Below are positions 1 to 62,033 of a stretch of DNA of 62,033 nt, piece by piece (position 1 is the stretch's first letter; every line of letters starts with the position of its first letter). The DNA is taken from positions 1 to 62,033 of the forward strand of contig JACQQF010000064.1 of NCBI GenBank assembly GCA_016207095.1, given 5' to 3'. The translations under genes and the position numbers were made by a program. Under the pieces are notes generated by a model. The model was not told the origin of the DNA and ran no database searches. It worked only from the letters and a program-made list of their open reading frames with translations. Source of the DNA: Candidatus Methylomirabilota bacterium. GTDB lineage: Bacteria > Methylomirabilota > Methylomirabilia > Methylomirabilales > Methylomirabilaceae.

Positions 1-141
1 GAGATGGTCATGCCCGGGGACAACGTCGCGCTCAGCGTCGAGCTGATCCAACCGATCGCCATGGAGAAGGAGCTCCGCTTCGCCATCCGCGAGGGGGGCC
101 GGACCGTCGGGGCCGGGGTCGTGAGCGACGTGGTGGCGTAG
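1..141 (+). CDS. tuf: Elongation factor Tu, C-terminal fragment
   Basis: The window opens inside this gene; 46 codons and a TAG stop are visible. The translation has the EF-Tu domain III signature: MVMPGDNV near the start, [21 protein letters not shown] in the middle and the VV(S)xVxA ending. EF-Tu delivers aminoacyl-tRNA to the ribosomal A site as a GTP complex. Position directly upstream of rpsJ is the usual arrangement of the str-S10 junction, so it was probably preceded by fusA and rpsG outside the window. The GTPase domain cannot be seen here. Confidence 0.97.
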
Positions 142-181
142 GCCGTGGGGGGGCGTTCGAGTTGCGGGCTTGCGGGATGAT

Positions 182-490
182 ATGGAAAATCAGCGGATAC
201 GGATTAGACTGAAGGCATACGATCACCGAATCCTCGATCAGTCGGCCAAGGAGATCGTCAACACGGCCCAGCGAACGGGCGCCAGGGTCTCCGGACCTAT
301 TCCGTTGCCGACGAAGATCAGCCGATATACGGTCCTGCGTTCACCGCATATCGATAAGAAGTCGCGGGAGCAGTTTGAGATTCGGACTCACATCCGGCTC
401 ATGGACATATTGGATGCACAACCCCAGACCGTCGATGCCTTGATGCGGCTGGACCTGCCGGCGGGCGTGGACGTTGAAATCAAACTCTAG
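182..490 (+). CDS. rpsJ: 30S ribosomal protein S10
   Basis: This 102-residue protein matches the normal S10 length and has the family sequence [17 protein letters not shown] near the N-terminus, followed by the [26 protein letters not shown] block. S10 sits in the 30S head and also partners NusB in transcription antitermination at boxA, relevant because a boxA occurs upstream of the 16S gene at 61333. An in-frame TTG lies 12 nt upstream, but the ATG at 182 gives the standard [14 protein letters not shown] start. It is the first gene of the S10 operon, 40 nt after tuf. Confidence 0.97.
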
Positions 491-568
491 AAATGCCGTC
501 AGGCGTTCAGCCGTCAGCCTTCAGCCAATAGCTGAGAGCTGATGGCTGAGAGCTGAAAGCTAATTACC
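491..568 (+). repeat. Heptad inverted-repeat array A (GCCGTCA/GCTGAGA type), rpsJ-rplC gap
   Basis: The gap reads almost entirely as 7-bp units: GCCGTCA, GCCGTCA, GCCTTCA in the left half, then GCTGAGA, GCTGATG, GCTGAGA, GCTGAAA in the right half. TCAGC/GCTGA blocks of the two halves are complementary, so the RNA could fold into an imperfect hairpin with arms of about 30 nt. It begins about 4 nt after the rpsJ stop and ends about 5 nt before the rplC GTG, which has no evident Shine-Dalgarno. It is one of seven arrays of the same architecture in the window. Confidence 0.85.
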
Positions 569-1201
569 GTGAGTATCGGACTGATCGGCAAGAAGGTCGG
601 GATGACGCAACTGTTTGACGAGAACGGCAAAGTCGTCCCTGTGACCGTCATAGAGGCCGGCCCATGTCCGGTGGTGCAGCGGAAGACCGCCGCCATTGAC
701 GGCTATGAGGCGATCCAGATCGGCTTTTGGCCACAGCTCAAGGCGAAGAGGGTCTCCAGGCCGATGAGGGGCCACTTTGAGAAGGTCAAGGTGGCTCCGC
801 AGAAACAGCTTCGAGAGTTCCGGCTCGAGTCGGCGGCGCCCCCCTCGTACACTGTCGGCCAGGTGTTGACCGTTGCGCTCTTCGGGGTGGGAGAGAAGGT
901 CCGGGTGATCGGGACCTCGAAGGGGAAGGGGTTTCAGGGCGGCGTCAAGCGGTGGGGCTACCGTGGCGGTCCGGAAACGCACGGCTCCATGTTCCACCGG
1001 GCCCCCGGTTCCATCGGCGCGTCGTCCTTTCCCTCGCGAGTCTTCAAAGGGCATCATATGCCGGGGCGAATGGGTGGGGCGCTGACGACCGTCAAGGCCC
1101 TGAAGGTAGTGAAGGTTATCCCCGAGCAGAACCTCCTGCTGGTGAGAGGTGCGGTTCCGGGACCTGCGGGCGGCCTGCTCACCATCCTGAAGCGAAGATA
1201 A
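569..1201 (+). CDS. rplC: 50S ribosomal protein L3
   Basis: A 210-residue L3 starting at GTG with the canonical [20 protein letters not shown]-terminus. The conserved basic loop that reaches toward the peptidyl transferase centre is present ([17 protein letters not shown], then a [16 protein letters not shown] block). The ending LLTILKRR is typical. L3 is an early assembly protein of the large subunit. The start is preceded by a heptad repeat rather than a recognisable ribosome-binding site. It lies 4 nt before rplD. Confidence 0.97.
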
Positions 1202-1205
1202 TCCG

Positions 1206-1844
1206 ATGGCCCAGAAGATCGCCCAGATTGTGGATATGAACAACGCGATGGCAGGGGAGGTTGCCCTCGACGAGGGGGTATTCGGCGCCGTCGTAAGACC
1301 GCACCTGGTTCACGATGTGGTCAGGATGCAACTTGCCAAGCGCCGACAGGGGACCGCCTCGACCCGCACGCGATCGGGCGTCCGAGGGGGCGGAAAGAAA
1401 CCTTGGAAACAGAAGGGAACAGGCCGGGCTCGGGCCGGGACGATCCGCTCGCCGTTGTGGCGGGGCGGGGGCACCGTTTTCGGGCCGACGCCCAGGAGCT
1501 ACGCCTACCTCGTCCCGAGGCGGGTCAGGGCTGCTGCGCTTTGCGCCGCACTCTCCTCGAAGGCTCAGGCGGGTCGCCTCATCATTCTGGAGAACCTCTC
1601 CCAGGAGCGCCCGAGCACCAAAGGGTTCAAGGCGTTGCTCCAAAGGTTGGGGGTCAAGGGGCGGGTCTTGATCGTGACGGATCGAGTGCAGGGAGACGAC
1701 GCGGCCACCAAGTCTTGCAGCAATCTTCGGGATGTCCTGCTGCTCCCCGTGCAAGGGCTCAATGTCTATGATCTCCTCAAGCACGAGACCCTGATCATCA
1801 CCCGGGCAGCGCTCAGCATGGTGGAGGAGGCGTGGAAGCCGTGA
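1206..1844 (+). CDS. rplD: 50S ribosomal protein L4
   Basis: A 212-residue L4 starting at ATG. The conserved exit-tunnel loop is visible as RRQGTASTRTRSGVRGGGKK followed by PWKQKGTGRARAG and SPLWRGGGTVFGPTPRSY. L4 lines the nascent peptide tunnel and in some bacteria represses its own S10 operon; I see no recognisable S10 leader here, so autoregulation cannot be claimed. It overlaps the start of rplW by 13 nt, suggesting translational coupling. Confidence 0.97.
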   Translation: MAQKIAQIVDMNNAMAGEVALDEGVFGAVVRPHLVHDVVRMQLAKRRQGTASTRTRSGVRGGGKKPWKQKGTGRARAGTIRSPLWRGGGTVFGPTPRSYAYLVPRRVRAAALCAALSSKAQAGRLIILENLSQERPSTKGFKALLQRLGVKGRVLIVTDRVQGDDAATKSCSNLRDVLLLPVQGLNVYDLLKHETLIITRAALSMVEEAWKP

Positions 1845-2131
1845 GGGAGCCTCATCAGATCATCCACCGCCCTGTCATCACCGAGAAGGGGACCGGGTTG
1901 AAGGATCAGGTCAACCAGTACCTCTTCGAGGTGGCCCGTGATGCAAACAAGATCGAGATCAAGCGTGCCGTTGAATCGCTCTTTCGCGTGAAAGTTCTCC
2001 AGGTCCGCACCCTCTCGATGAAGGGCAAGAAGAAAAGGGTGGGCCGCTCTGTCGGTCGGACCCCTGATTGGAAGAAAGCGGTGGCGACCCTGAAAGAGGG
2101 GGATAGCATCGAGTTTTTCGAGGGAGTCTAG
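1832..2131 (+). CDS. rplW: 50S ribosomal protein L23
   Basis: A 99-residue L23 starting at GTG within the end of rplD, after a GGAGGAGG sequence a few nt upstream. The IIHRPVITEKG motif near the N-terminus and the KVLQVRTLSMKGKKKRVGR block identify the family. L23 borders the peptide exit and is the docking site for trigger factor and signal recognition particle. It is followed by an unusually long 210-nt gap before rplB that holds a palindromic element. Confidence 0.97.
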   Translation: MEAVREPHQIIHRPVITEKGTGLKDQVNQYLFEVARDANKIEIKRAVESLFRVKVLQVRTLSMKGKKKRVGRSVGRTPDWKKAVATLKEGDSIEFFEGV

Positions 2132-2341
2132 TGCCGAGCCAATTGATGTCGCCTGGCGGCGTTGCGGCCTTCCGGGGCACTCCCTGCGACGTACCTAGAT
2201 TGTACGTCGGGTACCCGCACAGTGGGTGCGGCTCCGGACGCCGCGCCTGCACCCACCTTCGGTGGGTACCCGGCTCACCACTTGGCCCGGCATGGTTGTG
2301 GCCAACAACTAGAGTAAAGAATTTGTTGGGGGTCCACTAGA
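2132..2341. repeat. Palindrome-rich intergenic element between rplW and rplB
   Basis: This 210-nt gap holds nested palindromes. CGACGTAC and GTACGTCG flank a 7-nt loop at about 2189-2211. ACCCACC-TTC-GGTGGGT forms a tight hairpin at about 2250-2268. A GGGTACCC-(8 nt)-TGGGTGC block is mirrored downstream as GCACCCA-(9 nt)-GGGTACCC, giving a larger imperfect inverted repeat. The structure resembles a REP/MITE-like element, but only one copy is present here. It differs from the heptad arrays in having no 7-bp phase. The end carries the rplB leader with GGGGG before the GTG start. Confidence 0.6.
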
Positions 2342-3160
2342 GTGCCGATCCGAACCTACAAGCCGACATCGCCGGGCCGTCGCTTCCAGAGCGTTCTGGA
2401 CTCTTCCGATCTGAGCAGGACGAGACCGGAAAAGGGGTTGCTGCGTCCCCTCAGGAAGACCGGCGGGCGGAACGCGGCGGGGCGGCTGACGAGCCGTCAT
2501 CGTGGCGGCGGCCACAAACAAATGTATCGCCTCGTCGATTTCAGCCGGACCAAGACCGGGGTGCCGGCCAAGGTTGCGTCGATCGAGTACGATCCGAATC
2601 GCTCCGCAAGGATCGCTCTCCTTCATTATGCAGACGGCGAGAAACGGTACATTATTGCCCCTGCCGGCCTTCAGGTCGGGGAACAGCTCATGTCTGGTCC
2701 GGAGGCCGAGATCAAGGTGGGGAACGCTCTCCCACTGCGACATATTCCGGTCGGGATGACGCTCCATAATCTCGAGTTAAAGGTAGGCAAGGGAGCTCAA
2801 TTGGCAAGGAGTGCCGGTTCCGGGGCACAGTTTCTGGCCAAAGAAGGCGAGTACGGTTTGGTGAAGCTTCCCTCCGGGGAGGTGCGCCGGATCGCCCTTG
2901 ACTGTACGGCGGTCATCGGCCAAGTGGGAAACCCGGATCACGAGAATATCTCGTTGGGAAAGGCCGGTCGGTCCCGATGGCTTGGGATCAGGCCCTCAGT
3001 GAGGGGCGTGGCCATGAACCCCCATGATCACCCACTGGGAGGTGGCGAGGGAAAGACCTCCGGAGGCCGCCATCCCTGCAGCCCCTGGGGCAAGGTGGAG
3101 CGCAAAACCCGGAAGAAGGGGAAATCCTCCGATCGGTTTATTGTGAAGCGCAGAAAGTAA
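2342..3160 (+). CDS. rplB: 50S ribosomal protein L2
   Basis: A 272-residue L2 starting at GTG. It begins [15 protein letters not shown], carries the RNA-binding OB and SH3-like domains ([39 protein letters not shown]), and ends with the peptidyl-transferase-proximal [19 protein letters not shown] motif, including the conserved histidine of NPHDHP. L2 helps subunit association and catalysis. The next gene rpsS is separated by heptad array B. Confidence 0.97.
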
Positions 3161-3258
3161 GTGCGAGGTCCGAGGTCCGAAGTGCGAGGTGCGAAAAAGG
3201 CAGTGTGATGACTGAACTCTCGTGTTGCTTGACCAGAACCCCGCACCCCGCACCTTAC
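3161..3258 (+). repeat. Heptad inverted-repeat array B (GTGCGAG type), rplB-rpsS gap
   Basis: Immediately after the rplB stop five consecutive 7-mers run in phase at 3161-3195: GTGCGAG, GTCCGAG, GTCCGAA, GTGCGAG, GTGCGAA. A complementary right arm of CCCCGCA-type heptads lies at 3239-3258, directly before the AGGAGG of rpsS. The spacer of about 43 nt between the arms is not periodic. It is the same word family as arrays E and G elsewhere in the window. Confidence 0.85.
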
Positions 3259-3270
3259 CAGGAGGTCAGT

Positions 3271-3555
3271 GTGTCGCGATCATTGAAAAAGGGTCCGTAT
3301 GTGGACGCCAAGCTTCTGAAGAAGATCGAGACGATGAACGAGGCAAGGGACAAAAAGATCATCAAGACTTGGTCTCGGCGGTCGATCATTCTCCCTGAAT
3401 TCGTGGGGCACACGCTGGCGGTCCATAACGGAAAGAAATTCATCCCCATATACATTAGCGAGAATATGGTCGGGCATAAGCTGGGGGAGTTTTCCCCAAC
3501 AAGGACCTTTCGCGGGCATGGGGCACACACCGCGCGCGCCACGGCGCTGAAGTAA
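3271..3555 (+). CDS. rpsS: 30S ribosomal protein S19
   Basis: A 94-residue S19. The GTG at 3271 gives the standard [19 protein letters not shown] start and is preceded by AGGAGG; the reading frame stays open 66 nt further upstream, but that extension only translates the repeat array. Family motifs include [23 protein letters not shown] and [18 protein letters not shown]19 sits in the 30S head near the A-site finger. Confidence 0.97.
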
Positions 3556-3572
3556 CGGGGATCGAATCGATT

Positions 3573-3914
3573 ATGGAATGCCGTGCGGTTGGCCGGTTCA
3601 TACGAATTCCGCCCCGAAAGGCGAGGTTGGTCGTTGACCTGATTCGAGGTCATGACATCAACTGGGCGCTCAACACAGTGAAGTTTACGAAGAAGTATGC
3701 AGCCCGGGTGGTGGAGAAGATCCTCAAGTCGGCCCTGGCCAATGCGCAACACAACCACGGGGCCAAAGACGTTGACCGCCTCTTTGTCAAGGAGGCCTTC
3801 GTGGATCAAGGCCCGACCACGAAACGACTCCGGCCTCGTGCCATGGGACGGGCAACGCCGATCAAGAAGCGGAGCAGTCACATCACCATCGTCCTGAAAG
3901 AGAAAGAACTGTAA
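3573..3914 (+). CDS. rplV: 50S ribosomal protein L22
   Basis: A 113-residue L22, close to the family length. The N-terminus [21 protein letters not shown] and the C-terminal beta-hairpin sequence [20 protein letters not shown], which extends into the exit tunnel, are both present. L22 forms part of the tunnel constriction with L4. It is 17 nt from rpsS and about 75 nt from rpsC. Confidence 0.97.
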
Positions 3915-3989
3915 CCTGATTCTGTTTCTGCTGACCGCTGGGGCTTTCCTCCTCGGGGGACCTATGAGCCAGCGAGCCTTGGAGGTGTG

Positions 3990-4700
3990 ATGGGGCAGAA
4001 AGTCCACCCTGTAGGGTTCCGTCTCGGTATCATTAAGACGTGGAAGTCAAGGTGGTTCGCCACCAAAGGGTACGCGGACACCCTTCACGAAGATCTGAGG
4101 CTTCGCCGTTTCATCAAGGAGCGGGTCTATCACGCCGGGGTGTCCAGCATCGACATCGAGCGGAAGGCCGATCAGATACGCATTCTTATCCACACCGCCA
4201 GGCCCGGCATTATTATCGGGAAGAAAGGCTCGGAGGTGGAGAAACTGAAATCTGCACTCTCCAGCATGACCAGGAAGCAGGTTCAACTCGATATCTTGGA
4301 GGTTCGGAAGGCTGAACTGGACGCCCAGTTGATTGCCGAACAGGTCGCTTCTCAGCTCATGCGTCGGGTGGCCTTCAGGCGCGCCATGAAGAAAACCGTC
4401 CAGTCCACGATGCGGCTGGGGGCCCAAGGGGTTCAGATTGCGTGCGCCGGCCGTCTGGCCGGGGCGGAGATCGCCCGGAGAGAATGGTACCGCGAGGGGC
4501 GGATGCCCCTGAATACGCTGCGGGCCGATATCGACTACGGATTTACTCAGGCGAAGACCACCTATGGACTGATCGGGGTCAAGTGCTGGGTGTTCCAGGG
4601 TGAGGTGCTTCCCGAAATGCTGCTTGCCAAGCAGGAGCGGGAGGTCCCGCCGTTGGATCGACTCCGGCGGCCCAGGGGGCCTGCCCCGATCAAAGGCTGA
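3990..4700 (+). CDS. rpsC: 30S ribosomal protein S3
   Basis: A 236-residue S3 with [21 protein letters not shown] at its start, a KH domain ([20 protein letters not shown], around residues 75-95) and the C-terminal S3 domain ([16 protein letters not shown]-like block). S3 lines the mRNA entry channel and contributes to helicase activity. A GTG is one codon upstream, but GGAGG at 3981-3985 and the conserved MGQK start favour the ATG at 3990. Confidence 0.96.
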
Positions 4701-4705
4701 GCACG

Positions 4706-5125
4706 ATGCTGGCACCCAAGCGGGTCAAGTTCCGTAAACAACACCGGGGGCGCCGGACCGGAGTTGCCATCCGCGGCTCGACGTTGACGTTCGGAGAGTA
4801 CGGCCTGAAAGCCCTGGAGGCCGCCTGGATCACGAACCGGCAGATCGAAGCCGCACGGCGCGCCGTCACCCGCCATATCAAGAGGGGCGGCAAGGTGTGG
4901 ATACGAATCTTTCCGGATAAGCCGACGACGAAGAAACCGGCTGAGACACGGATGGGCAAGGGGAAGGGTGCCCCGGAGGGATGGGTGGCGGTGGTGAAGC
5001 CAGGCCGGGTCCTCTGCGAAATGGAAGGGGTAACTGAGGCAAATGCCCGGGAGGCGATGCGCCTTGCCGCCTATAAGCTTCCTATTGCCACCCGCTTTGT
5101 CTCTCGCAAAATGGCGGCGAACTAA
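4706..5125 (+). CDS. rplP: 50S ribosomal protein L16
   Basis: A 139-residue L16 beginning [19 protein letters not shown], with the conserved [21 protein letters not shown] helix and the [21 protein letters not shown] loop that contacts the A-site tRNA. The length matches the family. It follows rpsC by 5 nt and precedes rpmC by 8 nt, as in most bacteria. Confidence 0.97.
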
Positions 5126-5133
5126 GGGCGACG

Positions 5134-5355
5134 ATGGACGCCAAGGAGTTTCGGGAGCTGAGCACGGATGAGCTGGACCAGAAGCTTCGCGATCTCAGGG
5201 ATGACCTCTTCAAGCTGAAGCTCAGGGCATCGGTCACGCAGCTCGAGAACCCGTCGCGCATCCGACAACTCCGACGGGAGATCGCCCGCGGAATGACTGT
5301 GCTGCGGGAGTTGGCACGCAAGCAGGCTTCTCCAGCGACGGAGCAGGCACAATGA
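5134..5355 (+). CDS. rpmC: 50S ribosomal protein L29
   Basis: A 73-residue, mostly helical L29. The pattern [25 protein letters not shown] and the later [17 protein letters not shown] are the family hallmarks. L29 borders the exit tunnel next to L23. Its stop overlaps the start of rpsQ in an ATGA arrangement, indicating coupled translation. Confidence 0.96.
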
Positions 5356-5621
5356 CCGAGGAGAGACAACGAGGCCGCCGAAAAACTCTGGTGGGGGTCG
5401 TGGTCAGCGACAAGATGCACAAAACAGCCGTGGTTATGGTGGAGCGCCTCGTTCGTCATGAGATGTACGGCAAGATGATCCGGCGCAAGACAAAGTTCAA
5501 GGCCCACGACGAGGAGAATCGTTGCGGGATTGGTGACAAGGTTGTCATCGTGGAGACGCGGCCCCTCAGCAAGGAGAAACACTGGCGTGTAACGGAAGTG
5601 CTGGAGAAAGCAGCCGTCTGA
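5352..5621 (+). CDS. rpsQ: 30S ribosomal protein S17
   Basis: An 89-residue OB-fold S17 with the signature [21 protein letters not shown], then KYGK-like [19 protein letters not shown] and the [15 protein letters not shown] ending. It is a primary 16S-binding assembly protein. It is coupled to rpmC by a 4-nt overlap. The 135-nt gap to rplN shows nothing recognisable. Confidence 0.97.
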
Positions 5622-5756
5622 TCGGGTGGGCGCGCTGCAGGCAGGAGTGAAGGTTGGTTCGTTACAACCCGTCCTTTTCAACGGTTAACGGTACGCTGTA
5701 GGCCTTCGCTGCCAGGTCAAACGGCACCGGGATGGAGACAGGTAAGGTAGACAAAC

Positions 5757-6125
5757 GTGATCGGATTAAGGACCATCATGGAGGTGGCCGACAATTCCGG
5801 CGCCAAGCGGATCTCTCTGATCAAGGTGCTGGGGGGATCGGCGAAGAGGTACGCTCGCCTGGGCGACATCATCGTCGCGAACGTCAAGGAAGCGGTCCCG
5901 GAGGGCTCGGTGAAGAAAGGTGATGTGGTGAGGGCTGTGGTGGTCCGGACCTCAAAGGAACTTCGGCGCCCTGATGGATCCTACATCAAATTCGATCGAA
6001 ACGCCGCTGTGCTCCTGAACGAGCAGAATAACCCGGTTGGCACACGGATCTTTGGGCCGGTAGCGCGAGAGCTCCGTGACGCCCAGTTCATGAAGATTAT
6101 TTCCCTGGCGCCAGAGGTGGTCTAA
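5757..6125 (+). CDS. rplN: 50S ribosomal protein L14
   Basis: A 122-residue L14 that matches the universal family along its whole length: [19 protein letters not shown] near the start and [29 protein letters not shown] in the second half. The GTG at 5757 gives the expected [17 protein letters not shown]-terminus. L14 forms intersubunit bridges and binds the silencing factor RsfS. Confidence 0.96.
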
Positions 6126-6215
6126 CACGAGGAGAATCGGTCTGAGCTCCCAGATCGTGGATCGTAGTTCGGCTGCGTTCTCTCGCCTGGGATTGCCCAC
6201 TCTCTGAGGATAATT

Positions 6216-6545
6216 ATGGCGGTGGAATACGGGCGTGCGGTCAAGAAGAATGATCTGGTAATGGTGATCGCCGGGAAGGACAAGGGGAAGCGCGGTAAGG
6301 TTTTGAAGGTGATCCCCAAGATAGACCGAGCCCTGGTCGAAAAGCTCAACCTCATCAAGCGCCATACGAAGCCCGGGGCGGCCTCGAAACAGGGTGGCAT
6401 CCTCGAGCGTGAGAACCCGATTCACATCTCGAACCTTATGCTGGTGTGCAACAAGTGCGACCGCCCTGTCCGAGTCGGCACCAGCCACCTGAGTGATGGC
6501 AGGAAGGTACGAGTGTGTAGGAAGTGCGGCGAGGTGGTTGACTAG
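6216..6545 (+). CDS. rplX: 50S ribosomal protein L24
   Basis: A 109-residue L24 with the KOW motif ([23 protein letters not shown]) near the N-terminus. The C-terminal half keeps a four-cysteine CxxC...CxxC pattern (VCNKCDRP ... [10 protein letters not shown]), the zinc-ribbon-like form seen in many bacteria. L24 is an assembly initiator of the 50S subunit. It ends 9 nt before rplE. Confidence 0.97.
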
Positions 6546-6554
6546 GGGGGACGA

Positions 6555-7169
6555 ATGGCGGAACCGGTGAAACCAAAGAAGGGAGCAAAGAAAGCCGCCA
6601 AGGAGGTTGAGGCGCAGCCGCACGTTGTGCCCCGGCTCCGCGAGCGCTTTCGCCGGGAGATCACCCCTGCCCTGATGAAGCAGTTCGGGTATAAGAATGT
6701 TTGGCAGGTACCTCGCCCCCTGAAGGTGGTCATCAACATGGGGTTGGGAGAAGCTGTGGCGAACGTGAAGGTGATCGATGCGGCCGTAGAGGAGCTCTCG
6801 GCCGTGACGGGACAGCGGCCTGTTGTCACCCGCGCCAAGGGGTCTGAAGCGGGTTTCAAGCTGAGGACCGGGATGCCTATCGGCTGCAAGGTCACCATGC
6901 GGGGGGATCGGATGTACGAGTTCTTGGACCGGTTCCTCAATATGACGCTTCCCCGCATCAGGGATTTCAGAGGGGTTCCGGCCAAGTCCTTCGACGGCCG
7001 AGGCAACTATAATCTCGGCGTCAGGGAGCAGCTCATCTTCCCGGAGATCAAGTATGACAAGGTGGACGCGGTCCGAGGGATGGACATTGCCGTTGAGACC
7101 TCGGCCAGGACGGATGAGGAAGCCCGGGCGCTCTTAACCCATCTCGGATTTCCGTTCCAGAGGACCTAG
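6555..7169 (+). CDS. rplE: 50S ribosomal protein L5
   Basis: A 204-residue L5, about 25 residues longer than the usual 179 because of a Lys/Ala-rich N-terminal tail ([20 protein letters not shown]). The body is standard: [19 protein letters not shown], then [15 protein letters not shown] and [18 protein letters not shown]5 binds 5S rRNA and touches the P-site tRNA. The tail start is supported by GGGGGA just upstream. Confidence 0.96.
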
Positions 7170-7273
7170 CGCCATGATCCTAGAGTGTGAAAGCAGATGT
7201 CGTTCACCGCGAGCATCTCGAAAAGTGAGCATTCCCGATGGAGGGAGAGGGAAGGGCCGCCTTCTCAGCAGCC

Positions 7274-7459
7274 ATGGCAAAGCTATCGCTAATCCTTAAG
7301 AGCCAGCGTCAGCCGAAATTCAAGGTGCGCGCGTATCGCCGGTGCCGGCTGTGTGGACGATCGCGCGGCTATATGCGAAAGTTCGGGATGTGTCGGATCT
7401 GCTTTAGGGACCTGGCCCTCCGGGGAGAGGTCCCTGGTGTGGTCAAGGCGAGTTGGTAG
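7274..7459 (+). CDS. rpsN: 30S ribosomal protein S14, zinc-binding type
   Basis: A 61-residue S14 of the short zinc-binding (C+) class: [20 protein letters not shown] followed by CxxC (CRLCGR) and a second CxxC (MCRICF), then [17 protein letters not shown]. The length equals the type Z family. The frame is open 36 nt further upstream, but the ATG at 7274 gives the family start. S14 completes the 30S head. Confidence 0.96.
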
Positions 7460-7547
7460 GAGCGCCGCGCGTTCGGGGGTCGACGTCCCGAACGTCCTCG
7501 AGCCTCGAGTCCCGAACACGAACCGTAGAGCATGGAGCCACCCAGCC

Positions 7548-7943
7548 ATGATGACCGATCCTATCGCGGACATGCTGACCAGGATCAGGAATGCCAACCA
7601 GGCAGTCCACGACAAGGTCGACATCCCGACGTCCAGGTTGAAAGTGGAGGTTGCGAAGATCCTTCGGGCGGAGGGGTTTATCAAAAACTTCAAAGTCCTC
7701 GAATCTGACACGCAGGGGATCCTCCGCATCTACCTAAGGTATGGTCAGGGGAATCAGCGAATCATCAGCGGCCTTCGCCGAGTGAGCCGACCCGGACTTC
7801 GCGTGTACGCCAACTCGCGGCGCTTGCCACGGGTGATGAGCGGCCTGGGCGTCGCGATCCTCTCCACCTCGCAGGGACTCATGACGGAGCGTGCTGCGAA
7901 GGAGCGCGGGGTGGGCGGCGAGGTGCTCTGCCACGTCTGGTGA
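7548..7943 (+). CDS. rpsH: 30S ribosomal protein S8
   Basis: A 131-residue S8 with MTDPIADMLTRIRNANQA at the start and the RVSRPGLRVYANSRRLPRV and GLGVAILSTSQGLMT RNA-binding blocks. Two consecutive ATGs (7548, 7551) are possible; a GGAG at 7534 suits the first. In gamma-proteobacteria S8 represses the spc operon; no such target can be recognised here. The upstream open frame overlaps rpsN and is not coding. Confidence 0.96.
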   Translation: MMTDPIADMLTRIRNANQAVHDKVDIPTSRLKVEVAKILRAEGFIKNFKVLESDTQGILRIYLRYGQGNQRIISGLRRVSRPGLRVYANSRRLPRVMSGLGVAILSTSQGLMTERAAKERGVGGEVLCHVW

Positions 7944-8025
7944 AGACGGTGCGGGGCGCGATGTTCGGGAGGACGAATCATGCCCCATGGAATGAGGTTG
8001 TAAACCCCGAGGGGGTAAATTGACG

Positions 8026-8562
8026 ATGTCTCGCATCGGAAGGAAGCCGATTCCCATTCCGGACCGGGTGAAGGTGGAGCTGGCCGGAGGGTACGTCTCG
8101 GTGGAGGGACCGAAGGGAAAGCTGTCGCTTCGCCTGCATCACTCGATGGTCGTGAAGGCGGAAGACAACGTGCTGCATTGCGTGCGCCCCTCGGACAACA
8201 AGCTTCATCGTTCTCTTCACGGGCTTACCCGGACGCTGGTCTCTAATATGTTGGAGGGGGTGACCAAGGGGTTCGAAAAGAAGCTGGAGATGATCGGGGT
8301 CGGTTATCGGGCCTCGGTCCAGGGAGGTCACCTGACACTGATGTTAGGCTACTCTCACCCTATCGTCTTTCCGATTCCGGAGGGAATCAAGATCGGGGTG
8401 GAGAATCAAAATCTGCTGACGGTTTCCGGGCCCGATAAACAACAGGTCGGGGAGGTGTCAGCCAAGCTCCGGAGTCTCAGGCCACCCGAGCCGTATAAGG
8501 GCAAAGGGGTCAAGTACGCCAACGAGCGGATTCGCCGTAAGGCTGGGAAGGCCGGCGCGTAG
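8026..8562 (+). CDS. rplF: 50S ribosomal protein L6
   Basis: A 178-residue L6 starting SRIGRKPIPIPDRVKVELAGG, with the duplicated L6 fold and the C-terminal RRPPEPYKGKGVKYANERIRRK-like motif (LRPPEPYKGKGVKYANE). The ATG at 8026 follows GAGGGGG by about 10 nt and is preferred over a TTG two codons upstream. L6 lies near the sarcin-ricin loop and factor-binding site. Confidence 0.97.
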   Translation: MSRIGRKPIPIPDRVKVELAGGYVSVEGPKGKLSLRLHHSMVVKAEDNVLHCVRPSDNKLHRSLHGLTRTLVSNMLEGVTKGFEKKLEMIGVGYRASVQGGHLTLMLGYSHPIVFPIPEGIKIGVENQNLLTVSGPDKQQVGEVSAKLRSLRPPEPYKGKGVKYANERIRRKAGKAGA

Positions 8563-8589
8563 GCCGCATCGCGCCTCGGAGGTTTTGGG

Positions 8590-8958
8590 TTGGCTGGCTA
8601 CGGGGGAAAAGGAGCGAGCAGAGAACGACGGCACCGTCGGATAAGGAAACGTGTCGTCGGGAGCGCGGAACGCCCGCGCCTGTGTGTGTTCAAGAGCGCC
8701 TGCCATATTTATGCCCAGATCATCGACGACGGGCTCGGCAAGACGCTGGCGGCGGCGTCTACCCTTTCCACTGAGGTCAAGGAAAAGGCCAAGACGATTA
8801 ACAAGACCGCTGCTGCCAGATTGGTCGGGGAGACATTGGCGACCAGAGCCTTAGCGGCGAGGGTTGACCGAGTGATTTTTGACCGAGGCGGATACAAGTT
8901 TCACGGGCGCGTCAAGGCGCTGGCCACCGGCGCTCGGGAGAAAGGGCTGAAGTTCTAA
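8590..8958 (+). CDS. rplR: 50S ribosomal protein L18
   Basis: A 122-residue L18 starting at TTG, supported by GGAGG at 8578-8582. The family pattern is clear: [24 protein letters not shown], then [19 protein letters not shown] and [22 protein letters not shown]18 binds 5S rRNA together with L5. The 109-nt gap to rpsE contains a short reading frame with a strong Shine-Dalgarno (see 9027-9074). Confidence 0.96.
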
Positions 8959-9026
8959 TGTCGAGTGTGACTCGCCTGCCGGAACCGATCTCTTCAATTG
9001 CGCAGTCCTACCCGGGGGAGGTCTCC

Positions 9027-9074
9027 ATGACCATCTCGTTGCTCAATCAGCCGGCAGAGAAGGAGAAGTGTTGA
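9027..9074 (+). CDS. Possible 15-codon upstream ORF coupled to rpsE
   Basis: An ATG at 9027 sits 4 nt after GGGGGAG(G) and opens a 15-codon frame ([15 protein letters not shown]) whose TGA stop overlaps the first codons of rpsE in another frame. The Shine-Dalgarno is as strong as that of real genes in the operon. It could be a leader peptide that couples ribosomes onto rpsE, which has a rare-type start, or it could be a chance occurrence. Nothing is known to me about such a peptide here. Confidence 0.25.
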
Positions 9075-9580
9075 AGCGAATCAGCTCTGACTCCTTGAAC
9101 CTCGTCGAGCGCGTCGTTCAGATTAACCGAGTTGCGAAGGTTGTCAAAGGAGGGCGGCGGTTTCACTTCAGCGCCCTTGTCGTTGTGGGGGACCAGAAGG
9201 GGCGTGTGGGAATCGGCTTGGGGAAGGCCCACGAGGTGCCGGAGGCGATTCGCAAGGGGGTTGAAAGCGCCAAGAAGCAGATGATCCAGATACCGCTGAT
9301 GCGAACCACCATCCCCCATGAGGTCCTGGGCAGGTACGGCTCGGGAAGGGTGATGCTCAAGCCGGCTTCTCAAGGGACCGGCGTCGTGGCCGGGGGGGCC
9401 GCCCGCGCTGTGTTGGAAGCAGCGGGCGTAAAGGACGTGCTGTCAAAATCCCTCGGATCGGACAACCCGCACAATGTTGTAAAGGCCACACTGCAGGGCC
9501 TGAGGTCGCTTCGGGCACCGGAGGAAGTGGCGCGCGCACGCGGGGTGATTTTCGAGGCTATTGTAGCCCACGGGGCGTAG
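9068..9580 (+). CDS. rpsE: 30S ribosomal protein S5
   Basis: A 170-residue S5: dsRBD-like half with [21 protein letters not shown] and [27 protein letters not shown], then [32 protein letters not shown] in the C-terminal half. S5 guards the mRNA entry channel and decoding fidelity. Two adjacent starts are possible: GTG 9068 (2 nt from AGGAG) or TTG 9071 (5 nt); the second has the better spacing. Confidence 0.95.
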
Positions 9581-9581
9581 G

Positions 9582-9782
9582 ATGGGCAAGGGTCTCCGTA
9601 TTATCCTGCGCAAGAGTATGATTGGGCGGCGGGCCCACCAACGCCAAGTGCTGGCCGGATTGGGGTTGCGCCGTATCGATCAGTCCGTGGTGCGCGCCGA
9701 CACTCCGGCCATTCGAGGGATGATTGCAAAGGTCTCCCACCTAGTGGAGGTGCACCCGATCGATGGGGGCGGCGAAGCATGA
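9582..9782 (+). CDS. rpmD: 50S ribosomal protein L30
   Basis: A 66-residue L30 with the conserved [21 protein letters not shown] start and [21 protein letters not shown] middle, ending in the VSHLVEV motif. Its start is 1 nt after the rpsE stop and its end overlaps rplO by 4 nt (ATGA), so the three genes are probably translated in a coupled way. Confidence 0.96.
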
Positions 9783-10225
9783 GGCTGCATGAGCTGAAGG
9801 CGCCAGTAGGCGCACGCCGGGACCGGAAGCGTGTCGGCCGAGGTACCGGATCGGGGCACGGAAAGACGTCCGGCAAAGGGGAGAAGGGCCAAAAGGCTCG
9901 CTCGGGCGCCCATATCCACCCTTGGTTCGAGGGCGGGCAGATGCCCCTGCATCGCCGAGTCCCAAAGCGGGGATTCACAAACCGGTTCAGGCAGGTCTAC
10001 GCCATCGTGAACCTGAAGGACCTGGAGCGGCTCGACACAGGTACCAAGGTTACCCCAGGCCTGCTGCGGGAGATGGGGCTGGTCAGAGACCTTCGAGCTG
10101 GGTTGAAGGTCCTCGCCGAAGGGGTCCTGACGAAGCCACTCAGCATCTCTGCACATAGGTTCTCCAAGCACGCCACCGAGAAGATCCTCGCTGCGGGAGG
10201 GAAGATCGAGGTCATCGGCGCATGA
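9779..10225 (+). CDS. rplO: 50S ribosomal protein L15
   Basis: A 148-residue L15. The glycine/arginine-rich N-terminus ([20 protein letters not shown] then [11 protein letters not shown]) and the [12 protein letters not shown] motif are diagnostic. The C-terminal globular part ends [20 protein letters not shown]15 is a late-assembly 50S protein; its gene leads into secY through a 4-nt overlap. Confidence 0.97.
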
Positions 10226-11532
10226 TCGAAGGTTTTGGTAATATCTTCAGGGTTCCGGAGCTCAAGAAGCGGATCGTGTATACCGCCATCGCGCTCATTG
10301 TCTACCGGATCGGATCCCATATCCCCACGCCCGGCATCGATGCCCACGCCCTCAGCTCATTCTTCAATCAAGCCGGCGGGACGCTTCTCGGCTTTTTCGA
10401 TCTCTTTACCGGTGGCTCCCTGCGCCGTCTTAGCGTGCTTGCCCTTGGTATCATGCCCTACATCAGCGCTTCTATCATCCTGCAACTCCTCGCGGTCGTC
10501 TCCCCAGCCCTCGAGAAGCTCAGCAAGGAGGGTGAACAAGGTCGGAAAAAAATCAGTCAGTACACCAGGTATGGAACCGTCTTGCTTTCGGCCATCCAGG
10601 CCATGGGGATCGCCATTGGGTTGGAGAGCATGCGCAGCCCGATGGGCGAGGTGGTGGTGCCGGCCCCCGGCTGGGGGTTTCGCCTCATGACCACCGTGAC
10701 GTTGACCACGGGGGCGATTTTTCTGATGTGGTTGGGCGAGCAGATCACCGAGCGGGGGGTCGGAAATGGGATCTCGCTTCTGATCTTTGCCGGGATCATC
10801 GTCCTCGTGCCTGAGGCGATGGTGAATACGTGGCGACTGCTGTCCACGGGAGAGATGAAGGCCCTGACGTTCCTGGCTATCCTGGTCCTGATGGTGCTGG
10901 TCATCGCGGGGGTCATTGTCATGACCTTGGGCCAACGGCCGATACCAGTCCAGTATGCAAAGCGGGTCGTGGGTCGTCGGATCTATGGGGGGCAGAGCAC
11001 CCATATCCCGCTACGCGTCAACACGGCCGGCGTGATGCCCGTCATCTTCGCCGCTTCCATCATTGTGTTCCCGGCCACCATTGCCCAGTTTTTCAAGCAT
11101 CCCTGGATGCAGGCTGTTTCGCAGGCCCTCACCCCGGCCACGCCGATCTACACGTTACTGTACGCTGTGGCGATCATCTTCTTTACCTTCTTCTACACCG
11201 CGATCGTATTTAACCCGGCCGACGTGGCTGACAACATGAAAAAGTACGGCGGCTTCATTCCGGGCATTCGACCGGGAGCGAGGACGGCGGAATTCATCGA
11301 GAAGGTGTTGGATCGTATCACGGTGGTCGGGGCGATCTACCTGGCGCTGATCTCGATCCTTCCGGAGTATCTGATCGCCACGATGAACGTCCCGTTCTTC
11401 TTCGGGGGGACCTCCCTGCTGATCGTCGTGGGCGTGGCGCTTGATACGGTCCAGCAGGTCGAGTCCCACCTGCTTATGCGCCACTATGAGGGATTCCTGA
11501 AGAAGAGCCGGATCAAGGGGAGGCTGGGGTAG
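10222..11532 (+). CDS. secY: Preprotein translocase channel subunit SecY
   Basis: A 436-residue integral membrane protein with the ten-helix SecY pattern. It starts [22 protein letters not shown], carries the plug region ([26 protein letters not shown]), the [15 protein letters not shown] motif and the cytosolic C5 loop GFIPGIRPG. It forms the SecYEG channel and binds SecA or the ribosome. Its place between rplO and adk is the usual one. Confidence 0.98.
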
Positions 11533-11538
11533 CGGTTC

Positions 11539-12180
11539 ATGCGGCTTATTCTCCTGGGCCCGCCGGGCGCTGGCAAGGGGACGCAGGCCAAACTGCTCAC
11601 GGGAAGGCTCGGCATCCCCCAGGTTTCCACGGGCGACATCTTGCGCCAAGCGGTCGCCCATGGCACCGAGCTCGGGCGGGAAGCTAAGTCGTTCATGGAC
11701 AGGGGAGCTCTTGTTCCGGACGAGGTGGTGATCGGCATCATCGAGGAGCGACTGCGCAAGCCCGATTGCGCCCCGGGGTACATTCTTGATGGATTCCCTA
11801 GGACCCTCCCGCAGGCCGAGGCTCTCGCGCGCGCCCTGACATCCCTCCACGCCTCGATGGATAGGGTGCTTAGCGTGGAGGTGCCTGAGGAAGATCTGGT
11901 CAAGCGGCTCACCGGCCGGCGAGTCTGTCGGGGATGCGGAAATATGTACCATGTTGACACGAGTCCGCCGCGGAAGGCGGGGCGCTGCGACACCTGTGGC
12001 GACTCACTCTACCAGCGGGACGATGATAAGGAGGAGACGATCCGTCATCGCCTGCGGGTATACAAGGAACAGACACAGCCCCTGGTCGCCTATTACGAGA
12101 GATTGGGGCTACTGGAGCGGATCGACGGTCGGGGAACTGTCGAAGAGATCTCCCAACGCGTTCATCGGGCCTTGGGATAA
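11539..12180 (+). CDS. adk: Adenylate kinase, zinc-LID form
   Basis: A 213-residue adenylate kinase catalysing ATP + AMP to 2 ADP. The P-loop GPPGAGKGT spans residues 7-15, the NMP-binding STGDILR follows at 30-36, and DGFPRT is at 84-89. The long LID carries four cysteines at 130, 133, 150 and 153, the zinc-binding arrangement typical of Gram-positives and several other phyla. It sits 6 nt after secY and 15 nt before map. Confidence 0.97.
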   Translation: MRLILLGPPGAGKGTQAKLLTGRLGIPQVSTGDILRQAVAHGTELGREAKSFMDRGALVPDEVVIGIIEERLRKPDCAPGYILDGFPRTLPQAEALARALTSLHASMDRVLSVEVPEEDLVKRLTGRRVCRGCGNMYHVDTSPPRKAGRCDTCGDSLYQRDDDKEETIRHRLRVYKEQTQPLVAYYERLGLLERIDGRGTVEEISQRVHRALG

Positions 12181-12195
12181 AGGTGAGCCATACCT

Positions 12196-12954
12196 GTGGT
12201 CATTTTGAAGTCCTCCTGGGAGATCGACCTGATTCGCAAGAGCGGCCGGATCGTGGCCGAAGCCCTTGCCAGGCTGACCAAGCTGGTGGAGCCGGGGATC
12301 ACCACGCTGGACCTGGACCGCCTTGCCGAGGAGTATATCCTGAAGCGAGGCGCGAAACCGGCCTTCAAGGGATATCGCGGGTATCCGTACTCTCTCTGCG
12401 CGTCCGTGAATGAGCAGGTGGTGCACGCGCTCCCGTCCGAACGAACGCTCAAGGAAGGCGACATCGTGAGCCTCGACCTTGGATCTATTGTCGACGGGTA
12501 CTACGGGGATGCTGCGGTCACGGTACCCGTGGGTCAGGTGTCCGATGAGGCCAACCGGTTGATCGACGTCACCCAGGAGTCGTTGCGGCGGGCCATCGAC
12601 GCTGTCCACCCGGGGGGTCGCCTGTCCGATATCTCCCATGCGGTGCAGGCTGCGGTTGAGGCCGAGGGGTTTTCGGTGGTGCGCCTTTTTGTCGGCCACG
12701 GGATCGGCCGCTCACTTCACGAGGAACCACAGATCCCGAACTTCGGCCCGCCGGGCCATGGCCCTGTCCTCAAGACGGGGATGGTCCTGGCGATAGAGCC
12801 GATGGTCAATGCGGGCAGCCCGGACGTGATGATCCTCGAAGATCGTTGGACGGCGGTGACCTGCGACGGGTCCCTGTCTGCCCATTTCGAGCACACCGTG
12901 GCCCTCACCGAGAACGGGACGGAGGTCCTCACCTCTCTAGACGGGCGCGGCTGA
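12196..12954 (+). CDS. map: Methionine aminopeptidase, type I
   Basis: A 252-residue enzyme that removes N-terminal methionine from nascent proteins. Metal ligands are visible in order: Asp in VSLDLGS, Asp in YYGDAAV, His in FVGHGIGR, Glu in LAIEPMVN and Glu in HFEHTVAL. The substrate pocket [13 protein letters not shown] is present. GTG is used as start, 8-9 nt after AAGGTGAG. It overlaps the open frame upstream of infA but not infA itself. Confidence 0.97.
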
Positions 12955-12974
12955 ACAGGGGACACGAAGGACCG

Positions 12975-13193
12975 ATGCCGAAGGAAGAGGCGATAGAGGT
13001 TGAGGGGACCGTGATCGAGCCCTTACCCAACGCTATGTTCCGGGTCGAGTTAGAGAAGGGCCACAAGGTTCTGGCGCACATCTCAGGCAAGATGCGCATG
13101 CATTTTATTCGCATATTACCGGGAGACAAGGTCATCGTGGAGCTGTCTCCATACGACCTGACGCGAGGGCGGATTATCTACCGGTACAAATAG
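12975..13193 (+). CDS. infA: Translation initiation factor IF-1
   Basis: A 72-residue OB-fold IF-1, exactly the family length: [19 protein letters not shown], then [20 protein letters not shown] and the [22 protein letters not shown] ending. It binds the A site of the 30S subunit during initiation. The ATG at 12975 follows GAAGG. It leads into rpmJ 41 nt downstream. Confidence 0.98.
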
Positions 13194-13234
13194 GGCCTGG
13201 GGTGTTCGCTGATCCCTCGACCCAGGGAGTGGCC

Positions 13235-13348
13235 ATGAAGGTCCGGGCGTCAGTCAAGCCGATCTGTGAGAAGTGCAAGATCATTCGACGAAAAGGGGTG
13301 GTCCGCATCGTCTGCGAAAATCCCCGTCATAAGCAGCGACAAGGATAG
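13235..13348 (+). CDS. rpmJ: 50S ribosomal protein L36, zinc-binding type
   Basis: A 37-codon gene. The peptide begins [20 protein letters not shown] and ends with a [17 protein letters not shown] tail. The C-x2-C...C...H ligand set (Cys11, Cys14, Cys27, His32) marks the zinc-containing C+ form. The ATG at 13235 is preceded by AGGGAG. It lies between infA and rpsM as in most bacteria, and is followed by heptad array C. Confidence 0.97.
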
Positions 13349-13353
13349 GATGG

Positions 13354-13443
13354 GGTTCACTGTTCACGGTTCACGGTTAACAAGAGCAGTGACGAGGATG
13401 ATTTGGTCTGTCAACCGTGAACTGTCAACCGTAAACTGCTGAC
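13354..13443 (+). repeat. Heptad inverted-repeat array C (GGTTCAC type), rpmJ-rpsM gap
   Basis: The left arm at 13354-13381 reads GGTTCAC, TGTTCAC, GGTTCAC, GGTTAAC in perfect 7-nt phase. The right arm at 13410-13437 reads GTCAACC, GTGAACT, GTCAACC, GTAAACT. The reverse complement of the right arm matches the left arm at 22 of 28 positions by hand alignment. The loop is about 28 nt. The array begins 5 nt after the rpmJ stop and ends just before the GAGG and ATG of rpsM. Confidence 0.88.
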
Positions 13444-13452
13444 GAGGAAACT

Positions 13453-13827
13453 ATGGCACGCATCGCCGGAACGGATCTTCCAAGAGAGAAGCGTCTGGAG
13501 GTGGCTCTGACATACATTTATGGCCTCGGCAGCTCGTCCTCGCGCAAGATCCTCAGGGACTCTGGGGTGCGCCCGGATGTCCGAGTCAAGGACCTGACGG
13601 AAGAAGAGATCACGAAACTGAGGCGGACCATCGAAGGGAATTTTAAAGTGGAAGGGGACCTCAAACGCGAGGTCTCCATGAACATCAAGCGACTGATGGA
13701 CATCGGGACCTATCGTGGGCTCAGGCATCGCCGTGGGCTCCCGGTTCGAGGCCAGCGGACCAGCACCAATGCCAGAACCCGCAAGGGACCTCGCCGCACG
13801 GTCGGCGCAAAGGGCAAGAAGGTTTGA
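13453..13827 (+). CDS. rpsM: 30S ribosomal protein S13
   Basis: A 124-residue S13: [20 protein letters not shown] with the helix-two-turn-helix ([13 protein letters not shown]), then [20 protein letters not shown] and the basic tail [20 protein letters not shown]13 bridges the 30S head to the 50S subunit and contacts P-site tRNA. It opens the alpha-operon block rpsM-rpsK-rpsD-rpoA-rplQ. Confidence 0.97.
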
Positions 13828-13887
13828 CCCGACGCGCGGCACTCGGTCGCTTTGTGAAAGGGAGTGTCCACCACTAACTGAATCTTG

Positions 13888-13904
13888 CCCTTCGTGACGA
13901 AGGG
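13888..13904 (+). promoter_or_regulatory. Perfect 7-bp hairpin upstream of rpsK
   Basis: CCCTTCG, a TGA loop and CGAAGGG form a perfect stem-loop in the 115-nt gap between rpsM and rpsK, followed by only a short mixed T run (TCTCATT). It could be a transcript-stabilising or attenuating element, or it could have no function. It is not a convincing terminator because transcription must continue through it to rpoA. Confidence 0.3.
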
Positions 13905-13942
13905 TCTCATTCCGTGCTGACGACCTGATGATGGAGGCAAGG

Positions 13943-14359
13943 ATGGCGGAGGCGGAGGAAGCGAAACCAAAGCGACCAGGGGGGCGTGCGGCAGGCAAGA
14001 GGGAGGCGAAGAATATCGCCCATGGGCTCGCCTGCATACAGGCGACCTTCAACAATACGATCGTGACCATCACGGATGCGGCAGGTAATGTAGTGGCCTG
14101 GGCAAGCGCGGGGTCCGTAGGGTTCAAAGGCTCGCGCAAGAGCACGCCGTTTGCTGCGCAGATGGCGGCCGACAACGCTGCCCAGAAGGCGATGGGGTAC
14201 GGCATGAAAGAGGTCAAGGTGTATGTCAAAGGGCCGGGCGCCGGACGTGAGGCCGCTATTCGGGCCCTCCAGGCTGCAGGGCTGGAGATCGTGGTGATTA
14301 AGGATGTAACGCCGATTCCCCACAACGGCTGTCGTCCGCCCAAGCGGAGGCGGGTATGA
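13943..14359 (+). CDS. rpsK: 30S ribosomal protein S11
   Basis: A 138-residue S11 with a charged N-terminal extension ([20 protein letters not shown]) before the conserved body: [59 protein letters not shown] and the [18 protein letters not shown] ending. GGAGG at 13933-13937 favours the ATG at 13943 over two ATGs up to 15 nt upstream. S11 lies on the 30S platform near the mRNA exit. Confidence 0.96.
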
Positions 14360-14473
14360 GGCAGGCGCTCTCACCGTGGGTCTCGTTCTTCATCGGTGGG
14401 CGGGGCGCTGGCAGTGCCGTGCGGTCCAGTGAGCGTCGGATGAATGGTGACGCGGCCAGCCGAGGAGGGGCTC

Positions 14474-15100
14474 GTGGCTAGGTATCGGGATGCCGTCTGC
14501 AAGCTGTGCCGGCGAGAGGGGATCAAACTGTTTCTGAAAGGCGATCGGTGTTTTTCTACGAAATGCGCCATTGAGAAACGCAACTACATCCCCGGCGATC
14601 ACGGTAAGCGACGGACCAAGCTCTCGGATTACTGCATCCAGCTTCGCGAGAAGCAGAAGATGCGCCGAATCTATGGGGTGCTGGAGACGCAATTCCGGAA
14701 ATACTTTCGTTTGGCCGAGCGTCAGAAGGGGATCACAGGCGAAAACCTGATCCGGATCCTGGAGCAGCGGCTGGACAGCGTCGTCCAGCGCCTCGGCTTC
14801 GCCGCTTCCCGCGCCCAGGCGAGAATGTTGATCAGTCACGGCCACTTCCTCGTGGGCGGACGCAAGGTGGACATTGCATCCTATATGGTGCGTCCGGGCC
14901 AGACGATCGAGGTGCGGCCGAGGAGTCGTGAGATGATCGCAATCAAGGCAGCTCTCGAGGGGGCTAAGAAGCGGACGCTGCCGAGCTGGCTAGAGCTGGA
15001 TGTGACCAACATGAAAGGAACTGTTCGATCGACCCCGACGCGGGAGGAGGTAGCCATCCCCCTGGAGGATCAGTTGATCGTGGCACTCTACTCTAAGTGA
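14474..15100 (+). CDS. rpsD: 30S ribosomal protein S4, zinc-type
   Basis: A 208-residue S4. The N-terminal zinc finger is intact ([19 protein letters not shown] then [14 protein letters not shown]), and the S4 RNA-binding domain follows ([39 protein letters not shown]). S4 nucleates 30S assembly. The GTG at 14474 after GAGGAGG gives the usual ARYRDAVCK start; the open frame 30 nt further upstream is unlikely to be used. Confidence 0.96.
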
Positions 15101-15121
15101 TGGCGAGTGTGGGAGGGTTTG

Positions 15122-16138
15122 ATGATCCAGAAGTTTAAGGGCCTCCAGAAGCCGAAGCGGCTAGAATGCGAGCTGGAAACTCTGACCAGCACGTACGGGA
15201 AGTTTTACGCGGAGCCCTTCGAACGTGGTTTCGGATTGACCGTTGGCAATGCGCTGCGGCGCATCCTCCTCTCGTCAATCGAGGGAGCCGCGGTGACCAC
15301 GGTCAGGATCACCGGAGCGCTTCATGAGTTCTCCACCATCCCCGGGGTGAAGGATGATGTAACGGATATCATCCTCAACATCAAGGGGTTGCGAGTCAAG
15401 CTGCACGTGGACCATCCGAAGACCCTCTACCTGAAGGCGTCTTCAGAGGGGGAGGTTCGTGCCTCTCACATCAATCCGGATCCCGATGTGGAGATCCTGA
15501 ACCCCGAACTGTACATTGCCGCCCTGGACAAGGATGGCAAGCTCGAGGTGGAGATGGAGGTTCGCCACGGGCGGGGGTACGTCCAGGCAGAGCGGAATAA
15601 GAAAGAAGGGCAGCCCGTTGACATGATCGCCGTGGCGTCCATCTTTTCTCCAATCCGGAAGGTCAACTTCCTGGTCGAGGACACGCGGGTCGGCCAGGTC
15701 ACCGATTACAACAAGCTCATCTTGGAGGTTTGGACCGATGGGAGCGTCCTGCCTCAAGACGCTGTGGCGTATGCAGCTAAGATCTTGAAAGACCATCTGA
15801 GTATCTTTATCAACTTCGAGGAGGAACCGGAGGGAGAGGGGGCAGCCGTTGATGAGGAGAAGGAGCGGCTGTTGGAGCACCTCAATCGAAGCGTCGACGA
15901 ACTTGAGCTCTCGGTCCGGTCGGCCAACTGCTTGAAAAATTCGAGCATTCGGTACATCTACGAGCTTGTCCAGAAGACTGAGGCTGAGATGTTAAAGACG
16001 AAGAACTTCGGTCGGAAATCCCTGAATGAGATCAAAGAGATCCTGGCCGGGATGGGGCTAGCCTTAGGGATGAAGCTTGATGGGTTTCCCGTGGGCGAGC
16101 CCTCCGGGAAGCGAAGCGAAAAGGCCTCGAAGACCTAA
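15122..16138 (+). CDS. rpoA: RNA polymerase alpha subunit
   Basis: A 338-residue alpha subunit. The N-terminal dimerisation domain shows [20 protein letters not shown] (residues ~32-51) and the later [23 protein letters not shown] block. The C-terminal domain with two HhH motifs ([19 protein letters not shown] and the [13 protein letters not shown] end) binds UP elements and activators. GGGAGGG before the ATG at 15122 decides the start over a GTG 15 nt upstream. Confidence 0.98.
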
Positions 16139-16164
16139 GCAAAGGCCGGGGGGGAGCGCGGGGT

Positions 16165-16644
16165 ATGCGCCATAGAAAGGCGGGGAGAAAACTGGGGCGG
16201 ACGACGGCTCACCGAGAGATGCTCCTCCGTAACCTGCTGACGTCGCTCTTCCATTATGAGAAGATCGTCACAACGGAAACCAAGGCCAAGGAGCTACGCA
16301 AGCTGGCGGAAAAGGTCATTACGCTGGCCAAGCGTGAGGATCTCCATGCGAGGCGGCAAGCGGCGGAGGTCGTCGCGGATGAGAAGGTGTTAAAAAAGCT
16401 GTTCGAATCGATAGGGGGCCGCTACAGGGACCGTAACGGCGGGTATACGAGGATTACAAGGCTGGATTACCGAATGGGGGACGGCGCCCCGCTTGCGGCC
16501 ATTGAACTGGTGGGCTCCGGCGCCGCTCCGGAACCTTCAGCGAAGCCGGCCCGACGGCGTGGCCGGCGGGAACACAAGGAAGAAGGTCCGAGGCAAGGGG
16601 CTGTCGAACCGCTGGCGGCTCAGGCGGGGGATGCCGAGAAATGA
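16165..16644 (+). CDS. rplQ: 50S ribosomal protein L17
   Basis: A 159-residue L17: [20 protein letters not shown] and [20 protein letters not shown] are the family start, followed by a [20 protein letters not shown] block. A charged, low-complexity C-terminal tail of about 40 residues (Arg/Glu/Ala rich) makes it longer than the E. coli protein, as in many non-proteobacterial lineages. It is the last gene of the superoperon; a terminator follows at 16683. Confidence 0.96.
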
Positions 16645-16682
16645 GTCCACCCTTCAAGAATACTGATATTCTTCGGTGAGTG

Positions 16683-16724
16683 GATGCCCTTCCCGATCCG
16701 TTCCGGAAGGGCATCTGTCTTTCT
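16683..16724 (+). terminator. Rho-independent terminator of the ribosomal superoperon
   Basis: GATGCCCTTCC and GGAAGGGCATC form a perfect 11-bp stem around an 11-nt loop, followed by TGTCTTTCT. It lies 38 nt after rplQ and before the separate EF-G-like gene, exactly where transcription of the long operon should end. Confidence 0.9.
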
Positions 16725-16830
16725 AGGGGATGGGTTTTTCCCTTTACAATGATGCGACCGGTATGTTAGGAAAGGGGCCTTAATACGCTTCGGCTGGTCC
16801 GTCTGATGAGGCGTAGGAAAGGTGGGCAGG

Positions 16831-18906
16831 ATGGAGACCGCCAAGATCCGGAACATCGGGATTGTGGCTCACGGAGGCGCGGGAAAGACCACGCTGGCTG
16901 AAGCCATCCTATTCGATGCCGGCGCCACCTCACGTCTTGGGAAGGTCGAGGACGGGACGACCGTCACCGACTTCGATGAGGACGAGATCAAACGGAGGAT
17001 GAGCATTAGTTCCGCCCTCGCCTTCTGTGAGTGGAAAGGACACAAGCTCAACCTGGTCGATACCCCAGGAGCTTCCATCTACCTCACTGACACCCGGAAC
17101 TGTCTGCGAGTCCTGGACTCGGCCCTCGTGGTGGTCAGTAGTGTGTCTGGTGTGAAGGTGCAGACGGAGAAGGTGTGGTCGTTCGCCGAGTCGGGCAACA
17201 AGACTCGTGTGATCTTCATCAACAAGATGGATCAAGAGCAGGCCGACTTCTTCCGGGTTCTTGAAGACGTGCGCAAGAATCTCTGCTCAATCGCGACGCC
17301 GGTCCAACTCCCGATCGGAGCCGAGGCATCCTTCAAGGGCGTCGTTGATCTCATCAGAATGAGGGCCCTGACCTACCAGGGTGGGGGTACGGGAAAGTTT
17401 TCCGAGGGAGAGATTCCCTCGGACCTGAAGCCGAAAGCCGAGGAACTGCGAGCTGCGCTGATGGAGGCCGTTGCAGAAAGCGACGACAAGCTGCTGGAGC
17501 GGTACCTGGAAGCGGGGACCCTCTCCGCCGATGAGCTGAAAGCCGGGTTGAAGCGGGGGCTCCTTGGGGGCAGGGTCGTCCCTGTCCTCTGCGGTTCGGC
17601 CCTGAAGAATATCGGCATACAGCCCCTGTTGGATCTCCTGACCGACGTCTGTCCATCTCCGGCAGATCGGCCCGCCGTTGAGGGACTCGATCCGAAGAAC
17701 GGGGAACGGCTTACCCGAGAAAGCAGCGAGGGTGCCCCCTTTTCAGCGTTGGTGTTTAAGACGATCACGGATCCTTACGCCGGCAAGATCACACTGTTCC
17801 GGGTTTACTCCGGACTGCTCTCATCCGACTCGACCGTGTACAACGTCAGCAAAGGGAGCAAGGAGCGTATCGGCCAGGTGGTTCTGCTGCGGGGCAAGAA
17901 TCAGGTTCAGGTACCGGCCCTCGGGCCTGGAGATCTTGGAGCCGTCGTGAAGCTGAAGGAGACAGGGACAGGCGATACCCTGTGCGACGAACGGAACCCG
18001 ATCCGCCTGCAACCCATGGAGATCCCAAGCCCCATCATCGAGTATGCCATCATGCCCAAGACAAAGGGGGACGAGGAGAAGATGAGCGTTGGGCTCCAGC
18101 GCCTCCGCGAGGAGGACCCGTCCCTTCAGGTTCGACGCGATCTGCAGACAAAGGAGATTATCCTTGCCGGGATGGGGAAGGCCCATTTAGAGATCGCGAT
18201 CGAGCGCCTCAAGCGGAAATTCGGGCTCGAGGTCCAGATGAAGACGCCGCGCGTCCCGTACAAGGAGACGATCCACGGGCGGGTCGAGGTCCAGGGGAGG
18301 CATAAGAAGCAGACGGGGGGCCGAGGGCAGTTCGGGGACTGCTGGATCAAGCTCGAGCCGCTTCCGAGGGGTGGGGGATATGAATTCGTGAATCAGATCG
18401 TCGGTGGCGCGATCCCCAGGCAGTACATCCCGGCTGTGGAGAAAGGGATCGTGGAGGCGATGGAGGAAGGTGTGCTGGCCGGGTATCCTGTGGTGGATGT
18501 CAGAGTCACTGTGTACGACGGGTCGTACCACACCGTGGACTCCTCGGAAATGGCCTTCAAGATCGCCGGGTCACTCGCCTTCAAGAAGGGCGTCCTGCAA
18601 GCGAATCCAGGCCTCTTGGAACCGATCATGACGGCGGAGGTGGCTGTCCCGGATGAGTCGATGGGCGACGTGATTGGGGACCTGAACAGCAAGCGCGGAC
18701 GCGTGTTGGGGGTCGAGACGAAGGGGAAGGGACAGGTCATCAAGACTCAGGTCCCCCTGGCGGAGATGCTGGAGTACGCCACCCAACTCAAGGCCATCAC
18801 CAGCGATCGAGGGGACTACACGATGGAGTTCTCTCACTATGATGAGCTTCCGCCGCATCTGAAAGAGCGAGTGATCGCCGAGTCGAAGCGAGAGAAGGAG
18901 GTGTAA
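16831..18906 (+). CDS. EF-G2-like translational GTPase
   Basis: A 691-residue five-domain GTPase of the elongation factor G superfamily, but of the EF-G2/FusA-like branch rather than canonical FusA. G1 reads HGGAGKTT (residues 14-21) instead of HIDAGKTT, switch II reads DTPGA (77-81) where EF-G has DTPGH, and NKMD lies at 131-134. Domains II-V follow, with a domain-IV-like GGRGQFGDCWI segment and the TVDSSEMAFKIAGSLAFKKG block. The histidine of switch II that activates water in EF-G is replaced by alanine. EF-G2 proteins have been tied to auxiliary translocation or recycling; the role here is unknown. It stands alone between two terminators, implying its own promoter. An in-frame GTG lies 9 nt upstream. 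Confidence 0.9.
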   Translation: METAKIRNIGIVAHGGAGKTTLAEAILFDAGATSRLGKVEDGTTVTDFDEDEIKRRMSISSALAFCEWKGHKLNLVDTPGASIYLTDTRNCLRVLDSALVVVSSVSGVKVQTEKVWSFAESGNKTRVIFINKMDQEQADFFRVLEDVRKNLCSIATPVQLPIGAEASFKGVVDLIRMRALTYQGGGTGKFSEGEIPSDLKPKAEELRAALMEAVAESDDKLLERYLEAGTLSADELKAGLKRGLLGGRVVPVLCGSALKNIGIQPLLDLLTDVCPSPADRPAVEGLDPKNGERLTRESSEGAPFSALVFKTITDPYAGKITLFRVYSGLLSSDSTVYNVSKGSKERIGQVVLLRGKNQVQVPALGPGDLGAVVKLKETGTGDTLCDERNPIRLQPMEIPSPIIEYAIMPKTKGDEEKMSVGLQRLREEDPSLQVRRDLQTKEIILAGMGKAHLEIAIERLKRKFGLEVQMKTPRVPYKETIHGRVEVQGRHKKQTGGRGQFGDCWIKLEPLPRGGGYEFVNQIVGGAIPRQYIPAVEKGIVEAMEEGVLAGYPVVDVRVTVYDGSYHTVDSSEMAFKIAGSLAFKKGVLQANPGLLEPIMTAEVAVPDESMGDVIGDLNSKRGRVLGVETKGKGQVIKTQVPLAEMLEYATQLKAITSDRGDYTMEFSHYDELPPHLKERVIAESKREKEV

Positions 18907-18976
18907 GCAACCCCCCATCCGCTCCTCCCCAATTTCCCTTGCATGGATACGGGGCGATGTGATAGACTTCCATGAG

Positions 18977-19007
18977 GAGTGGGCGTTGAGTGCCCACTCT
19001 TTGTTTT
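18977..19007 (+). terminator. Terminator-like hairpin between the EF-G2-like gene and rimP
   Basis: GAGTGGGC and GCCCACTC form a perfect 8-bp stem with a 7-nt loop, followed by TTTGTTTT. It lies 70 nt after the GTPase stop and about 18 nt before the rimP start. That closeness leaves open a role as an attenuator in the rimP-nusA-infB leader, which NusA itself could influence; simple termination of the upstream gene is the plainest reading. Confidence 0.75.
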
Positions 19008-19024
19008 ATGAGGGGTTATGGTCC

Positions 19025-19486
19025 ATGAGTGCGGCGATTGTCGAGCGAGTGAAGGAGATTGCACTCCCCCTCCTTCAGGAGTTGGGGTTCGAACTGGTGG
19101 AGGTCGAGTTTCGTCGGGAGGCAAGTGGGTGGATCCTTCGCCTCTATCTCGACAAGAGTGGCGGCTTGACTCTGGGTGATTGTCAGCGAGCGAGCGAAGA
19201 GCTGAGCGATCTCCTCGACGTGGAGGATCTTGTCGATCACCCCTATTCGCTTGAGATCTCTTCTCCGGGCCTGAACCGGCCCTTGAGCCAGGAGGCCGAC
19301 TTCCTCCGTTTCGCGGGCCAACGCGCGAGGCTGACCACCTCGCAGGCCATCGCGGGCCAACGGAGATTCCTAGGGACCCTGAAGGGTTTCGAGGCAGGGC
19401 GGATCATGTTGGAGCAAGAGGATGGCACGGTCGTCTTCATCCCTCATGTGCTGATCTCAAAGGCTCGGCTAGCTCCGGTGTTGTGA
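19025..19486 (+). CDS. rimP: Ribosome maturation factor RimP
   Basis: A 153-residue RimP for 30S maturation. The N-terminal domain (LLQELGFELVEVEFRREASG WILRLYLDK) and the SLEISSPGLNRPL motif before the SH3-like C-terminal domain (FLGTLKGFEAGRIML) identify it. The ATG at 19025 follows GAGGGG; the open frame upstream crosses the hairpin and is not coding. It heads the rimP-nusA-infB operon, with heptad array D between it and nusA. Confidence 0.95.
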   Translation: MSAAIVERVKEIALPLLQELGFELVEVEFRREASGWILRLYLDKSGGLTLGDCQRASEELSDLLDVEDLVDHPYSLEISSPGLNRPLSQEADFLRFAGQRARLTTSQAIAGQRRFLGTLKGFEAGRIMLEQEDGTVVFIPHVLISKARLAPVL

Positions 19487-19583
19487 GGCGTGGGGTAAAG
19501 GGTTTAAGGTAAAGGGTGGAGACTTGGCGGACGAGGGCTGCTGATCTTTTACGCTAACCCCTATACCCCATACCCCAGACCCC
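19487..19583 (+). repeat. Heptad inverted-repeat array D (GGGTAAA/CCATACC type), rimP-nusA gap
   Basis: The left arm at 19493-19520 reads GGGTAAA, GGGTTTA, AGGTAAA, GGGTGGA. The right arm at 19547-19581 reads TTTTACG, CTAACCC, CTATACC, CCATACC, CCAGACC, all in 7-nt phase. The arms are complementary in pattern (GGGTA/TACCC), with a roughly 26-nt non-periodic loop. The array spans the gap from the rimP stop to the GAGG of nusA. Confidence 0.86.
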
Positions 19584-19595
19584 GGTGTGAGGACG

Positions 19596-20897
19596 ATGGG
19601 CATCGATTTGCGACAGGTCATCGAACAGGTCGGGCGCGAAAAAGGGATCGATCGAAAGATCCTGATCGATGCCGTCGGCGCAGCGATTCTTTCTGCATCC
19701 CGAAAGACGCTGGGACCCATCCTGGAACTTCGTGTGGAGTTCGACCAGGAGTCCGGTGGTTTCAAGTTATATGCAGTGCGAAAGGTTGTCGAAAAGGTCC
19801 TGAACCCCAAGGTTGAGATCTCGGTCGAGGACGCTCAGCGAGTCAACCCTGAGGTCAAGGCCGGCGATGAGGTCAGATCAGAGGTAGAGGCAGGGGGGTT
19901 CGGTCGAATTGCGGCACAAACCGCCAAACAGGTCATCATTCAGCGGGTCAGGGAAGCGGAACGGGAGAGCGTCTTTCAGAGCTTCAAGGCACGGGAGGGT
20001 GAGCTGGTCAATGGTGTCGTTCAGCGGGTTATCAAGGGGAACGTGATTGTGAATCTCGGGAAGGCCGAGGCGATCCTGCCCCCACGGGAGCAACTTCCAC
20101 GTGAAGACCACCGGATCGGTGATCGGGTTCGAGCCTACGTTCTGGACGTGAAGAAGACGCCGAAGGGCCCCCAGATCGTCCTTTCGCGGACCCACCCCGG
20201 TCTATTGGCGAAGCTCTTTGAGATCGAAGTCCCGGAGATCTATGAAGGGATTGTCGAGATCAAAGCGGCCGCCAGAGATGCCGGCGAGCGGGCCAAGGTC
20301 GCTGTAGCCTCTCGGGATGGGAACGTGGATCCAGTGGGTGCCTGCGTCGGGTACCGGGGCAGCCGGGTCCAGGCAATTGTGCGGGAGCTGATGGGTGAAA
20401 AGATCGATGTGATCAGCTGGAAGGATGATCCGGCCGCCTTCGTCCGGAGCGCGCTTGCTCCGGCGGAGGTCGTGAGCGTCGAGAGCAATCCGGCGACGCA
20501 CACCCTGAAGGTGATGGTCGCCGACGACCAGCTCTCCCTGGCTATCGGAAAGCGGGGTCAGAACGCCCGTCTGGCAGCCAAGCTTGTGGGATGGAAGGTG
20601 GACATTAAGAGCCGGGGCGAGGTTCAGAAGGAGACGGAGGAACGGGCGAGGGCGGACGTGGAGGCCAAGGCGACCGAGGTCATCAGTCCTGCTGCTCAGG
20701 TGGATCGGCTCGCTGAGTTGCCGGGAGTGGGCGAAAAGCTGGCCAGCCGGTTGATCGATGCCGGTCTGGACAGTTATCAGAAGCTGGCCGAGGCGTCAGA
20801 GGAGGTCCTGGTCGGGGTGGAAGGGATCGGTCCCAAGACAGCCCAAAAGTTGATCGAGGCTGCAACGGCTGCTATGGCTATGGTAGGAAGGGGGTAG
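19596..20897 (+). CDS. nusA: Transcription termination/antitermination factor NusA
   Basis: A 433-residue NusA: the RNAP-binding N-terminal domain (GIDLRQVIEQVGREKGIDR), an S1 domain (GELVNGVVQRVIKGNVIVNL), then KH1 and KH2 (DPVGACVGYRGSRVQAIVRE and LSLAIGKRGQNARLAAKL). Beyond the core it carries a helix-hairpin-helix repeat (LPGVGEKLASRLIDAGLDS; VEGIGPKTAQKLIEAA) rather than E. coli-type acidic repeats. It regulates pausing, termination and rRNA antitermination. A GTG lies three codons upstream of the chosen ATG. Confidence 0.96.
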   Translation: MGIDLRQVIEQVGREKGIDRKILIDAVGAAILSASRKTLGPILELRVEFDQESGGFKLYAVRKVVEKVLNPKVEISVEDAQRVNPEVKAGDEVRSEVEAGGFGRIAAQTAKQVIIQRVREAERESVFQSFKAREGELVNGVVQRVIKGNVIVNLGKAEAILPPREQLPREDHRIGDRVRAYVLDVKKTPKGPQIVLSRTHPGLLAKLFEIEVPEIYEGIVEIKAAARDAGERAKVAVASRDGNVDPVGACVGYRGSRVQAIVRELMGEKIDVISWKDDPAAFVRSALAPAEVVSVESNPATHTLKVMVADDQLSLAIGKRGQNARLAAKLVGWKVDIKSRGEVQKETEERARADVEAKATEVISPAAQVDRLAELPGVGEKLASRLIDAGLDSYQKLAEASEEVLVGVEGIGPKTAQKLIEAATAAMAMVGRG

Positions 20898-21542
20898 GTG
20901 GTCTCTGCGTCTCTTCGCTTATGTATCGGGTGCCGCACGGTCCGGCCTAAGGCCGAGCTGGTCCGCGTTCATGCCGCACCGGGGGGTGTAGCCGCGGTCG
21001 ATCTTGGCGGTGGATCTGGTCGTGGCGCGTATGTCTGTTCGCGGCGATCGTGCCTGGAGCAGGCGGTGAGGCGGGACGAATTTTCCCGTCGCCTGAAGGT
21101 GGACTTCGCTCCAATTGGGGTGACGGCCCTTCAAGAGTTGATCCAGAAACGGGTCTACCGGAAGGTGGTCTCGCTCCTCGGGCTTGCCCGACGGGCCAGG
21201 AAGGTGGTGTCGGGATCAGAGGCTGTGGAATCGGCTGTGAAGAGGCGGAGCGCGCGATTGATCCTGACCGCAGCAGACGCATCAGCGAGATCGGTCGCAA
21301 CGATCCGCGCCTTAGCGGCCAGGGCAGGCGTCGCTTGCCATACCTGCCTGGCTATGGACGAGTTGGGGGCCGCTGTCGGGGGGGGGTCTCGATCGTCTGT
21401 CGCCGTGACAGATCCTCACATTGCAGGGGCGGTGTTGTCGGTTCTGGCGATAGTCCAAGCGGAGACAGAAGCGGGAGGAGACACCCAGCTTGAGGCCATC
21501 GACCCATCGGGCCGGGCCGACTCTCGGACGGTTTGGAGGTGA
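20898..21542 (+). CDS. YlxR-YlxQ fusion protein (DUF448 plus L7Ae-like)
   Basis: A 214-residue protein joining two proteins that are usually separate genes. Residues ~7-75 are YlxR/DUF448 with LCIGCRTVRPKAELVRV and GRGAYVCSRRSCLEQA. Residues ~85-185 are an L7Ae/L30e-type fold like YlxQ (VVSLLGLARRARKVVSGSEA, then RLILTAADASARSV). Both domains are RNA-binding candidates always found between nusA and infB. GTG directly abuts the nusA stop and follows AGGAAGGGGG. A C-terminal tail of about 25 residues has no recognisable domain. Confidence 0.88.
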   Translation: MVSASLRLCIGCRTVRPKAELVRVHAAPGGVAAVDLGGGSGRGAYVCSRRSCLEQAVRRDEFSRRLKVDFAPIGVTALQELIQKRVYRKVVSLLGLARRARKVVSGSEAVESAVKRRSARLILTAADASARSVATIRALAARAGVACHTCLAMDELGAAVGGGSRSSVAVTDPHIAGAVLSVLAIVQAETEAGGDTQLEAIDPSGRADSRTVWR

Positions 21543-21548
21543 TCCTGC

Positions 21549-23966
<2,418 letters not shown>

Positions 23967-23970
23967 CGAC

Positions 23971-24054
23971 GTGCGAGGTGCGAGGTGCGAGAAGAGACGT
24001 GCGAGGTGCGACGTGCACGGTACCTCGGACTTCGCACCCCGGACTCCGCACCGT
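23971..24054 (+). repeat. Heptad inverted-repeat array E (GTGCGAG type), infB-ylxP gap
   Basis: The clearest array: twelve consecutive 7-mers with no break in phase. The first seven are GTGCGAG (three times), AAGAGAC, GTGCGAG, GTGCGAC, GTGCACG; the last five are GTACCTC, GGACTTC, GCACCCC, GGACTCC, GCACCGT, which are complementary in pattern to the first. It begins 4 nt after the infB stop and ends 8 nt before the ylxP ATG, which has no Shine-Dalgarno. Confidence 0.9.
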
Positions 24055-24062
24055 TCTAACCC

Positions 24063-24350
24063 ATGACCGTTGGAACCTGCCGCGTCGAACTGCGTATCCC
24101 AGGCAACCACTCTCTCAAGGGCAAACGGCGAGTCGTCAAGAGCATCAAGGATCGCATCCACGGACGCTTCAACGTCTCGATCGCGGAGGTGGATCGTCTT
24201 GATGACTGGCAACGCGCCACGCTGGGGATCGCCTGCGTCAGCAACGACCCTCGGTTCGTGGATGAGATCCTGAGCAAGGTGGTCAACCTCATCGAGGGTG
24301 ACGCCGACGCCCTCATTCTCGATTACGAGATCGACCTGATGACACACTGA
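24063..24350 (+). CDS. ylxP: DUF503 protein YlxP
   Basis: A 95-residue DUF503 protein with VGTCRVELRIPGNHSLKGKR at the start and VSIAEVDRLDDWQRATLGIA in the middle. The family has a ferredoxin-like fold and is almost always located between infB and rbfA, as here; in Bacillus it affects ribosome assembly. There is no visible ribosome-binding site before the ATG; the heptad array ends 8 nt upstream. Confidence 0.93.
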   Translation: MTVGTCRVELRIPGNHSLKGKRRVVKSIKDRIHGRFNVSIAEVDRLDDWQRATLGIACVSNDPRFVDEILSKVVNLIEGDADALILDYEIDLMTH

Positions 24351-24395
24351 GGCCTCGAGCGTGTCTGCCCTGAAAGATAATCGGATCACGAGCTG

Positions 24396-24758
24396 ATGCA
24401 AGGGAAGCGAGCCGATCGTATCGGCGCCCTCATACAGGAGGAGATCAGCCGCCTGATCTTACATTCGGTCAAGGATCCACGGGTCGGTTTCGTGACGGTC
24501 ACTCGCGTGAAGGTCAGCGATGACCTACGCCAGGCGAAGATCTATATCTCCCCAGCCCAGGCCGGGGCTGCGGAGGGCCGGGAAGCGCTGATGGGGCTGA
24601 AGAGCGCGGCCGGCTTCCTTCGTGGCGAGTTGGGGCGCCGGCTTTCCCTGCGATATGCGCCTACCTTGATGTTCCTCTTGGATGATTCGCTTGAGGAGGG
24701 ATTGCATCTGGCCGCGCTGTTTCGGAAGCTCGAGACCGACAAGACGACGGAGCAGTGA
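24396..24758 (+). CDS. rbfA: 30S ribosome-binding factor RbfA
   Basis: A 120-residue KH-fold RbfA: RADRIGALIQEEISRLILHS, VKDPRVGFVTVTRVKVSDDL and RLSLRYAPTLMFLLDDSLEE are characteristic. It assists late 16S rRNA maturation and cold adaptation. Its end lies within a few nt of the following PHP gene, so the two are probably co-translated. Confidence 0.96.
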   Translation: MQGKRADRIGALIQEEISRLILHSVKDPRVGFVTVTRVKVSDDLRQAKIYISPAQAGAAEGREALMGLKSAAGFLRGELGRRLSLRYAPTLMFLLDDSLEEGLHLAALFRKLETDKTTEQ

Positions 24759-24760
24759 CG

Positions 24761-25633
24761 ATGGTAAGCCGGGTGGACTTGCACCTTCACACGACGGTTT
24801 CCGATGGCGCACTCCGGCCGGAAGAGCTGGTAAGGGCTGCCTCAATCGCCGGGATACAGGTGATGGCCGTTACCGACCATGACAGCGTCGATGGCATCTG
24901 CGACGCGGAGCGTGCCGCCTCAGATCTTCCGATCCAGGTGATCCCGGGAATCGAGGTGAGCGCCAGCCTGGACGACAACGATGTCCATGTCCTCGGATAT
25001 TTCCTTGATCCGGGCGATCGCGTGCTGCGCGAGGCCCTGTCGCGACTCCAGGAGGGCCGGGTGGCGCAGGCCAGATCGATGGTGGAGAGGCTGGCAGAAC
25101 TCGGCTGTCCCCTCGATTGGGACCGCGTGATGGCGATTGCACAGGGCGGTTCGATCGGACGGCCCCATATCGCCAGGGCCCTCATTGAACGGGGCTACGT
25201 GGGGTCGGTGGACGAGGCATTCTCGCGCTTTCTCAGGCGGGGAGGGCCTGGCCATGTTGAGGGGCAAAAACTCCATCCTCAGGAGGCAGTCAGCCTGATT
25301 AAAGAAGCGGGCGGTGTTCCCTCCCTCGCGCATCCGATCATCGTGGGAGCGAGCGACTACAGCCTCGACCTTGACCGACTCCTCCCGGTTATGGTTGAGG
25401 CGGGCCTCGAGGGGATCGAGGCGTATTATAAAGGGTACACCCCTGAGGTCACCGCATTCCTTTTTGGCCTGGCGTCGCGATATCGCCTGGTGCCCACGGG
25501 CGGGAGCGATTTTCATGGAGGTGGGGTCGTCGCCGATGCCGAGCTGGGGGCGGTAGAGGTGCCGTGGGAAACGGTGGAACGGCTGCGTGGCCGCCAGCGG
25601 CGACCGGGCTATGCACCCGATGGGAGGCGGTAA
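24761..25633 (+). CDS. PHP-domain phosphoesterase (TrpH/YciV-like)
   Basis: A 290-residue PHP metallophosphoesterase. The trinuclear metal site is recognisable: VDLHLHTTVSDG (residues ~5-16), TDHDS (~41-45), GIEVSA (~65-70) and a late GGSDFHGG (~247-254). Relatives include YciV/RNase AM and 3',5'-nucleoside bisphosphate phosphatases that turn pAp into AMP. It takes the position between rbfA and truB where the DHH enzyme NrnA, also a pAp phosphatase/nanoRNase, is commonly encoded. GGAG 8 nt before the ATG supports this start; a GTG overlapping the rbfA stop is possible. Confidence 0.9.
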   Translation: MVSRVDLHLHTTVSDGALRPEELVRAASIAGIQVMAVTDHDSVDGICDAERAASDLPIQVIPGIEVSASLDDNDVHVLGYFLDPGDRVLREALSRLQEGRVAQARSMVERLAELGCPLDWDRVMAIAQGGSIGRPHIARALIERGYVGSVDEAFSRFLRRGGPGHVEGQKLHPQEAVSLIKEAGGVPSLAHPIIVGASDYSLDLDRLLPVMVEAGLEGIEAYYKGYTPEVTAFLFGLASRYRLVPTGGSDFHGGGVVADAELGAVEVPWETVERLRGRQRRPGYAPDGRR

Positions 25634-25647
25634 ATCCGGCGAATCCG

Positions 25648-26589
25648 ATGGACCTGACTGGGGTCTTGAACATCAACAAGCCTGAGGGGGTGACCTCCCA
25701 CGACGTGGTCGATGTGGTTCGGCGGTTCCTCAAGATCCGCCGCATTGGCCACACCGGCACCCTCGACCCAAGAGCCACCGGGGTACTCCCGCTTTGTGTG
25801 GGGCGTGCCACCCGGATCGCTCAGTTCCTCACCCAGGCCGACAAAGAGTACCTGATCAGTATGCGGCTGGGTATCACCACGGACACCTTGGACGCCGACG
25901 GCAAGGTCCAATCCCGGACCGACGACATCGCCGTGGACGTCGTCACGCTCCAGGAGGTCCTGAAGAGCTTCGTGGGGGAAATCCAGCAGATCCCGCCGCT
26001 CTTCTCGGCTAAGAAGCATCGTGGAGAGCGTCTCTATCGCCTGGCCCGGCGCGGCGAATCGGTCGAGCGGGAACCGATCAGGGTGAAGATCTACGAGCTC
26101 AATTTCCTTTCGCTTGATCTGCCATTCGTCCGGTTCCGGGTCAGTTGTTCCAAGGGGACGTACGCCCGCACGCTGTGCGATGACATCGGTCGGGCGATCG
26201 GGTGCGGCGCGCACCTCCATGCGCTCACCCGAATCCGGTCAGGCCGCTTCCTGATCGAGGACGCGCTCACACTCGAACAACTGGGGCGGATCGTTGAGGA
26301 AGGGCGCATCGGGGAGGTGATGATCCCGGTGGGAGAGGCCTTGGCTCACCTGCCTGCCGTCCGGGTCCACCCCGAGTCCACTCGAGCGGTCGCCCAGGGG
26401 GGCGGGATGGTGGCCGCAGCCCTGCTGAGCTTTCCCCCGGAGGTGAAGAAGGGGGACCTGGTTCGGGTGCTGGGGTACAGGCGCCAGCTCCTGTCCCTCG
26501 CCGAGGCGACCGTCGCCGGTCGGGAGTTCGCGGCGGCCGATTCGCGCCGGGTCGTTCTGAAACCGGTGCGGGTCCTTGCCGGACAATGA
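25648..26589 (+). CDS. truB: tRNA pseudouridine-55 synthase TruB
   Basis: A 313-residue TruB that makes the T-loop pseudouridine. The catalytic aspartate is Asp40 in GHTGTLDPRATGVLPLC. Other marks are LNINKPEGVTSHDVV at the start, SAKKHRGERLYRLARRGESV in the middle, and a C-terminal PUA-like domain. The ATG at 25648 gives the family start; the frame is open upstream through the end of the PHP gene. It overlaps ribF by 4 nt. Confidence 0.96.
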   Translation: MDLTGVLNINKPEGVTSHDVVDVVRRFLKIRRIGHTGTLDPRATGVLPLCVGRATRIAQFLTQADKEYLISMRLGITTDTLDADGKVQSRTDDIAVDVVTLQEVLKSFVGEIQQIPPLFSAKKHRGERLYRLARRGESVEREPIRVKIYELNFLSLDLPFVRFRVSCSKGTYARTLCDDIGRAIGCGAHLHALTRIRSGRFLIEDALTLEQLGRIVEEGRIGEVMIPVGEALAHLPAVRVHPESTRAVAQGGGMVAAALLSFPPEVKKGDLVRVLGYRRQLLSLAEATVAGREFAAADSRRVVLKPVRVLAGQ

Positions 26590-27548
26590 TCTTTGTCGAG
26601 CGGATCGAGGATCTGAAGGGCGACTATCCCTCTGTGGTGGTGGCGCTCGGGACCTTCGATGGCGTCCATCTCGGACACCGGGAGATCCTCCGCCGGATCG
26701 TGCGGCAGGCTCGCCAGGAGCAGGGGACCGCGGCCGTCTTCACCTTTGTGCGGCATCCCCTGGAGGTGGTGAATCCTGCAAAGGCTCCGCCCCTCATTAC
26801 GCCCCTGCCGATCAAGCGGGATATCGTTCAGGCTCTCGGGATCGATCTTCTGGTGGCGGTCACCTTCACCCCCTTTCTGGCTGCGACCCCGCCCCGTGAC
26901 TTTGTGAAGACCTACCTCGTCGATCGACTCCGGGCACGGTGTGTGTGTGTCGGATATGACTTCGCGTTCGGGAGGGCCCGGACCGGCTCCCCCGAAACCC
27001 TCCGAGCGCTTGGGGAAGAGCACCACTTCAGTCTCGAGGTGGTCCCCCCGATGGCCCTTGACGGTCAGGTGGTCAGTTCCACCCTGATCCGCGGGTTGCT
27101 TGCCGCAGGGCAGCTGCAGGAGGCTGCTCGATATCTGGGACGGCCCTATGCCATTCGGGGAGTGGTCGAACCGGGAGCCGGGCGAGGAAAGGGGCTCGGT
27201 TACCCCACGGCCAACCTGCCAGCCACTTCCGATCTGCTGATTCCGGACGGCGTGTACGCCGGCCATGCATGGTTTCGTGATGAGCTGCGGCGGGCCCTGG
27301 TCAACGTCGGAACCGCTCCAACCTTCGGCGGAGGGGTCCGCAGGGTGGAGGCTCACTTGGTGGAGTCTGGTGAAGACCTGTACGGGGAGACGGTCACACT
27401 CTTCTTCCTCGGGCGGCTGCGAGATGAACGACGATTCGAGAGCGCGAACCTGCTCCAGCGGCAGATCGAGCACGACAGGAGGAGGGCCGATACCGTCTTT
27501 GCCGCCTTTCCCCGGTTTTCCGCCAAAGAATGGGCTTTACTCCCCTAG
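26586..27548 (+). CDS. ribF: Bifunctional riboflavin kinase / FAD synthetase
   Basis: A 320-residue RibF converting riboflavin to FMN and then FAD. The N-terminal nucleotidyltransferase domain has ALGTFDGVHLGHREILRRI (HxGH-type motif) and FVGYDF-like VCVGYDFAFGRARTGSPETL. The C-terminal flavokinase domain has GRGKGLGYPTANLP and YAGHAWF. It is coupled to truB through ATGA overlap, an arrangement common to many bacteria. Confidence 0.97.
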   Translation: MIFVERIEDLKGDYPSVVVALGTFDGVHLGHREILRRIVRQARQEQGTAAVFTFVRHPLEVVNPAKAPPLITPLPIKRDIVQALGIDLLVAVTFTPFLAATPPRDFVKTYLVDRLRARCVCVGYDFAFGRARTGSPETLRALGEEHHFSLEVVPPMALDGQVVSSTLIRGLLAAGQLQEAARYLGRPYAIRGVVEPGAGRGKGLGYPTANLPATSDLLIPDGVYAGHAWFRDELRRALVNVGTAPTFGGGVRRVEAHLVESGEDLYGETVTLFFLGRLRDERRFESANLLQRQIEHDRRRADTVFAAFPRFSAKEWALLP

Positions 27549-27611
27549 AGCCCTATGATATCGTTACGGTGATTGTGGTATCTGCTTGAGAAGAAAGGAG
27601 GATATGGCTTC

Positions 27612-27881
27612 GTGGTCAGTGCGTCGACAAACAAGCAAGCCGTCATCGGAGAGTTTCGGATACATGACACCGACTCGGGCTCTCCGGAGGTGCAAATCGC
27701 TCTCCTCACCGGACGAATCGGGTATCTTACCACCCACCTGACCGTCCACAAAAAGGATCACCACTCAAGGCGAGGGCTGCTGCGGCTCGTCGCACGGCGC
27801 CGAAAACTCCTCGATTACCTGAGGAGCAAGGATGCCGATCGGTACAAGCAGATCATCGAAAGGTTGGGAATCCGTAAATGA
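27612..27881 (+). CDS. rpsO: 30S ribosomal protein S15
   Basis: An 89-residue S15 of exact family length: [61 protein letters not shown]15 is a primary binder of the 16S central domain. The GTG at 27612 is chosen because GGAGG lies at 27597-27601 and the length fits; the frame is open further upstream. In E. coli S15 represses its own mRNA and is cotranscribed with pnp; here it overlaps pnp by 4 nt. Confidence 0.95.
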
Positions 27882-29986
27882 TTGCTCGCGTCGAGCGCAT
27901 CATCGAAGGTAAATCACTGAGCGTCGAGGTCGGGCGTGTTGCCAGGCAGGCCGACGGCGCCGCATTGGTTCGATATGGCGACACGGTGGTCTTGGTCACT
28001 GCGGTGGCTTCCAAGCAGCCACGGCAGGGGATTGATTTCTTTCCCCTCACGGTCGATTACCAGGAACGCGCCTACGCCGCCGGGAAGATCCCCGGTGGGT
28101 TCTTCAAGCGAGAGGGCCGCCCCCATGATAAGGAGACCCTCACCGCCCGCCTGATTGATCGCCCGCTCCGCCCCCTCTTCCCGAAGGGGTACCGGCAGGA
28201 CGTTCAGATCATCAGTACCGTCCTTTCCGCGGACCAGGAGAATGACCCGGACATCCTGGCGATCATGGGCGCCTCAGCCGCGTTGACGATCTCCCCCATC
28301 CCGTTCCTCGGTCCCATCGGCGCCGTCCGGGTGGGCCGTGTCGACGGTAAGTTCGTCCTCAACCCGACCTATGCCCAGCAGGAGCGAACCGACATCGATC
28401 TGGTGGTGGCGGGGACCCAAGCCGCTGTGGTGATGATCGAGGCGGGGGCCAAAGAGGTGTCCGAGGAGTCGATGGCCGAGGCGATCGACTTCAGCCATAA
28501 GGGGATTCAGGCCTTGATTGACATGCTGCTGGAGTTGGCCGACAAGCTTGGGGTCGCGAAGGTGCCATTCGAGTCTCCGCCTCCTGACCAGGAGTTGCGG
28601 GAGCGCGTGAGCACCCTCGCCCGCCATGGGCTTCGGACCTTGGCCGGCGTGGCCGACAAGGAGGAGCAGCGCACCCGTCGGCAGCAGCTCTTTGACGAGG
28701 TGATGGCCCAGTTTGGCGAGGAGCCGGACAACCGGAAGCTGGTCGTCAGAGGGCTATTCGAACAGATCGAGCATGAGGAGTTGCGCCGGATGATCCTGGA
28801 GGAGGGACGGCGAGCGGACGGTCGGGCACTCGATCAGGTGCGGCCGATCAGCGCCGAGGTTGGAATCCTGCCGCGGACGCACGGATCGGCGCTGTTCACG
28901 AGGGGTCAGACGCAGGCCCTCGTGACGACGACGCTCGGGACGTCGGAGGACGAGCAACGCCTGGATGACATCGAGGGCGAAGGGACGAAGCGATTCATGC
29001 TTCACTACAACTTTCCGCCGTTCAGTGTCGGCGAGGTCCGGTTCATGCGCGGCCCGGGCCGGCGCGAGATCGGGCACGGCGCGCTGGCAGAGCGGGCTCT
29101 TGCCACGGTCCTGCCGCCGAAGGAGGAGTTTCCCTACACCCTACGGATCGTCTCGGATATCCTCGAGTCGAACGGTTCGTCCTCGATGGCGACGGTCTGC
29201 GGGGCGAGCCTCAGCCTGATGGAAGCCGGCGTTCCGATCAGGTGCGCGGTGGCGGGCGTAGCGATGGGGCTCGTGATGGAGAATGATCGGACGGCGATTC
29301 TGACCGATATCATCGGCCTCGAGGATCACCTGGGCGACATGGATTTCAAGGTCGCTGGGACCCGCCAGGGGTTGACCGCTCTCCAGATGGATATTAAGAC
29401 TCAGGGGATCACCGCCGGCCTCATGGCGAAGGCCCTGGAGCAAGCCAAGCGAGCCCGCCTTCACATCCTGGATCAGATGGACCGGGCTATCTCGGAGCCA
29501 AGGCCGAGCATCTCTGTCTACGCCCCTCGGATTATCACGATCATGATCCCCGTGGACAAGATCCGCGACGTCATCGGCCCTGGCGGCAAGGTGATCCGGG
29601 GCATCGTGGCAGAGTCCGGGGCGAAGATCGATGTCTCTGACGATGGGCGGGTCGAGATCGCCTCGGTTGACGAGGCGGCGGCGCAAAAGGCGTTGTCGAT
29701 CATCAGCAGGATCGTCGAGGTGCCGGAGGTCGGCAAGGTCTACCCGGGTAAGGTGGTCAAGATCATGGACTTCGGCGCCTTCGTCCAGATCCTTCCCGGC
29801 ACCGATGGCCTGTTACATATCTCTCAGATCTCCGAACACCGGGTGAAGAAGGTCGAGGAGGTCTTGTCGGAGGGGGAGGAGATCATGGTCAAGGTGATCG
29901 ACATTGACAAGAGCGGGAAGATTCGCCTGAGTCGGAAAGAGGTGCTGGAGTCCGAGGGGAAGAAGGCAGAGCACAGGTCCTCCTGA
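27878..29986 (+). CDS. pnp: Polyribonucleotide nucleotidyltransferase (PNPase)
   Basis: A 702-residue PNPase with two RNase PH domains ([20 protein letters not shown]; then [20 protein letters not shown]), the linking helical domain, a KH domain ([20 protein letters not shown], ~residue 560) and a C-terminal S1 domain ([20 protein letters not shown]). It is a 3'-5' phosphorolytic exoribonuclease of the degradosome. Start overlaps the rpsO stop (ATGA). Confidence 0.98.
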
Positions 29987-29989
29987 GCC

Positions 29990-31243
29990 ATGATCCCTTC
30001 GGTATATAATCGCCAGGTGTTGCCGAACGGCATGGTGGTCCTCACCGAGCGGATGCCTTCCGTCAAATCGGCCTCGATCGGTGTCTGGGTCAAGGTGGGG
30101 TCGAGGGACGAGGCGTCGGAGGTGGCCGGCGTCTCTCACTTCATCGAGCACATGCTGTTCAAGGGGACGCAGCGGCGAAGCGCGCAGGAGATCGCCAAGG
30201 CGATCGATGCCGTCGGCGGAACACTTGACGCCTTCACCAGCCGCGAGAGCACCTGCTTCTACGCCAAGGTGTTGGGGGAGCACCTGCCCCTCGCCATTGA
30301 CATCCTGGCCGATACCTTCCTCCACTCTCGCCTTGCCCCTGACGATATCGATCGGGAACGACAGGTGATCCTGCAGGAAATTAAGATGGTGGAGGACACG
30401 CCAGACGACCTGGTTCACGATCTCTTTGCCGAGGCGATCTGGGGCGATCACCCGGTGGCCAGGCCGATCCTGGGTCAGAAAGAGATCGTGCTCCGCCTCT
30501 CACAATCTGATATCCGCCGCCACATGGACCGCTTTTACCGGCCTGACTGCACCGTTATCGCTGCGGCAGGCGACATCGAACACGACCGATTGATGGATCT
30601 GGTGGTGAGGGCATTCGACGGCTTCGACGGTCAGAGCATTCACTTTGATCCCCCGGCCCCGGTCTCCACGGCGGCCATGAGAGTCGAGGAGCGTGACACA
30701 GCCCAACTTCACCTGTGTTTGGGGATGGACGGCCTTCCCCATGCCCACGAAGATCGCTACGCCATCTCGCTGCTGAATGCCATGCTGGGCGGCAGCATGA
30801 GTTCGAGGCTGTTTCAGGAGGTCCGCGAGAAACGTGGCCTCGCCTATTCGATTTACTCCTATCAGGCCTCGTACCGCGACTGCGGCCTCTTGGTCGTCTA
30901 CGCGGGGACCAGTCCAGAATCCTCGAGCCAGGTCGTGGACCTGATCCGAGCCGAATGCGCCCGTCTCCGGGATGAACCGGTCGATCCCATTGATCTCCAA
31001 CAGGCGAAGGATCAACTCAAAGGCAACCTGCTCCTCGGTCTGGAGGGCACCAGCAGTCGGATGACTCGCCTTGCCAAGATGGAGATTTATTTCCAGCGCA
31101 ACCATGAGCTGGATGAGATCATTGCCGGGATCGAAGGGGTCTCCGTCGATCAGTTCCGGGCGCTCGCCAAGCGGATCTTGCGGGACGAGGCATTCGCCAT
31201 CACCTCCGTTGGTCCTCTCCCTCAAGCTGCCCTGCTCTCCTGA
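29990..31243 (+). CDS. M16 family zinc peptidase
   Basis: A 417-residue pitrilysin-family protein of the processing-peptidase type. The inverted zinc motif HFIEH is at residues 50-54, and the third ligand Glu130 falls exactly 76 residues after the second histidine. The second, inactive half has the SSRLFQEVREKRGLAYSIYS signature. The rpsO-pnp-pepM16 order is widely conserved. It has no signal peptide that I can see. It starts 3 nt after pnp. Confidence 0.94.
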   Translation: MIPSVYNRQVLPNGMVVLTERMPSVKSASIGVWVKVGSRDEASEVAGVSHFIEHMLFKGTQRRSAQEIAKAIDAVGGTLDAFTSRESTCFYAKVLGEHLPLAIDILADTFLHSRLAPDDIDRERQVILQEIKMVEDTPDDLVHDLFAEAIWGDHPVARPILGQKEIVLRLSQSDIRRHMDRFYRPDCTVIAAAGDIEHDRLMDLVVRAFDGFDGQSIHFDPPAPVSTAAMRVEERDTAQLHLCLGMDGLPHAHEDRYAISLLNAMLGGSMSSRLFQEVREKRGLAYSIYSYQASYRDCGLLVVYAGTSPESSSQVVDLIRAECARLRDEPVDPIDLQQAKDQLKGNLLLGLEGTSSRMTRLAKMEIYFQRNHELDEIIAGIEGVSVDQFRALAKRILRDEAFAITSVGPLPQAALLS

Positions 31244-31360
31244 CGGCCGTCCGGCCGACCCACTTCCTTCGACGGAGCTCAGGACGGGCCCTGTTGTCTC
31301 GATGGGCTGTCTTCGCCACCAGGTGACCGGAGCCATAGGCGTGTGTCAAGGGGACGAACG

Positions 31361-32653
31361 ATGATCTCTCGCTATGCGCGTCCACGGATGACGGCCATCT
31401 GGGAGCCGCAGCATCGCTTCGATACGTGGCTTCGCGTCGAGTTACTGGCCTGCGAGGCCTGGGCCGAGCTGGGGAAGGTTCCGCGCGAGGCGCTGGCCGT
31501 GATCAGGAAGCGGGCCGGCTATGACCTCAATCGGATCCAGGAGATCGAACGGGAGGTTCGCCATGACGTCGTTGCCTTTGTCTCTGCGGTGGCGGAACGC
31601 GTCGGCCCGGAGGCGCGCTACATCCACCTTGGACTGACCTCCTACGATGTGGTGGACACCGCCCTCGCGGTCCAGCTTCAGGAGGCGGCCACCATTCTCA
31701 TAGAGGAGCTGGAGGCCCTGCGCCTCGTTCTCGCTGATCTCGCCCGTCGCAACAAACAGACGGTCATGGTTGGCCGGACGCATGGCGTCCACGCGGAGCC
31801 GCTCACCTTTGGTTTGAAGCTGGCGCTCTGGTATACCGAAGCCGGACGCGACCTCGACCGTCTCCGGCGAGCCAAAGAGACGGTCGCCTGCGGCAAGCTC
31901 TCGGGGGCCGTCGGGACCTTCGCCCATCTTCCCCCGTTCGTCGAGCAATATGTCTGTGGTCGGCTCGGGCTCACGCCGGCGCCGATCTCCAGCCAGATCC
32001 TCTCTCGTGATCGTCATGCCGAATTCCTGTTGACCCTCGCCTTGATCGGGACGTCACTTGACAAGTTTTCGACCGAGATCCGGCACCTGCAGCGGACGGA
32101 GGTGCTCGAGGTCGAGGAGCCGTTTGTCGAGGGGCAGAAGGGGTCGTCCGCCATGCCTCACAAGCGGAATCCCGTCGCCTGCGAACAGGTGTCGGGGCTG
32201 GCAAGACTGCTCAGGAGCTACGCCCAGGCGGGTCTGGAGAACGTTCCCCTCTGGCACGAGCGCGATATCAGTCACTCCTCGGTGGAACGGGTTGTCCTTC
32301 CGGACGCGACCATCCTGCTTGATTACCTGTTGGTCCGATTCCGCGGGATCCTGGAGGGGCTACAGACCTATCCGGATCGGATGCGGCAGAACCTGGAGCT
32401 GACCGGAGGACTGGTCTTTTCGGAAGCCGTTCTGCTGGCCCTCGTGGGCAAGGGACTCAGCCGAGACGAAGCCTACCGGCTGGTGCAGCGGCACGCGATG
32501 AAGGCCTGGGAGTCGCGTGAGCCATTCAAGCCGCTCCTGCTGACCGACCCGGAGATCCGCCGTCATCTCTCTCCTGCCGAGATTGAAAACTGCTTCGATC
32601 TGGGCTATCATCTCCGACATCTCGACGAGATCTTTGCGCGCGTTGGGCTCTAA
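31361..32653 (+). CDS. purB: Adenylosuccinate lyase
   Basis: A 430-residue lyase of the fumarase/aspartase superfamily acting twice in purine synthesis (SAICAR to AICAR; adenylosuccinate to AMP). The signature loop GSSAMPHKRNP is intact, as are YIHLGLTSYDVVDTALAVQL and MVGRTHGVHAEPLTFGLKLA. The ATG at 31361 follows AAGGGGA; a GTG 18 nt upstream is an alternative. It starts the purB-purS-purQ-purL cluster. Confidence 0.97.
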   Translation: MISRYARPRMTAIWEPQHRFDTWLRVELLACEAWAELGKVPREALAVIRKRAGYDLNRIQEIEREVRHDVVAFVSAVAERVGPEARYIHLGLTSYDVVDTALAVQLQEAATILIEELEALRLVLADLARRNKQTVMVGRTHGVHAEPLTFGLKLALWYTEAGRDLDRLRRAKETVACGKLSGAVGTFAHLPPFVEQYVCGRLGLTPAPISSQILSRDRHAEFLLTLALIGTSLDKFSTEIRHLQRTEVLEVEEPFVEGQKGSSAMPHKRNPVACEQVSGLARLLRSYAQAGLENVPLWHERDISHSSVERVVLPDATILLDYLLVRFRGILEGLQTYPDRMRQNLELTGGLVFSEAVLLALVGKGLSRDEAYRLVQRHAMKAWESREPFKPLLLTDPEIRRHLSPAEIENCFDLGYHLRHLDEIFARVGL

Positions 32654-32663
32654 CAATGAGAAT

Positions 32664-32765
32664 GTTCCAAGTTCGTGGTGCCAGGTTCCATGTTAGAAGG
32701 ACCTAACAACTTGGAACGCAGAACGTGGAACCTGGAACTGCGAAGCTGAACCTGGAACTCGGAAC
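32664..32765 (+). repeat. Heptad inverted-repeat array F (GTTCCAG type), purB-purS gap
   Basis: Left half: GTTCCAA, GTTCGTG, GTGCCAG, GTTCCAT, GTTAGAA. Right half: ACAACTT, GGAACGC, AGAACGT, GGAACCT, GGAACTG and, after a single 1-nt slip, TGAACCT, GGAACTC, GGAAC. About fourteen units stay in phase. The arms are complementary (GTTCC/GGAAC). The array begins 10 nt after the purB stop and runs straight into the purS ATG, with no Shine-Dalgarno in between. Confidence 0.88.
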
Positions 32766-33083
32766 ATGGTGATAGCCAAGATCTACGTGACCTTGAAGCC
32801 GGGGGTCCTCGACGCACAGGGCGATACAGTGAAGTCTGCGCTTGAGACCCTGGGATTCACGGGCGTGGAAGACGTGCGAATCGGGAAGTTCATGGTGGTC
32901 ACTCTGAACAGCGCGACGGTCGAAGAAGCCAAGACACAGGTCGAGGAGATGTGCCGGCGGCTCCTCGCGAATCCGGTCATAGAGGACTACACCTTCGAAA
33001 TGGGGGCCCCCGATCTCGCGCCGCCTGGCAAGCCTGTCGGGAGACGACTCACAGGCCCTATTCGGGAGGGGCGCGAGCGATGA
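32766..33083 (+). CDS. purS: Phosphoribosylformylglycinamidine synthase subunit PurS
   Basis: A 105-residue PurS with IAKIYVTLKPGVLDAQGDTV and the ALETLGFTGVEDVRIGKFM core, ending in CRRLLANPVIEDYTFE plus a basic tail of about 25 residues that is longer than usual. PurS bridges PurL and PurQ in the three-part FGAM synthase. Its ATG directly abuts heptad array F with no ribosome-binding site. It overlaps purQ by 4 nt. Confidence 0.94.
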   Translation: MVIAKIYVTLKPGVLDAQGDTVKSALETLGFTGVEDVRIGKFMVVTLNSATVEEAKTQVEEMCRRLLANPVIEDYTFEMGAPDLAPPGKPVGRRLTGPIREGRER

Positions 33084-33775
33084 AGTTCGGCATCGTGGTC
33101 TTCCCTGGTTCCTGGAGCCAACAGGACTTCCACCATGTCATCGTGAGTGTCCTGAAAGAGGACGCCTGTTACCTCTGGCACAAGGATGCCGACCTCAAGG
33201 GTTCCGATTGCGTGATCCTACCGGGGGGCTTCGCTCATGGCGACTATCTCAGGACCGGCGCGATTGCGCGATTGTCTCCTATCATGGGTGAGGTGGCGCG
33301 GTTCGCCGAGAAGGGCGGCCTCGTGCTCGGGAGCTGCAACGGGTTTCAGATCCTGACGGAAGCCGGGCTGCTCCCGGGTGCGCTCTTGCGGAACGACTGT
33401 CTGCACTATCGCTGCAAGTGGGTCCATCTGAGGGTGGAGAGCCAAGACACCCCCTTCACGGGGAGGATGCAGCGTGGGCAGGTGGTGCGAATGCCGATCT
33501 CGCACGGCGAAGGGCGGTACTACATCGACCGGGAGACCTTCAAGCGGCTGGTCGACAACGATCAGGTGATCTTCCGCTATTGCGACGAGCGAGGCAACCT
33601 GACGAAAGAGGCGAACCCTAACGGCTCACTCGATCATATCGCCGGCGTGTGCAATGAGCGGCGCAATGTCCTTGGATTGATGCCTCACCCCGAGCGGGCC
33701 GCAGAGGCCATTCTCGGCTGTGAGGATGGCCGGCTCATGTTTGCATCGATCCTGGAAACCTTTGCCCGCGCCTGA
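33080..33775 (+). CDS. purQ: FGAM synthase glutaminase subunit PurQ
   Basis: A 231-residue class I glutamine amidotransferase that supplies ammonia to PurL. The nucleophile is Cys86 in [10 protein letters not shown] and the His203/Glu205 pair is in [26 protein letters not shown] and [18 protein letters not shown] are family blocks. The ATG overlaps the purS stop; the longer open frame upstream overlaps purS and is not used. Confidence 0.97.
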
Positions 33776-33785
33776 GGCGCGTCCC

Positions 33786-36008
33786 ATGATTCCTTCCATC
33801 ATTACCCCGGAGCTTGTTGAGTCTCACGGCCTGACGGCCGAGGAGTACGATCGGGTCCGGTCGATCCTTGGCCGAGAGCCGAACCTGACCGAGCTGGGGA
33901 TCTTCTCGGCGATGTGGTCGGAGCACTGTAGCTACAAGAGCTCCAAGGTCCATCTGGCCACCCTCCCGACCAAGGGTCCGAGGGTCGTCCAGGGGCCCGG
34001 CGAGAACGCCGGGGTCCTGGACATCGGCGACGGTCTCGCGCTGGTCTTCAAGATGGAAAGCCACAACCACCCCTCCTTCATCGAGCCGTACCAGGGAGCG
34101 GCGACAGGGGTGGGAGGGATCATCCGGGATATCTTCACCATGGGCGCGAGGCCGATTGCGCTCTTTGACTCGCTCCGTTTCGGTCCGCTGACGGACCCCA
34201 AGAACCGCTACCTGTTCGGCGGCGTCGTGGCCGGGATCGCAGGGTATGGAAACGCCGTGGGCGTGCCGACGGTCGGCGGGGAGGTGTTCTTCGCCGAGCC
34301 CTACAGCGCGAATCCACTGGTGAATGTCATGTGCGTGGGGATCGCCAGGAAGGATCGACTCTTCTTCGCCAGGGCAGGGGGGATCGGCAATCCGGTCATT
34401 TACGTCGGGGCCAAGACCGGACGCGACGGGATCCACGGCGCCACGATGGCCTCGGAGTCGTTTGACGAGGAGTCGGAGCAGAGGCGTCCCACCGTGCAGG
34501 TGGGCGATCCCTTCCGCGAGAAGCTGCTGATCGAGGCCTGCCTCGAATTGATGGAGGGAGACGATCTGGTCGCGGTCCAGGACATGGGTGCCGCCGGGCT
34601 GACCTGCTCCACTGCCGAGATGGCCAGTCGAGGCGGCACCGGCATCGAGATCGACCTCGCCCTCGTTCCCCGGCGAGAGGCGGGGATGACCCCCTATGAG
34701 CTGATGCTCTCCGAGTCGCAGGAGCGGATGTTGGTCGTCGCCAGGATGGGAAGCGAGCGGCGAGTGAAAGAGGTCTTCGAGAAATGGGATCTGGATGCGG
34801 TCGCGATCGGGCGGGTGACGGATGATGGATTGTTGCGGGTCCTGGATCATGGGAAGGTGGTGGCGGAGACCCCGGCCACGGCGCTCGCCGATGGAGCGCC
34901 GGTCTATCGACGGCCGATGGTCCCTCCCGAGGAGCGCGTCGACGGGCACCGCCTTGACCTTTCGACCGTTCCCCTGCCCGACGATTATTCCGGGACGCTT
35001 CTGGATCTCCTGCGATCGCCGAACATCGCCTGCAAGGAGGCGATCTGGGAACGGTATGACCACATGCTGTTCTTGAACACGGTCGTCCCGCCGGGATCGG
35101 ATGCTGTCGTCCTCCGGCTCCCCGGTGGTCAGCGCGCCATCGCGGTCTCCACTGACGGCAACGGCCGCTACTGCTCCCTGAATCCTTACCGAGGCACTGT
35201 GATCGCTGTGGCCGAGGCGGCCCGGAACGTGGTCTGCGCGGGGGGTGAGCCGCTCGCGATCACGAACTGTCTGAATTTCGGGAGTCCGGAACGGCCGACC
35301 GTCATGTGGCAATTCGCGGAGGCGGTGCGAGGGATCGGCGATGCTTGCCGCGCCTTGCAGACCCCCGTCACCGGTGGCAATGTCAGCCTCTACAATGAAA
35401 CGTCCGGCAACGCCATCTTTCCTACGCCGATCATCGGGATGGTCGGGCTGCTGCACGACGTTGCCCACGCCACCGGCCAGTGGTTCACGACGGAGGGTGA
35501 CCTGGTGGCGATCCTGGGCGAGACGTTGGAAGAGTTGGGGGCAAGTGAGTATCTCGCGGTCCGGCTCGGTCTGGTGCGGGGTGAGCCGCCGTCGATCGAT
35601 CTCGCGAGGGAAAGGGCGGTGCAGGCCGCCTGTCTCGGGGCGATCCGACGGGGAATCGTCCACGCCGCGCATGACTGCTCCGACGGCGGGCTGGCCGTCG
35701 CGTTGGCAGAGTCCTGCATGGGTCGGGCAGGGTCGTCGATCGGCGTCGATGTTGAGCTCGGCGGGACGATCCGTCCGGATGCCCTGCTGTTCGGGGAATC
35801 TCAGTCCAGGATTCTCCTTTCGCTCAAGGAATCTGATTGGCCTATGCTCCAGGGGATCGCGGCATCTCACGACGTTCCTCTTCAGCGGCTTGGAAGAGTG
35901 GGCGGAACGCGGTTCCGCCTTCAGGGGCCGACGTTCGTGATCGATCTTCCCCTCGCGGACCTTGAGGAGGCCTGGAGAAACGGGCTGGCGTCGGTGCTCG
36001 GCAGGTGA
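33786..36008 (+). CDS. purL: FGAM synthase subunit PurL (small form)
   Basis: A 740-residue small-type PurL that aminates FGAR to FGAM with ATP. Marks are [39 protein letters not shown] with metal/ATP residues, and RFGPLTD and CGVNPRYC-type [17 protein letters not shown] in the second AIRS-like half. The 10-nt gap to purQ and preceding purS complete the operon for the PurSQL complex. A huge frame on the opposite strand is a codon-bias shadow. Confidence 0.97.
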
Positions 36009-36028
36009 TGGAGGGTGGGAGGCTCACC

Positions 36029-37333
36029 ATGAAGGCGGTTCAGGTCGGCATATTGGGGTTCGGGACGGTGGGGTCAGGGGTCGTGAAGCTCATCCGCGAG
36101 AATGGTGCCCTGTTGGAGCGCCGGCTCGGCGCGCCAATTATGATTCGGAGGATCGCCGATATCGACGTCACCCGGGCCCGAAACGTCGATGTGGACCCGG
36201 CCGTCCTGACGACTGATGCGATGGCGGTGATCGAGGACCCTGCGATCGATATCGTCGTGGAGCTTATCGGGGGCCGTGATGCGGCGCTTCGCTTCTGCCG
36301 GGAGGTCCTTGCCCGGAAAAAGCACCTCGTCACAGCCAACAAGGCCCTTCTTTCGACTCATGGCCTCGAGCTGTATCAGACGGCAGCCAGACAGCGCGTG
36401 TCGATCGGGTTTGAAGCCAGCGTCTGCGGCGGCATCCCATTGCTTCGAGCGGTGAAGGAAGGGCTGGTTGGCGATCGTGTTCGCTCCATCATCGGCATCC
36501 TCAACGGCACCTGCAATTACATCCTCACCAAGATGACCGAGAGCCAGCGGCCGTTTGCCGAGGTGCTGTCCGAGGCCCAGGCCAAAGGGTACGCCGAGGC
36601 CAATCCCTCGCTGGACATCGATGGGATTGACACCGCCCACAAGCTTCAGATCCTGGCGACCCTTGCCTTCGGCGCCTACGTGCCCCTGGACCGGATCCAC
36701 GTCGAGGGGATTCGGAGGATCGATGCCTCTGACATCGAGTATGCCAGGGATCTCGGATATCGAATCAAGCTGCTGGCGATCGCTAAACAGTTGAACGGGG
36801 AGTTGGAGGCCAGGGTCCACCCGGCCCTTATTCCGGAGGACCACCTGCTGGCCTCGGTCGGCGGGGTCTATAATGCCGTCTATGTCGTCGGCGACGCCGT
36901 TGGTTCCCTCATGTTCTACGGGCGGGGGGCGGGCCAGATGCCGACCGCCTCGGCGGTCGTGAGCGACATCGTGGAGATCGCCAGGGGCCTGCTTCACGAT
37001 GCCCCCGTGAGAGCCACTCCACCTCCGCAATTGTCCGAGCAAGAGGCCGAGATCAGGGACATCACCGTAGTCCGCTCCTGTTACTACCTGAGGATCATGG
37101 CGATCGACAAGCCGGGAGTGCTTTCGAAAGTCGCGGGGATCCTGGGAAACAATAATATCAGTATCGTCTCGGTCATCCAGAAAGGCCGGCAGGAACAGAG
37201 TGCGGTGCCGATCGTCATGATGACCCATGAGGCCATAGAAGGCGATATGCAGCGCTCGCTCAAGGCGATCGACCACCTCGACGTCGTAAGCCAGGAGACG
37301 ATATGTCTCAGGGTCGAGGGCGTGACGGGTTGA
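36029..37333 (+). CDS. hom: Homoserine dehydrogenase
   Basis: A 434-residue enzyme reducing aspartate semialdehyde to homoserine. The NAD(P) motif VGILGFGTVGSG is near the start, the catalytic block GILNGTCNYILTKM and KGYAEANPSLDIDGIDTAHK in the middle, and a C-terminal ACT domain (RIMAIDKPGVLSKVAGILGN) suggests allosteric control by threonine. GGGAGG 6 nt before the ATG at 36029 decides the start over an ATG 21 nt upstream. It pairs with thrC 7 nt downstream. Confidence 0.97.
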   Translation: MKAVQVGILGFGTVGSGVVKLIRENGALLERRLGAPIMIRRIADIDVTRARNVDVDPAVLTTDAMAVIEDPAIDIVVELIGGRDAALRFCREVLARKKHLVTANKALLSTHGLELYQTAARQRVSIGFEASVCGGIPLLRAVKEGLVGDRVRSIIGILNGTCNYILTKMTESQRPFAEVLSEAQAKGYAEANPSLDIDGIDTAHKLQILATLAFGAYVPLDRIHVEGIRRIDASDIEYARDLGYRIKLLAIAKQLNGELEARVHPALIPEDHLLASVGGVYNAVYVVGDAVGSLMFYGRGAGQMPTASAVVSDIVEIARGLLHDAPVRATPPPQLSEQEAEIRDITVVRSCYYLRIMAIDKPGVLSKVAGILGNNNISIVSVIQKGRQEQSAVPIVMMTHEAIEGDMQRSLKAIDHLDVVSQETICLRVEGVTG

Positions 37334-37340
37334 GGCCGGG

Positions 37341-38405
37341 ATGAACGCGACGAGCTGGAAAGGGGTCATCGACAGATACAGGGAGTTCCTGCCTGTCACC
37401 GATCGGACGCCGGTCGTGACCCTGAATGAAGGCGGCACCCCGCTGATACCCGCCACACGGCTTCAAGCCGCGCTCGGAATAGAGGCGGAGGTGTACCTGA
37501 AGTGCGAAGGGTTGAACCCCACCGGTTCCTTCAAAGACAGGGGGATGACGGTCGCGGTCAGCAAGGCTGTCGAAGAGGGGGCCAGGGCCGTAATCTGTGC
37601 CTCCACCGGGAACACCTCGGCCTCGGCCTCAGCGTACGCCGCTCGGGCGGGCCTCCGCGCCTTCGTCCTGATCCCGGAGGGAAAAATCGCCTTGGGGAAG
37701 CTCTCGCAGGCGATGATCCATGGCGCCCAGGTGTTCCAGATCGAGGGGAACTTCGACCAGGCCCTGGGGATCGTGAGGCAACTCTCCGGGCAGCAGGCTA
37801 TCGTGCTGGTCAATTCCCTCAACCCGTACCGGATCGAAGGGCAGAAGAGCGCGGCGTTCGAGATCTGCGATCGACTGGGCCGGAGCCCCGACTACCACTT
37901 CATCCCGGTCGGAAATGCCGGCAATATCACCGCCTACTGGAAGGGGTACCAGGAGTACTTTCGGGCCGCCAGGATCGATTCCCTGCCGAAGATGATGGGG
38001 TGGCAGGCGGAGGGCGCGGCGCCCATCGTACACGGGAAGGTCGTCGAGCGCCCTGAAACCGTCGCCTCTGCCATCCAGATCGGGAACCCTGCGAGTTGGC
38101 GCGGCGCGGTGGAGGCGGCGCGCGAGTCCGGTGGGCGGATCGATATGGTCTCCGACGGCGAGATCATCGACGCCTATCGTCTCCTGGCCCACGTCGAGGG
38201 TATCTTTTGCGAGTTGGCCTCGGCGGCCCCGGTGGCAGGGCTTATCAAGTTCGCGCGCGCGAACCGCTTGCCGAAGGGGACGGTGGTCGTCTGCGTGCTC
38301 ACCGGACACGGCCTGAAAGACCCCGATGCCGCCATTCGTCTGTCGCAGGATCCCGTCACGGTCAAGGCCGACGCAGAGGCCGTCCTCAAGCTCCTTTCCA
38401 TCTAG
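37341..38405 (+). CDS. thrC: Threonine synthase
   Basis: A 354-residue PLP enzyme converting O-phosphohomoserine to threonine. The PLP lysine is Lys65 in TGSFKDRGM, with ICASTGNTSASASAYAARAG (phosphate/substrate site) and FIPVGNAGNITAYWKGYQEY. It belongs to the shorter class of threonine synthases. It forms a hom-thrC pair; a strong tRNA promoter follows 20 nt after its stop. Confidence 0.96.
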   Translation: MNATSWKGVIDRYREFLPVTDRTPVVTLNEGGTPLIPATRLQAALGIEAEVYLKCEGLNPTGSFKDRGMTVAVSKAVEEGARAVICASTGNTSASASAYAARAGLRAFVLIPEGKIALGKLSQAMIHGAQVFQIEGNFDQALGIVRQLSGQQAIVLVNSLNPYRIEGQKSAAFEICDRLGRSPDYHFIPVGNAGNITAYWKGYQEYFRAARIDSLPKMMGWQAEGAAPIVHGKVVERPETVASAIQIGNPASWRGAVEAARESGGRIDMVSDGEIIDAYRLLAHVEGIFCELASAAPVAGLIKFARANRLPKGTVVVCVLTGHGLKDPDAAIRLSQDPVTVKADAEAVLKLLSI

Positions 38406-38424
38406 GCAAGCGGGAGGTTTTCGT

Positions 38425-38453
38425 TTGACAGGACAGACCGCCGACGCTATATT
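38425..38453 (+). promoter_or_regulatory. Sigma-70-type promoter for tRNA-Gly
   Basis: TTGACA (38425-38430) and TATATT (38448-38453) are separated by exactly 17 nt, ending about 10 nt before the tRNA-Gly gene. This is a near-consensus housekeeping promoter that suits a highly expressed tRNA. Confidence 0.85.
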
Positions 38454-38463
38454 GTTGCTCCGA

Positions 38464-38538
38464 GCGGGAATAGCTCAGTGGCTGAGCATCGCCTTGCCAA
38501 GGCGAGGGTCGCGGGTTCAAATCCCGTTTCCCGCTCCA
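38464..38538 (+). tRNA. tRNA-Gly (GCC)
   Basis: A complete cloverleaf: acceptor GCGGGAA pairs with TTCCCGC, D stem GCTC/GAGC, anticodon stem TCGCC/GGCGA around TTGCCAA (anticodon GCC), T arm with GGTTCAAAT and an encoded CCA end. It reads GGC/GGU codons. Confidence 0.97.
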
Positions 38539-38595
38539 ATCATGCAATCGATGAGACCGTTATTGGGCCAGTCATTCATAACATCCTTGAGAACG

Positions 38596-38624
38596 TTGAC
38601 CCGTGTGGTGGCCCACCTTTTATC
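38596..38624 (+). promoter_or_regulatory. Possible promoter for tRNA-Cys
   Basis: TTGACC and TTTATC are 17 nt apart, about 46 nt upstream of tRNA-Cys. The -10 match is moderate; readthrough from the tRNA-Gly promoter is an alternative. Confidence 0.35.
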
Positions 38625-38670
38625 CTCTGCGTATTCGATGCCCCAGTGAGGTAGCGGCTGCTCTGTAGAT

Positions 38671-38746
38671 GGCGGCGTAGCCAAGTGGCTAAGGCAGAGG
38701 TCTGCAAAACCTTTATTCGGCGGTTCGAGTCCGCCCGCCGCCTCCA
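38671..38746 (+). tRNA. tRNA-Cys (GCA)
   Basis: Acceptor GGCGGCG pairs with CGCCGCC, anticodon stem GAGGT/ACCTT holds the loop CTGCAAA (anticodon GCA), T arm GGCGG-TTCGAGT-CCGCC is perfect, and CCA is encoded. Confidence 0.97.
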
Positions 38747-38946
38747 CGCCAGTCCGAACTTCCTGCACAGATCCTGCTGGCATCCTGAACGATCCGATGG
38801 ACCCGCCACCGTGTTGTCTGCTGTCGAGGGATACGCATGAGATCGTCGATGATCAGAGACATCACCCGAGCAGCAGATCTTCAGGCGGGGGGAGCTCTAA
38901 CCGCTGATTAGCGGGGGCCCATAGCGAAGGAGAGGAGAGGAAGGAC

Positions 38947-39219
38947 GTGGCGAAGCGGACCAAGGTGCAGTGGGGGAACGAGACCGTTGACGGCCTTGAC
39001 CTCGATTTCAGGACGCTCCGAGAGGAGTGGAACGAGTATGAGACGGAGGATGGCAGCAGGATTCGAGTCAAGCTCGTCGTGAGCGAAATCATCCGGACCG
39101 ATCGTTTTGATCACCAGACCGATCAGCCCATTTATGTGGTCCGGTCGGGAAACATCGTGGTCGTCAAAGCCCCGGACGAGATCAAAGAGGAGCTGCGGAG
39201 GCGAGCATCTGGGCAATAG
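38947..39219 (+). CDS. Small conserved-looking protein of unknown function
   Basis: A 90-residue acidic/basic mixed protein (AKRTKVQWGNETVDGLDLDF start; RRASGQ end) that I do not recognise. The pattern of alternating beta-like stretches (IRVKLVVSEIIRTD; PIYVVRSGNIVVVKAPDEIK) suggests a small compact beta-rich fold. It starts at GTG after a GAGAGGAGAGGAAGG purine run, which is good evidence that it is translated. It stands alone between tRNA-Cys and tRNA-Leu with no operon partner. No signal peptide or metal motif is visible. Confidence 0.7.
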   Translation: MAKRTKVQWGNETVDGLDLDFRTLREEWNEYETEDGSRIRVKLVVSEIIRTDRFDHQTDQPIYVVRSGNIVVVKAPDEIKEELRRRASGQ

Positions 39220-39366
39220 AGAGCCGCATGTCTGTTCAATTTATATTAGTAAGTATTATCATATTGTTACAATGATTATCTAATCGTACACTTTAACTAA
39301 TTTAGAGTGGCAAGAAGGGTGAGTGCATTGGATGGCCTGATGGAGCCTGCGTGTCAAGAGGATGCT
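39220..39366 (+). other. AT-rich island upstream of tRNA-Leu
   Basis: About 75 nt from 39236 to 39310 are strongly A/T rich (for example TTTATATTAGTAAGTATTAT), unlike anything else in this GC-rich window. It holds a plausible promoter (see 39264) and no gene. Such a stretch could act as an UP-like element, be a scar of an insertion, or be an easily melted region. Confidence 0.6.
39264..39292 (+). promoter_or_regulatory. Possible promoter for tRNA-Leu in the AT-rich island
   Basis: TTGTTA and TACACT lie 17 nt apart inside the AT-rich segment, about 75 nt before tRNA-Leu. Several other A/T hexamers nearby could serve, so the exact element is uncertain. Confidence 0.4.
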
Positions 39367-39454
39367 GCCGGGGTGGCGGAACTGGGAGACGCACGGGACT
39401 TAAAATCCTGCGGGCCTCTGGCCTATGCGGGTTCGACTCCCGCCCCCGGCACCA
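39367..39454 (+). tRNA. tRNA-Leu (UAA)
   Basis: An 88-nt class II tRNA: acceptor GCCGGGG pairs with CCCCGGC, anticodon loop CTTAAAA (anticodon TAA) between CGGGA and TCCTG, a long variable arm (GGGCCTCTGGCCT region), T arm GGTTCGACT and encoded CCA. Confidence 0.97.
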
Positions 39455-39653
39455 CCTAATCGAGGCGTATCTCGAGCATAAGGTTTTAGTGGTCAGGATT
39501 CCTGCAGAGGGGGCGAACCCCTAACGGTCTATCTCACCGATCGACGTCAGAAGAGTAGAAGCCCTCTATTGTTCATCGCCTTTTCCCTTGACAGCATGGG
39601 CCTGATTGATTGAAGATAAGGCCCGATGTTTCCGAAGGAGGGTGGGCACGCTT
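39455..39653 (+). other. Spacer between tRNA-Leu and tRNA-Val
   Basis: No gene is visible. A TTGACA at 39588 may belong to a promoter for tRNA-Val (see next entry). The rest shows no hairpin terminator or repeat I can support. Confidence 0.6.
39588..39616 (+). promoter_or_regulatory. Possible promoter for tRNA-Val
   Basis: A perfect TTGACA at 39588-39593 is followed after 17 nt by TGAAGA and shortly by GATAAG; the -10 match is weak. It lies about 40 nt before the tRNA. Confidence 0.4.
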
Positions 39654-39728
39654 AGGCACGTAGCTCAGGGGGAGAGCGCTTGCTTGACACGCAAGAGGTC
39701 GGCGGTTCAAGACCGCCCGTGCCTACCA
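39654..39728 (+). tRNA. tRNA-Val (GAC)
   Basis: Acceptor AGGCACG pairs with CGTGCCT, anticodon stem CTTGC/GCAAG around TTGACAC (anticodon GAC), T arm GGCGG-TTCAAGA-CCGCC, discriminator A and encoded CCA. Confidence 0.97.
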
Positions 39729-39778
39729 TTAGTGCTGAGGCCTGTTGCTGTCTTCTTGTATGATATTGTCTGACCGGA

Positions 39779-39812
39779 GAAGGGCATCACTGCAGCGTGA
39801 TGCCCTTTTCTT
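39779..39812 (+). terminator. Rho-independent terminator after tRNA-Val
   Basis: AAGGGCATCAC and GTGATGCCCTT form a perfect 11-bp stem with a 6-nt loop, followed by TTCTT. It lies 50 nt after tRNA-Val and about 40 nt before thrS. No T-box features are seen, so I read it as the tRNA terminator rather than a thrS riboswitch. Confidence 0.85.
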
Positions 39813-39850
39813 CTCAATTGCGGGAATGTGAAGAGACAGGAACCGGGAAG

Positions 39851-41875
39851 ATGTCGGTTGTTGTTACGCTGGATGACGGACGGCGCCAAGAGTTTGCTTC
39901 CGGCGTGACGTTGCTGGGCGTGCTCGAGGTGATCGATCCGGCGGCTAAGAAGGAGACCATCGGGGCAACGGTGAATGGCTATCCCGTTGATCTGAGGAGT
40001 CGTCTCGATCAGGATGCTCATGTCGGGTTTATCTCGGTTTCCTCGGAGGAAGGGCTGTCGATGCTCCGCCATAGCGCGGCCCATCTGATGGCGGCCGCGG
40101 TCGAAGCCCTCTTCCCGGGTTCAAGGTTTGCCATCGGCCCGGCGATTGCGGACGGGTTCTACTATGATATCGAGCCCCCGCGCGCGTTGACGCCGGAAGA
40201 CCTGCAGGCCGTTGAAGCCAAGATGCGCGAGTTGACCGAGCAAAAGCTGCCATTTGTGCGATTCGAGCTTCCGCTGGAAGAGGCGATCGCCAAGATGAAT
40301 GCGCTGGGCCAACCCTACAAGGTGGAGATCCTCGAGACGATCCGGGACCGGGCGGCAGCCGGTGCCGGGGGGGCCGAGCTGGAAGAACTTGAAACAGAGG
40401 TGAATCGTGGGGCGGACCTGGTCAGCTTCTACTCGACCGGTCGCTTCGTGGATCTCTGCCGGGGCCCGCACGTCCTCGATTCGTCGGTGATCCGCGCCTT
40501 CAAACTGACCCATCTGGCGGGTGCCTACTGGCGTGGCGATGAGCGTCGGCCAATGCTCACCAGAATCTATGGGACGGCATTTCAGACTCAAGAGGCGCTC
40601 GAGCAGCATCTCTTCCGCCTTGAGGAGGCGAAGCGGCGGGATCACCGCCGGCTGGGCCGCGATCTGGATCTGTTCAGCATGGACGACGAGGTGGGCGGCG
40701 GCCTCATCCTGTGGCATCCGAAAGGCGCGTTGGTCCGCACACTCATCGAGGACCTCTGGCGCGAGGAGCACCTCAAGAACGGCTACGACCTCATCTATAC
40801 GCCCCATGTCGGCCGAGCGAAGCTGTGGGAGACCAGTGGCCACCTGGACTTCTACGGCGAGTATATGTACGCCAAGATGGAAATGGAGGGGAACGACTAC
40901 TACGTCAAACCGATGAACTGCCCTTTTCATATCAAGGTGTTCCAGTCGAAGGTCCGCAGTTATAGGGACCTCCCGTTGCGGTTTGCCGAACTTGGCACGG
41001 TCTATCGCTTCGAGCGCGTCGGGGTGCTTCACGGCCTCCTGCGCGTTCGGGGGTTCACTCAGGACGACGCGCATATCTTTTGCACGCCCGAGCAGATGGT
41101 GGAAGAAGTCACCCGGGCCATCGATTTCAGCCTGTTCTTCCTGCGTGCATTCGGCTTCGACGAGTACGATGCCTGTATCGCAACTCGACCGGAGAAGGCG
41201 ATCGGGGACCCGGCGCTGTGGGACGAGGCGACCGTGGCGTTGCGCCGGGCGGCTGACCGTGCGGGGCTCCAGTACAAGATCGAGGAGAGGGGCGGCGCCT
41301 TCTATGGACCGAAGATCGACCTGAAGGTGAAGGATGCCCTCGGGCGGCCCTGGCAGTGCACGACCGTCCAGTTCGATTTCAACCTGCCGGAGCGTTTCGA
41401 TATCACCTATGTCGGGGACGATAACCGGCCGCATCGGCCCTTCATGGTTCACCGTGCTCTTCTCGGGTCGCTGGAGCGGTTCTTCGGTGTCTTGATCGAG
41501 CACTACGCCGGTGCCTTCCCGATGTGGCTTGCCCCGGTGCAGGCCCGAGTGATCCCGGTGGCGGACCGCTTCCAGCCCTATGCCCGCCAGGTGTCCGATC
41601 GGTTGAGGGCGGCGAAGGCGCGTGCGGAGGTGGATGTTCGGAACGAGAAGGTTGGCTTCAAGATCCGGGATGCCGAAATGCAGAAGATCCCCTATATTCT
41701 CGTGGTAGGCGACAAAGAGGCCACGACCGGCACCGTCTCGGTAAGAAGGCGCGGCGGGCAGGACCTGGGTGTCATGCCGATCGACGAACTGGTTGCCGTA
41801 ATCCAAAGAGAACTCAGGCCAGCCCTCCAGCCGGCGGGGCTGCCTCAATCCGAAGGAGGGAGCATCCATCAGTAG
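39851..41875 (+). CDS. thrS: Threonyl-tRNA synthetase
   Basis: A 674-residue class II synthetase. A TGS domain opens it (VVVTLDDGRRQEFASGVTLL), then the editing domain (MLRHSAAHLMAAAVEALFPG with the HxxxH motif), the catalytic core (YVKPMNCPFHIKVF motif with the zinc cysteine; FRRFEL-type YRFERVGVLHGLLRVRGFTQ) and the anticodon-binding C-terminus. The ATG at 39851 is chosen for the TGS start and GGGAAG; the open frame upstream crosses the terminator. It begins thrS-infC-rpmI-rplT-pheST. Confidence 0.97.
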   Translation: MSVVVTLDDGRRQEFASGVTLLGVLEVIDPAAKKETIGATVNGYPVDLRSRLDQDAHVGFISVSSEEGLSMLRHSAAHLMAAAVEALFPGSRFAIGPAIADGFYYDIEPPRALTPEDLQAVEAKMRELTEQKLPFVRFELPLEEAIAKMNALGQPYKVEILETIRDRAAAGAGGAELEELETEVNRGADLVSFYSTGRFVDLCRGPHVLDSSVIRAFKLTHLAGAYWRGDERRPMLTRIYGTAFQTQEALEQHLFRLEEAKRRDHRRLGRDLDLFSMDDEVGGGLILWHPKGALVRTLIEDLWREEHLKNGYDLIYTPHVGRAKLWETSGHLDFYGEYMYAKMEMEGNDYYVKPMNCPFHIKVFQSKVRSYRDLPLRFAELGTVYRFERVGVLHGLLRVRGFTQDDAHIFCTPEQMVEEVTRAIDFSLFFLRAFGFDEYDACIATRPEKAIGDPALWDEATVALRRAADRAGLQYKIEERGGAFYGPKIDLKVKDALGRPWQCTTVQFDFNLPERFDITYVGDDNRPHRPFMVHRALLGSLERFFGVLIEHYAGAFPMWLAPVQARVIPVADRFQPYARQVSDRLRAAKARAEVDVRNEKVGFKIRDAEMQKIPYILVVGDKEATTGTVSVRRRGGQDLGVMPIDELVAVIQRELRPALQPAGLPQSEGGSIHQ

Positions 41876-42377
41876 AGGTATCCGGGTCAACGAGCGGATT
41901 CGGATCAAAGAGGTTCGAGTCATTAATCCGGATGGGGAACAGCTCGGAATCCTCCCGATTCAGGAGGCCCTGCAGATCGCCCAGAGCCTGGCGCTCGATC
42001 TGGTGGAGGTGGCGCCGGAAGCCAAGCCGCCGGTCTGCCGGATCATTGATTACGGGAAGTACCGATACGAGCAGAGCAAGAAGACGCGAGAGGCGAAGAA
42101 GAAACAGACGATCATTCAGGTCAAAGAGATCAAACTCCGGCCCAAGACCGAGAATCACGACTTCCAGTTTAAGGCCAAGCACGCTGAGCGATTCCTGAAG
42201 GAGGGGAACAAGACGAAGGTGACGATGATGTTCCGCGGTCGGGAGATGGTCCACCTCAACCGGGGCAAGCTGCAGTTGGACCGCTTTGCCGATGCACTCA
42301 AGGAGGTGGCAGTGATCGAGCAGCACCCGAAGCTTGAGGGCAGGAACATGGTCATGATCCTGACCCCCAAGCATTAA
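41868..42377 (+). CDS. infC: Translation initiation factor IF-3 with AUC start codon
   Basis: A 169-residue IF-3. The first codon is ATC at 41868, giving (M)[20 protein letters not shown], placed 8 nt after a perfect AAGGAGG at 41853-41859. No ATG, GTG or TTG gives a full-length N-terminal domain; the first ATG-like start comes 45 codons later. Rare AUU/AUC/AUA starts are the known basis of IF-3 autoregulation, since IF-3 rejects them. N-domain ([20 protein letters not shown]) and C-domain ([31 protein letters not shown]) are intact. It overlaps the thrS stop by 8 nt. Confidence 0.95.
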
Positions 42378-42390
42378 ACAAGGAGGGACT

Positions 42391-42588
42391 GTGCCGAAGA
42401 TCAAGACGCTGAAGGGGGCGGCAAAGCGGTTCAAGGTGACGGGAACCGGCAAGATCCGGCGCCATAAGGCGTCCAAGAGCCACCTCCTGACCGGAAAGTC
42501 AAAGAAACGGAAGCGGAATCTCCGACAGCCCGGTCTGGTATCGAAAGCGGATACGGCCAGGATGCGGCGCTTGATTCCGAATCAGTGA
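42391..42588 (+). CDS. rpmI: 50S ribosomal protein L35
   Basis: A 65-residue, very basic L35: [43 protein letters not shown] start with AAGGAGGG a few nt upstream. It sits 13 nt after infC in the usual infC-rpmI-rplT order, in which L20 is a known repressor in several bacteria. Confidence 0.97.
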
Positions 42589-42639
42589 TGGTGAACTGAC
42601 CAAGACTTAAAGGCTACGTGAGAAGGCGGGGAGAACAGC

Positions 42640-42999
42640 ATGCCACGAGCAAAGGGTGGATTCAAGACACGGCGGCGCAGGAACCGGGTTCTGAAAGAGG
42701 CCGAGGGGTACTGGGGAAAACGAAGCAAAGCGTATCGCACCGCCCAGGAGGCCGTAGATCGGGCCAAGAAGTACGCCTATCGCGATCGCAAGGCGCGCAA
42801 GCGGGACTTTCGAAGGTTATGGATCGTTCGGATTAACGCGGCAGCGCGCCTAGTCGGCCTGTCTTATGGCGCGTTGATGGGCGGGCTCAAGAAGGCCGGC
42901 GTAACGATCGACCGAAAGGTGTTGGCCGAGCTGGCCATCCAGGATCAGGCGGCGTTCGACAAACTGGCGGAGGCCGCCCGCGCGCACATTGCGGCCTGA
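42640..42999 (+). CDS. rplT: 50S ribosomal protein L20
   Basis: A 119-residue L20: [40 protein letters not shown] and [21 protein letters not shown]20 nucleates 50S assembly and represses rpmI-rplT translation in E. coli. A hairpin with T-rich tail follows 25 nt after the stop. Confidence 0.97.
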
Positions 43000-43024
43000 T
43001 CACTGAGCGATCCCTATGATATCC

Positions 43025-43051
43025 GCCCCGACCCTGTCGGGGCTTCTTGTT
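43025..43051 (+). terminator. Terminator or attenuator hairpin between rplT and pheS
   Basis: GCCCCGAC and GTCGGGGC form a perfect 8-bp stem with a 3-nt CCT loop, followed by TTCTTGTT. Its right edge is directly before the GGAGG of pheS. It could end the infC operon or attenuate pheST; I see no Phe-rich leader peptide in the 63-nt gap, so classical Phe attenuation is not supported. Confidence 0.75.
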
Positions 43052-43062
43052 GTGGAGGTCGG

Positions 43063-44115
43063 GTGAACGAGCTGCGAAAGGAACTTGAGAATCTTCTGGC
43101 GGAGGCCATCGCCCAGATTCAGAACAGCGCGGACGCGACTCAGCTCGAGCAGACCCGCGTCCACTTTCTCGGTCGCAGGGGGCGAGTTACCACTATTCTT
43201 CGCCAGTTGGCAACGTTGGCCCCCGAGGACCGTCCCACGGTCGGCGCACTTGCCAACCAGGTCAAGGAGACGATCGAAGAGAGGGTTGTCGCCCGTCGAG
43301 CCGCCTTCGAAACGATTCCGAGTGATGAAATCCTGGCCGAAGACCTGATCGACGTTACCCTGCCGGGGCGCCGCCCAGGCCTGGGTCGCCTGCACCCCAT
43401 TACACAGATCATCCGACGGATCTGTGGGGTCTTCGTGGAAATGGGCTTTGCCGTCATGGAAGGGCCTGAGGTTGAGTGGGATTACTACAACTTCGAAGCC
43501 CTGAACATCCCCGAGGATCATCCCGCCCGGGATATGTGGGACACCTTCTGGATCGATCCGGGGATCTCAGACGTCGCCAAGCCGATGCTGCTAAGAACGC
43601 ATACCTCTCCGATGCAGATTCGCATCATGGAGCAGACCCGGCCGCCGATCCGCGTCATCGTCCCGGGGAAGTGTTATCGCTACGAAGCAGTGGACGCCAG
43701 CCACGAGAGTCAGTTTGACCAGATCGAAGGGCTGGCCGTGGACGAGCAGATTACCTTTGCCGACCTAAAGGGGACGCTGCATACCTTCGCCCGCCACCTC
43801 TTCGGCAAGGACCGAAAGGTCCGCTTTCGGTGCGATTATTTCCCTTTTGTCGAGCCGGGAGTAGATATGTCAATTGATTGCTTTCTCTGCAGGGGCGGCG
43901 GGTGCCGGCTGTGCAAGGAGAGCGGGTGGCTGGAGATTCTTGGGGCCGGGATGGTCCACCCGGGCGTTCTCGCCCGCGTCGGCTACGACCCGGCGCGATA
44001 CAGCGGCTTCGCCTTTGGACTTGGGCCGGCACGGGTCGCCATGCTGAAGTATGGCATCGAAGATATCCGCTTCTTCCACGGTAACGACCTCCGCTTCCTC
44101 CGCCAGTTCCCCTGA
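43063..44115 (+). CDS. pheS: Phenylalanyl-tRNA synthetase alpha subunit
   Basis: A 350-residue catalytic subunit. An N-terminal coiled coil (residues ~1-85) is followed by the class II core: GRLHPITQIIRRICGVFVEM, LLRTHTSPMQIRIME and FDQIEGLAVDE, with motif 3 in GFAFGLGPARVAMLKYGIED. GTG start, with GGAGG at 43054-43058. A CLCRGGGCRLC segment in the late part holds three to four cysteines, found in many PheS proteins. The 172-nt gap to pheT shows nothing I recognise. Confidence 0.97.
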   Translation: MNELRKELENLLAEAIAQIQNSADATQLEQTRVHFLGRRGRVTTILRQLATLAPEDRPTVGALANQVKETIEERVVARRAAFETIPSDEILAEDLIDVTLPGRRPGLGRLHPITQIIRRICGVFVEMGFAVMEGPEVEWDYYNFEALNIPEDHPARDMWDTFWIDPGISDVAKPMLLRTHTSPMQIRIMEQTRPPIRVIVPGKCYRYEAVDASHESQFDQIEGLAVDEQITFADLKGTLHTFARHLFGKDRKVRFRCDYFPFVEPGVDMSIDCFLCRGGGCRLCKESGWLEILGAGMVHPGVLARVGYDPARYSGFAFGLGPARVAMLKYGIEDIRFFHGNDLRFLRQFP

Positions 44116-44287
44116 GGACCGGCGTTTGCGCGATCATCCCGGACTCCGTCTTTCGCACATGGTGAGAGTCAATGAATCTAGTGGGTCCCGGGTCGTTTCT
44201 CCGGCTACCGACCGGTGTATGACGGCGCTGCGAGTCCCCGCCCCGCCGTTGTGTCGATACCCCTGAGCATCCTTCTGTGGAGAAGAC

Positions 44288-46702
44288 GTGAAGGTCTCGA
44301 TCAAGTGGCTGGCTGAGTATGTTGACATTGCGGTGCCCGCAAAGGAGCTGGCCCACCTGTTGACCATGTCGGGAACCGAGGTGGCCGGCATCACACAACG
44401 TGGAGAGGGGTGGGCCGGGATCGTCGTTGGTCGCGTCGCCTCCCTTCGCCCTCACCCGACGGCTGACTCCTTGACGCTCGCGACCATCGAGGTCCGTGAG
44501 GATCCCGTGACTGTCGTGACCGGTGCCACGAACCTGAAGGTGGGAGATAAGGTTCCCTATGCGCCGGTTGGCGCCCGCCTCCTGGATGTCCACACGGGCC
44601 GGCGAGCGGCCGTGGGGGGGGTCAGGATTCGGGGGGTGGAGTCGTGGGGAGTCGTCTGCTCCGAAAAAGAGCTGGGTCTCTCGGATGCCCACGAGGGAAT
44701 CTTGATCCTCTCGCCCGAGGCCGAGATCGGCCAACCGCTGGCGGATGTGCTGGGTGACACCATTCTCGACCTCGAGATCACACCGAATCGGCCCGACTGC
44801 CTGGGGGTGTTAGGGCTCGCCCGCGAGGTGGCTGCCCTCACTGAAGAGTCGCTCCATCTCCCCGACCTGACCTATCTCGAACAGGGTCCTGATGTGAGGG
44901 AGGCAGCGCAAGTTGAGATCCTGGCGCCGGACCTTTGCCTTCGATACGGCGCGTCCGTGATCTACGATGTCACGGTTGGCCCATCGCCCTTCTGGCTTCG
45001 GGACCGCCTTCTCACCGCTGGAGTGCGGCCGATCAACAGTGTCGTTGATATCACAAACTATGTCATGCTCGAGTACGGGCAGCCGTTGCATGCCTTCGAT
45101 TACGAGACGCTGCTGGGCCGGCGAATCGTGGTCCGGCGCCCCCGACCCGGGGAATCGATTCGCACGCTGGACGGCGTCGTGCGTCAGCTCACCACCGAGA
45201 TGCTGGTGATCGCGGATGCGGAGCGCCCCGTGGCCTTGGCGGGAATCATGGGCGGGGCGGAGACGGAGGTGACTGAGCGGACGAGAGTGGTGCTCCTCGA
45301 ATCGGCCAATTTCTCTCCTACGTCGATCCGTCGGGGTTCTCGTACCTTGAGACTCAAGACCGAGGCGTCTGTCCGCTTCGACAAGGGTCTGCCGCCGTCC
45401 CTCGCCATGTTGGCGCTGAGACGCGCCACCAAGATGTTGGTGGAGCTGTGTGGGGGCCATGCCTCGCGTGGGGTCCTGGATGCCTATCCGGGTCGGCGAG
45501 AATCGATCACCATCAGGCTGACGCCTGGGGAGCTCCGGCGGATCTTGGGCATCGAGCTGACGCTGGCCCAGATGAGCCGTGCGCTGGGGCGGCTTGGGTT
45601 CGAATGCCGAGAAGAGGGACAGGCCCTTCTTGTCAGATCGCCGGAGCACAGGAGTGATATCCAGATCCCCGCCGATCTTGTGGAGGAGGTGGCACGCCTC
45701 ATCGGATATGATCGGATCCCGACGACGACGTTGGCCGGCCCCCTCCCGGATCATCCCCCTCAGCCGAGGCGTTCCCTCACGGAGCGGGTGAGAGACCTGC
45801 TGGTCGGCTGCGGCCTACAGGAAGTGATCAGCTACTCATTGGTCGGCCACCGGCTCCTGAGCAAGATCGCCCCGGGGGCGCAGGATGGGGCGCCGGATCC
45901 CCTCCGCTTGGCGAACCCGATGACGCCCGACCACGAGATGCTGCGGACGTCGCTGCTACCCAGCCTCTTGGAGTGTGTCGTCGGTAATCTTTGTCTGGAC
46001 GAGCCGGGTCCCCGGCTGTTCGAGATCGGGCGAGTCTATCTCCCGCGCAAAGGGGATCTGCCCAGGGAACGAGAGATGCTTGTGATTGCCATGGCCGGCC
46101 CGGGATGCCAAAGGGGATGGAGCGAAAGGACGGTGGAGCTGGATTTCTACGACTTGAAAGGGGTCGTGGAGGAACTCCTGGTTCGGCTGAATCTGGAAGA
46201 GCCGCGTTTTTGTCGGACCGCCAGCCAGGACGTCCTTCATCCCGGTCGAGCGTTGGCCATCGAGTGGAAAGGCCTGCGGCTCGGGGTGATGGGAGAGCTT
46301 CACCCTAAGGTCGCCCGTAACTTCGAGTTCCGGGTTCCGGTGTTTCTGGCCGAGTTCGACCTGGAACTGCTCCTTGAGGCGTGTCAGGGTGATTCCCTGC
46401 GGATCGCGCCCCCACCACGCTTTCCGGCCGTGCGAAGGGACCTTGCGCTTGTGGTGGAGGAGCGAGTCGCTGTGTCGGAGTTGTTCGACCTGATCCGGCA
46501 AGCCGGTGGACCACTCCTTGCTGCGGTTGAGCTCTTCGACCTGTACCATGGCCAGGGGCTGCCGCCTGGGACCAAATCGTGCGGGGTTACGGTAACCTTC
46601 CGGTCCCCGGAGCGGACCTTAATCGATGCCGAGGTGGCCGAGATCGAGGCCCGCATAACTGATCTGCTTCAGAAGAGGACTGGGGCACGCTTGCGAGGAT
46701 AG
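44288..46702 (+). CDS. pheT: Phenylalanyl-tRNA synthetase beta subunit
   Basis: An 804-residue PheT. The N-terminal EMAP-like tRNA-binding domain (IVVGRVASLRPHPTADSLTL), the B3/B4 editing region (GVRPINSVVDITNYVMLEYG; QPLHAFDYE), the B5 domains and a C-terminal anticodon-binding domain (RFPAVRRDLALVVEERVAV) are in order. It joins PheS as a heterotetramer. GTG start. The IMGGAETEVTERT motif is intact. Confidence 0.97.
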   Translation: MKVSIKWLAEYVDIAVPAKELAHLLTMSGTEVAGITQRGEGWAGIVVGRVASLRPHPTADSLTLATIEVREDPVTVVTGATNLKVGDKVPYAPVGARLLDVHTGRRAAVGGVRIRGVESWGVVCSEKELGLSDAHEGILILSPEAEIGQPLADVLGDTILDLEITPNRPDCLGVLGLAREVAALTEESLHLPDLTYLEQGPDVREAAQVEILAPDLCLRYGASVIYDVTVGPSPFWLRDRLLTAGVRPINSVVDITNYVMLEYGQPLHAFDYETLLGRRIVVRRPRPGESIRTLDGVVRQLTTEMLVIADAERPVALAGIMGGAETEVTERTRVVLLESANFSPTSIRRGSRTLRLKTEASVRFDKGLPPSLAMLALRRATKMLVELCGGHASRGVLDAYPGRRESITIRLTPGELRRILGIELTLAQMSRALGRLGFECREEGQALLVRSPEHRSDIQIPADLVEEVARLIGYDRIPTTTLAGPLPDHPPQPRRSLTERVRDLLVGCGLQEVISYSLVGHRLLSKIAPGAQDGAPDPLRLANPMTPDHEMLRTSLLPSLLECVVGNLCLDEPGPRLFEIGRVYLPRKGDLPREREMLVIAMAGPGCQRGWSERTVELDFYDLKGVVEELLVRLNLEEPRFCRTASQDVLHPGRALAIEWKGLRLGVMGELHPKVARNFEFRVPVFLAEFDLELLLEACQGDSLRIAPPPRFPAVRRDLALVVEERVAVSELFDLIRQAGGPLLAAVELFDLYHGQGLPPGTKSCGVTVTFRSPERTLIDAEVAEIEARITDLLQKRTGARLRG

Positions 46703-46756
46703 TTTTCACTTTACAAGGCTGATGTGCTTTGATAGGCTTTCGCGTGAGCAACGTCG

Positions 46757-47092
46757 ATGAGCCAGGCGAAGCGAATCCCAGGGGGGCCATCACAGCAAGG
46801 CCTGGAAATGATTGGGGAAAAGCTCAAGGAACTGGAGGGTCGAGTAAAAGCGGCTGTTGCTCGTATCGTGAAGGTTAAGGGAGAGAAGTCGTTATTGGAG
46901 CGGAGGGTGGAGGAGCTGAAAGCCACCATCAGCGGCCGATCGGAGCAGATGAAGACCCTTGAGGCCGGACGAAAGAAGGATCAGGAGCAGCTCAGTCGCC
47001 TGCAGCGAGAACGCGACGCCGTTCGGCTCAAGATAGATCGCGTGCTGGAGGAGATTGCGAAGATCGAAGCCTCCGTCGAGCCGGAACCCTGA
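46757..47092 (+). CDS. ZapB-like coiled-coil protein upstream of zapA
   Basis: A 111-residue protein dominated by a predicted coiled coil from about residue 18 to 105 (for example EKLKELEGRVKAAVARIVKV and LERRVEELKATISGRSEQMK). I do not recognise it by sequence, but a short coiled coil directly before zapA recalls ZapB, the partner that links ZapA/FtsZ in cell division. It ends 6 nt before zapA, so the two are cotranscribed. The function is inferred from shape and neighbourhood only. Confidence 0.75.
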   Translation: MSQAKRIPGGPSQQGLEMIGEKLKELEGRVKAAVARIVKVKGEKSLLERRVEELKATISGRSEQMKTLEAGRKKDQEQLSRLQRERDAVRLKIDRVLEEIAKIEASVEPEP

Positions 47093-47098
47093 CGCAGC

Positions 47099-47383
47099 AT
47101 GGAACACCTGATTACTGTGATGATCCTAGGAGAGCAGTACACGATCCGGGCGACGGACGACCCCGCATACGTCCGAAAGGTGGCGCGGTATGTTGAGGAG
47201 AAGTTGGAGGCGGTGGTGACGGGTTCTCCATCTCTTCCCTCTAACAAAGCCATCGTCTTGGCCTCATTGAATATTGCAGACGAGCTCTTTAAACGTGAAA
47301 CAGAGAGGGAACGGTCCGAGGCGTCGGTAGCGGCCAGGCTTGGTGAGCTATCAGATCTGTTGGGGGCCGAACTCACATCATGA
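47099..47383 (+). CDS. zapA: Cell division protein ZapA
   Basis: A 94-residue ZapA: ITVMILGEQYTIRATDDPAY with the VRKVARYVEEKLEAV helix, then KAIVLASLNIADELFKRETE leading into the C-terminal coiled coil. ZapA crosslinks FtsZ filaments. A 466-nt gap follows in which a 6S RNA gene is expected and probably present. Confidence 0.93.
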   Translation: MEHLITVMILGEQYTIRATDDPAYVRKVARYVEEKLEAVVTGSPSLPSNKAIVLASLNIADELFKRETERERSEASVAARLGELSDLLGAELTS

Positions 47384-47489
47384 ACAGACGGTCCCCGTGG
47401 AGCGGCGGTTGTGATCCTCATGTCAGGGGGACGTACGTGGAGAAAGAGGGCAGTGCTCTAGGCTGCATGGGTCCTCACGGTTTTCGTGA

Positions 47490-47672
47490 AGCCACCTGCA
47501 GTGTTCGTGATGAGGGCGCGTGCTTCACCTCAACGGCGGAAGAAAGGGAGCCATCATCACTGCGTGGCGCGCGCGGCCCTGACTTTTCCCGGGAGAGTGT
47601 GAATTGCTGCCTGGACGGCCGCCTGGTTGACCAGGTTGACACATCACCTCTCGCACGCCAGACCGGTGGAGG
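47490..47672 (+). ncRNA. ssrS: Probable 6S RNA
   Basis: In many bacteria 6S RNA lies just downstream of zapA, here in a 466-nt gap before rny. The segment CCTGCAGTGTTCGTGATGAG aligns with the E. coli 5' region CUCUGAGAUGUUCGCAAG, followed by GGGC as in GCGGGC. The ends can close with CCACC/GGTGG (47492, 47665), GTGATG can pair with CATCAC, and a CCTGGT-TG-ACCAGG hairpin sits where E. coli has its 3' hairpin. The length of about 180 nt fits. The limits are estimates; a covariance search would settle it. Confidence 0.6.
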
Positions 47673-47849
47673 GTCGTCCCCTTTCTCGTCCTTCTTCGCC
47701 GCTCATTGTCGGAGCTGATCACCTTCTCGATCTTTTCCCGCCCCGGCCTAAAGACCTTCTCGCTATTCCCTTCTCAGTGAGCCTGTTGTATCGTCGGCCG
47801 TTGCGTAAGCAGCGGTGGCGCACATAACTCGGAAGGAGGTGTACGTCCG
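47673..47849 (+). other. Leader region of rny
   Basis: After the probable 6S RNA, the DNA is C/T-rich (CCCCTTTCTCGTCCTTCTTC and CTTCTCGATCTTTTCCC), then leads to the strong AAGGAGGTG of rny at about 47833. I see no gene, repeat or clear promoter in it. Confidence 0.5.
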
Positions 47850-49415
47850 TTGATAATCGGGCTGGCCGAGCTGGCGATCGTCCTGATCGTGGCGGTCGTC
47901 GGAGTGGTCGTCGGGTACCTACTGAGAAAGCGGATCGTCGAAAGCAGGGTGGCCGAGGCGGAGACCTTATCCAAACGGATCCTGCGCGAGGCCGAGAAGG
48001 AAGCAGAAACGAAACGCAAGGAGGCCGAACTTGAGGCCAAGGAATTCGCCTTCCAGGCGAAGGCCGATCTAGAACGGGAGAGCAAGGGTCGTCGGCAGGA
48101 GCTCCAGAATCTCGAACGTCGCTTGGCCCAGAGGGAAGAGGCGGTGGGTCGGAAGCATGAGCAAGTGGAGCGGCGCGACCGCGATCTTGGTTCACGGGAA
48201 CGGGACATCGCCAACAAGGAACGGGCTACCGTTGAGAAGGAGAACCGGGGAACCCAATTGATGGAGGAGGCACAGCGGCAACTGGAGCGGATCTCCGGCC
48301 TTACAGCCGAGGAGGCCAAACGGATCTTGCTCCAGAACCTGGAGAATGAGGCCAAGCTTGAGGCGATCGCCTTATTCAAGCAGCTGGAGGACGAGACAAG
48401 GGAAGGGGCCGACCGGAAGGCCAAAGAGATACTCGCCGTCGCCATTGATCGATGTGCCACAGAGTTCGTCATGGAATCAACGGTCTCCGTGGTCGACTTA
48501 CCGAACGAAGACATGAAGGGGCGGATCATCGGCCGGGAGGGAAGAAACATCCGGGCTTTCGAGCGCGCGACGGGGATCGATGTGATCGTGGATGATACCC
48601 CCGAGGCGGTGATCCTGTCCGGCTTTGATTCGATCAGGCGGGCCATCGCGAAAGAGGCGCTCCAACGACTCATCACCGACGGTCGGATCCATCCCACTCG
48701 AATTGAGGAAATGGTGGAGAAGGTCAAGGGCGAGATAGAGGATGACATCAAGAAGGCTGGAGAACAGGCAGCCTTCGAGCTGGGCATCACCGATTTGCAT
48801 CCTGAGCTGGTCCGCTTGGTTGGGCGTCTCAAGTACCGAACCAGCTATTCACAGAATCAGCTCCAACACACTTCTGAAGTGGCGCAGATGGCCGCCACCA
48901 TCGCGTCTGAGTTGGGGCTCGATGCCAAGGTGGCAAGGCGGGCGGGCTTGCTTCATGACATCGGAAAGTCAGCCGATGTCAACATCGAAGGAACCCATGT
49001 CACCATTTCGGCTGAACTGGCCAAGAAATACGGTGAGGACCCCAAGGTGGTGAATGCCATCGCCGCCCACCATGAAGATGTGGAGATCACCTGTCTCGAA
49101 GCTGTGGTGCTCCAAACCGCTGACACGATCTCGGCGGCCAGGCCGGGGGCGAGACGCGAACTGCTGGAAAGCTACGTGAAGCGGCTGGAAGGGTTGGAGA
49201 AAATCGCCAACTCCTTCCCCGGAGTCAGCAAGACCTACGCTATCCAGGCAGGTCGAGAGGTACGCATCATCGTGGAAAGCTCCGAGGTCTCGGACATGCA
49301 GGCGTACCAACTTTCGCGGGACATCGCAAAACGGATCGAAAAAGAGCTGCAGTACCCGGGCCATATCAAGGTCACAGTGATCCGCGAGACGCGTGCAGTC
49401 GAGTACGCCAAATAG
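47850..49415 (+). CDS. rny: Ribonuclease Y
   Basis: A 521-residue membrane-anchored endoribonuclease. An N-terminal helix ([20 protein letters not shown]), a coiled coil of about 150 residues, a KH domain ([20 protein letters not shown]) and an HD domain ([15 protein letters not shown]) are in the family order. It starts mRNA decay in bacteria without a dominant RNase E. TTG start, decided by AAGGAGGTG 8 nt upstream. Its last codons are partly duplicated inside array G. Confidence 0.97.
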
Positions 49416-49560
49416 AACAGTGCGATGTGCGGGGTCCGAAGTGCGAAGTTCGAAATCCAATACGCGAAGTAGAACGGTGCGAAGTGCGGAGTGCGATGTG
49501 CGAGGCGCGACACTAAGCCGGGTTCTGAGCGGACCTCGCACCTCGGACCTCGTACCGTAA
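49416..49560 (+). repeat. Heptad inverted-repeat array G (GTGCGAG type), rny-ymdB gap
   Basis: From 49420 the 7-mers GTGCGAT, GTGCGGG, GTCCGAA, GTGCGAA, GTTCGAA run in phase, then after a 1-nt slip GTGCGAA, GTGCGGA, GTGCGAT, GTGCGAG, GCGCGAC. The right end carries ACCTCGC, ACCTCGG, ACCTCGT, complementary in pattern. In the middle (49461-49489) lies a 29-nt copy, 25 of 29 identical by eye, of 49404-49432, which includes the last rny codons and stop. The array ends 8 nt before ymdB, which has no Shine-Dalgarno. Confidence 0.88.
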
Positions 49561-49564
49561 TTCT

Positions 49565-50341
49565 ATGCGAATCCTGTTCATTGGGGACATTATCGGGAGA
49601 CCCGGCCGCGACATCGTGGTGTCTGTCCTACCGCGGCTGACAGAGGAATATGAGATCGATATGGTCATCGCCAATAGCGAAAACCTCGCTGGTGGCTTCG
49701 GCGTGACCCCCGCGTTGGCGGAAGAGATGTTCGCCCTCGGTGTCGATATCCTGACCTCAGGCAACCATATCTGGGATAAGAAGGAGGTTGAGGAGTATAT
49801 TGCAAAGGAGCACCGCCTGCTTCGACCTGCGAACTATCCGGAGCAGGCGCCGGGCAAGGGAAGCCTGGTAGTGGAGCAGGGTGGGTGTCCGGTCGGGGTG
49901 TTGAATCTCCAAGGGCGGGCGTTCATGCCTACCATAGATTGCCCCTTTCGGGTCGGCGACCGTGAGATCGCGCGGCTGCGCCGACAGACTGCGCTTATCT
50001 TTGTGGACTTTCACGGAGAGGCGACCGCGGAGAAGCAGGCCTTCGCCTGGTATGTGGATGGGAAGGTGTCCGCGGTGATCGGGTCCCACACCCATGTCCA
50101 GACCGCTGATGAGCGGATCCTTCCTGGAGGGACCGCGTACCTGACCGATGCCGGGATGACTGGCGGCCGCGATTCGGTGATCGGAATGAGCATTGAAGAG
50201 CCGATCGCCAGATTCGTCACTGGCCTGCCGAAGAAGTACCATCCCGCCACCGGCGCTCCCCAGCTCTGCGGCGCGGTGGTGGAGATCGACGAGCGGAGCG
50301 GCCGGGCGGTCTCGATCGTGCGGATCCAGCGGGAACCGTGA
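49565..50341 (+). CDS. ymdB: YmdB-family metallophosphoesterase (TIGR00282)
   Basis: A 258-residue calcineurin-like phosphoesterase. Metal ligands match the family: Asp8 in FIGDIIGRPG, Glu39/Asn40 in ANSENLAGGFG, Asn67/His68 in TSGNHIWDKKEV, and later GSHTHVQTADERI. Members have 2',3'-cAMP phosphodiesterase activity and affect RNA turnover and development in Bacillus. Being next to rny is a conserved pairing. The ATG lacks a ribosome-binding site and lies just after heptad array G. Confidence 0.94.
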   Translation: MRILFIGDIIGRPGRDIVVSVLPRLTEEYEIDMVIANSENLAGGFGVTPALAEEMFALGVDILTSGNHIWDKKEVEEYIAKEHRLLRPANYPEQAPGKGSLVVEQGGCPVGVLNLQGRAFMPTIDCPFRVGDREIARLRRQTALIFVDFHGEATAEKQAFAWYVDGKVSAVIGSHTHVQTADERILPGGTAYLTDAGMTGGRDSVIGMSIEEPIARFVTGLPKKYHPATGAPQLCGAVVEIDERSGRAVSIVRIQREP

Positions 50342-50350
50342 GGGGTGTGG

Positions 50351-51238
50351 ATGTCGGCGCGGATCCTTGACGGTAGGTCCATCGCACAGGAGATTCGCCG
50401 GGAAGTCCGACTCGAGGTGGGCGAACTGACCAAGCGGACCGGTTCGGTTCCGTGCCTGGCAACGGTCCTGGTCGGGAACGATCCGGCCTCGACGACCTAT
50501 GTCCGAAATAAGGTCAGGGCGTGTGAGGAGGTCGGGATCGTCTCTGTGCGGATCGACCTGCCGGCCGATCTGTCGCAAGAGGCACTCCTGCATGAGATCG
50601 CGCGCCTGAACCGCGACCCATCCGTTCACGCCGTCCTGGTACAGCTTCCCCTTCCGCCCCATATCAGTGAACGGCGGGTCCTGGAGGCGGTCCTTCCGGG
50701 CAAGGACGTTGACGGATTCCACCCTTCCAATCTGGGCGGGCTGCTGGCCGGCAGCCCTCTCTTCGTGGCCTCAACCCCTCTTGGGATTCTGGAGTTGCTG
50801 ACCCGGAGCAATGTGGCGGTCGAGGGGAAGCACGCGGTGATCGTCGGGTGGAGCGTTGTGGTCGGCAAGCCGACGGCGTTCCTGCTGCTGCAACAGCAAG
50901 CGACTGTCACCATCTGCCATATCAAAACTCGGGATCTCGGCTTTCATACGCGGCAGGCCGATATACTGGTGGTGGCGGCTGGCAAGCCGGGCCTGGTCAC
51001 CGGCTCGATGGTCAAGGAGGGCGCCGTGGTCATCGATGTTGGGGTCAATCGCCTCGCCGATGGAGGCATTGTGGGTGATGTAAGCTTTTCGGAGGTGGCG
51101 GAGAAGGTTTCACTGATCACGCCGGTTCCGGGTGGGGTCGGCCCGATGACAGTGGCCATGCTATTGAAGAATACCGTGCAAGCCTGCCGTCTGGCGTGCG
51201 GCGCCGCCGGTCGTCATGGCGTTGAGGTGGTTCGCTAA
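50351..51238 (+). CDS. folD: Methylenetetrahydrofolate dehydrogenase/cyclohydrolase FolD
   Basis: A 295-residue bifunctional one-carbon enzyme. YVRNKVRACEEVGI carries the catalytic lysine region, followed by VQLPLPPHI, GKDVDGFHPSNLG and the NADP-binding VIVGWSVVVGKPTAF. The GxS loop reads GWS where many have GRS or GAS, which may affect cofactor preference. The end VPGGVGPMTVAMLLKNTV is standard. The ATG at 50351 follows AGGGG; a GTG two codons upstream overlaps that site. Confidence 0.96.
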   Translation: MSARILDGRSIAQEIRREVRLEVGELTKRTGSVPCLATVLVGNDPASTTYVRNKVRACEEVGIVSVRIDLPADLSQEALLHEIARLNRDPSVHAVLVQLPLPPHISERRVLEAVLPGKDVDGFHPSNLGGLLAGSPLFVASTPLGILELLTRSNVAVEGKHAVIVGWSVVVGKPTAFLLLQQQATVTICHIKTRDLGFHTRQADILVVAAGKPGLVTGSMVKEGAVVIDVGVNRLADGGIVGDVSFSEVAEKVSLITPVPGGVGPMTVAMLLKNTVQACRLACGAAGRHGVEVVR

Positions 51239-51325
51239 GTGAAAGAGCGACACGACATACGCGAGCGGAGTTACTCCGCTGGTGAACGACAGCACAGGTG
51301 CCTCTCTTGAGAGGTGTGAGAGCCC

Positions 51326-51631
51326 ATGCTCGATGAGCTGCGCCCAGTGGATGAGGAGGCCCGCGCCGTCGATCGGGAGGACGCAGAACCTCCCATGCTG
51401 ACCAAGCAAGAGGCGATCGATGAGGTCAGGCGGTGGTTCGCACAGTACAAGATCGATCCCGACCAGATCTTCGCCAGATCCGGAGAGCTGATCGTGCGGT
51501 ACGGGGATCTGATTCATCACCTCGAACAGGAAACCGAGGATGGACGGTTACTCCTGCGGGCTCTCTCCCGTGGCCGGTTGATCCGGCAACAGCACCAGTC
51601 CCCAGGCCTCGAGGTGGATCATCGAAAGTGA
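51326..51631 (+). CDS. Small acidic protein of unknown function
   Basis: A 101-residue, charged, mostly helical protein that I do not recognise. The central part (LTKQEAIDEVRRWFAQYKID; LIVRYGDLIHHLEQETEDGR) looks like a compact helical domain. GAGAGG precedes the ATG at 51326; an internal ATG at 51395 would give a shorter protein starting just before the structured part. It is 87 nt after folD and 9 nt before the DUF971 gene, so it may be translated with it. Confidence 0.6.
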   Translation: MLDELRPVDEEARAVDREDAEPPMLTKQEAIDEVRRWFAQYKIDPDQIFARSGELIVRYGDLIHHLEQETEDGRLLLRALSRGRLIRQQHQSPGLEVDHRK

Positions 51632-51640
51632 CCTACGGGA

Positions 51641-52003
51641 ATGAGAGCTGCGGTGTCGTCTGACCCGGCGGAGGTCATCGTTGACCGGCAGGAGCGTGTC
51701 CTGCTCATCACATGGAAGGACGAGCATCGGAGCGTCTACTCGTTCGATGATCTTCGACGGGACTGTCCGTGCGCCTCGTGCGATGATGCGCGAAGCAGGC
51801 ATAAGACCGGCGGTGGACTGTCTGTTCTCACCGGGCCGGTCTTGCGACGCGGCGAGACGCAGGTCACCGATTATCACGCGGTCGGGTGGTATGCCCTCAA
51901 TTTTACGTGGAACGATGGGCATGACACCGGGATCTATACGTACGAATCGCTTCGGGCCAAGTGTCCCTGTGGGGAATGTCTGTCGGGAGGCACACCACGG
52001 TAA
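51641..52003 (+). CDS. DUF971 (GBBH-like N-terminal domain) protein
   Basis: A 120-residue stand-alone DUF971 protein, the fold of the N-terminal domain of gamma-butyrobetaine hydroxylase. The family features are RDCPCASCDDARSR in the first half, DYHAVGWYALNFTWNDGHDT GIYTYESLR as the core, and a C-terminal CPCGEC. The cysteine pairs suggest zinc or Fe-S handling; DUF971 proteins often go with Mrp/ApbC ATPases, but none is seen nearby. Confidence 0.85.
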   Translation: MRAAVSSDPAEVIVDRQERVLLITWKDEHRSVYSFDDLRRDCPCASCDDARSRHKTGGGLSVLTGPVLRRGETQVTDYHAVGWYALNFTWNDGHDTGIYTYESLRAKCPCGECLSGGTPR

Positions 52004-52156
52004 GGCGCGTTATCTCTCGACCTCGAATGTCCGGCGCGCGTGGCCTTGCGGCGGGGAACAGTTGTGAAACGTGGTTGCCACGATCCGGCGGCGGAAGGAG
52101 ACGCAGTGGGTGTAGTGAAGCGGAGTCAACAGGGCCAGTAGCCAAAGGAGGGGTGG

Positions 52157-52582
52157 ATGAAACAGGGGATGAAGCGATCAAAAGGGCGTGCAGTTTCATC
52201 GAGGTCCGCAAAGGGAAAACGGCCGGCGGCGGCCAAGGCGGTTCGTAGGCCGAAAGCGAAATCAGCCAAGCCGAAACGCAAGGTGACCCCCGCTAAGCCG
52301 AAGCGCAAGGCGACCCCTGCCAGGCCGAAGCCCAAAGCGGTGGCGGCTGCGGCCAAGGGGCCCTCCGCCACCGTTCAGCGTCGGATCGAGGCATTGGAAG
52401 AGCAGCTTCGGGCTCGAGCTCAAGACGGGGTTGAGGTCGTCCGTTGGAAACAGTACCATAGTCAGCTCCAGGAACAGGTGAAGGCCAAGGACTCCATGCT
52501 GGCGTTCAAGGATAAGGAGCTCTTGGATCTCAGGCGACAGTGTGAGGAGTTGATGACGCAGGCCAAGAAAAAGGATACGTAG
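52157..52582 (+). CDS. Histone-H1-like basic protein with coiled-coil tail
   Basis: A 141-residue protein in two parts. Residues 1-70 are Lys/Arg/Ala/Pro-rich and contain three tandem 9-residue units (KPKRKVTPA, KPKRKATPA, RPKPKAVAA) of the type found in bacterial H1-like DNA-binding proteins. Residues ~72-138 are a predicted coiled coil (RRIEALEEQLRARAQDGVEV; DKELLDLRRQCEELMTQAKK). A strong AAAGGAGGGG precedes the ATG. It probably binds nucleic acid nonspecifically and oligomerises; the exact role is unknown. Confidence 0.75.
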   Translation: MKQGMKRSKGRAVSSRSAKGKRPAAAKAVRRPKAKSAKPKRKVTPAKPKRKATPARPKPKAVAAAAKGPSATVQRRIEALEEQLRARAQDGVEVVRWKQYHSQLQEQVKAKDSMLAFKDKELLDLRRQCEELMTQAKKKDT

Positions 52583-52598
52583 GCCTCGGGGGCGGCCG

Positions 52599-53660
52599 AT
52601 GCGGGCAGTCCAGTTGCGAGGACCGGGGATCATCGAGCTCGTTGACGTTCCAGCCCCATCCATCGGCTTTGGGGAACTGCTGTTGGAGATGAGGGCCTGT
52701 GGTCTCTGTGGGACCGATCTGGCCAAGATCTTTGGTGGGAAGAGGTCTGTGGGGCCCGTCCCACTAGGCCACGAGCTGGTGGGCGTGGTCAGGGCGGTCG
52801 GCGAGGGGGTCACTCGCTTCGTTCAGGGAGATCGGCTGGCGGTCGCGCATCATGTCCCTTGCGGGCGCTGCCGCTACTGCCTTCATGGCAGCGAGCCGAT
52901 GTGTCCGCAGTTCAAGATGACCAACATTGACCCCGGCGGGTTTGCCGAGCTCGTCCGGATTCCAGCCCTGCAGGTGGAGCAGGCGGCATTTCCCCTCCCT
53001 GCTGCCCTTCCTGATGAAGCCGGCGTCTTTATGGAGCCGTTGGCCTGTGCCCTGCGAGCGGTGAAGCGATCCGACGTGCAGGCTGGCGACCGGATCGCCG
53101 TCGTTGGGGCAGGGTGCATGGGACTGCTGGTCGCTCAGGCCGTTGCGCTTCGGGGCGCGAGACCGATCTGCCTGGATCTCCGGGAGGAACGTCTCGAACT
53201 AGCCCGGACCCTAGGGCTGGAGCGCACCCTCAATGTCGCGAGATCGGAGCCGGTGCAGGCGCTCCTCGAACTCACTGAAGGGGAGGGGATCGATGGGGCC
53301 ATCCTCACCGCGGTCAACGGGCCGATCCTGGAGGCCGTCCTCGGATCGTTGCGAGCGGGAGGAAGGATTAATCTCTTCGCCGATTCAGTCGGCCCGAAAC
53401 ATCTGCCGGTAGACCTGAGCGCCTTTTGGCACCAGGAATTCTCGTTGATTGCGACCTACTCCACCACGCCGGCGGAACTCCGGGAAGCGATCCGCATCCT
53501 GGCCAGCGGCTTGATCCAAGTCCACCCGCTCGTCAGCCACCGCTTTGACCTCACGCGATTCGAAGAGGGCGCGCGTCTTCAACGAGATGGGCGAGCCACC
53601 AAGGTCCTATTCTCCCCCATCCCGAGGGAAAACACTGATGGCGCTGAACGTCCGCAATAG
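52599..53660 (+). CDS. Zinc-dependent MDR dehydrogenase (first of a pair)
   Basis: A 353-residue medium-chain dehydrogenase/reductase. The catalytic-zinc cysteine is in RACGLCGTDL, with GHELVGVV; structural zinc cysteines are in PCGRCRYCLHGSEPMC; the NAD(P) fold is AVVGAGCMGLLVAQAVALRG. The acidic LDLREE after beta-2 suggests NAD preference. It resembles sorbitol/threonine dehydrogenase types, but the substrate cannot be told. Its last 23 nt overlap the next gene. Confidence 0.88.
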   Translation: MRAVQLRGPGIIELVDVPAPSIGFGELLLEMRACGLCGTDLAKIFGGKRSVGPVPLGHELVGVVRAVGEGVTRFVQGDRLAVAHHVPCGRCRYCLHGSEPMCPQFKMTNIDPGGFAELVRIPALQVEQAAFPLPAALPDEAGVFMEPLACALRAVKRSDVQAGDRIAVVGAGCMGLLVAQAVALRGARPICLDLREERLELARTLGLERTLNVARSEPVQALLELTEGEGIDGAILTAVNGPILEAVLGSLRAGGRINLFADSVGPKHLPVDLSAFWHQEFSLIATYSTTPAELREAIRILASGLIQVHPLVSHRFDLTRFEEGARLQRDGRATKVLFSPIPRENTDGAERPQ

Positions 53661-54747
53661 GACGATGGTAGCGGCGGTTCTGCACGGCGCCAGAGATGTC
53701 CGGCTGGAGAAGGTGCCAATCCCTCCCCTGGGCCCGGAGGATCTCCTGGCCAAGGTTGAGGCCGCCTCGCTTGATTCTACCGATCGGAAGGTCTATCTTC
53801 GCGGATACCATCCGATGATCGAGATCCCGGGCCTCTTCGGGCACGAGTGGGCGGGGGTCGTCATCGCGGTGGGTGAGCGGGCTGATCCAAGGTGGCGGCC
53901 CGGGATGCGAGTAGTAGCAGCCAACTCGGCGCCCTGCAACGAGGCGGATCCATCCGCCCGGTGCCGTCCGTGTCAACGGGGTCGCCTGAGCATGTGCGAG
54001 CGACTGGTCTACAACAACGGTGCATTCGCGCCGTACATCCGGATCCCTGGACGGATTGCGTCGGTAAATCTCATTGAGCTGCCACCGGACACCCCATTCG
54101 AGGAGGCGGCGCTGGCAGAGCCGCTTGCGTGTGTCATGCACGCGATACGGCGGGTCCCCATCCGCAGCGGGGAACTCGTGGCGATCATCGGGGCCGGACC
54201 GATCGGCCTGATGTTTGTCTCGGCGCTGCGCGCCCGCTACGGGCACACGATTCGCATCCTCTCTCTGGACCATCACGACGACCGTTTGGCCTTGGCGGAA
54301 ACCCTCGGGGCTGACGTAGCACTCAATACTCGTAGCGAACTTGGGCGGGATGAACTGAAGAAGGTTCTCGGGGTGGAGCGGCCCGATGTGGTTGTTGAAG
54401 CGGTAGGGAGCGAGCAGGCCCACCGAGAGGCATTTGACCTATTGGCCCGTGGGGGGGTCTTGGTGTCCTTCGGGGGGGTGGCTCGGGGGACAGTACTTCC
54501 CCTCGATCTGCATCGGCTGCATTACGAGGAGGTCCAGATTGTGCCGATCTACCATCATACGCCGACCGATTTCGCTGGAGCCGTCCGAGCGATTGTCAGT
54601 CGTGAGGTCCCCGTTGGCCCGCTGATCACGGCGCGCCTTCCGCTCTCGGAGCTGCCGATGGCTCTCGACATGGCGCAGCAGCGGACGACCCTCCGGACTA
54701 TCCTGCTTCCCCAGGAAGGGGGCGAGCGGATGATGGAGTCCAGATGA
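53638..54747 (+). CDS. MDR dehydrogenase with altered catalytic zinc site (second of a pair)
   Basis: A 369-residue MDR protein related to its upstream neighbour. At the position of the catalytic zinc cysteine (CGLCGTD next door) it reads SLDSTDRK, so the cysteine is replaced by aspartate, while GHEWAG and the four structural-zinc cysteines (PCNEADPSARCRPCQRGR then LSMC) remain. The Rossmann motif IIGAGPIGLMF is intact. It may be a catalytic partner with changed metal use or a regulatory subunit of a heteromer. GAGGGA supports the ATG at 53638; an ATG at 53665 is an alternative. Confidence 0.85.
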   Translation: MALNVRNRTMVAAVLHGARDVRLEKVPIPPLGPEDLLAKVEAASLDSTDRKVYLRGYHPMIEIPGLFGHEWAGVVIAVGERADPRWRPGMRVVAANSAPCNEADPSARCRPCQRGRLSMCERLVYNNGAFAPYIRIPGRIASVNLIELPPDTPFEEAALAEPLACVMHAIRRVPIRSGELVAIIGAGPIGLMFVSALRARYGHTIRILSLDHHDDRLALAETLGADVALNTRSELGRDELKKVLGVERPDVVVEAVGSEQAHREAFDLLARGGVLVSFGGVARGTVLPLDLHRLHYEEVQIVPIYHHTPTDFAGAVRAIVSREVPVGPLITARLPLSELPMALDMAQQRTTLRTILLPQEGGERMMESR

Positions 54748-54900
54748 CACAGCGGATGCCTTTCGGTGGTGGTCTCAACCGGCCCGCATCGGTCAGAGCG
54801 TCAACTGTCTCATGACCGCCGTGCTCCCCTAGATGCTATAGTCATCGCTCGGGGGACAAGCCGGCCAAGGAAGCTCGCCAACACTCCCGCATGACTCTCG

Positions 54901-56016
54901 TTATTCCGGCAGCTCGGGGGCCTCTATCTTCGGGAGTTCGCCGGTCAGACTGTCCAGGAAGGCCACGAGATCCCGCTCTTCTTCGTGTGTCAAATCAAGG
55001 CGCTGCAGGTTCGAATCCTTCCGTGAATCATTCCCGCCTCCCTTATTGTAGAACGCGATGACCTCCGCTACGGTGTCGAACGCGCCATTGTGCATGTAGG
55101 GAGATCTCGACGTGACGTTCCGGAGAGTCGGGGTCTTGAATGACCCGAAATCCCTGTCCTGCTTGGTGACCAGGTAGCGTCCGGGGTCCGCGGTCAACGC
55201 ACGATACTCCGGCACCCCCATCCGTTTCGCGTCAAATCGCAAGGACGCAAGAACTCCTGGATCCTTCAAGAATTCGGCCTCTGGGACGCCGAGGTTGTGG
55301 AATCCGTTGTCCGTGAGGGCTGGACCGTTGTGGCAAAGGGTGCAGCGGGCCTTTCCCTTAAAGAGTTCGAGACCTCTTTGAGCTGAAGCGGAGAGGGCGG
55401 TGAGGTTACCTGTCGCATACCGGTCGAAGGGGGAGTCGGCCGTGACGATGGTCCGTTCGAAGGCCGCAATCGCCTTCCCGATGGCGTCGGGTGTGGGGCC
55501 GGTTCCAAAGACCTGTCGGAACCGCTCCACGTAATCTGGAATGGCACGTAGCCGCTCGATGAGGAGGTCCAGGTTCTGGTTCATATGGAGGGGGTTCTGA
55601 ATCGGGCCGAGGGCTTGCTTCTCGAGGGTGCTTGCCCGACCATCCCAGATCAACGTCGTGTTGTAGGCGACGTTGATGAGGGTCATGGAGGCGCGACGCT
55701 CCACCTGAGTGGGATAGGCCGGCGATTGCCGATCCTTAAAGGCCCAACCCTGATCGGGCTGGTGGCAGTGAACGCACGATCGGCTTCCATCGGCCGAGAG
55801 TCGGGAATCGAAGAACAGCATCTTGCCCAAGCTGACCTTCTCCGGTGTCATCGGATTCTGGACTGGGATCGGTACAGGGGGGAGCGGGCCGATCTCGGCA
55901 GAGGAAGCGATCGAGAGTTGCACGAGGCCGGACCCCCCCGTCAATCCTCTGGCCAGTACGGCAAGTACCACGGTGATCGTGAAAGCAAGCGCTGTTGTAT
56001 TGGGACCGCGTCGCAT
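54901..56016 (-). CDS. Dihaem cytochrome c peroxidase (MauG/CcpA family)
   Basis: A 371-residue exported protein: an N-terminal hydrophobic segment (residues ~8-25, LAFTITVVLAVLA) and two c-type haem motifs, CVHCH (81-85) and CTLCH (225-229). Other family blocks are LFFDSRLSADGSRSC, WDGRASTLEKQALGPI and FKTPTLRNVTSRSPYMHNGA, the last including a likely distal methionine. It reduces H2O2 in the periplasm with electrons from small cytochromes, or acts in related oxidative maturation. GAGGTG 5 nt upstream supports the start. It converges with the MDR pair. Confidence 0.92.
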   Translation of the reverse strand: MRRGPNTTALAFTITVVLAVLARGLTGGSGLVQLSIASSAEIGPLPPVPIPVQNPMTPEKVSLGKMLFFDSRLSADGSRSCVHCHQPDQGWAFKDRQSPAYPTQVERRASMTLINVAYNTTLIWDGRASTLEKQALGPIQNPLHMNQNLDLLIERLRAIPDYVERFRQVFGTGPTPDAIGKAIAAFERTIVTADSPFDRYATGNLTALSASAQRGLELFKGKARCTLCHNGPALTDNGFHNLGVPEAEFLKDPGVLASLRFDAKRMGVPEYRALTADPGRYLVTKQDRDFGSFKTPTLRNVTSRSPYMHNGAFDTVAEVIAFYNKGGGNDSRKDSNLQRLDLTHEEERDLVAFLDSLTGELPKIEAPELPE

Positions 56017-56141
56017 TGCATCACCTCACGATGACTCAAGGTCTGCGATTGAAGGGTGTTGTGGCATTTGACCGGAGCCTAGCACCCTCTCTCCGAAGGA
56101 TCAAGCTGGCTTTCGTGGGTGGCGCCGCGACGAAAAAAGTG

Positions 56142-56170
56142 TTGACAAGATCGGCTCGGAGCGATATGGA
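56142..56170 (+). promoter_or_regulatory. Sigma-70-type promoter upstream of the orphan CxxC gene
   Basis: TTGACA (56142-56147) and TATGGA (56165-56170) are spaced by exactly 17 nt. It points right, away from the peroxidase gene. If used, the transcript start near 56177 would leave a leader of almost 280 nt before the most likely start codon at 56455. Confidence 0.6.
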
Positions 56171-56176
56171 TGTGTC

Positions 56177-56454
56177 GAATCTGCTGAGCTGCCACGCATT
56201 ATGAAACACGCGTATTCAAGTGGGCGTTCGAGATGATAAGAAGACGCGGGAATGGGACGGCGGGGGTCCCGGCGGTCAGGCTTGCCCATTCGCCGAGCAA
56301 TGGCGGGAAGGCTGGTGGCCGGGAAAGATCGGCTCTGATGCCGGTCCGCCGGCACCAGAATGGGCCGATTCTCGATCGAGCCGATTCCGCTTCTTCCCTG
56401 AAGCTGCGGTTTCATCATTATCGGGGTGTCCATTGGATTCTGTCGGGCGGGCCC
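56177..56454 (+). other. Long leader or N-terminal extension before the CxxC gene
   Basis: The frame of the downstream gene is open from 56233, adding 74 codons (Arg/Gly/Ser-rich, no recognisable domain). It is either an untranslated leader, perhaps with RNA structure, or a divergent extension. I see no Shine-Dalgarno at 56233 and favour leader. Confidence 0.4.
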
Positions 56455-56850
56455 ATGGCGGAGGCGTACACCCCCGTGGTGGTTCATGACGACTGTCGGG
56501 CCTGCCTGGTCTGTGGTCGTACCACCGAGTGGTTCATGGAATTCGCGAGGCTTGCCTATCGTCTCACCGGGATGAACCTTCGCGACTGCCTTCACTGGGG
56601 CCATCTATTCGACAACCCGAAACCGCTGATCGTTCCCGCCTCCAACCTGCTTCGCTGCAATCTGGAGACCGTCGCGAGGTTGCGTGAGAGCTACTTCAGC
56701 TTAAACCAGACCTCGCGCCCCTCCCTTCAGAAGGCCTGGCCGTCCGATCGAGTCCTCTCCCAGAGCGAACGTTTTGAAGACCGACTGACCATCGTCGGCA
56801 GGATGGTAGAGCTCTGGGAGGATGGGCAGTACATCGGCTGGCCGAGCTAG
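56455..56850 (+). CDS. Orphan protein with CxxC motif, function unknown
   Basis: Taken from ATG 56455 this is a 131-residue protein starting MAEAYTPVVVHDDCRACLVCG. A CRACLVCGRTTEWF segment could be half of a zinc knuckle or a redox pair. The rest is helical (EFARLAYRLTGMNLRDCLHW; SYFSLNQTSRPSLQ) and ends GQYIGWPS. I do not recognise the family. It is monocistronic, flanked by the divergent peroxidase gene and a 350-nt gene-poor gap. Confidence 0.6.
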   Translation: MAEAYTPVVVHDDCRACLVCGRTTEWFMEFARLAYRLTGMNLRDCLHWGHLFDNPKPLIVPASNLLRCNLETVARLRESYFSLNQTSRPSLQKAWPSDRVLSQSERFEDRLTIVGRMVELWEDGQYIGWPS

Positions 56851-57202
56851 ACGCCGCTCGTCCGCCCGCGCTTACGTCTTCGACCCAGCGCTACGAGACG
56901 CCACTGTCCCAGTAATCCGGGCCCTCACACGTACGAACGCCGAACGAAGAGCAACAGCCGTCGTCAGTGTGTGACGCGCAGGTGTCCGGCCGGAGCGGCG
57001 AGGCGATTGACATTCTACAGCAGATGCCGTGTAGCCATGGACCGCCACGGCCAGTACGGTGAGGCGGATGAATGAACAGAGGAATATAACCCAATCGGCA
57101 GGGTCGGAGCCGTACCCAGGAGACTGGAGCTAGCGTGTAAGAGGCAGAAACATCCCGCCGTGCGATCAGGCGGCGCGAGCGTTCTCCTCGCCAAGCGTGA
57201 AG
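56851..57202. other. Gene-poor gap of 352 nt
   Basis: I see no supportable gene. CCGCC and GGCGG flank a 9-nt loop at about 57153-57173 and could give a weak terminator for the minus-strand histone gene. A minus-strand frame at 56891-57094 is rich in cysteine near its end but has no start signal or family. Confidence 0.5.
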
Positions 57203-57391
57203 TTACAGGTCTTGGGGCTTCAACGTCTTGCGTTTGTTAGCGATGGCCCTTGTCTCTGCGGCGGCCACCAGCTCTCGCACTTTCTTGTCCAGGGCTCCGT
57301 AGAAGTCGCTCGAGACGTTGCACTTTTTTGCGGCGGCCTTGGTCCTCGTCTTGGAAACGATCAACTCAACTGGCTTTGCCTGCTTCGCCAT
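57203..57391 (-). CDS. Bacterial histone (HBb-like, histone-fold singlet)
   Basis: A 62-residue basic protein whose length and pattern fit the compact bacterial histones such as Bdellovibrio Bd0055: helix 1 about residues 13-24 (SKTRTKAAAKKC), a long helix 2 about 28-52 (DFYGALDKKVRELVAAAETR), and a short helix 3 after the RKTLKPQDL motif (54-62). That motif corresponds to the archaeal HMf loop GRKTIKAEDI. The conserved RAIANKRKT segment is the strongest mark. It should form a dimer that binds DNA. GGGGAG precedes the ATG. It lies 71 nt downstream of the PBP1A gene on the same strand. Confidence 0.8.
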   Translation of the reverse strand: MAKQAKPVELIVSKTRTKAAAKKCNVSSDFYGALDKKVRELVAAAETRAIANKRKTLKPQDL

Positions 57392-57462
57392 TTCTTAGCT
57401 CCCCCTTTCGTGTGTAATGGTGTGCCTTAGTGTGAGCCCTCAGTGTGAGCAATGATACGCTG

Positions 57463-59754
57463 TCAGCGCTGAAACTGCAAGAGATTTTCGGCTGCTGGGT
57501 TCGTGGCTCGGGCCTGGATCCGCCGCGGTTCAGTTCCCTGCAGGAAAAATTCCTTGATGGCGTTCTTATCGTCGGGGGTGGTGGGAAGCCCTGACATGTA
57601 GTCTACCAGCACGGGCACGACGTTGTCCGGGGCGGTGAAGTCCTCAGGGGGTGTGTCCTTGAGGACTCGCTGCATGAAGCGTGTCCAGATGGGGACGGCA
57701 AGGGTGGCACTGGATTCGTGCGGTCCAAGTGAGCGCTTGGTGTCGTATCCTACCCAGACGCCAGCGACAAGGCTGGGTGTATACCCGACGAACCATGCAT
57801 CGGTAGCCTCCTGGGTGGTCCCGGTCTTGGCGGCGATGGGCCTTCCGAGAACCCGCGCTCGTGAGCCGGTCCCCCGCTCGACGACCCCTTTCAGGACGTT
57901 CGTCAGAATAAAGGCCGTCTCCTCCTTCATGACCCGCCGACTCTCCGGGATGTGTTGTTCCAGAATTGCGCCTTTGTTGTCCATCACCTGCCTGATGGCA
58001 TACGGTGTAGACCGCATTCCGAGGCGGGCAAGGACCCCAAAGGACGAGACCATCTCGGACAATGTGACTTCCGAGACGCCAAGGGCCAGTGCATATTCCC
58101 TCCGCAGCTCACTCGCAATGCCCATGTCGTGTGCCATGTTGATGACCGTATCAACGCCAACCCGCTCGATCAGTTTCACTGCGAGGACATTGATCGAATG
58201 CTCCAGTCCGTACCGTAGCGTAGTGGGGCCGCGGAACTTCCTGTCATAGTTGGCCGGCCTCCATTGGATTCGTTTGCCGTCCACAGGGATGACATAGCTC
58301 ACGGGTGAGTCTTCGATGATCGTCGAGGGGGTGAGCCCTCGATCGAACGCGGAAGCGTAGACGAACGGCTTGAAGGCCGATCCAGGCTGTCGCCTGGCTT
58401 GCAGGGCGCGGTTGAACTTCGACCGCTCGAAGTCGTATCCGCCGACCATCGCCTTGATTCCCCCGTCCCGGGGGTCGAGAGCAAGAAGGGCACCTTCGAT
58501 GTCAGGATCCTGTTCCAGCGAGAGATCGAGGCGCTTGCTTCCCTCATGGACCTTCAGCACCTGGACCTTCACCTCCATGCCCGGCTGGAACTGTTTGTCC
58601 GTTTGAGAGGTGTCCAGCCAGTCCACTTTTTCAAGGACGAGTTCGCCTTGATACCTCCCGACCTGGATCGTGATCACCCTGGGCAGCACCTTTGTCACTG
58701 TCCCGGTGAGGATCTCGCCGGCTTTCAGCGCACGGTATGACGCCGAGACCCTACCTGAGGCTTGCCCTGTCGAGGGCACATGTCTGATGGGGCGAAATCC
58801 CCTGGCCTTATCGGTTTCCCTGAGCCCTCCTATCAGGGCGTCATCGGCGCTCCGTTGCATGGGGATGTTGAGGGTGGTGTAGATCTTTAGGCCTCCATGA
58901 TACACGGCGTGGGTCCCGTATTTCTCCTCCAGGCTCTGGCGAATGTGTTCGACGAAGTAGGGGCCGAGGTTTCGAGTCCTCACGAATAACGACTCATCAA
59001 ACGAGACGGTGGACGCCTGAGCGGCCTGCTCGTGAGTGATAAATCCACTGTCAAGCATCCGGGCCAGGACATGGTTTCGGCGTCGGATGGCGCGCTCCTT
59101 ATCGATAATAGGAGAATAATAGTTGGGGGCCCTCGGCAACCCGGCAAGGGTAGCAGTTTCTGCAAGGTTCAATTGATCCACCGACTTCTTGAAGTAGGTC
59201 TGGGCAGCGGACTCCACCCCATAGGCGCCATGTCCGAAGTAGACCTGATTGAGGTAGAGTTCAAGTATCTTGTCCTTGGAATAGTGTTTTTCGATCTCGA
59301 TCGCCAGAAGGGCCTCCTTGATTTTTCTGGAAAGGTTCTTCTCAGGGGTCAGGAACAGCACCTTAGCCAACTGCTGTGTAATGGAGCTCCCACCTTCGAC
59401 AGGGCGCAGGGCCCTCACGTTCGCCAGCATGGCGCGAGCGATGCCACGGAAATTAATGCCACGATGGCGGTAGAACTGCACATCCTCGACGGCGATGATT
59501 CCATTGATCAGATGCTTGGGAATCTTGTTCAACGCGACCCAGATCCGCTTCTGCTCGAAGAAGGTCGCGAAAGGCTCATCGTGATCTGAATAGAGAGTGG
59601 TCACCAGACTGGGCCGATACTCTTCCAGCGCGTCGAGGGTAGGAAGGTCCCTGAGGTAGGCGGCGAACAGCCCACCGGCGACCCCCAACGAGATTGCCGT
59701 CAACAGCAAGAAAGACCAGATCAGAGGTACAGCAGATTGGGTGAGCCGCGTCAT
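57463..59754 (-). CDS. mrcA: Penicillin-binding protein 1A (bifunctional transglycosylase/transpeptidase)
   Basis: A 763-residue class A PBP that polymerises and crosslinks peptidoglycan. One N-terminal membrane segment (~8-32) is followed by the GT51 domain with catalytic Glu90 in AVEDVQFYRHRGI and GGSSITQQLAKVLFL. An OB-like insert lies at ~345-415 (GEILTGTVTKVLPRVITIQV). The transpeptidase has SAFK (458-461), SIN (519-521) and KTGTT (642-646). It has its own promoter on the minus strand. Confidence 0.97.
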   Translation of the reverse strand: MTRLTQSAVPLIWSFLLLTAISLGVAGGLFAAYLRDLPTLDALEEYRPSLVTTLYSDHDEPFATFFEQKRIWVALNKIPKHLINGIIAVEDVQFYRHRGINFRGIARAMLANVRALRPVEGGSSITQQLAKVLFLTPEKNLSRKIKEALLAIEIEKHYSKDKILELYLNQVYFGHGAYGVESAAQTYFKKSVDQLNLAETATLAGLPRAPNYYSPIIDKERAIRRRNHVLARMLDSGFITHEQAAQASTVSFDESLFVRTRNLGPYFVEHIRQSLEEKYGTHAVYHGGLKIYTTLNIPMQRSADDALIGGLRETDKARGFRPIRHVPSTGQASGRVSASYRALKAGEILTGTVTKVLPRVITIQVGRYQGELVLEKVDWLDTSQTDKQFQPGMEVKVQVLKVHEGSKRLDLSLEQDPDIEGALLALDPRDGGIKAMVGGYDFERSKFNRALQARRQPGSAFKPFVYASAFDRGLTPSTIIEDSPVSYVIPVDGKRIQWRPANYDRKFRGPTTLRYGLEHSINVLAVKLIERVGVDTVINMAHDMGIASELRREYALALGVSEVTLSEMVSSFGVLARLGMRSTPYAIRQVMDNKGAILEQHIPESRRVMKEETAFILTNVLKGVVERGTGSRARVLGRPIAAKTGTTQEATDAWFVGYTPSLVAGVWVGYDTKRSLGPHESSATLAVPIWTRFMQRVLKDTPPEDFTAPDNVVPVLVDYMSGLPTTPDDKNAIKEFFLQGTEPRRIQARATNPAAENLLQFQR

Positions 59755-59805
59755 TACGTGACGTCCATTCGGCCGCGAGACAGTTCATGAGCGGCACAAG
59801 TAACG

Positions 59806-59834
59806 ACTATAGCAGAGCGGGTGTAGCCCCACAA
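59806..59834 (-). promoter_or_regulatory. Promoter of the PBP1A gene
   Basis: On the minus strand, TTGTGG (59834-59829) and TATAGT (59811-59806) are 17 nt apart, with a TGC just upstream of the -10 resembling an extended -10. It lies about 50 nt before the PBP1A start in the divergent gap with tyrS. Confidence 0.55.
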
Positions 59835-59949
59835 GCGTTGCCGTAGTTATGCGCGCGCTGGCGCAAAGCACACGGGAAGGTTTTTGGGATTGCGACGCCA
59901 GACCCTTTGTGCTAAAAAGGCATCCACCCAGGTCACCTGGACACGAGCG

Positions 59950-61182
59950 ATGATTGATCTGAAAGCACGAGCCCTCTCGCAGCTTCGCGTGCTTGAGCGA
60001 GGCGTAGCGGAAATCGTTTCTAGAGACGAGCTCCTTGGAAAACTCGAGCGCTCGCTTCAGACCGGTGTGCCACTCCGCGTGAAGCTCGGCGCCGATCCAT
60101 CGGCTCCCGACCTTCATCTCGGTCACGTGGTCGTCCTGAGGAAGCTCCGTCAGTTCCAGGACCTGGGTCATCAGGTGATATTCCTGATAGGCGATTTCAC
60201 CGGAATGATCGGCGATCCGACCGGCAAGTCAGAGACACGGAAGCCACTCGCTGTCGAGGAGGTCCAAGCCAACGCGGAGAGTTACAGGAAACAGATCTTC
60301 AAGCTCCTTGATCCACAGCGGACGGAGATCCGTTTCAACAGTGAATGGTTGGATGGAATGAGCTTCGCTGACGTGATCCGGCTGACGGCGGAGTACACTG
60401 TTGCGCGCATCCTGGAACGGGACGATTTTCAGAAGCGGTACAAGGAGGGTCGCCCTATCGGCATCCATGAGTTTCTCTACCCATTGGTTCAGGGGTACGA
60501 CTCGGTGGTTCTCAAGGCCGATGTCGAGTTGGGCGGGACCGACCAGAAGTTCAACCTGCTCGTGGGAAGGGACCTCCAACGGGCCCGTGGGCAGGAGCCT
60601 CAGGTAGCGCTCATCACCCCCCTGCTCGAGGGGACCGACGGGGTTCAAAAGATGAGTAAGAGCCTGGGGAACTACATCGGCATTGACGAGTCGGCCAGGG
60701 AGATCTACGGGAAGACGATGTCCATCCCGGACTCGCTGATCGTCCGCTACGCGGACTTGGCGGCCGGGATGCCACCCGAGGCGGTCGAGGCGATTGAGCG
60801 GGGGCTCCGAGATGGCGGCCTTCATCCGCGCGAAGCCAAGGCGGACGTGGCCAAGCGCCTCGTCGGCCTCTATCACGGGGAGCAGGCGGCCGAAGAGGCA
60901 GCCCTCGAATTCGACCGGATCTTTAGAGATAAAGGTCGGCCGGATGACATTGAGATGTTTGTAGTATCCGATATCCCCGTGACCGGCACAGTCGATGTCG
61001 CTATCTTGGTTAAGAACTCAGGAGGCGCGAAAAGTCTCTCAGACGCCAGGCGACTTATCCGCCAGGGTGGAGTCAGTCTCGATGGGCAAGTGGTTCGGGA
61101 CGAGCATATGATCGTTCGGATGGACCAGGAGCACCTGCTGAGGGTGGGGAAACGATTCTTCCGGAGGATCACCAGAGGCTGA
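59950..61182 (+). CDS. tyrS: Tyrosyl-tRNA synthetase (TyrRS-beta/TyrZ type)
   Basis: A 410-residue class I synthetase. HLGH (56-59) is the HIGH motif and KMSKS lies at 234-238. The core reads [20 protein letters not shown] and [19 protein letters not shown]-terminal S4 domain ([20 protein letters not shown]) binds tRNA. The compact length and GDxTGxIGDPTG block suit the TyrZ-like branch. The ATG at 59950 is chosen by homology; the frame is open 66 nt upstream. Confidence 0.95.
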
Positions 61183-61198
61183 AACGGCGAAAAAACAC

Positions 61199-61227
61199 TT
61201 GACAGTCTTGATCGCTCTTGTTATAAA
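61199..61227 (+). promoter_or_regulatory. rRNA operon promoter P1
   Basis: TTGACA (61199-61204) and TATAAA (61222-61227) separated by 17 nt, preceded by an A-run (GCGAAAAAACAC). It is the closest match to the sigma-70 consensus in the window, as expected for rRNA. Confidence 0.88.
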
Positions 61228-61255
61228 GAAAGACTCGAACAGAGACTCAACGCTA

Positions 61256-61284
61256 TTGATAAGTTGCGCGCTCTGTTCTATATT
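61256..61284 (+). promoter_or_regulatory. rRNA operon promoter P2
   Basis: TTGATA (61256-61261) and TATATT (61279-61284), again with 17-nt spacing, 57 nt downstream of P1. The tandem arrangement mirrors E. coli rrn P1/P2. Confidence 0.8.
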
Positions 61285-61306
61285 GGGAATAAGGCGTTTC
61301 GATCAG

Positions 61307-61330
61307 CATCGAAGCCGCTTGGTTTCGATG
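61307..61330 (+). promoter_or_regulatory. rRNA leader hairpin (boxB-like)
   Basis: CATCGAA and TTCGATG form a perfect 7-bp stem with a 10-nt loop, 2 nt before boxA. The order hairpin-boxA is that of rRNA antitermination leaders. Confidence 0.65.
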
Positions 61331-61332
61331 TG

Positions 61333-61344
61333 TGCTCTTTGACA
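61333..61344 (+). promoter_or_regulatory. boxA antitermination element of the rRNA leader
   Basis: TGCTCTTTGACA differs from the E. coli rrn boxA (TGCTCTTTAACA) at one base. BoxA is bound by NusB-S10; rpsJ and nusA are in this window. Confidence 0.88.
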
Positions 61345-61445
61345 ATAGAATATCGTTGCTACTGACTTGAGGGCGGATGAAGTCAGCCAGAGCAGGTCGC
61401 TCGGCAACGGGCAACTTGCATCGAGGCTATCACCTCGTACGTTTC

Positions 61446-62033
<588 letters not shown>

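What the first reader, a model, noticed from the sequence alone, without database searches (positions are those of the whole stretch)
491..49560. Seven stop-to-start heptad inverted-repeat arrays inside housekeeping operons
Seven intergenic gaps (491-568, 3161-3258, 13354-13443, 19487-19583, 23971-24054, 32664-32765, 49416-49560) are built from degenerate 7-bp units in nearly unbroken phase, with the 3' half complementary in pattern to the 5' half. Each starts 0-10 nt after a stop and ends 0-13 nt before the next start. The word differs by locus (GCCGTCA, GTGCGAG, GGTTCAC, GGGTAAA, GTTCCAG types) but unit length and architecture do not. Four of the downstream genes (rplC, ylxP, purS, ymdB) have no visible Shine-Dalgarno. 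Short tandem heptamers (STRRs) are known from cyanobacteria, but a hairpin form with locus-specific words that exactly fills operon gaps suggests an active process generating or maintaining them, and possible roles in mRNA processing, differential stability or translation start.
Basis: partly seen in the sequence, partly recalled or inferred. Interest (0 to 1): 0.8.

Follow-up and report, generated by a model that had tools for sequence, protein, structure and literature searches.

The report
Seven-base hairpin repeats between operon genes
In bacteria related to the methane oxidiser Methylomirabilis, many short gaps between neighbouring genes are filled by seven-letter DNA words repeated forwards and then in reverse complement; many of these gaps stay the same between species while the favoured word changes, which points to an unexplained process that rewrites them.

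Summary
All seven gaps carry a period-7 signal that 0 of 200 shuffles reach; six of seven fold better than shuffles (z -2.4 to -7.0), 3161-3258 does not (-1.1). The arrays are genome-wide: 102 lag-7 segments in 738 kb against 0-5 at each of ten control lags; also in a single-contig relative and in other Methylomirabilota, with no excess over lag 8 in 66 loci of other phyla.

'Locus-specific words' is not right. A few word families recur across loci, with one polarity (62 of 62 two-armed arrays). Species often keep the gap but not the word, and several genomes favour their own (GTGCGAR here, GTTCCRN in G011, GTTCAAN in G013/G007/G014/G003, GTTTCGN in G009/G002).

Closest known: inverted GGGAATC heptamers of Xanthomonas (PMC4692102), also between aligned genes, function unknown. 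The kind is known; species dialects and word switching at conserved gaps were not in what I read. Best explanation: local heptad duplication plus genome-wide word homogenisation, tolerated between stop and start. Function untested.

The parts
491..568 (.). Heptad hairpin, word family B (5' arm TCAGCNN / CAGCNNT, 3' arm GCTGANN), fills the rpsJ-rplC gap
   Evidence: of 12 genomes read at this gap 7 reach lag-7 score 10, four are weak (5-8) and G011 has none
3161..3258 (.). Heptad array, word family A (GTGCGAR/GTCCGAR; 5' arm 3159-3194, 3' arm 3233-3254), rplB-rpsS gap
   Evidence: MFE z only -1.1; GTTCCAG in sister species G011
13354..13443 (.). Heptad hairpin, word family C (GGTTCAY; arms 13355-13381 and 13408-13438), rpmJ-rpsM gap
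19487..19583 (.). Heptad hairpin, word family D (AGGGTNN type; 3' arm 19552-19585), rimP-nusA gap
   Evidence: D word at score 11-18 in the seven genomes read at this gap, two of them nearly identical
23971..24054 (.). Heptad hairpin, word family A (GTGCGAG), infB-DUF503 (ylxP) gap
   Evidence: arrays of E, C, F or G words in relatives, 14 of 15 genomes at score 10 or more
32664..32765 (.). Heptad hairpin, word family E (GTTCCRR; arms 32662-32694 and 32708-32744), purB-purS gap, ends 0 nt before ATG
   Evidence: gap is 1 nt in 7 of 14 genomes read
49416..49560 (.). Long heptad hairpin, word family A (5' arm in two blocks 49420-49462 and 49477-49510, 3' arm 49530-49556), rny-ymdB gap
   Evidence: E, F or C words in relatives
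6139..6171 (.).
   Evidence: score 9.6
7496..7515 (.). Weak lag-7 segment upstream of rpsH, near the control level; several relatives hold family B units in this gap
   Evidence: score 9.4; gap 14

Best explanation
These gaps hold members of one dispersed superfamily of degenerate 7-bp tandem repeats, typically built as (W)n - loop - (reverse complement of W)n with one polarity, in the stop-to-start gaps of co-directional genes of Methylomirabilota. Shown: period 7, location, polarity of two-armed arrays, recurring word families, genome-specific dominant words, different words at orthologous gaps, decline of unit similarity with distance. Inferred: arrays grow and shrink by local duplication of heptads (slippage or unequal exchange), and are overwritten by words from other arrays of the same genome at the scale of one or a few units (ectopic conversion or reseeding followed by amplification), so that one word comes to dominate a genome. 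Inferred: they survive between stop and start because nothing is disrupted there and because two complementary arms let the insert fold away in the mRNA, keeping neighbouring cistrons close. No specific regulatory role is needed or shown.
For: Period 7 in excess, 102 against 0-5. Arrays in 57 of 284 co-directional gaps of 50-200 bp against 2 of 35 convergent or divergent ones (p 0.038). Unit similarity falls with distance. Polarity 62 of 62. Dialects by genome. Of eight gaps with GTTCCRN arrays in G011 that could be placed in G000, six have GTGCGAR arrays, one has family B, one was not resolved by the script and lies beside an E array. Arrays mixing A and E units are rare: 1 of 71 in G000, 1 of 43 in G011. 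Longest exact matches between arrays of one genome are little above unit-shuffled arrays (mean 18.5 against 16.2-17.1 bp; 30 bp or more in 4 arrays against 0-2), so whole arrays are mostly not recent copies. No Y1 transposase and no reverse transcriptase match in G000.
Against: Weak sharing between arrays is also what one expects if nothing is exchanged between loci. Polarity would need descent from very few founding hairpins, or recognition. Families B and D keep their word at some gaps across the genus, so homogenisation is not general. 64 of 126 classified arrays had only one arm by the criterion. The near-identical pair G014/G007 shows 3 substitutions in 498 array sites and no length change, too few to show fast turnover. 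Some arrays of G011 and G006 have none at the matching place in G000.
Confidence: 0.5

Rival explanations
1. A trans-acting, word-reading factor (an RNA- or DNA-binding protein, or a guide RNA) uses the arrays; its specificity drifts, and arrays all over the genome follow, giving species dialects as for DNA uptake sequences.
For: Genome-specific dominant words, one polarity, a shared degenerate heptad among nine genus words beyond permuted or strand-flipped words (4.73 against means of 3.43 and 3.46, 0 of 200 each, words picked by hand), few mixed arrays.
Against: Several different words coexist in one genome; arrays lie beside genes of many kinds; the heptad pattern is not significant for seven more distant words taken alone (12 and 50 of 200); no candidate factor was identified.
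Confidence: 0.25
2. Purely neutral heptamer slippage at each locus on its own, 7 nt being favoured by the polymerase, with no exchange between loci.
For: Heptamers are reported as the most abundant intergenic tandem repeats in a wide range of prokaryotes (PMC6344855, passages); the polymerase-slippage idea is recounted in PMC4679880 and PMC4692102; unit similarity falls with distance.
Against: Does not give genome-specific dominant words at orthologous gaps, palindromic arms in 60 of 83 arrays of 50 bp or more or one polarity.
Confidence: 0.1
3. The arrays are regulatory RNA hairpins under selection for structure: intercistronic processing, stability or translational coupling elements.
For: Folding beyond shuffles in six of seven window gaps, bias to co-directional gaps, fewer Shine-Dalgarno-like motifs behind arrays, 15 of 60 palindromic arrays pair better than unit-shuffled ones at p<=0.05 (about 3 expected).
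Against: 45 of 60 palindromic arrays do not; purB-purS does without any insert in 7 of 14 genomes; 64 of 126 classified arrays are one-armed.
Confidence: 0.1
4. REP-like or other mobile palindromes spread by a transposase (RAYT, Y1) or a reverse transcriptase.
For: Intergenic, palindromic, one polarity, filled and empty purB-purS sites interleaved on the tree. Other array-rich genomes of the genus (G013, G007, G009) do have both Y1 and reverse transcriptase matches.
Against: No Y1_Tnp and no RVT_1 match in G000, G011 or G002, three array-rich but incomplete genomes; no long stretch shared between arrays of one genome.
Confidence: 0.05

Closest known systems
GGGAATC heptamer repeats of Xanthomonas (Rehm et al. 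2015, PMC4692102; sections 10, 14, 16 and passages read)
   [quoted passage not shown] 70 and 75 convergent inverted pairs able to form stem-loops; [quoted passage not shown] mostly transcribed; function unknown
   Different: One G-rich word tied to G-quadruplexes; here several word families, most without tracts of three G, species dialects, and different words at the same gap
TAACTGA heptamer repeats of marine Beggiatoaceae, cyanobacteria and Bacteroidetes (MacGregor 2015, PMC4679880; abstract, sections 3 and 16 and passages read)
   Same: Intergenic heptamers close to start codons, also inside ribosomal-protein operons and upstream of the L3 gene; few Shine-Dalgarno motifs
Tandem heptanucleotide elements of Geobacter metallireducens (PMC2700814; passages only)
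   Same: Multicopy tandem heptanucleotides; one class (MTYCTGA) is laid out in its legend as switching strands round a loop
   Different: Presented as predicted global regulator binding sites or regulatory RNA; the alignments were not seen here
DNA uptake sequence dialects of Neisseriaceae (PMC3630211; search listing only)
   Same: A short word repeated genome-wide that differs by species (partly recalled)
   Different: Not tandem heptads; tied to transformation; analogy only

Membership tests
Intergenic heptameric simple sequence repeats | Tandem units of 7 bp in excess over other periods | tested here: met
   102 at lag 7 against 0-5 at ten control lags in 738 kb
Intergenic heptameric simple sequence repeats | Mainly outside coding sequence | tested here: met
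   81 intergenic (one a run of N), 2 mixed and 20 in called genes, of 103 segments; intergenic fraction of bases 0.148
Xanthomonas-type inverted heptamer pairs | Two convergent heptamer sites on opposite strands, close together | tested here: met
   60 of 83 arrays of 50 bp or more palindromic (Z>4); 62 of 126 classified arrays two-armed, all with one polarity
Xanthomonas-type inverted heptamer pairs | Preference for gaps between aligned ORFs | tested here: met
   57 of 284 against 2 of 35 gaps of 50-200 bp, p 0.038
Xanthomonas-type inverted heptamer pairs | G-rich word GGGANTN able to form G-quadruplexes | tested here: not met
   Only family D has tracts of three G every 7 nt; families A, B, C, E, F mostly do not (by reading)
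REP elements with RAYT transposase | Y1 transposase in the genome | tested here: not met
   0 matches to PF01797 in G000; assembly 94.88% complete; 10 of 15 genus genomes do have matches
REP or MITE | Conserved core or ends shared between copies | tested here: not met
   Longest exact match between 71 arrays 18.5 bp mean against 16.2-17.1 for unit-shuffled arrays
Intrinsic terminators | Hairpin followed by a T run | tested here: not met
   No T run after any of the seven arrays (by reading; no terminator scan was run)
Known structured RNA families | Match to an Rfam model | tested here: not met
   At the gathering threshold the window matches only 16S rRNA and four tRNAs
DNA uptake sequences | Word required for natural transformation | not testable with these tools
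   No experiment possible

The most novel reading that the evidence does not exclude
A trans-acting, word-reading or word-templating system writes or maintains heptad arrays in operon gaps of Methylomirabilota: the specificity of one component defines a species dialect, and when it changes, arrays at conserved sites across the genome are rewritten to the new word in both arms with the same polarity.
Probability: 0.22. Interest if true: 0.88.

Novelty: new variant of a known kind. Interest (0 to 1): 0.62.

Why it matters
[quoted passage not shown] This genus offers closely related genomes in which sites stay put and the word changes. That separates the period and the hairpin from the word: G-quadruplex formation cannot account for most of these words, and the open question becomes testable by asking what, in each species, prefers its own word.

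Tried and rejected
Stop codons in all frames as the reason for period 7: rejected by reading, the GTGCGAG word has no stop in any frame of either strand. Reverse transcriptase or RAYT machinery: no match in G000, G011, G002, although other array-rich genomes have both. Whole-array copying between loci: little above unit-shuffled arrays. Strict RNA structure: unit order matters in 15 of 60. Fast point turnover between G014 and G007: 3 of 498 array sites against 54 of 29,680 other sites, too few. A heptad pattern shared with distant words: not significant for those seven alone; the set of all 16 words gives 1 and 2 of 200. Literature: no held paper has both terms, none has three of the four terms, and the 15 papers listed of 4,465 do not contain Methylomirabilis; the library holds open-licence papers only. 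A search for cyanobacterial STRR words, recalled from memory, found no paper naming them.

Weak points of my counts. The gene caller is my own and simple; small genes such as rpmJ are missed, and 20 of 103 lag-7 segments in called genes were not resolved. include one fetched stretch that reads entirely as N, which adds one segment at each lag; it was left out from then on. Eleven of the 20 G011 stretches were chosen because they hold GTTCCRN hits, so the family tallies for G011 are biased; the genome-wide counts are not. Several order-level stretches lie on contigs that had a pattern hit. The reversed-pattern control itself matches the other arm of the GTTCAAG word and is high (33-63) in genomes rich in that word. 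Family labels were taken from observed 5' arms, so the first array of each family is no independent test of polarity. Species share ancestry, so the 62 and 87 arrays are not independent.
Full report
What was checked. The seven gaps were read directly. Each is built of 7-bp units, with the second half the reverse complement of the first by word. Best lag-7 scores (13.6 to 30.3) were never reached by 200 dinucleotide shuffles of the same gap; MFE z-scores range from -7.0 to -1.1, and 3161-3258 is the one that does not fold better than its shuffles.

Where it comes from. The best named relatives of the window's L3 protein are Candidatus Methylomirabilota (NC10) records. Fourteen congeners are held; one, G006, is a single contig of 2,752,854 bases, the size that I recall for Candidatus Methylomirabilis oxyfera. 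Arrays in that genome argue against an assembly artefact.

Genome-wide signal. In 738,217 bases of this genome (window plus 39 fetched stretches) there are 102 lag-7 segments above threshold against 0-5 at lags 4, 5, 8, 10, 11, 13, 16, 17, 19 and 20; lag 14 gives 65. In 400 kb of G006 the numbers are 33 against 0-3; in 184 kb from eleven congeners 50 against 0-2; in 14 named Methylomirabilota loci 32 against 0-2. Four of those 14 loci (L031, L032, L033, L035) match genus genomes G001 and G012 in contig length and hold 3 of the 32. Nine loci from six other genomes of the order gave 17 at lag 7 but also 9 at lag 8, so the signal is less clean there. In 66 loci of other phyla lag 7 (11) does not exceed lag 8 (13). 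With my gene of 103 lag-7 segments are intergenic although 15% of bases are; 20 fall in called genes and were not resolved (one of the 81 is a run of N).

Position. Arrays sit in 42 of 462 co-directional gaps and 4 of 70 others in G000, and in 24 of 249 and 0 of 39 in G006. For gaps of 50-200 bp in both genomes the split is 57 of 284 against 2 of 35 (p 0.038). A quarter of co-directional gaps of 80-120 bp (25 of 99) hold one. Median distance is 5 nt from the stop and 15 nt to the start over 66 gaps. Of 58 such gaps up to 200 bp, 43 arrays begin within 15 nt of the stop, 41 end within 25 nt of the start and 27 do both, so exact filling is common, not universal.

Words. Listing the arrays shows families that recur: A GTGCGAR, B CAGCNNT, C GGTTCAY and GTTCAAN, D AGGGTNN, E GTTCCRR, F GTTTCGR, and rarer G GTGTTSA and H GTTTTYA. 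Of 138 arrays, 126 were classified; 62 have both arms and all 62 run word then reverse complement; 64 have one arm only by that criterion. In G000 alone it is 31 of 31. A word-agnostic pairing of arms gave 87 two-armed arrays that share a degenerate heptad, roughly RRNGTTC in the 5' arm, scoring 2.76 against 1.82-2.03 in eight random strand flips and 1.44-1.61 in eight column permutations. With one word per family, nine genus words score 4.73 against 3.43 for permuted words (0 of 200); all 16 words score 3.26 against 2.61 (1 of 200); the seven more distant words alone do not stand out. The arrays share ancestry and the 16 words were picked by hand, so this is suggestive only.

Same gap, different word. 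At rny-ymdB the gap holds GTGCGAR in G000, GTTCCAG in its sister G011, GTTTCGA types in G002, G009, G005 and G001, and GTTCAAG types in G013, G014, G007, G012 and G003; G004 and G010 hold unrelated sequence, G006 an array broken by another insert, and G008 only two heptads. At infB-ylxP 14 of 15 genomes reach score 10, with A, E, F, C or G words by species. At rplB-rpsS only 4 of 12 genomes do, with A in G000, G002 and G005 and E in G011. By contrast rpsJ-rplC shows B, and rimP-nusA shows D, wherever an array is clear. G006 and G010, a short distance apart on the tree, have F and C at infB-ylxP.

Dialects. Whole-genome counts, both strands: A-type (one mismatch allowed) 179 in G000, 29 in G011, 20 in G002 and 1-11 in the rest; E-type 165 in G011, 48 in G002, 43 in G000 and at most 15 elsewhere; GTTCAAN 187 in G013, 138 in G007, 127 in G014, 109 in G003, 71 in G009, at most 19 elsewhere, 1 in G000 and 1 in G002; GTTTCGN 97 in G009, 82 in G002, 51 in G013, at most 13 elsewhere, 11 in G000 and 3 in G011. 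Some genomes, such as G006, G008, G005 and G012, have low counts for all four. Both flanks of 14 of 40 G011 segments could be placed in the sampled part of G000. E arrays among them cover eight gaps: six have A in G000, one has B, one was not resolved by the script but lies beside an E array. Of the other five segments one C and one F kept their word and three (B, C, D) have no clear array in G000. Of 28 G006 segments 9 were placed: four face arrays (B-B, D-D, F-A, G-E), the rest face none or were unresolved. Arrays with at least two A and two E units are rare, 1 of 71 in G000 and 1 of 43 in G011. So words are replaced wholesale and in parallel at several loci. That is the most surprising result here.

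Gain and loss. purB and purS are one nucleotide apart in seven of fourteen genomes read. The other seven hold inserts of 55-219 nt, five of them clear arrays of E or of G/H words; in G000 the array ends directly at the ATG. Filled and empty genomes are interleaved on the tree (empty G003 beside filled G006 and G010, empty G012 beside filled G013), so several independent gains, or several exact losses, are needed. Losses also occur: G010 has a D array upstream of rplN where G006 keeps only its last bases.

Dynamics within arrays. At variable unit positions, identity falls from 0.47 between neighbours to 0.25 four units apart, as expected from local tandem duplication. Of 83 arrays of at least 50 bp, 60 are palindromic (Z>4), but shuffling the order of units inside each arm lowers pairing at p<=0.05 in only 15 of 60. 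Arms therefore match by word, mostly not unit by unit. Longest exact matches between arrays of G000 barely exceed those of unit-shuffled arrays, so recent copying of whole arrays is not seen.

Machinery. G000, G011 and G002 have no match to Y1 transposase (PF01797) or to reverse transcriptase (PF00078); other genomes, including array-rich G013, G007 and G009, have both. Such enzymes are thus not required, with the caveat that the three assemblies are incomplete. No Rfam family covers the arrays.

Mechanism. I put 0.5 on local heptad duplication plus exchange of units among arrays of one genome, with survival of arrays limited to stop-start gaps and helped by folding. Duplication is supported; exchange is inferred from the dialects; the folding advantage is inferred from the arms and the co-directional bias. 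The main rival is a trans-acting factor that reads the word (0.25). Present data do not separate these two.

What is known. [quoted passage not shown] Xanthomonas GGGAATC repeats share most of the layout: degenerate heptads, convergent inverted pairs, gaps between aligned genes, conserved context, unknown function (PMC4692102, sections 10, 14, 16). Beggiatoaceae TAACTGA repeats also occur in ribosomal operons, even before the L3 gene (PMC4679880, section 16). Geobacter metallireducens has multicopy tandem heptanucleotides (PMC2700814, passages). The arrays are thus a new and extensive variant of a known but unexplained kind. What these papers, as far as read, do not describe is several word families in one genome, species dialects, and word switching at conserved sites.

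Noticed in passing
L214 (G006 rny-ymdB gap), L230 and L231 (G008, G013 purB-purS gaps): A second, conventional-looking palindromic element with variants of GTCATTCC...GGAATCCAG sits in the same gaps, in G006 between the two arms of a heptad array.
   Followed up: no
L134 14410-17454 (G000:C8): Five heptad arrays of the GTGCGAR type and one of the GTTTCG type within about 3 kb, two of them inside my called genes.
   Followed up: no
L037 4068-4098 and L036 4252-4276: Distant Methylomirabilota loci carry tandem TTGGTCA / ATTGGTC heptads; I recall TTGGTCA as a cyanobacterial STRR word but could not confirm it in the library.
   Followed up: partly
L220 (G008 rny-ymdB gap): Only two GTGCGAG heptads are present and run in phase into a GTG start codon of ymdB (GTGCGAGGTGCGAGGTGCGC), as if the array had been cut back into the gene start.
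   Followed up: no
L112 (G011 rpsJ-rplC gap): The closest relative has no family B array here and holds an unrelated 184-nt sequence.
   Followed up: no
L203 and other-phyla loci L045-L110: Lag-8 repeats equal or exceed lag-7 repeats (6 against 3 in L203; 13 against 11 in 66 other-phyla loci).
   Followed up: no
61446-62033: The window ends inside a 16S rRNA gene, cut at the contig end.
   Followed up: no
32766-33083: The purS reading frame is 105 aa, but only its first 79-80 residues match relatives and the NCBIfam model.
   Followed up: no
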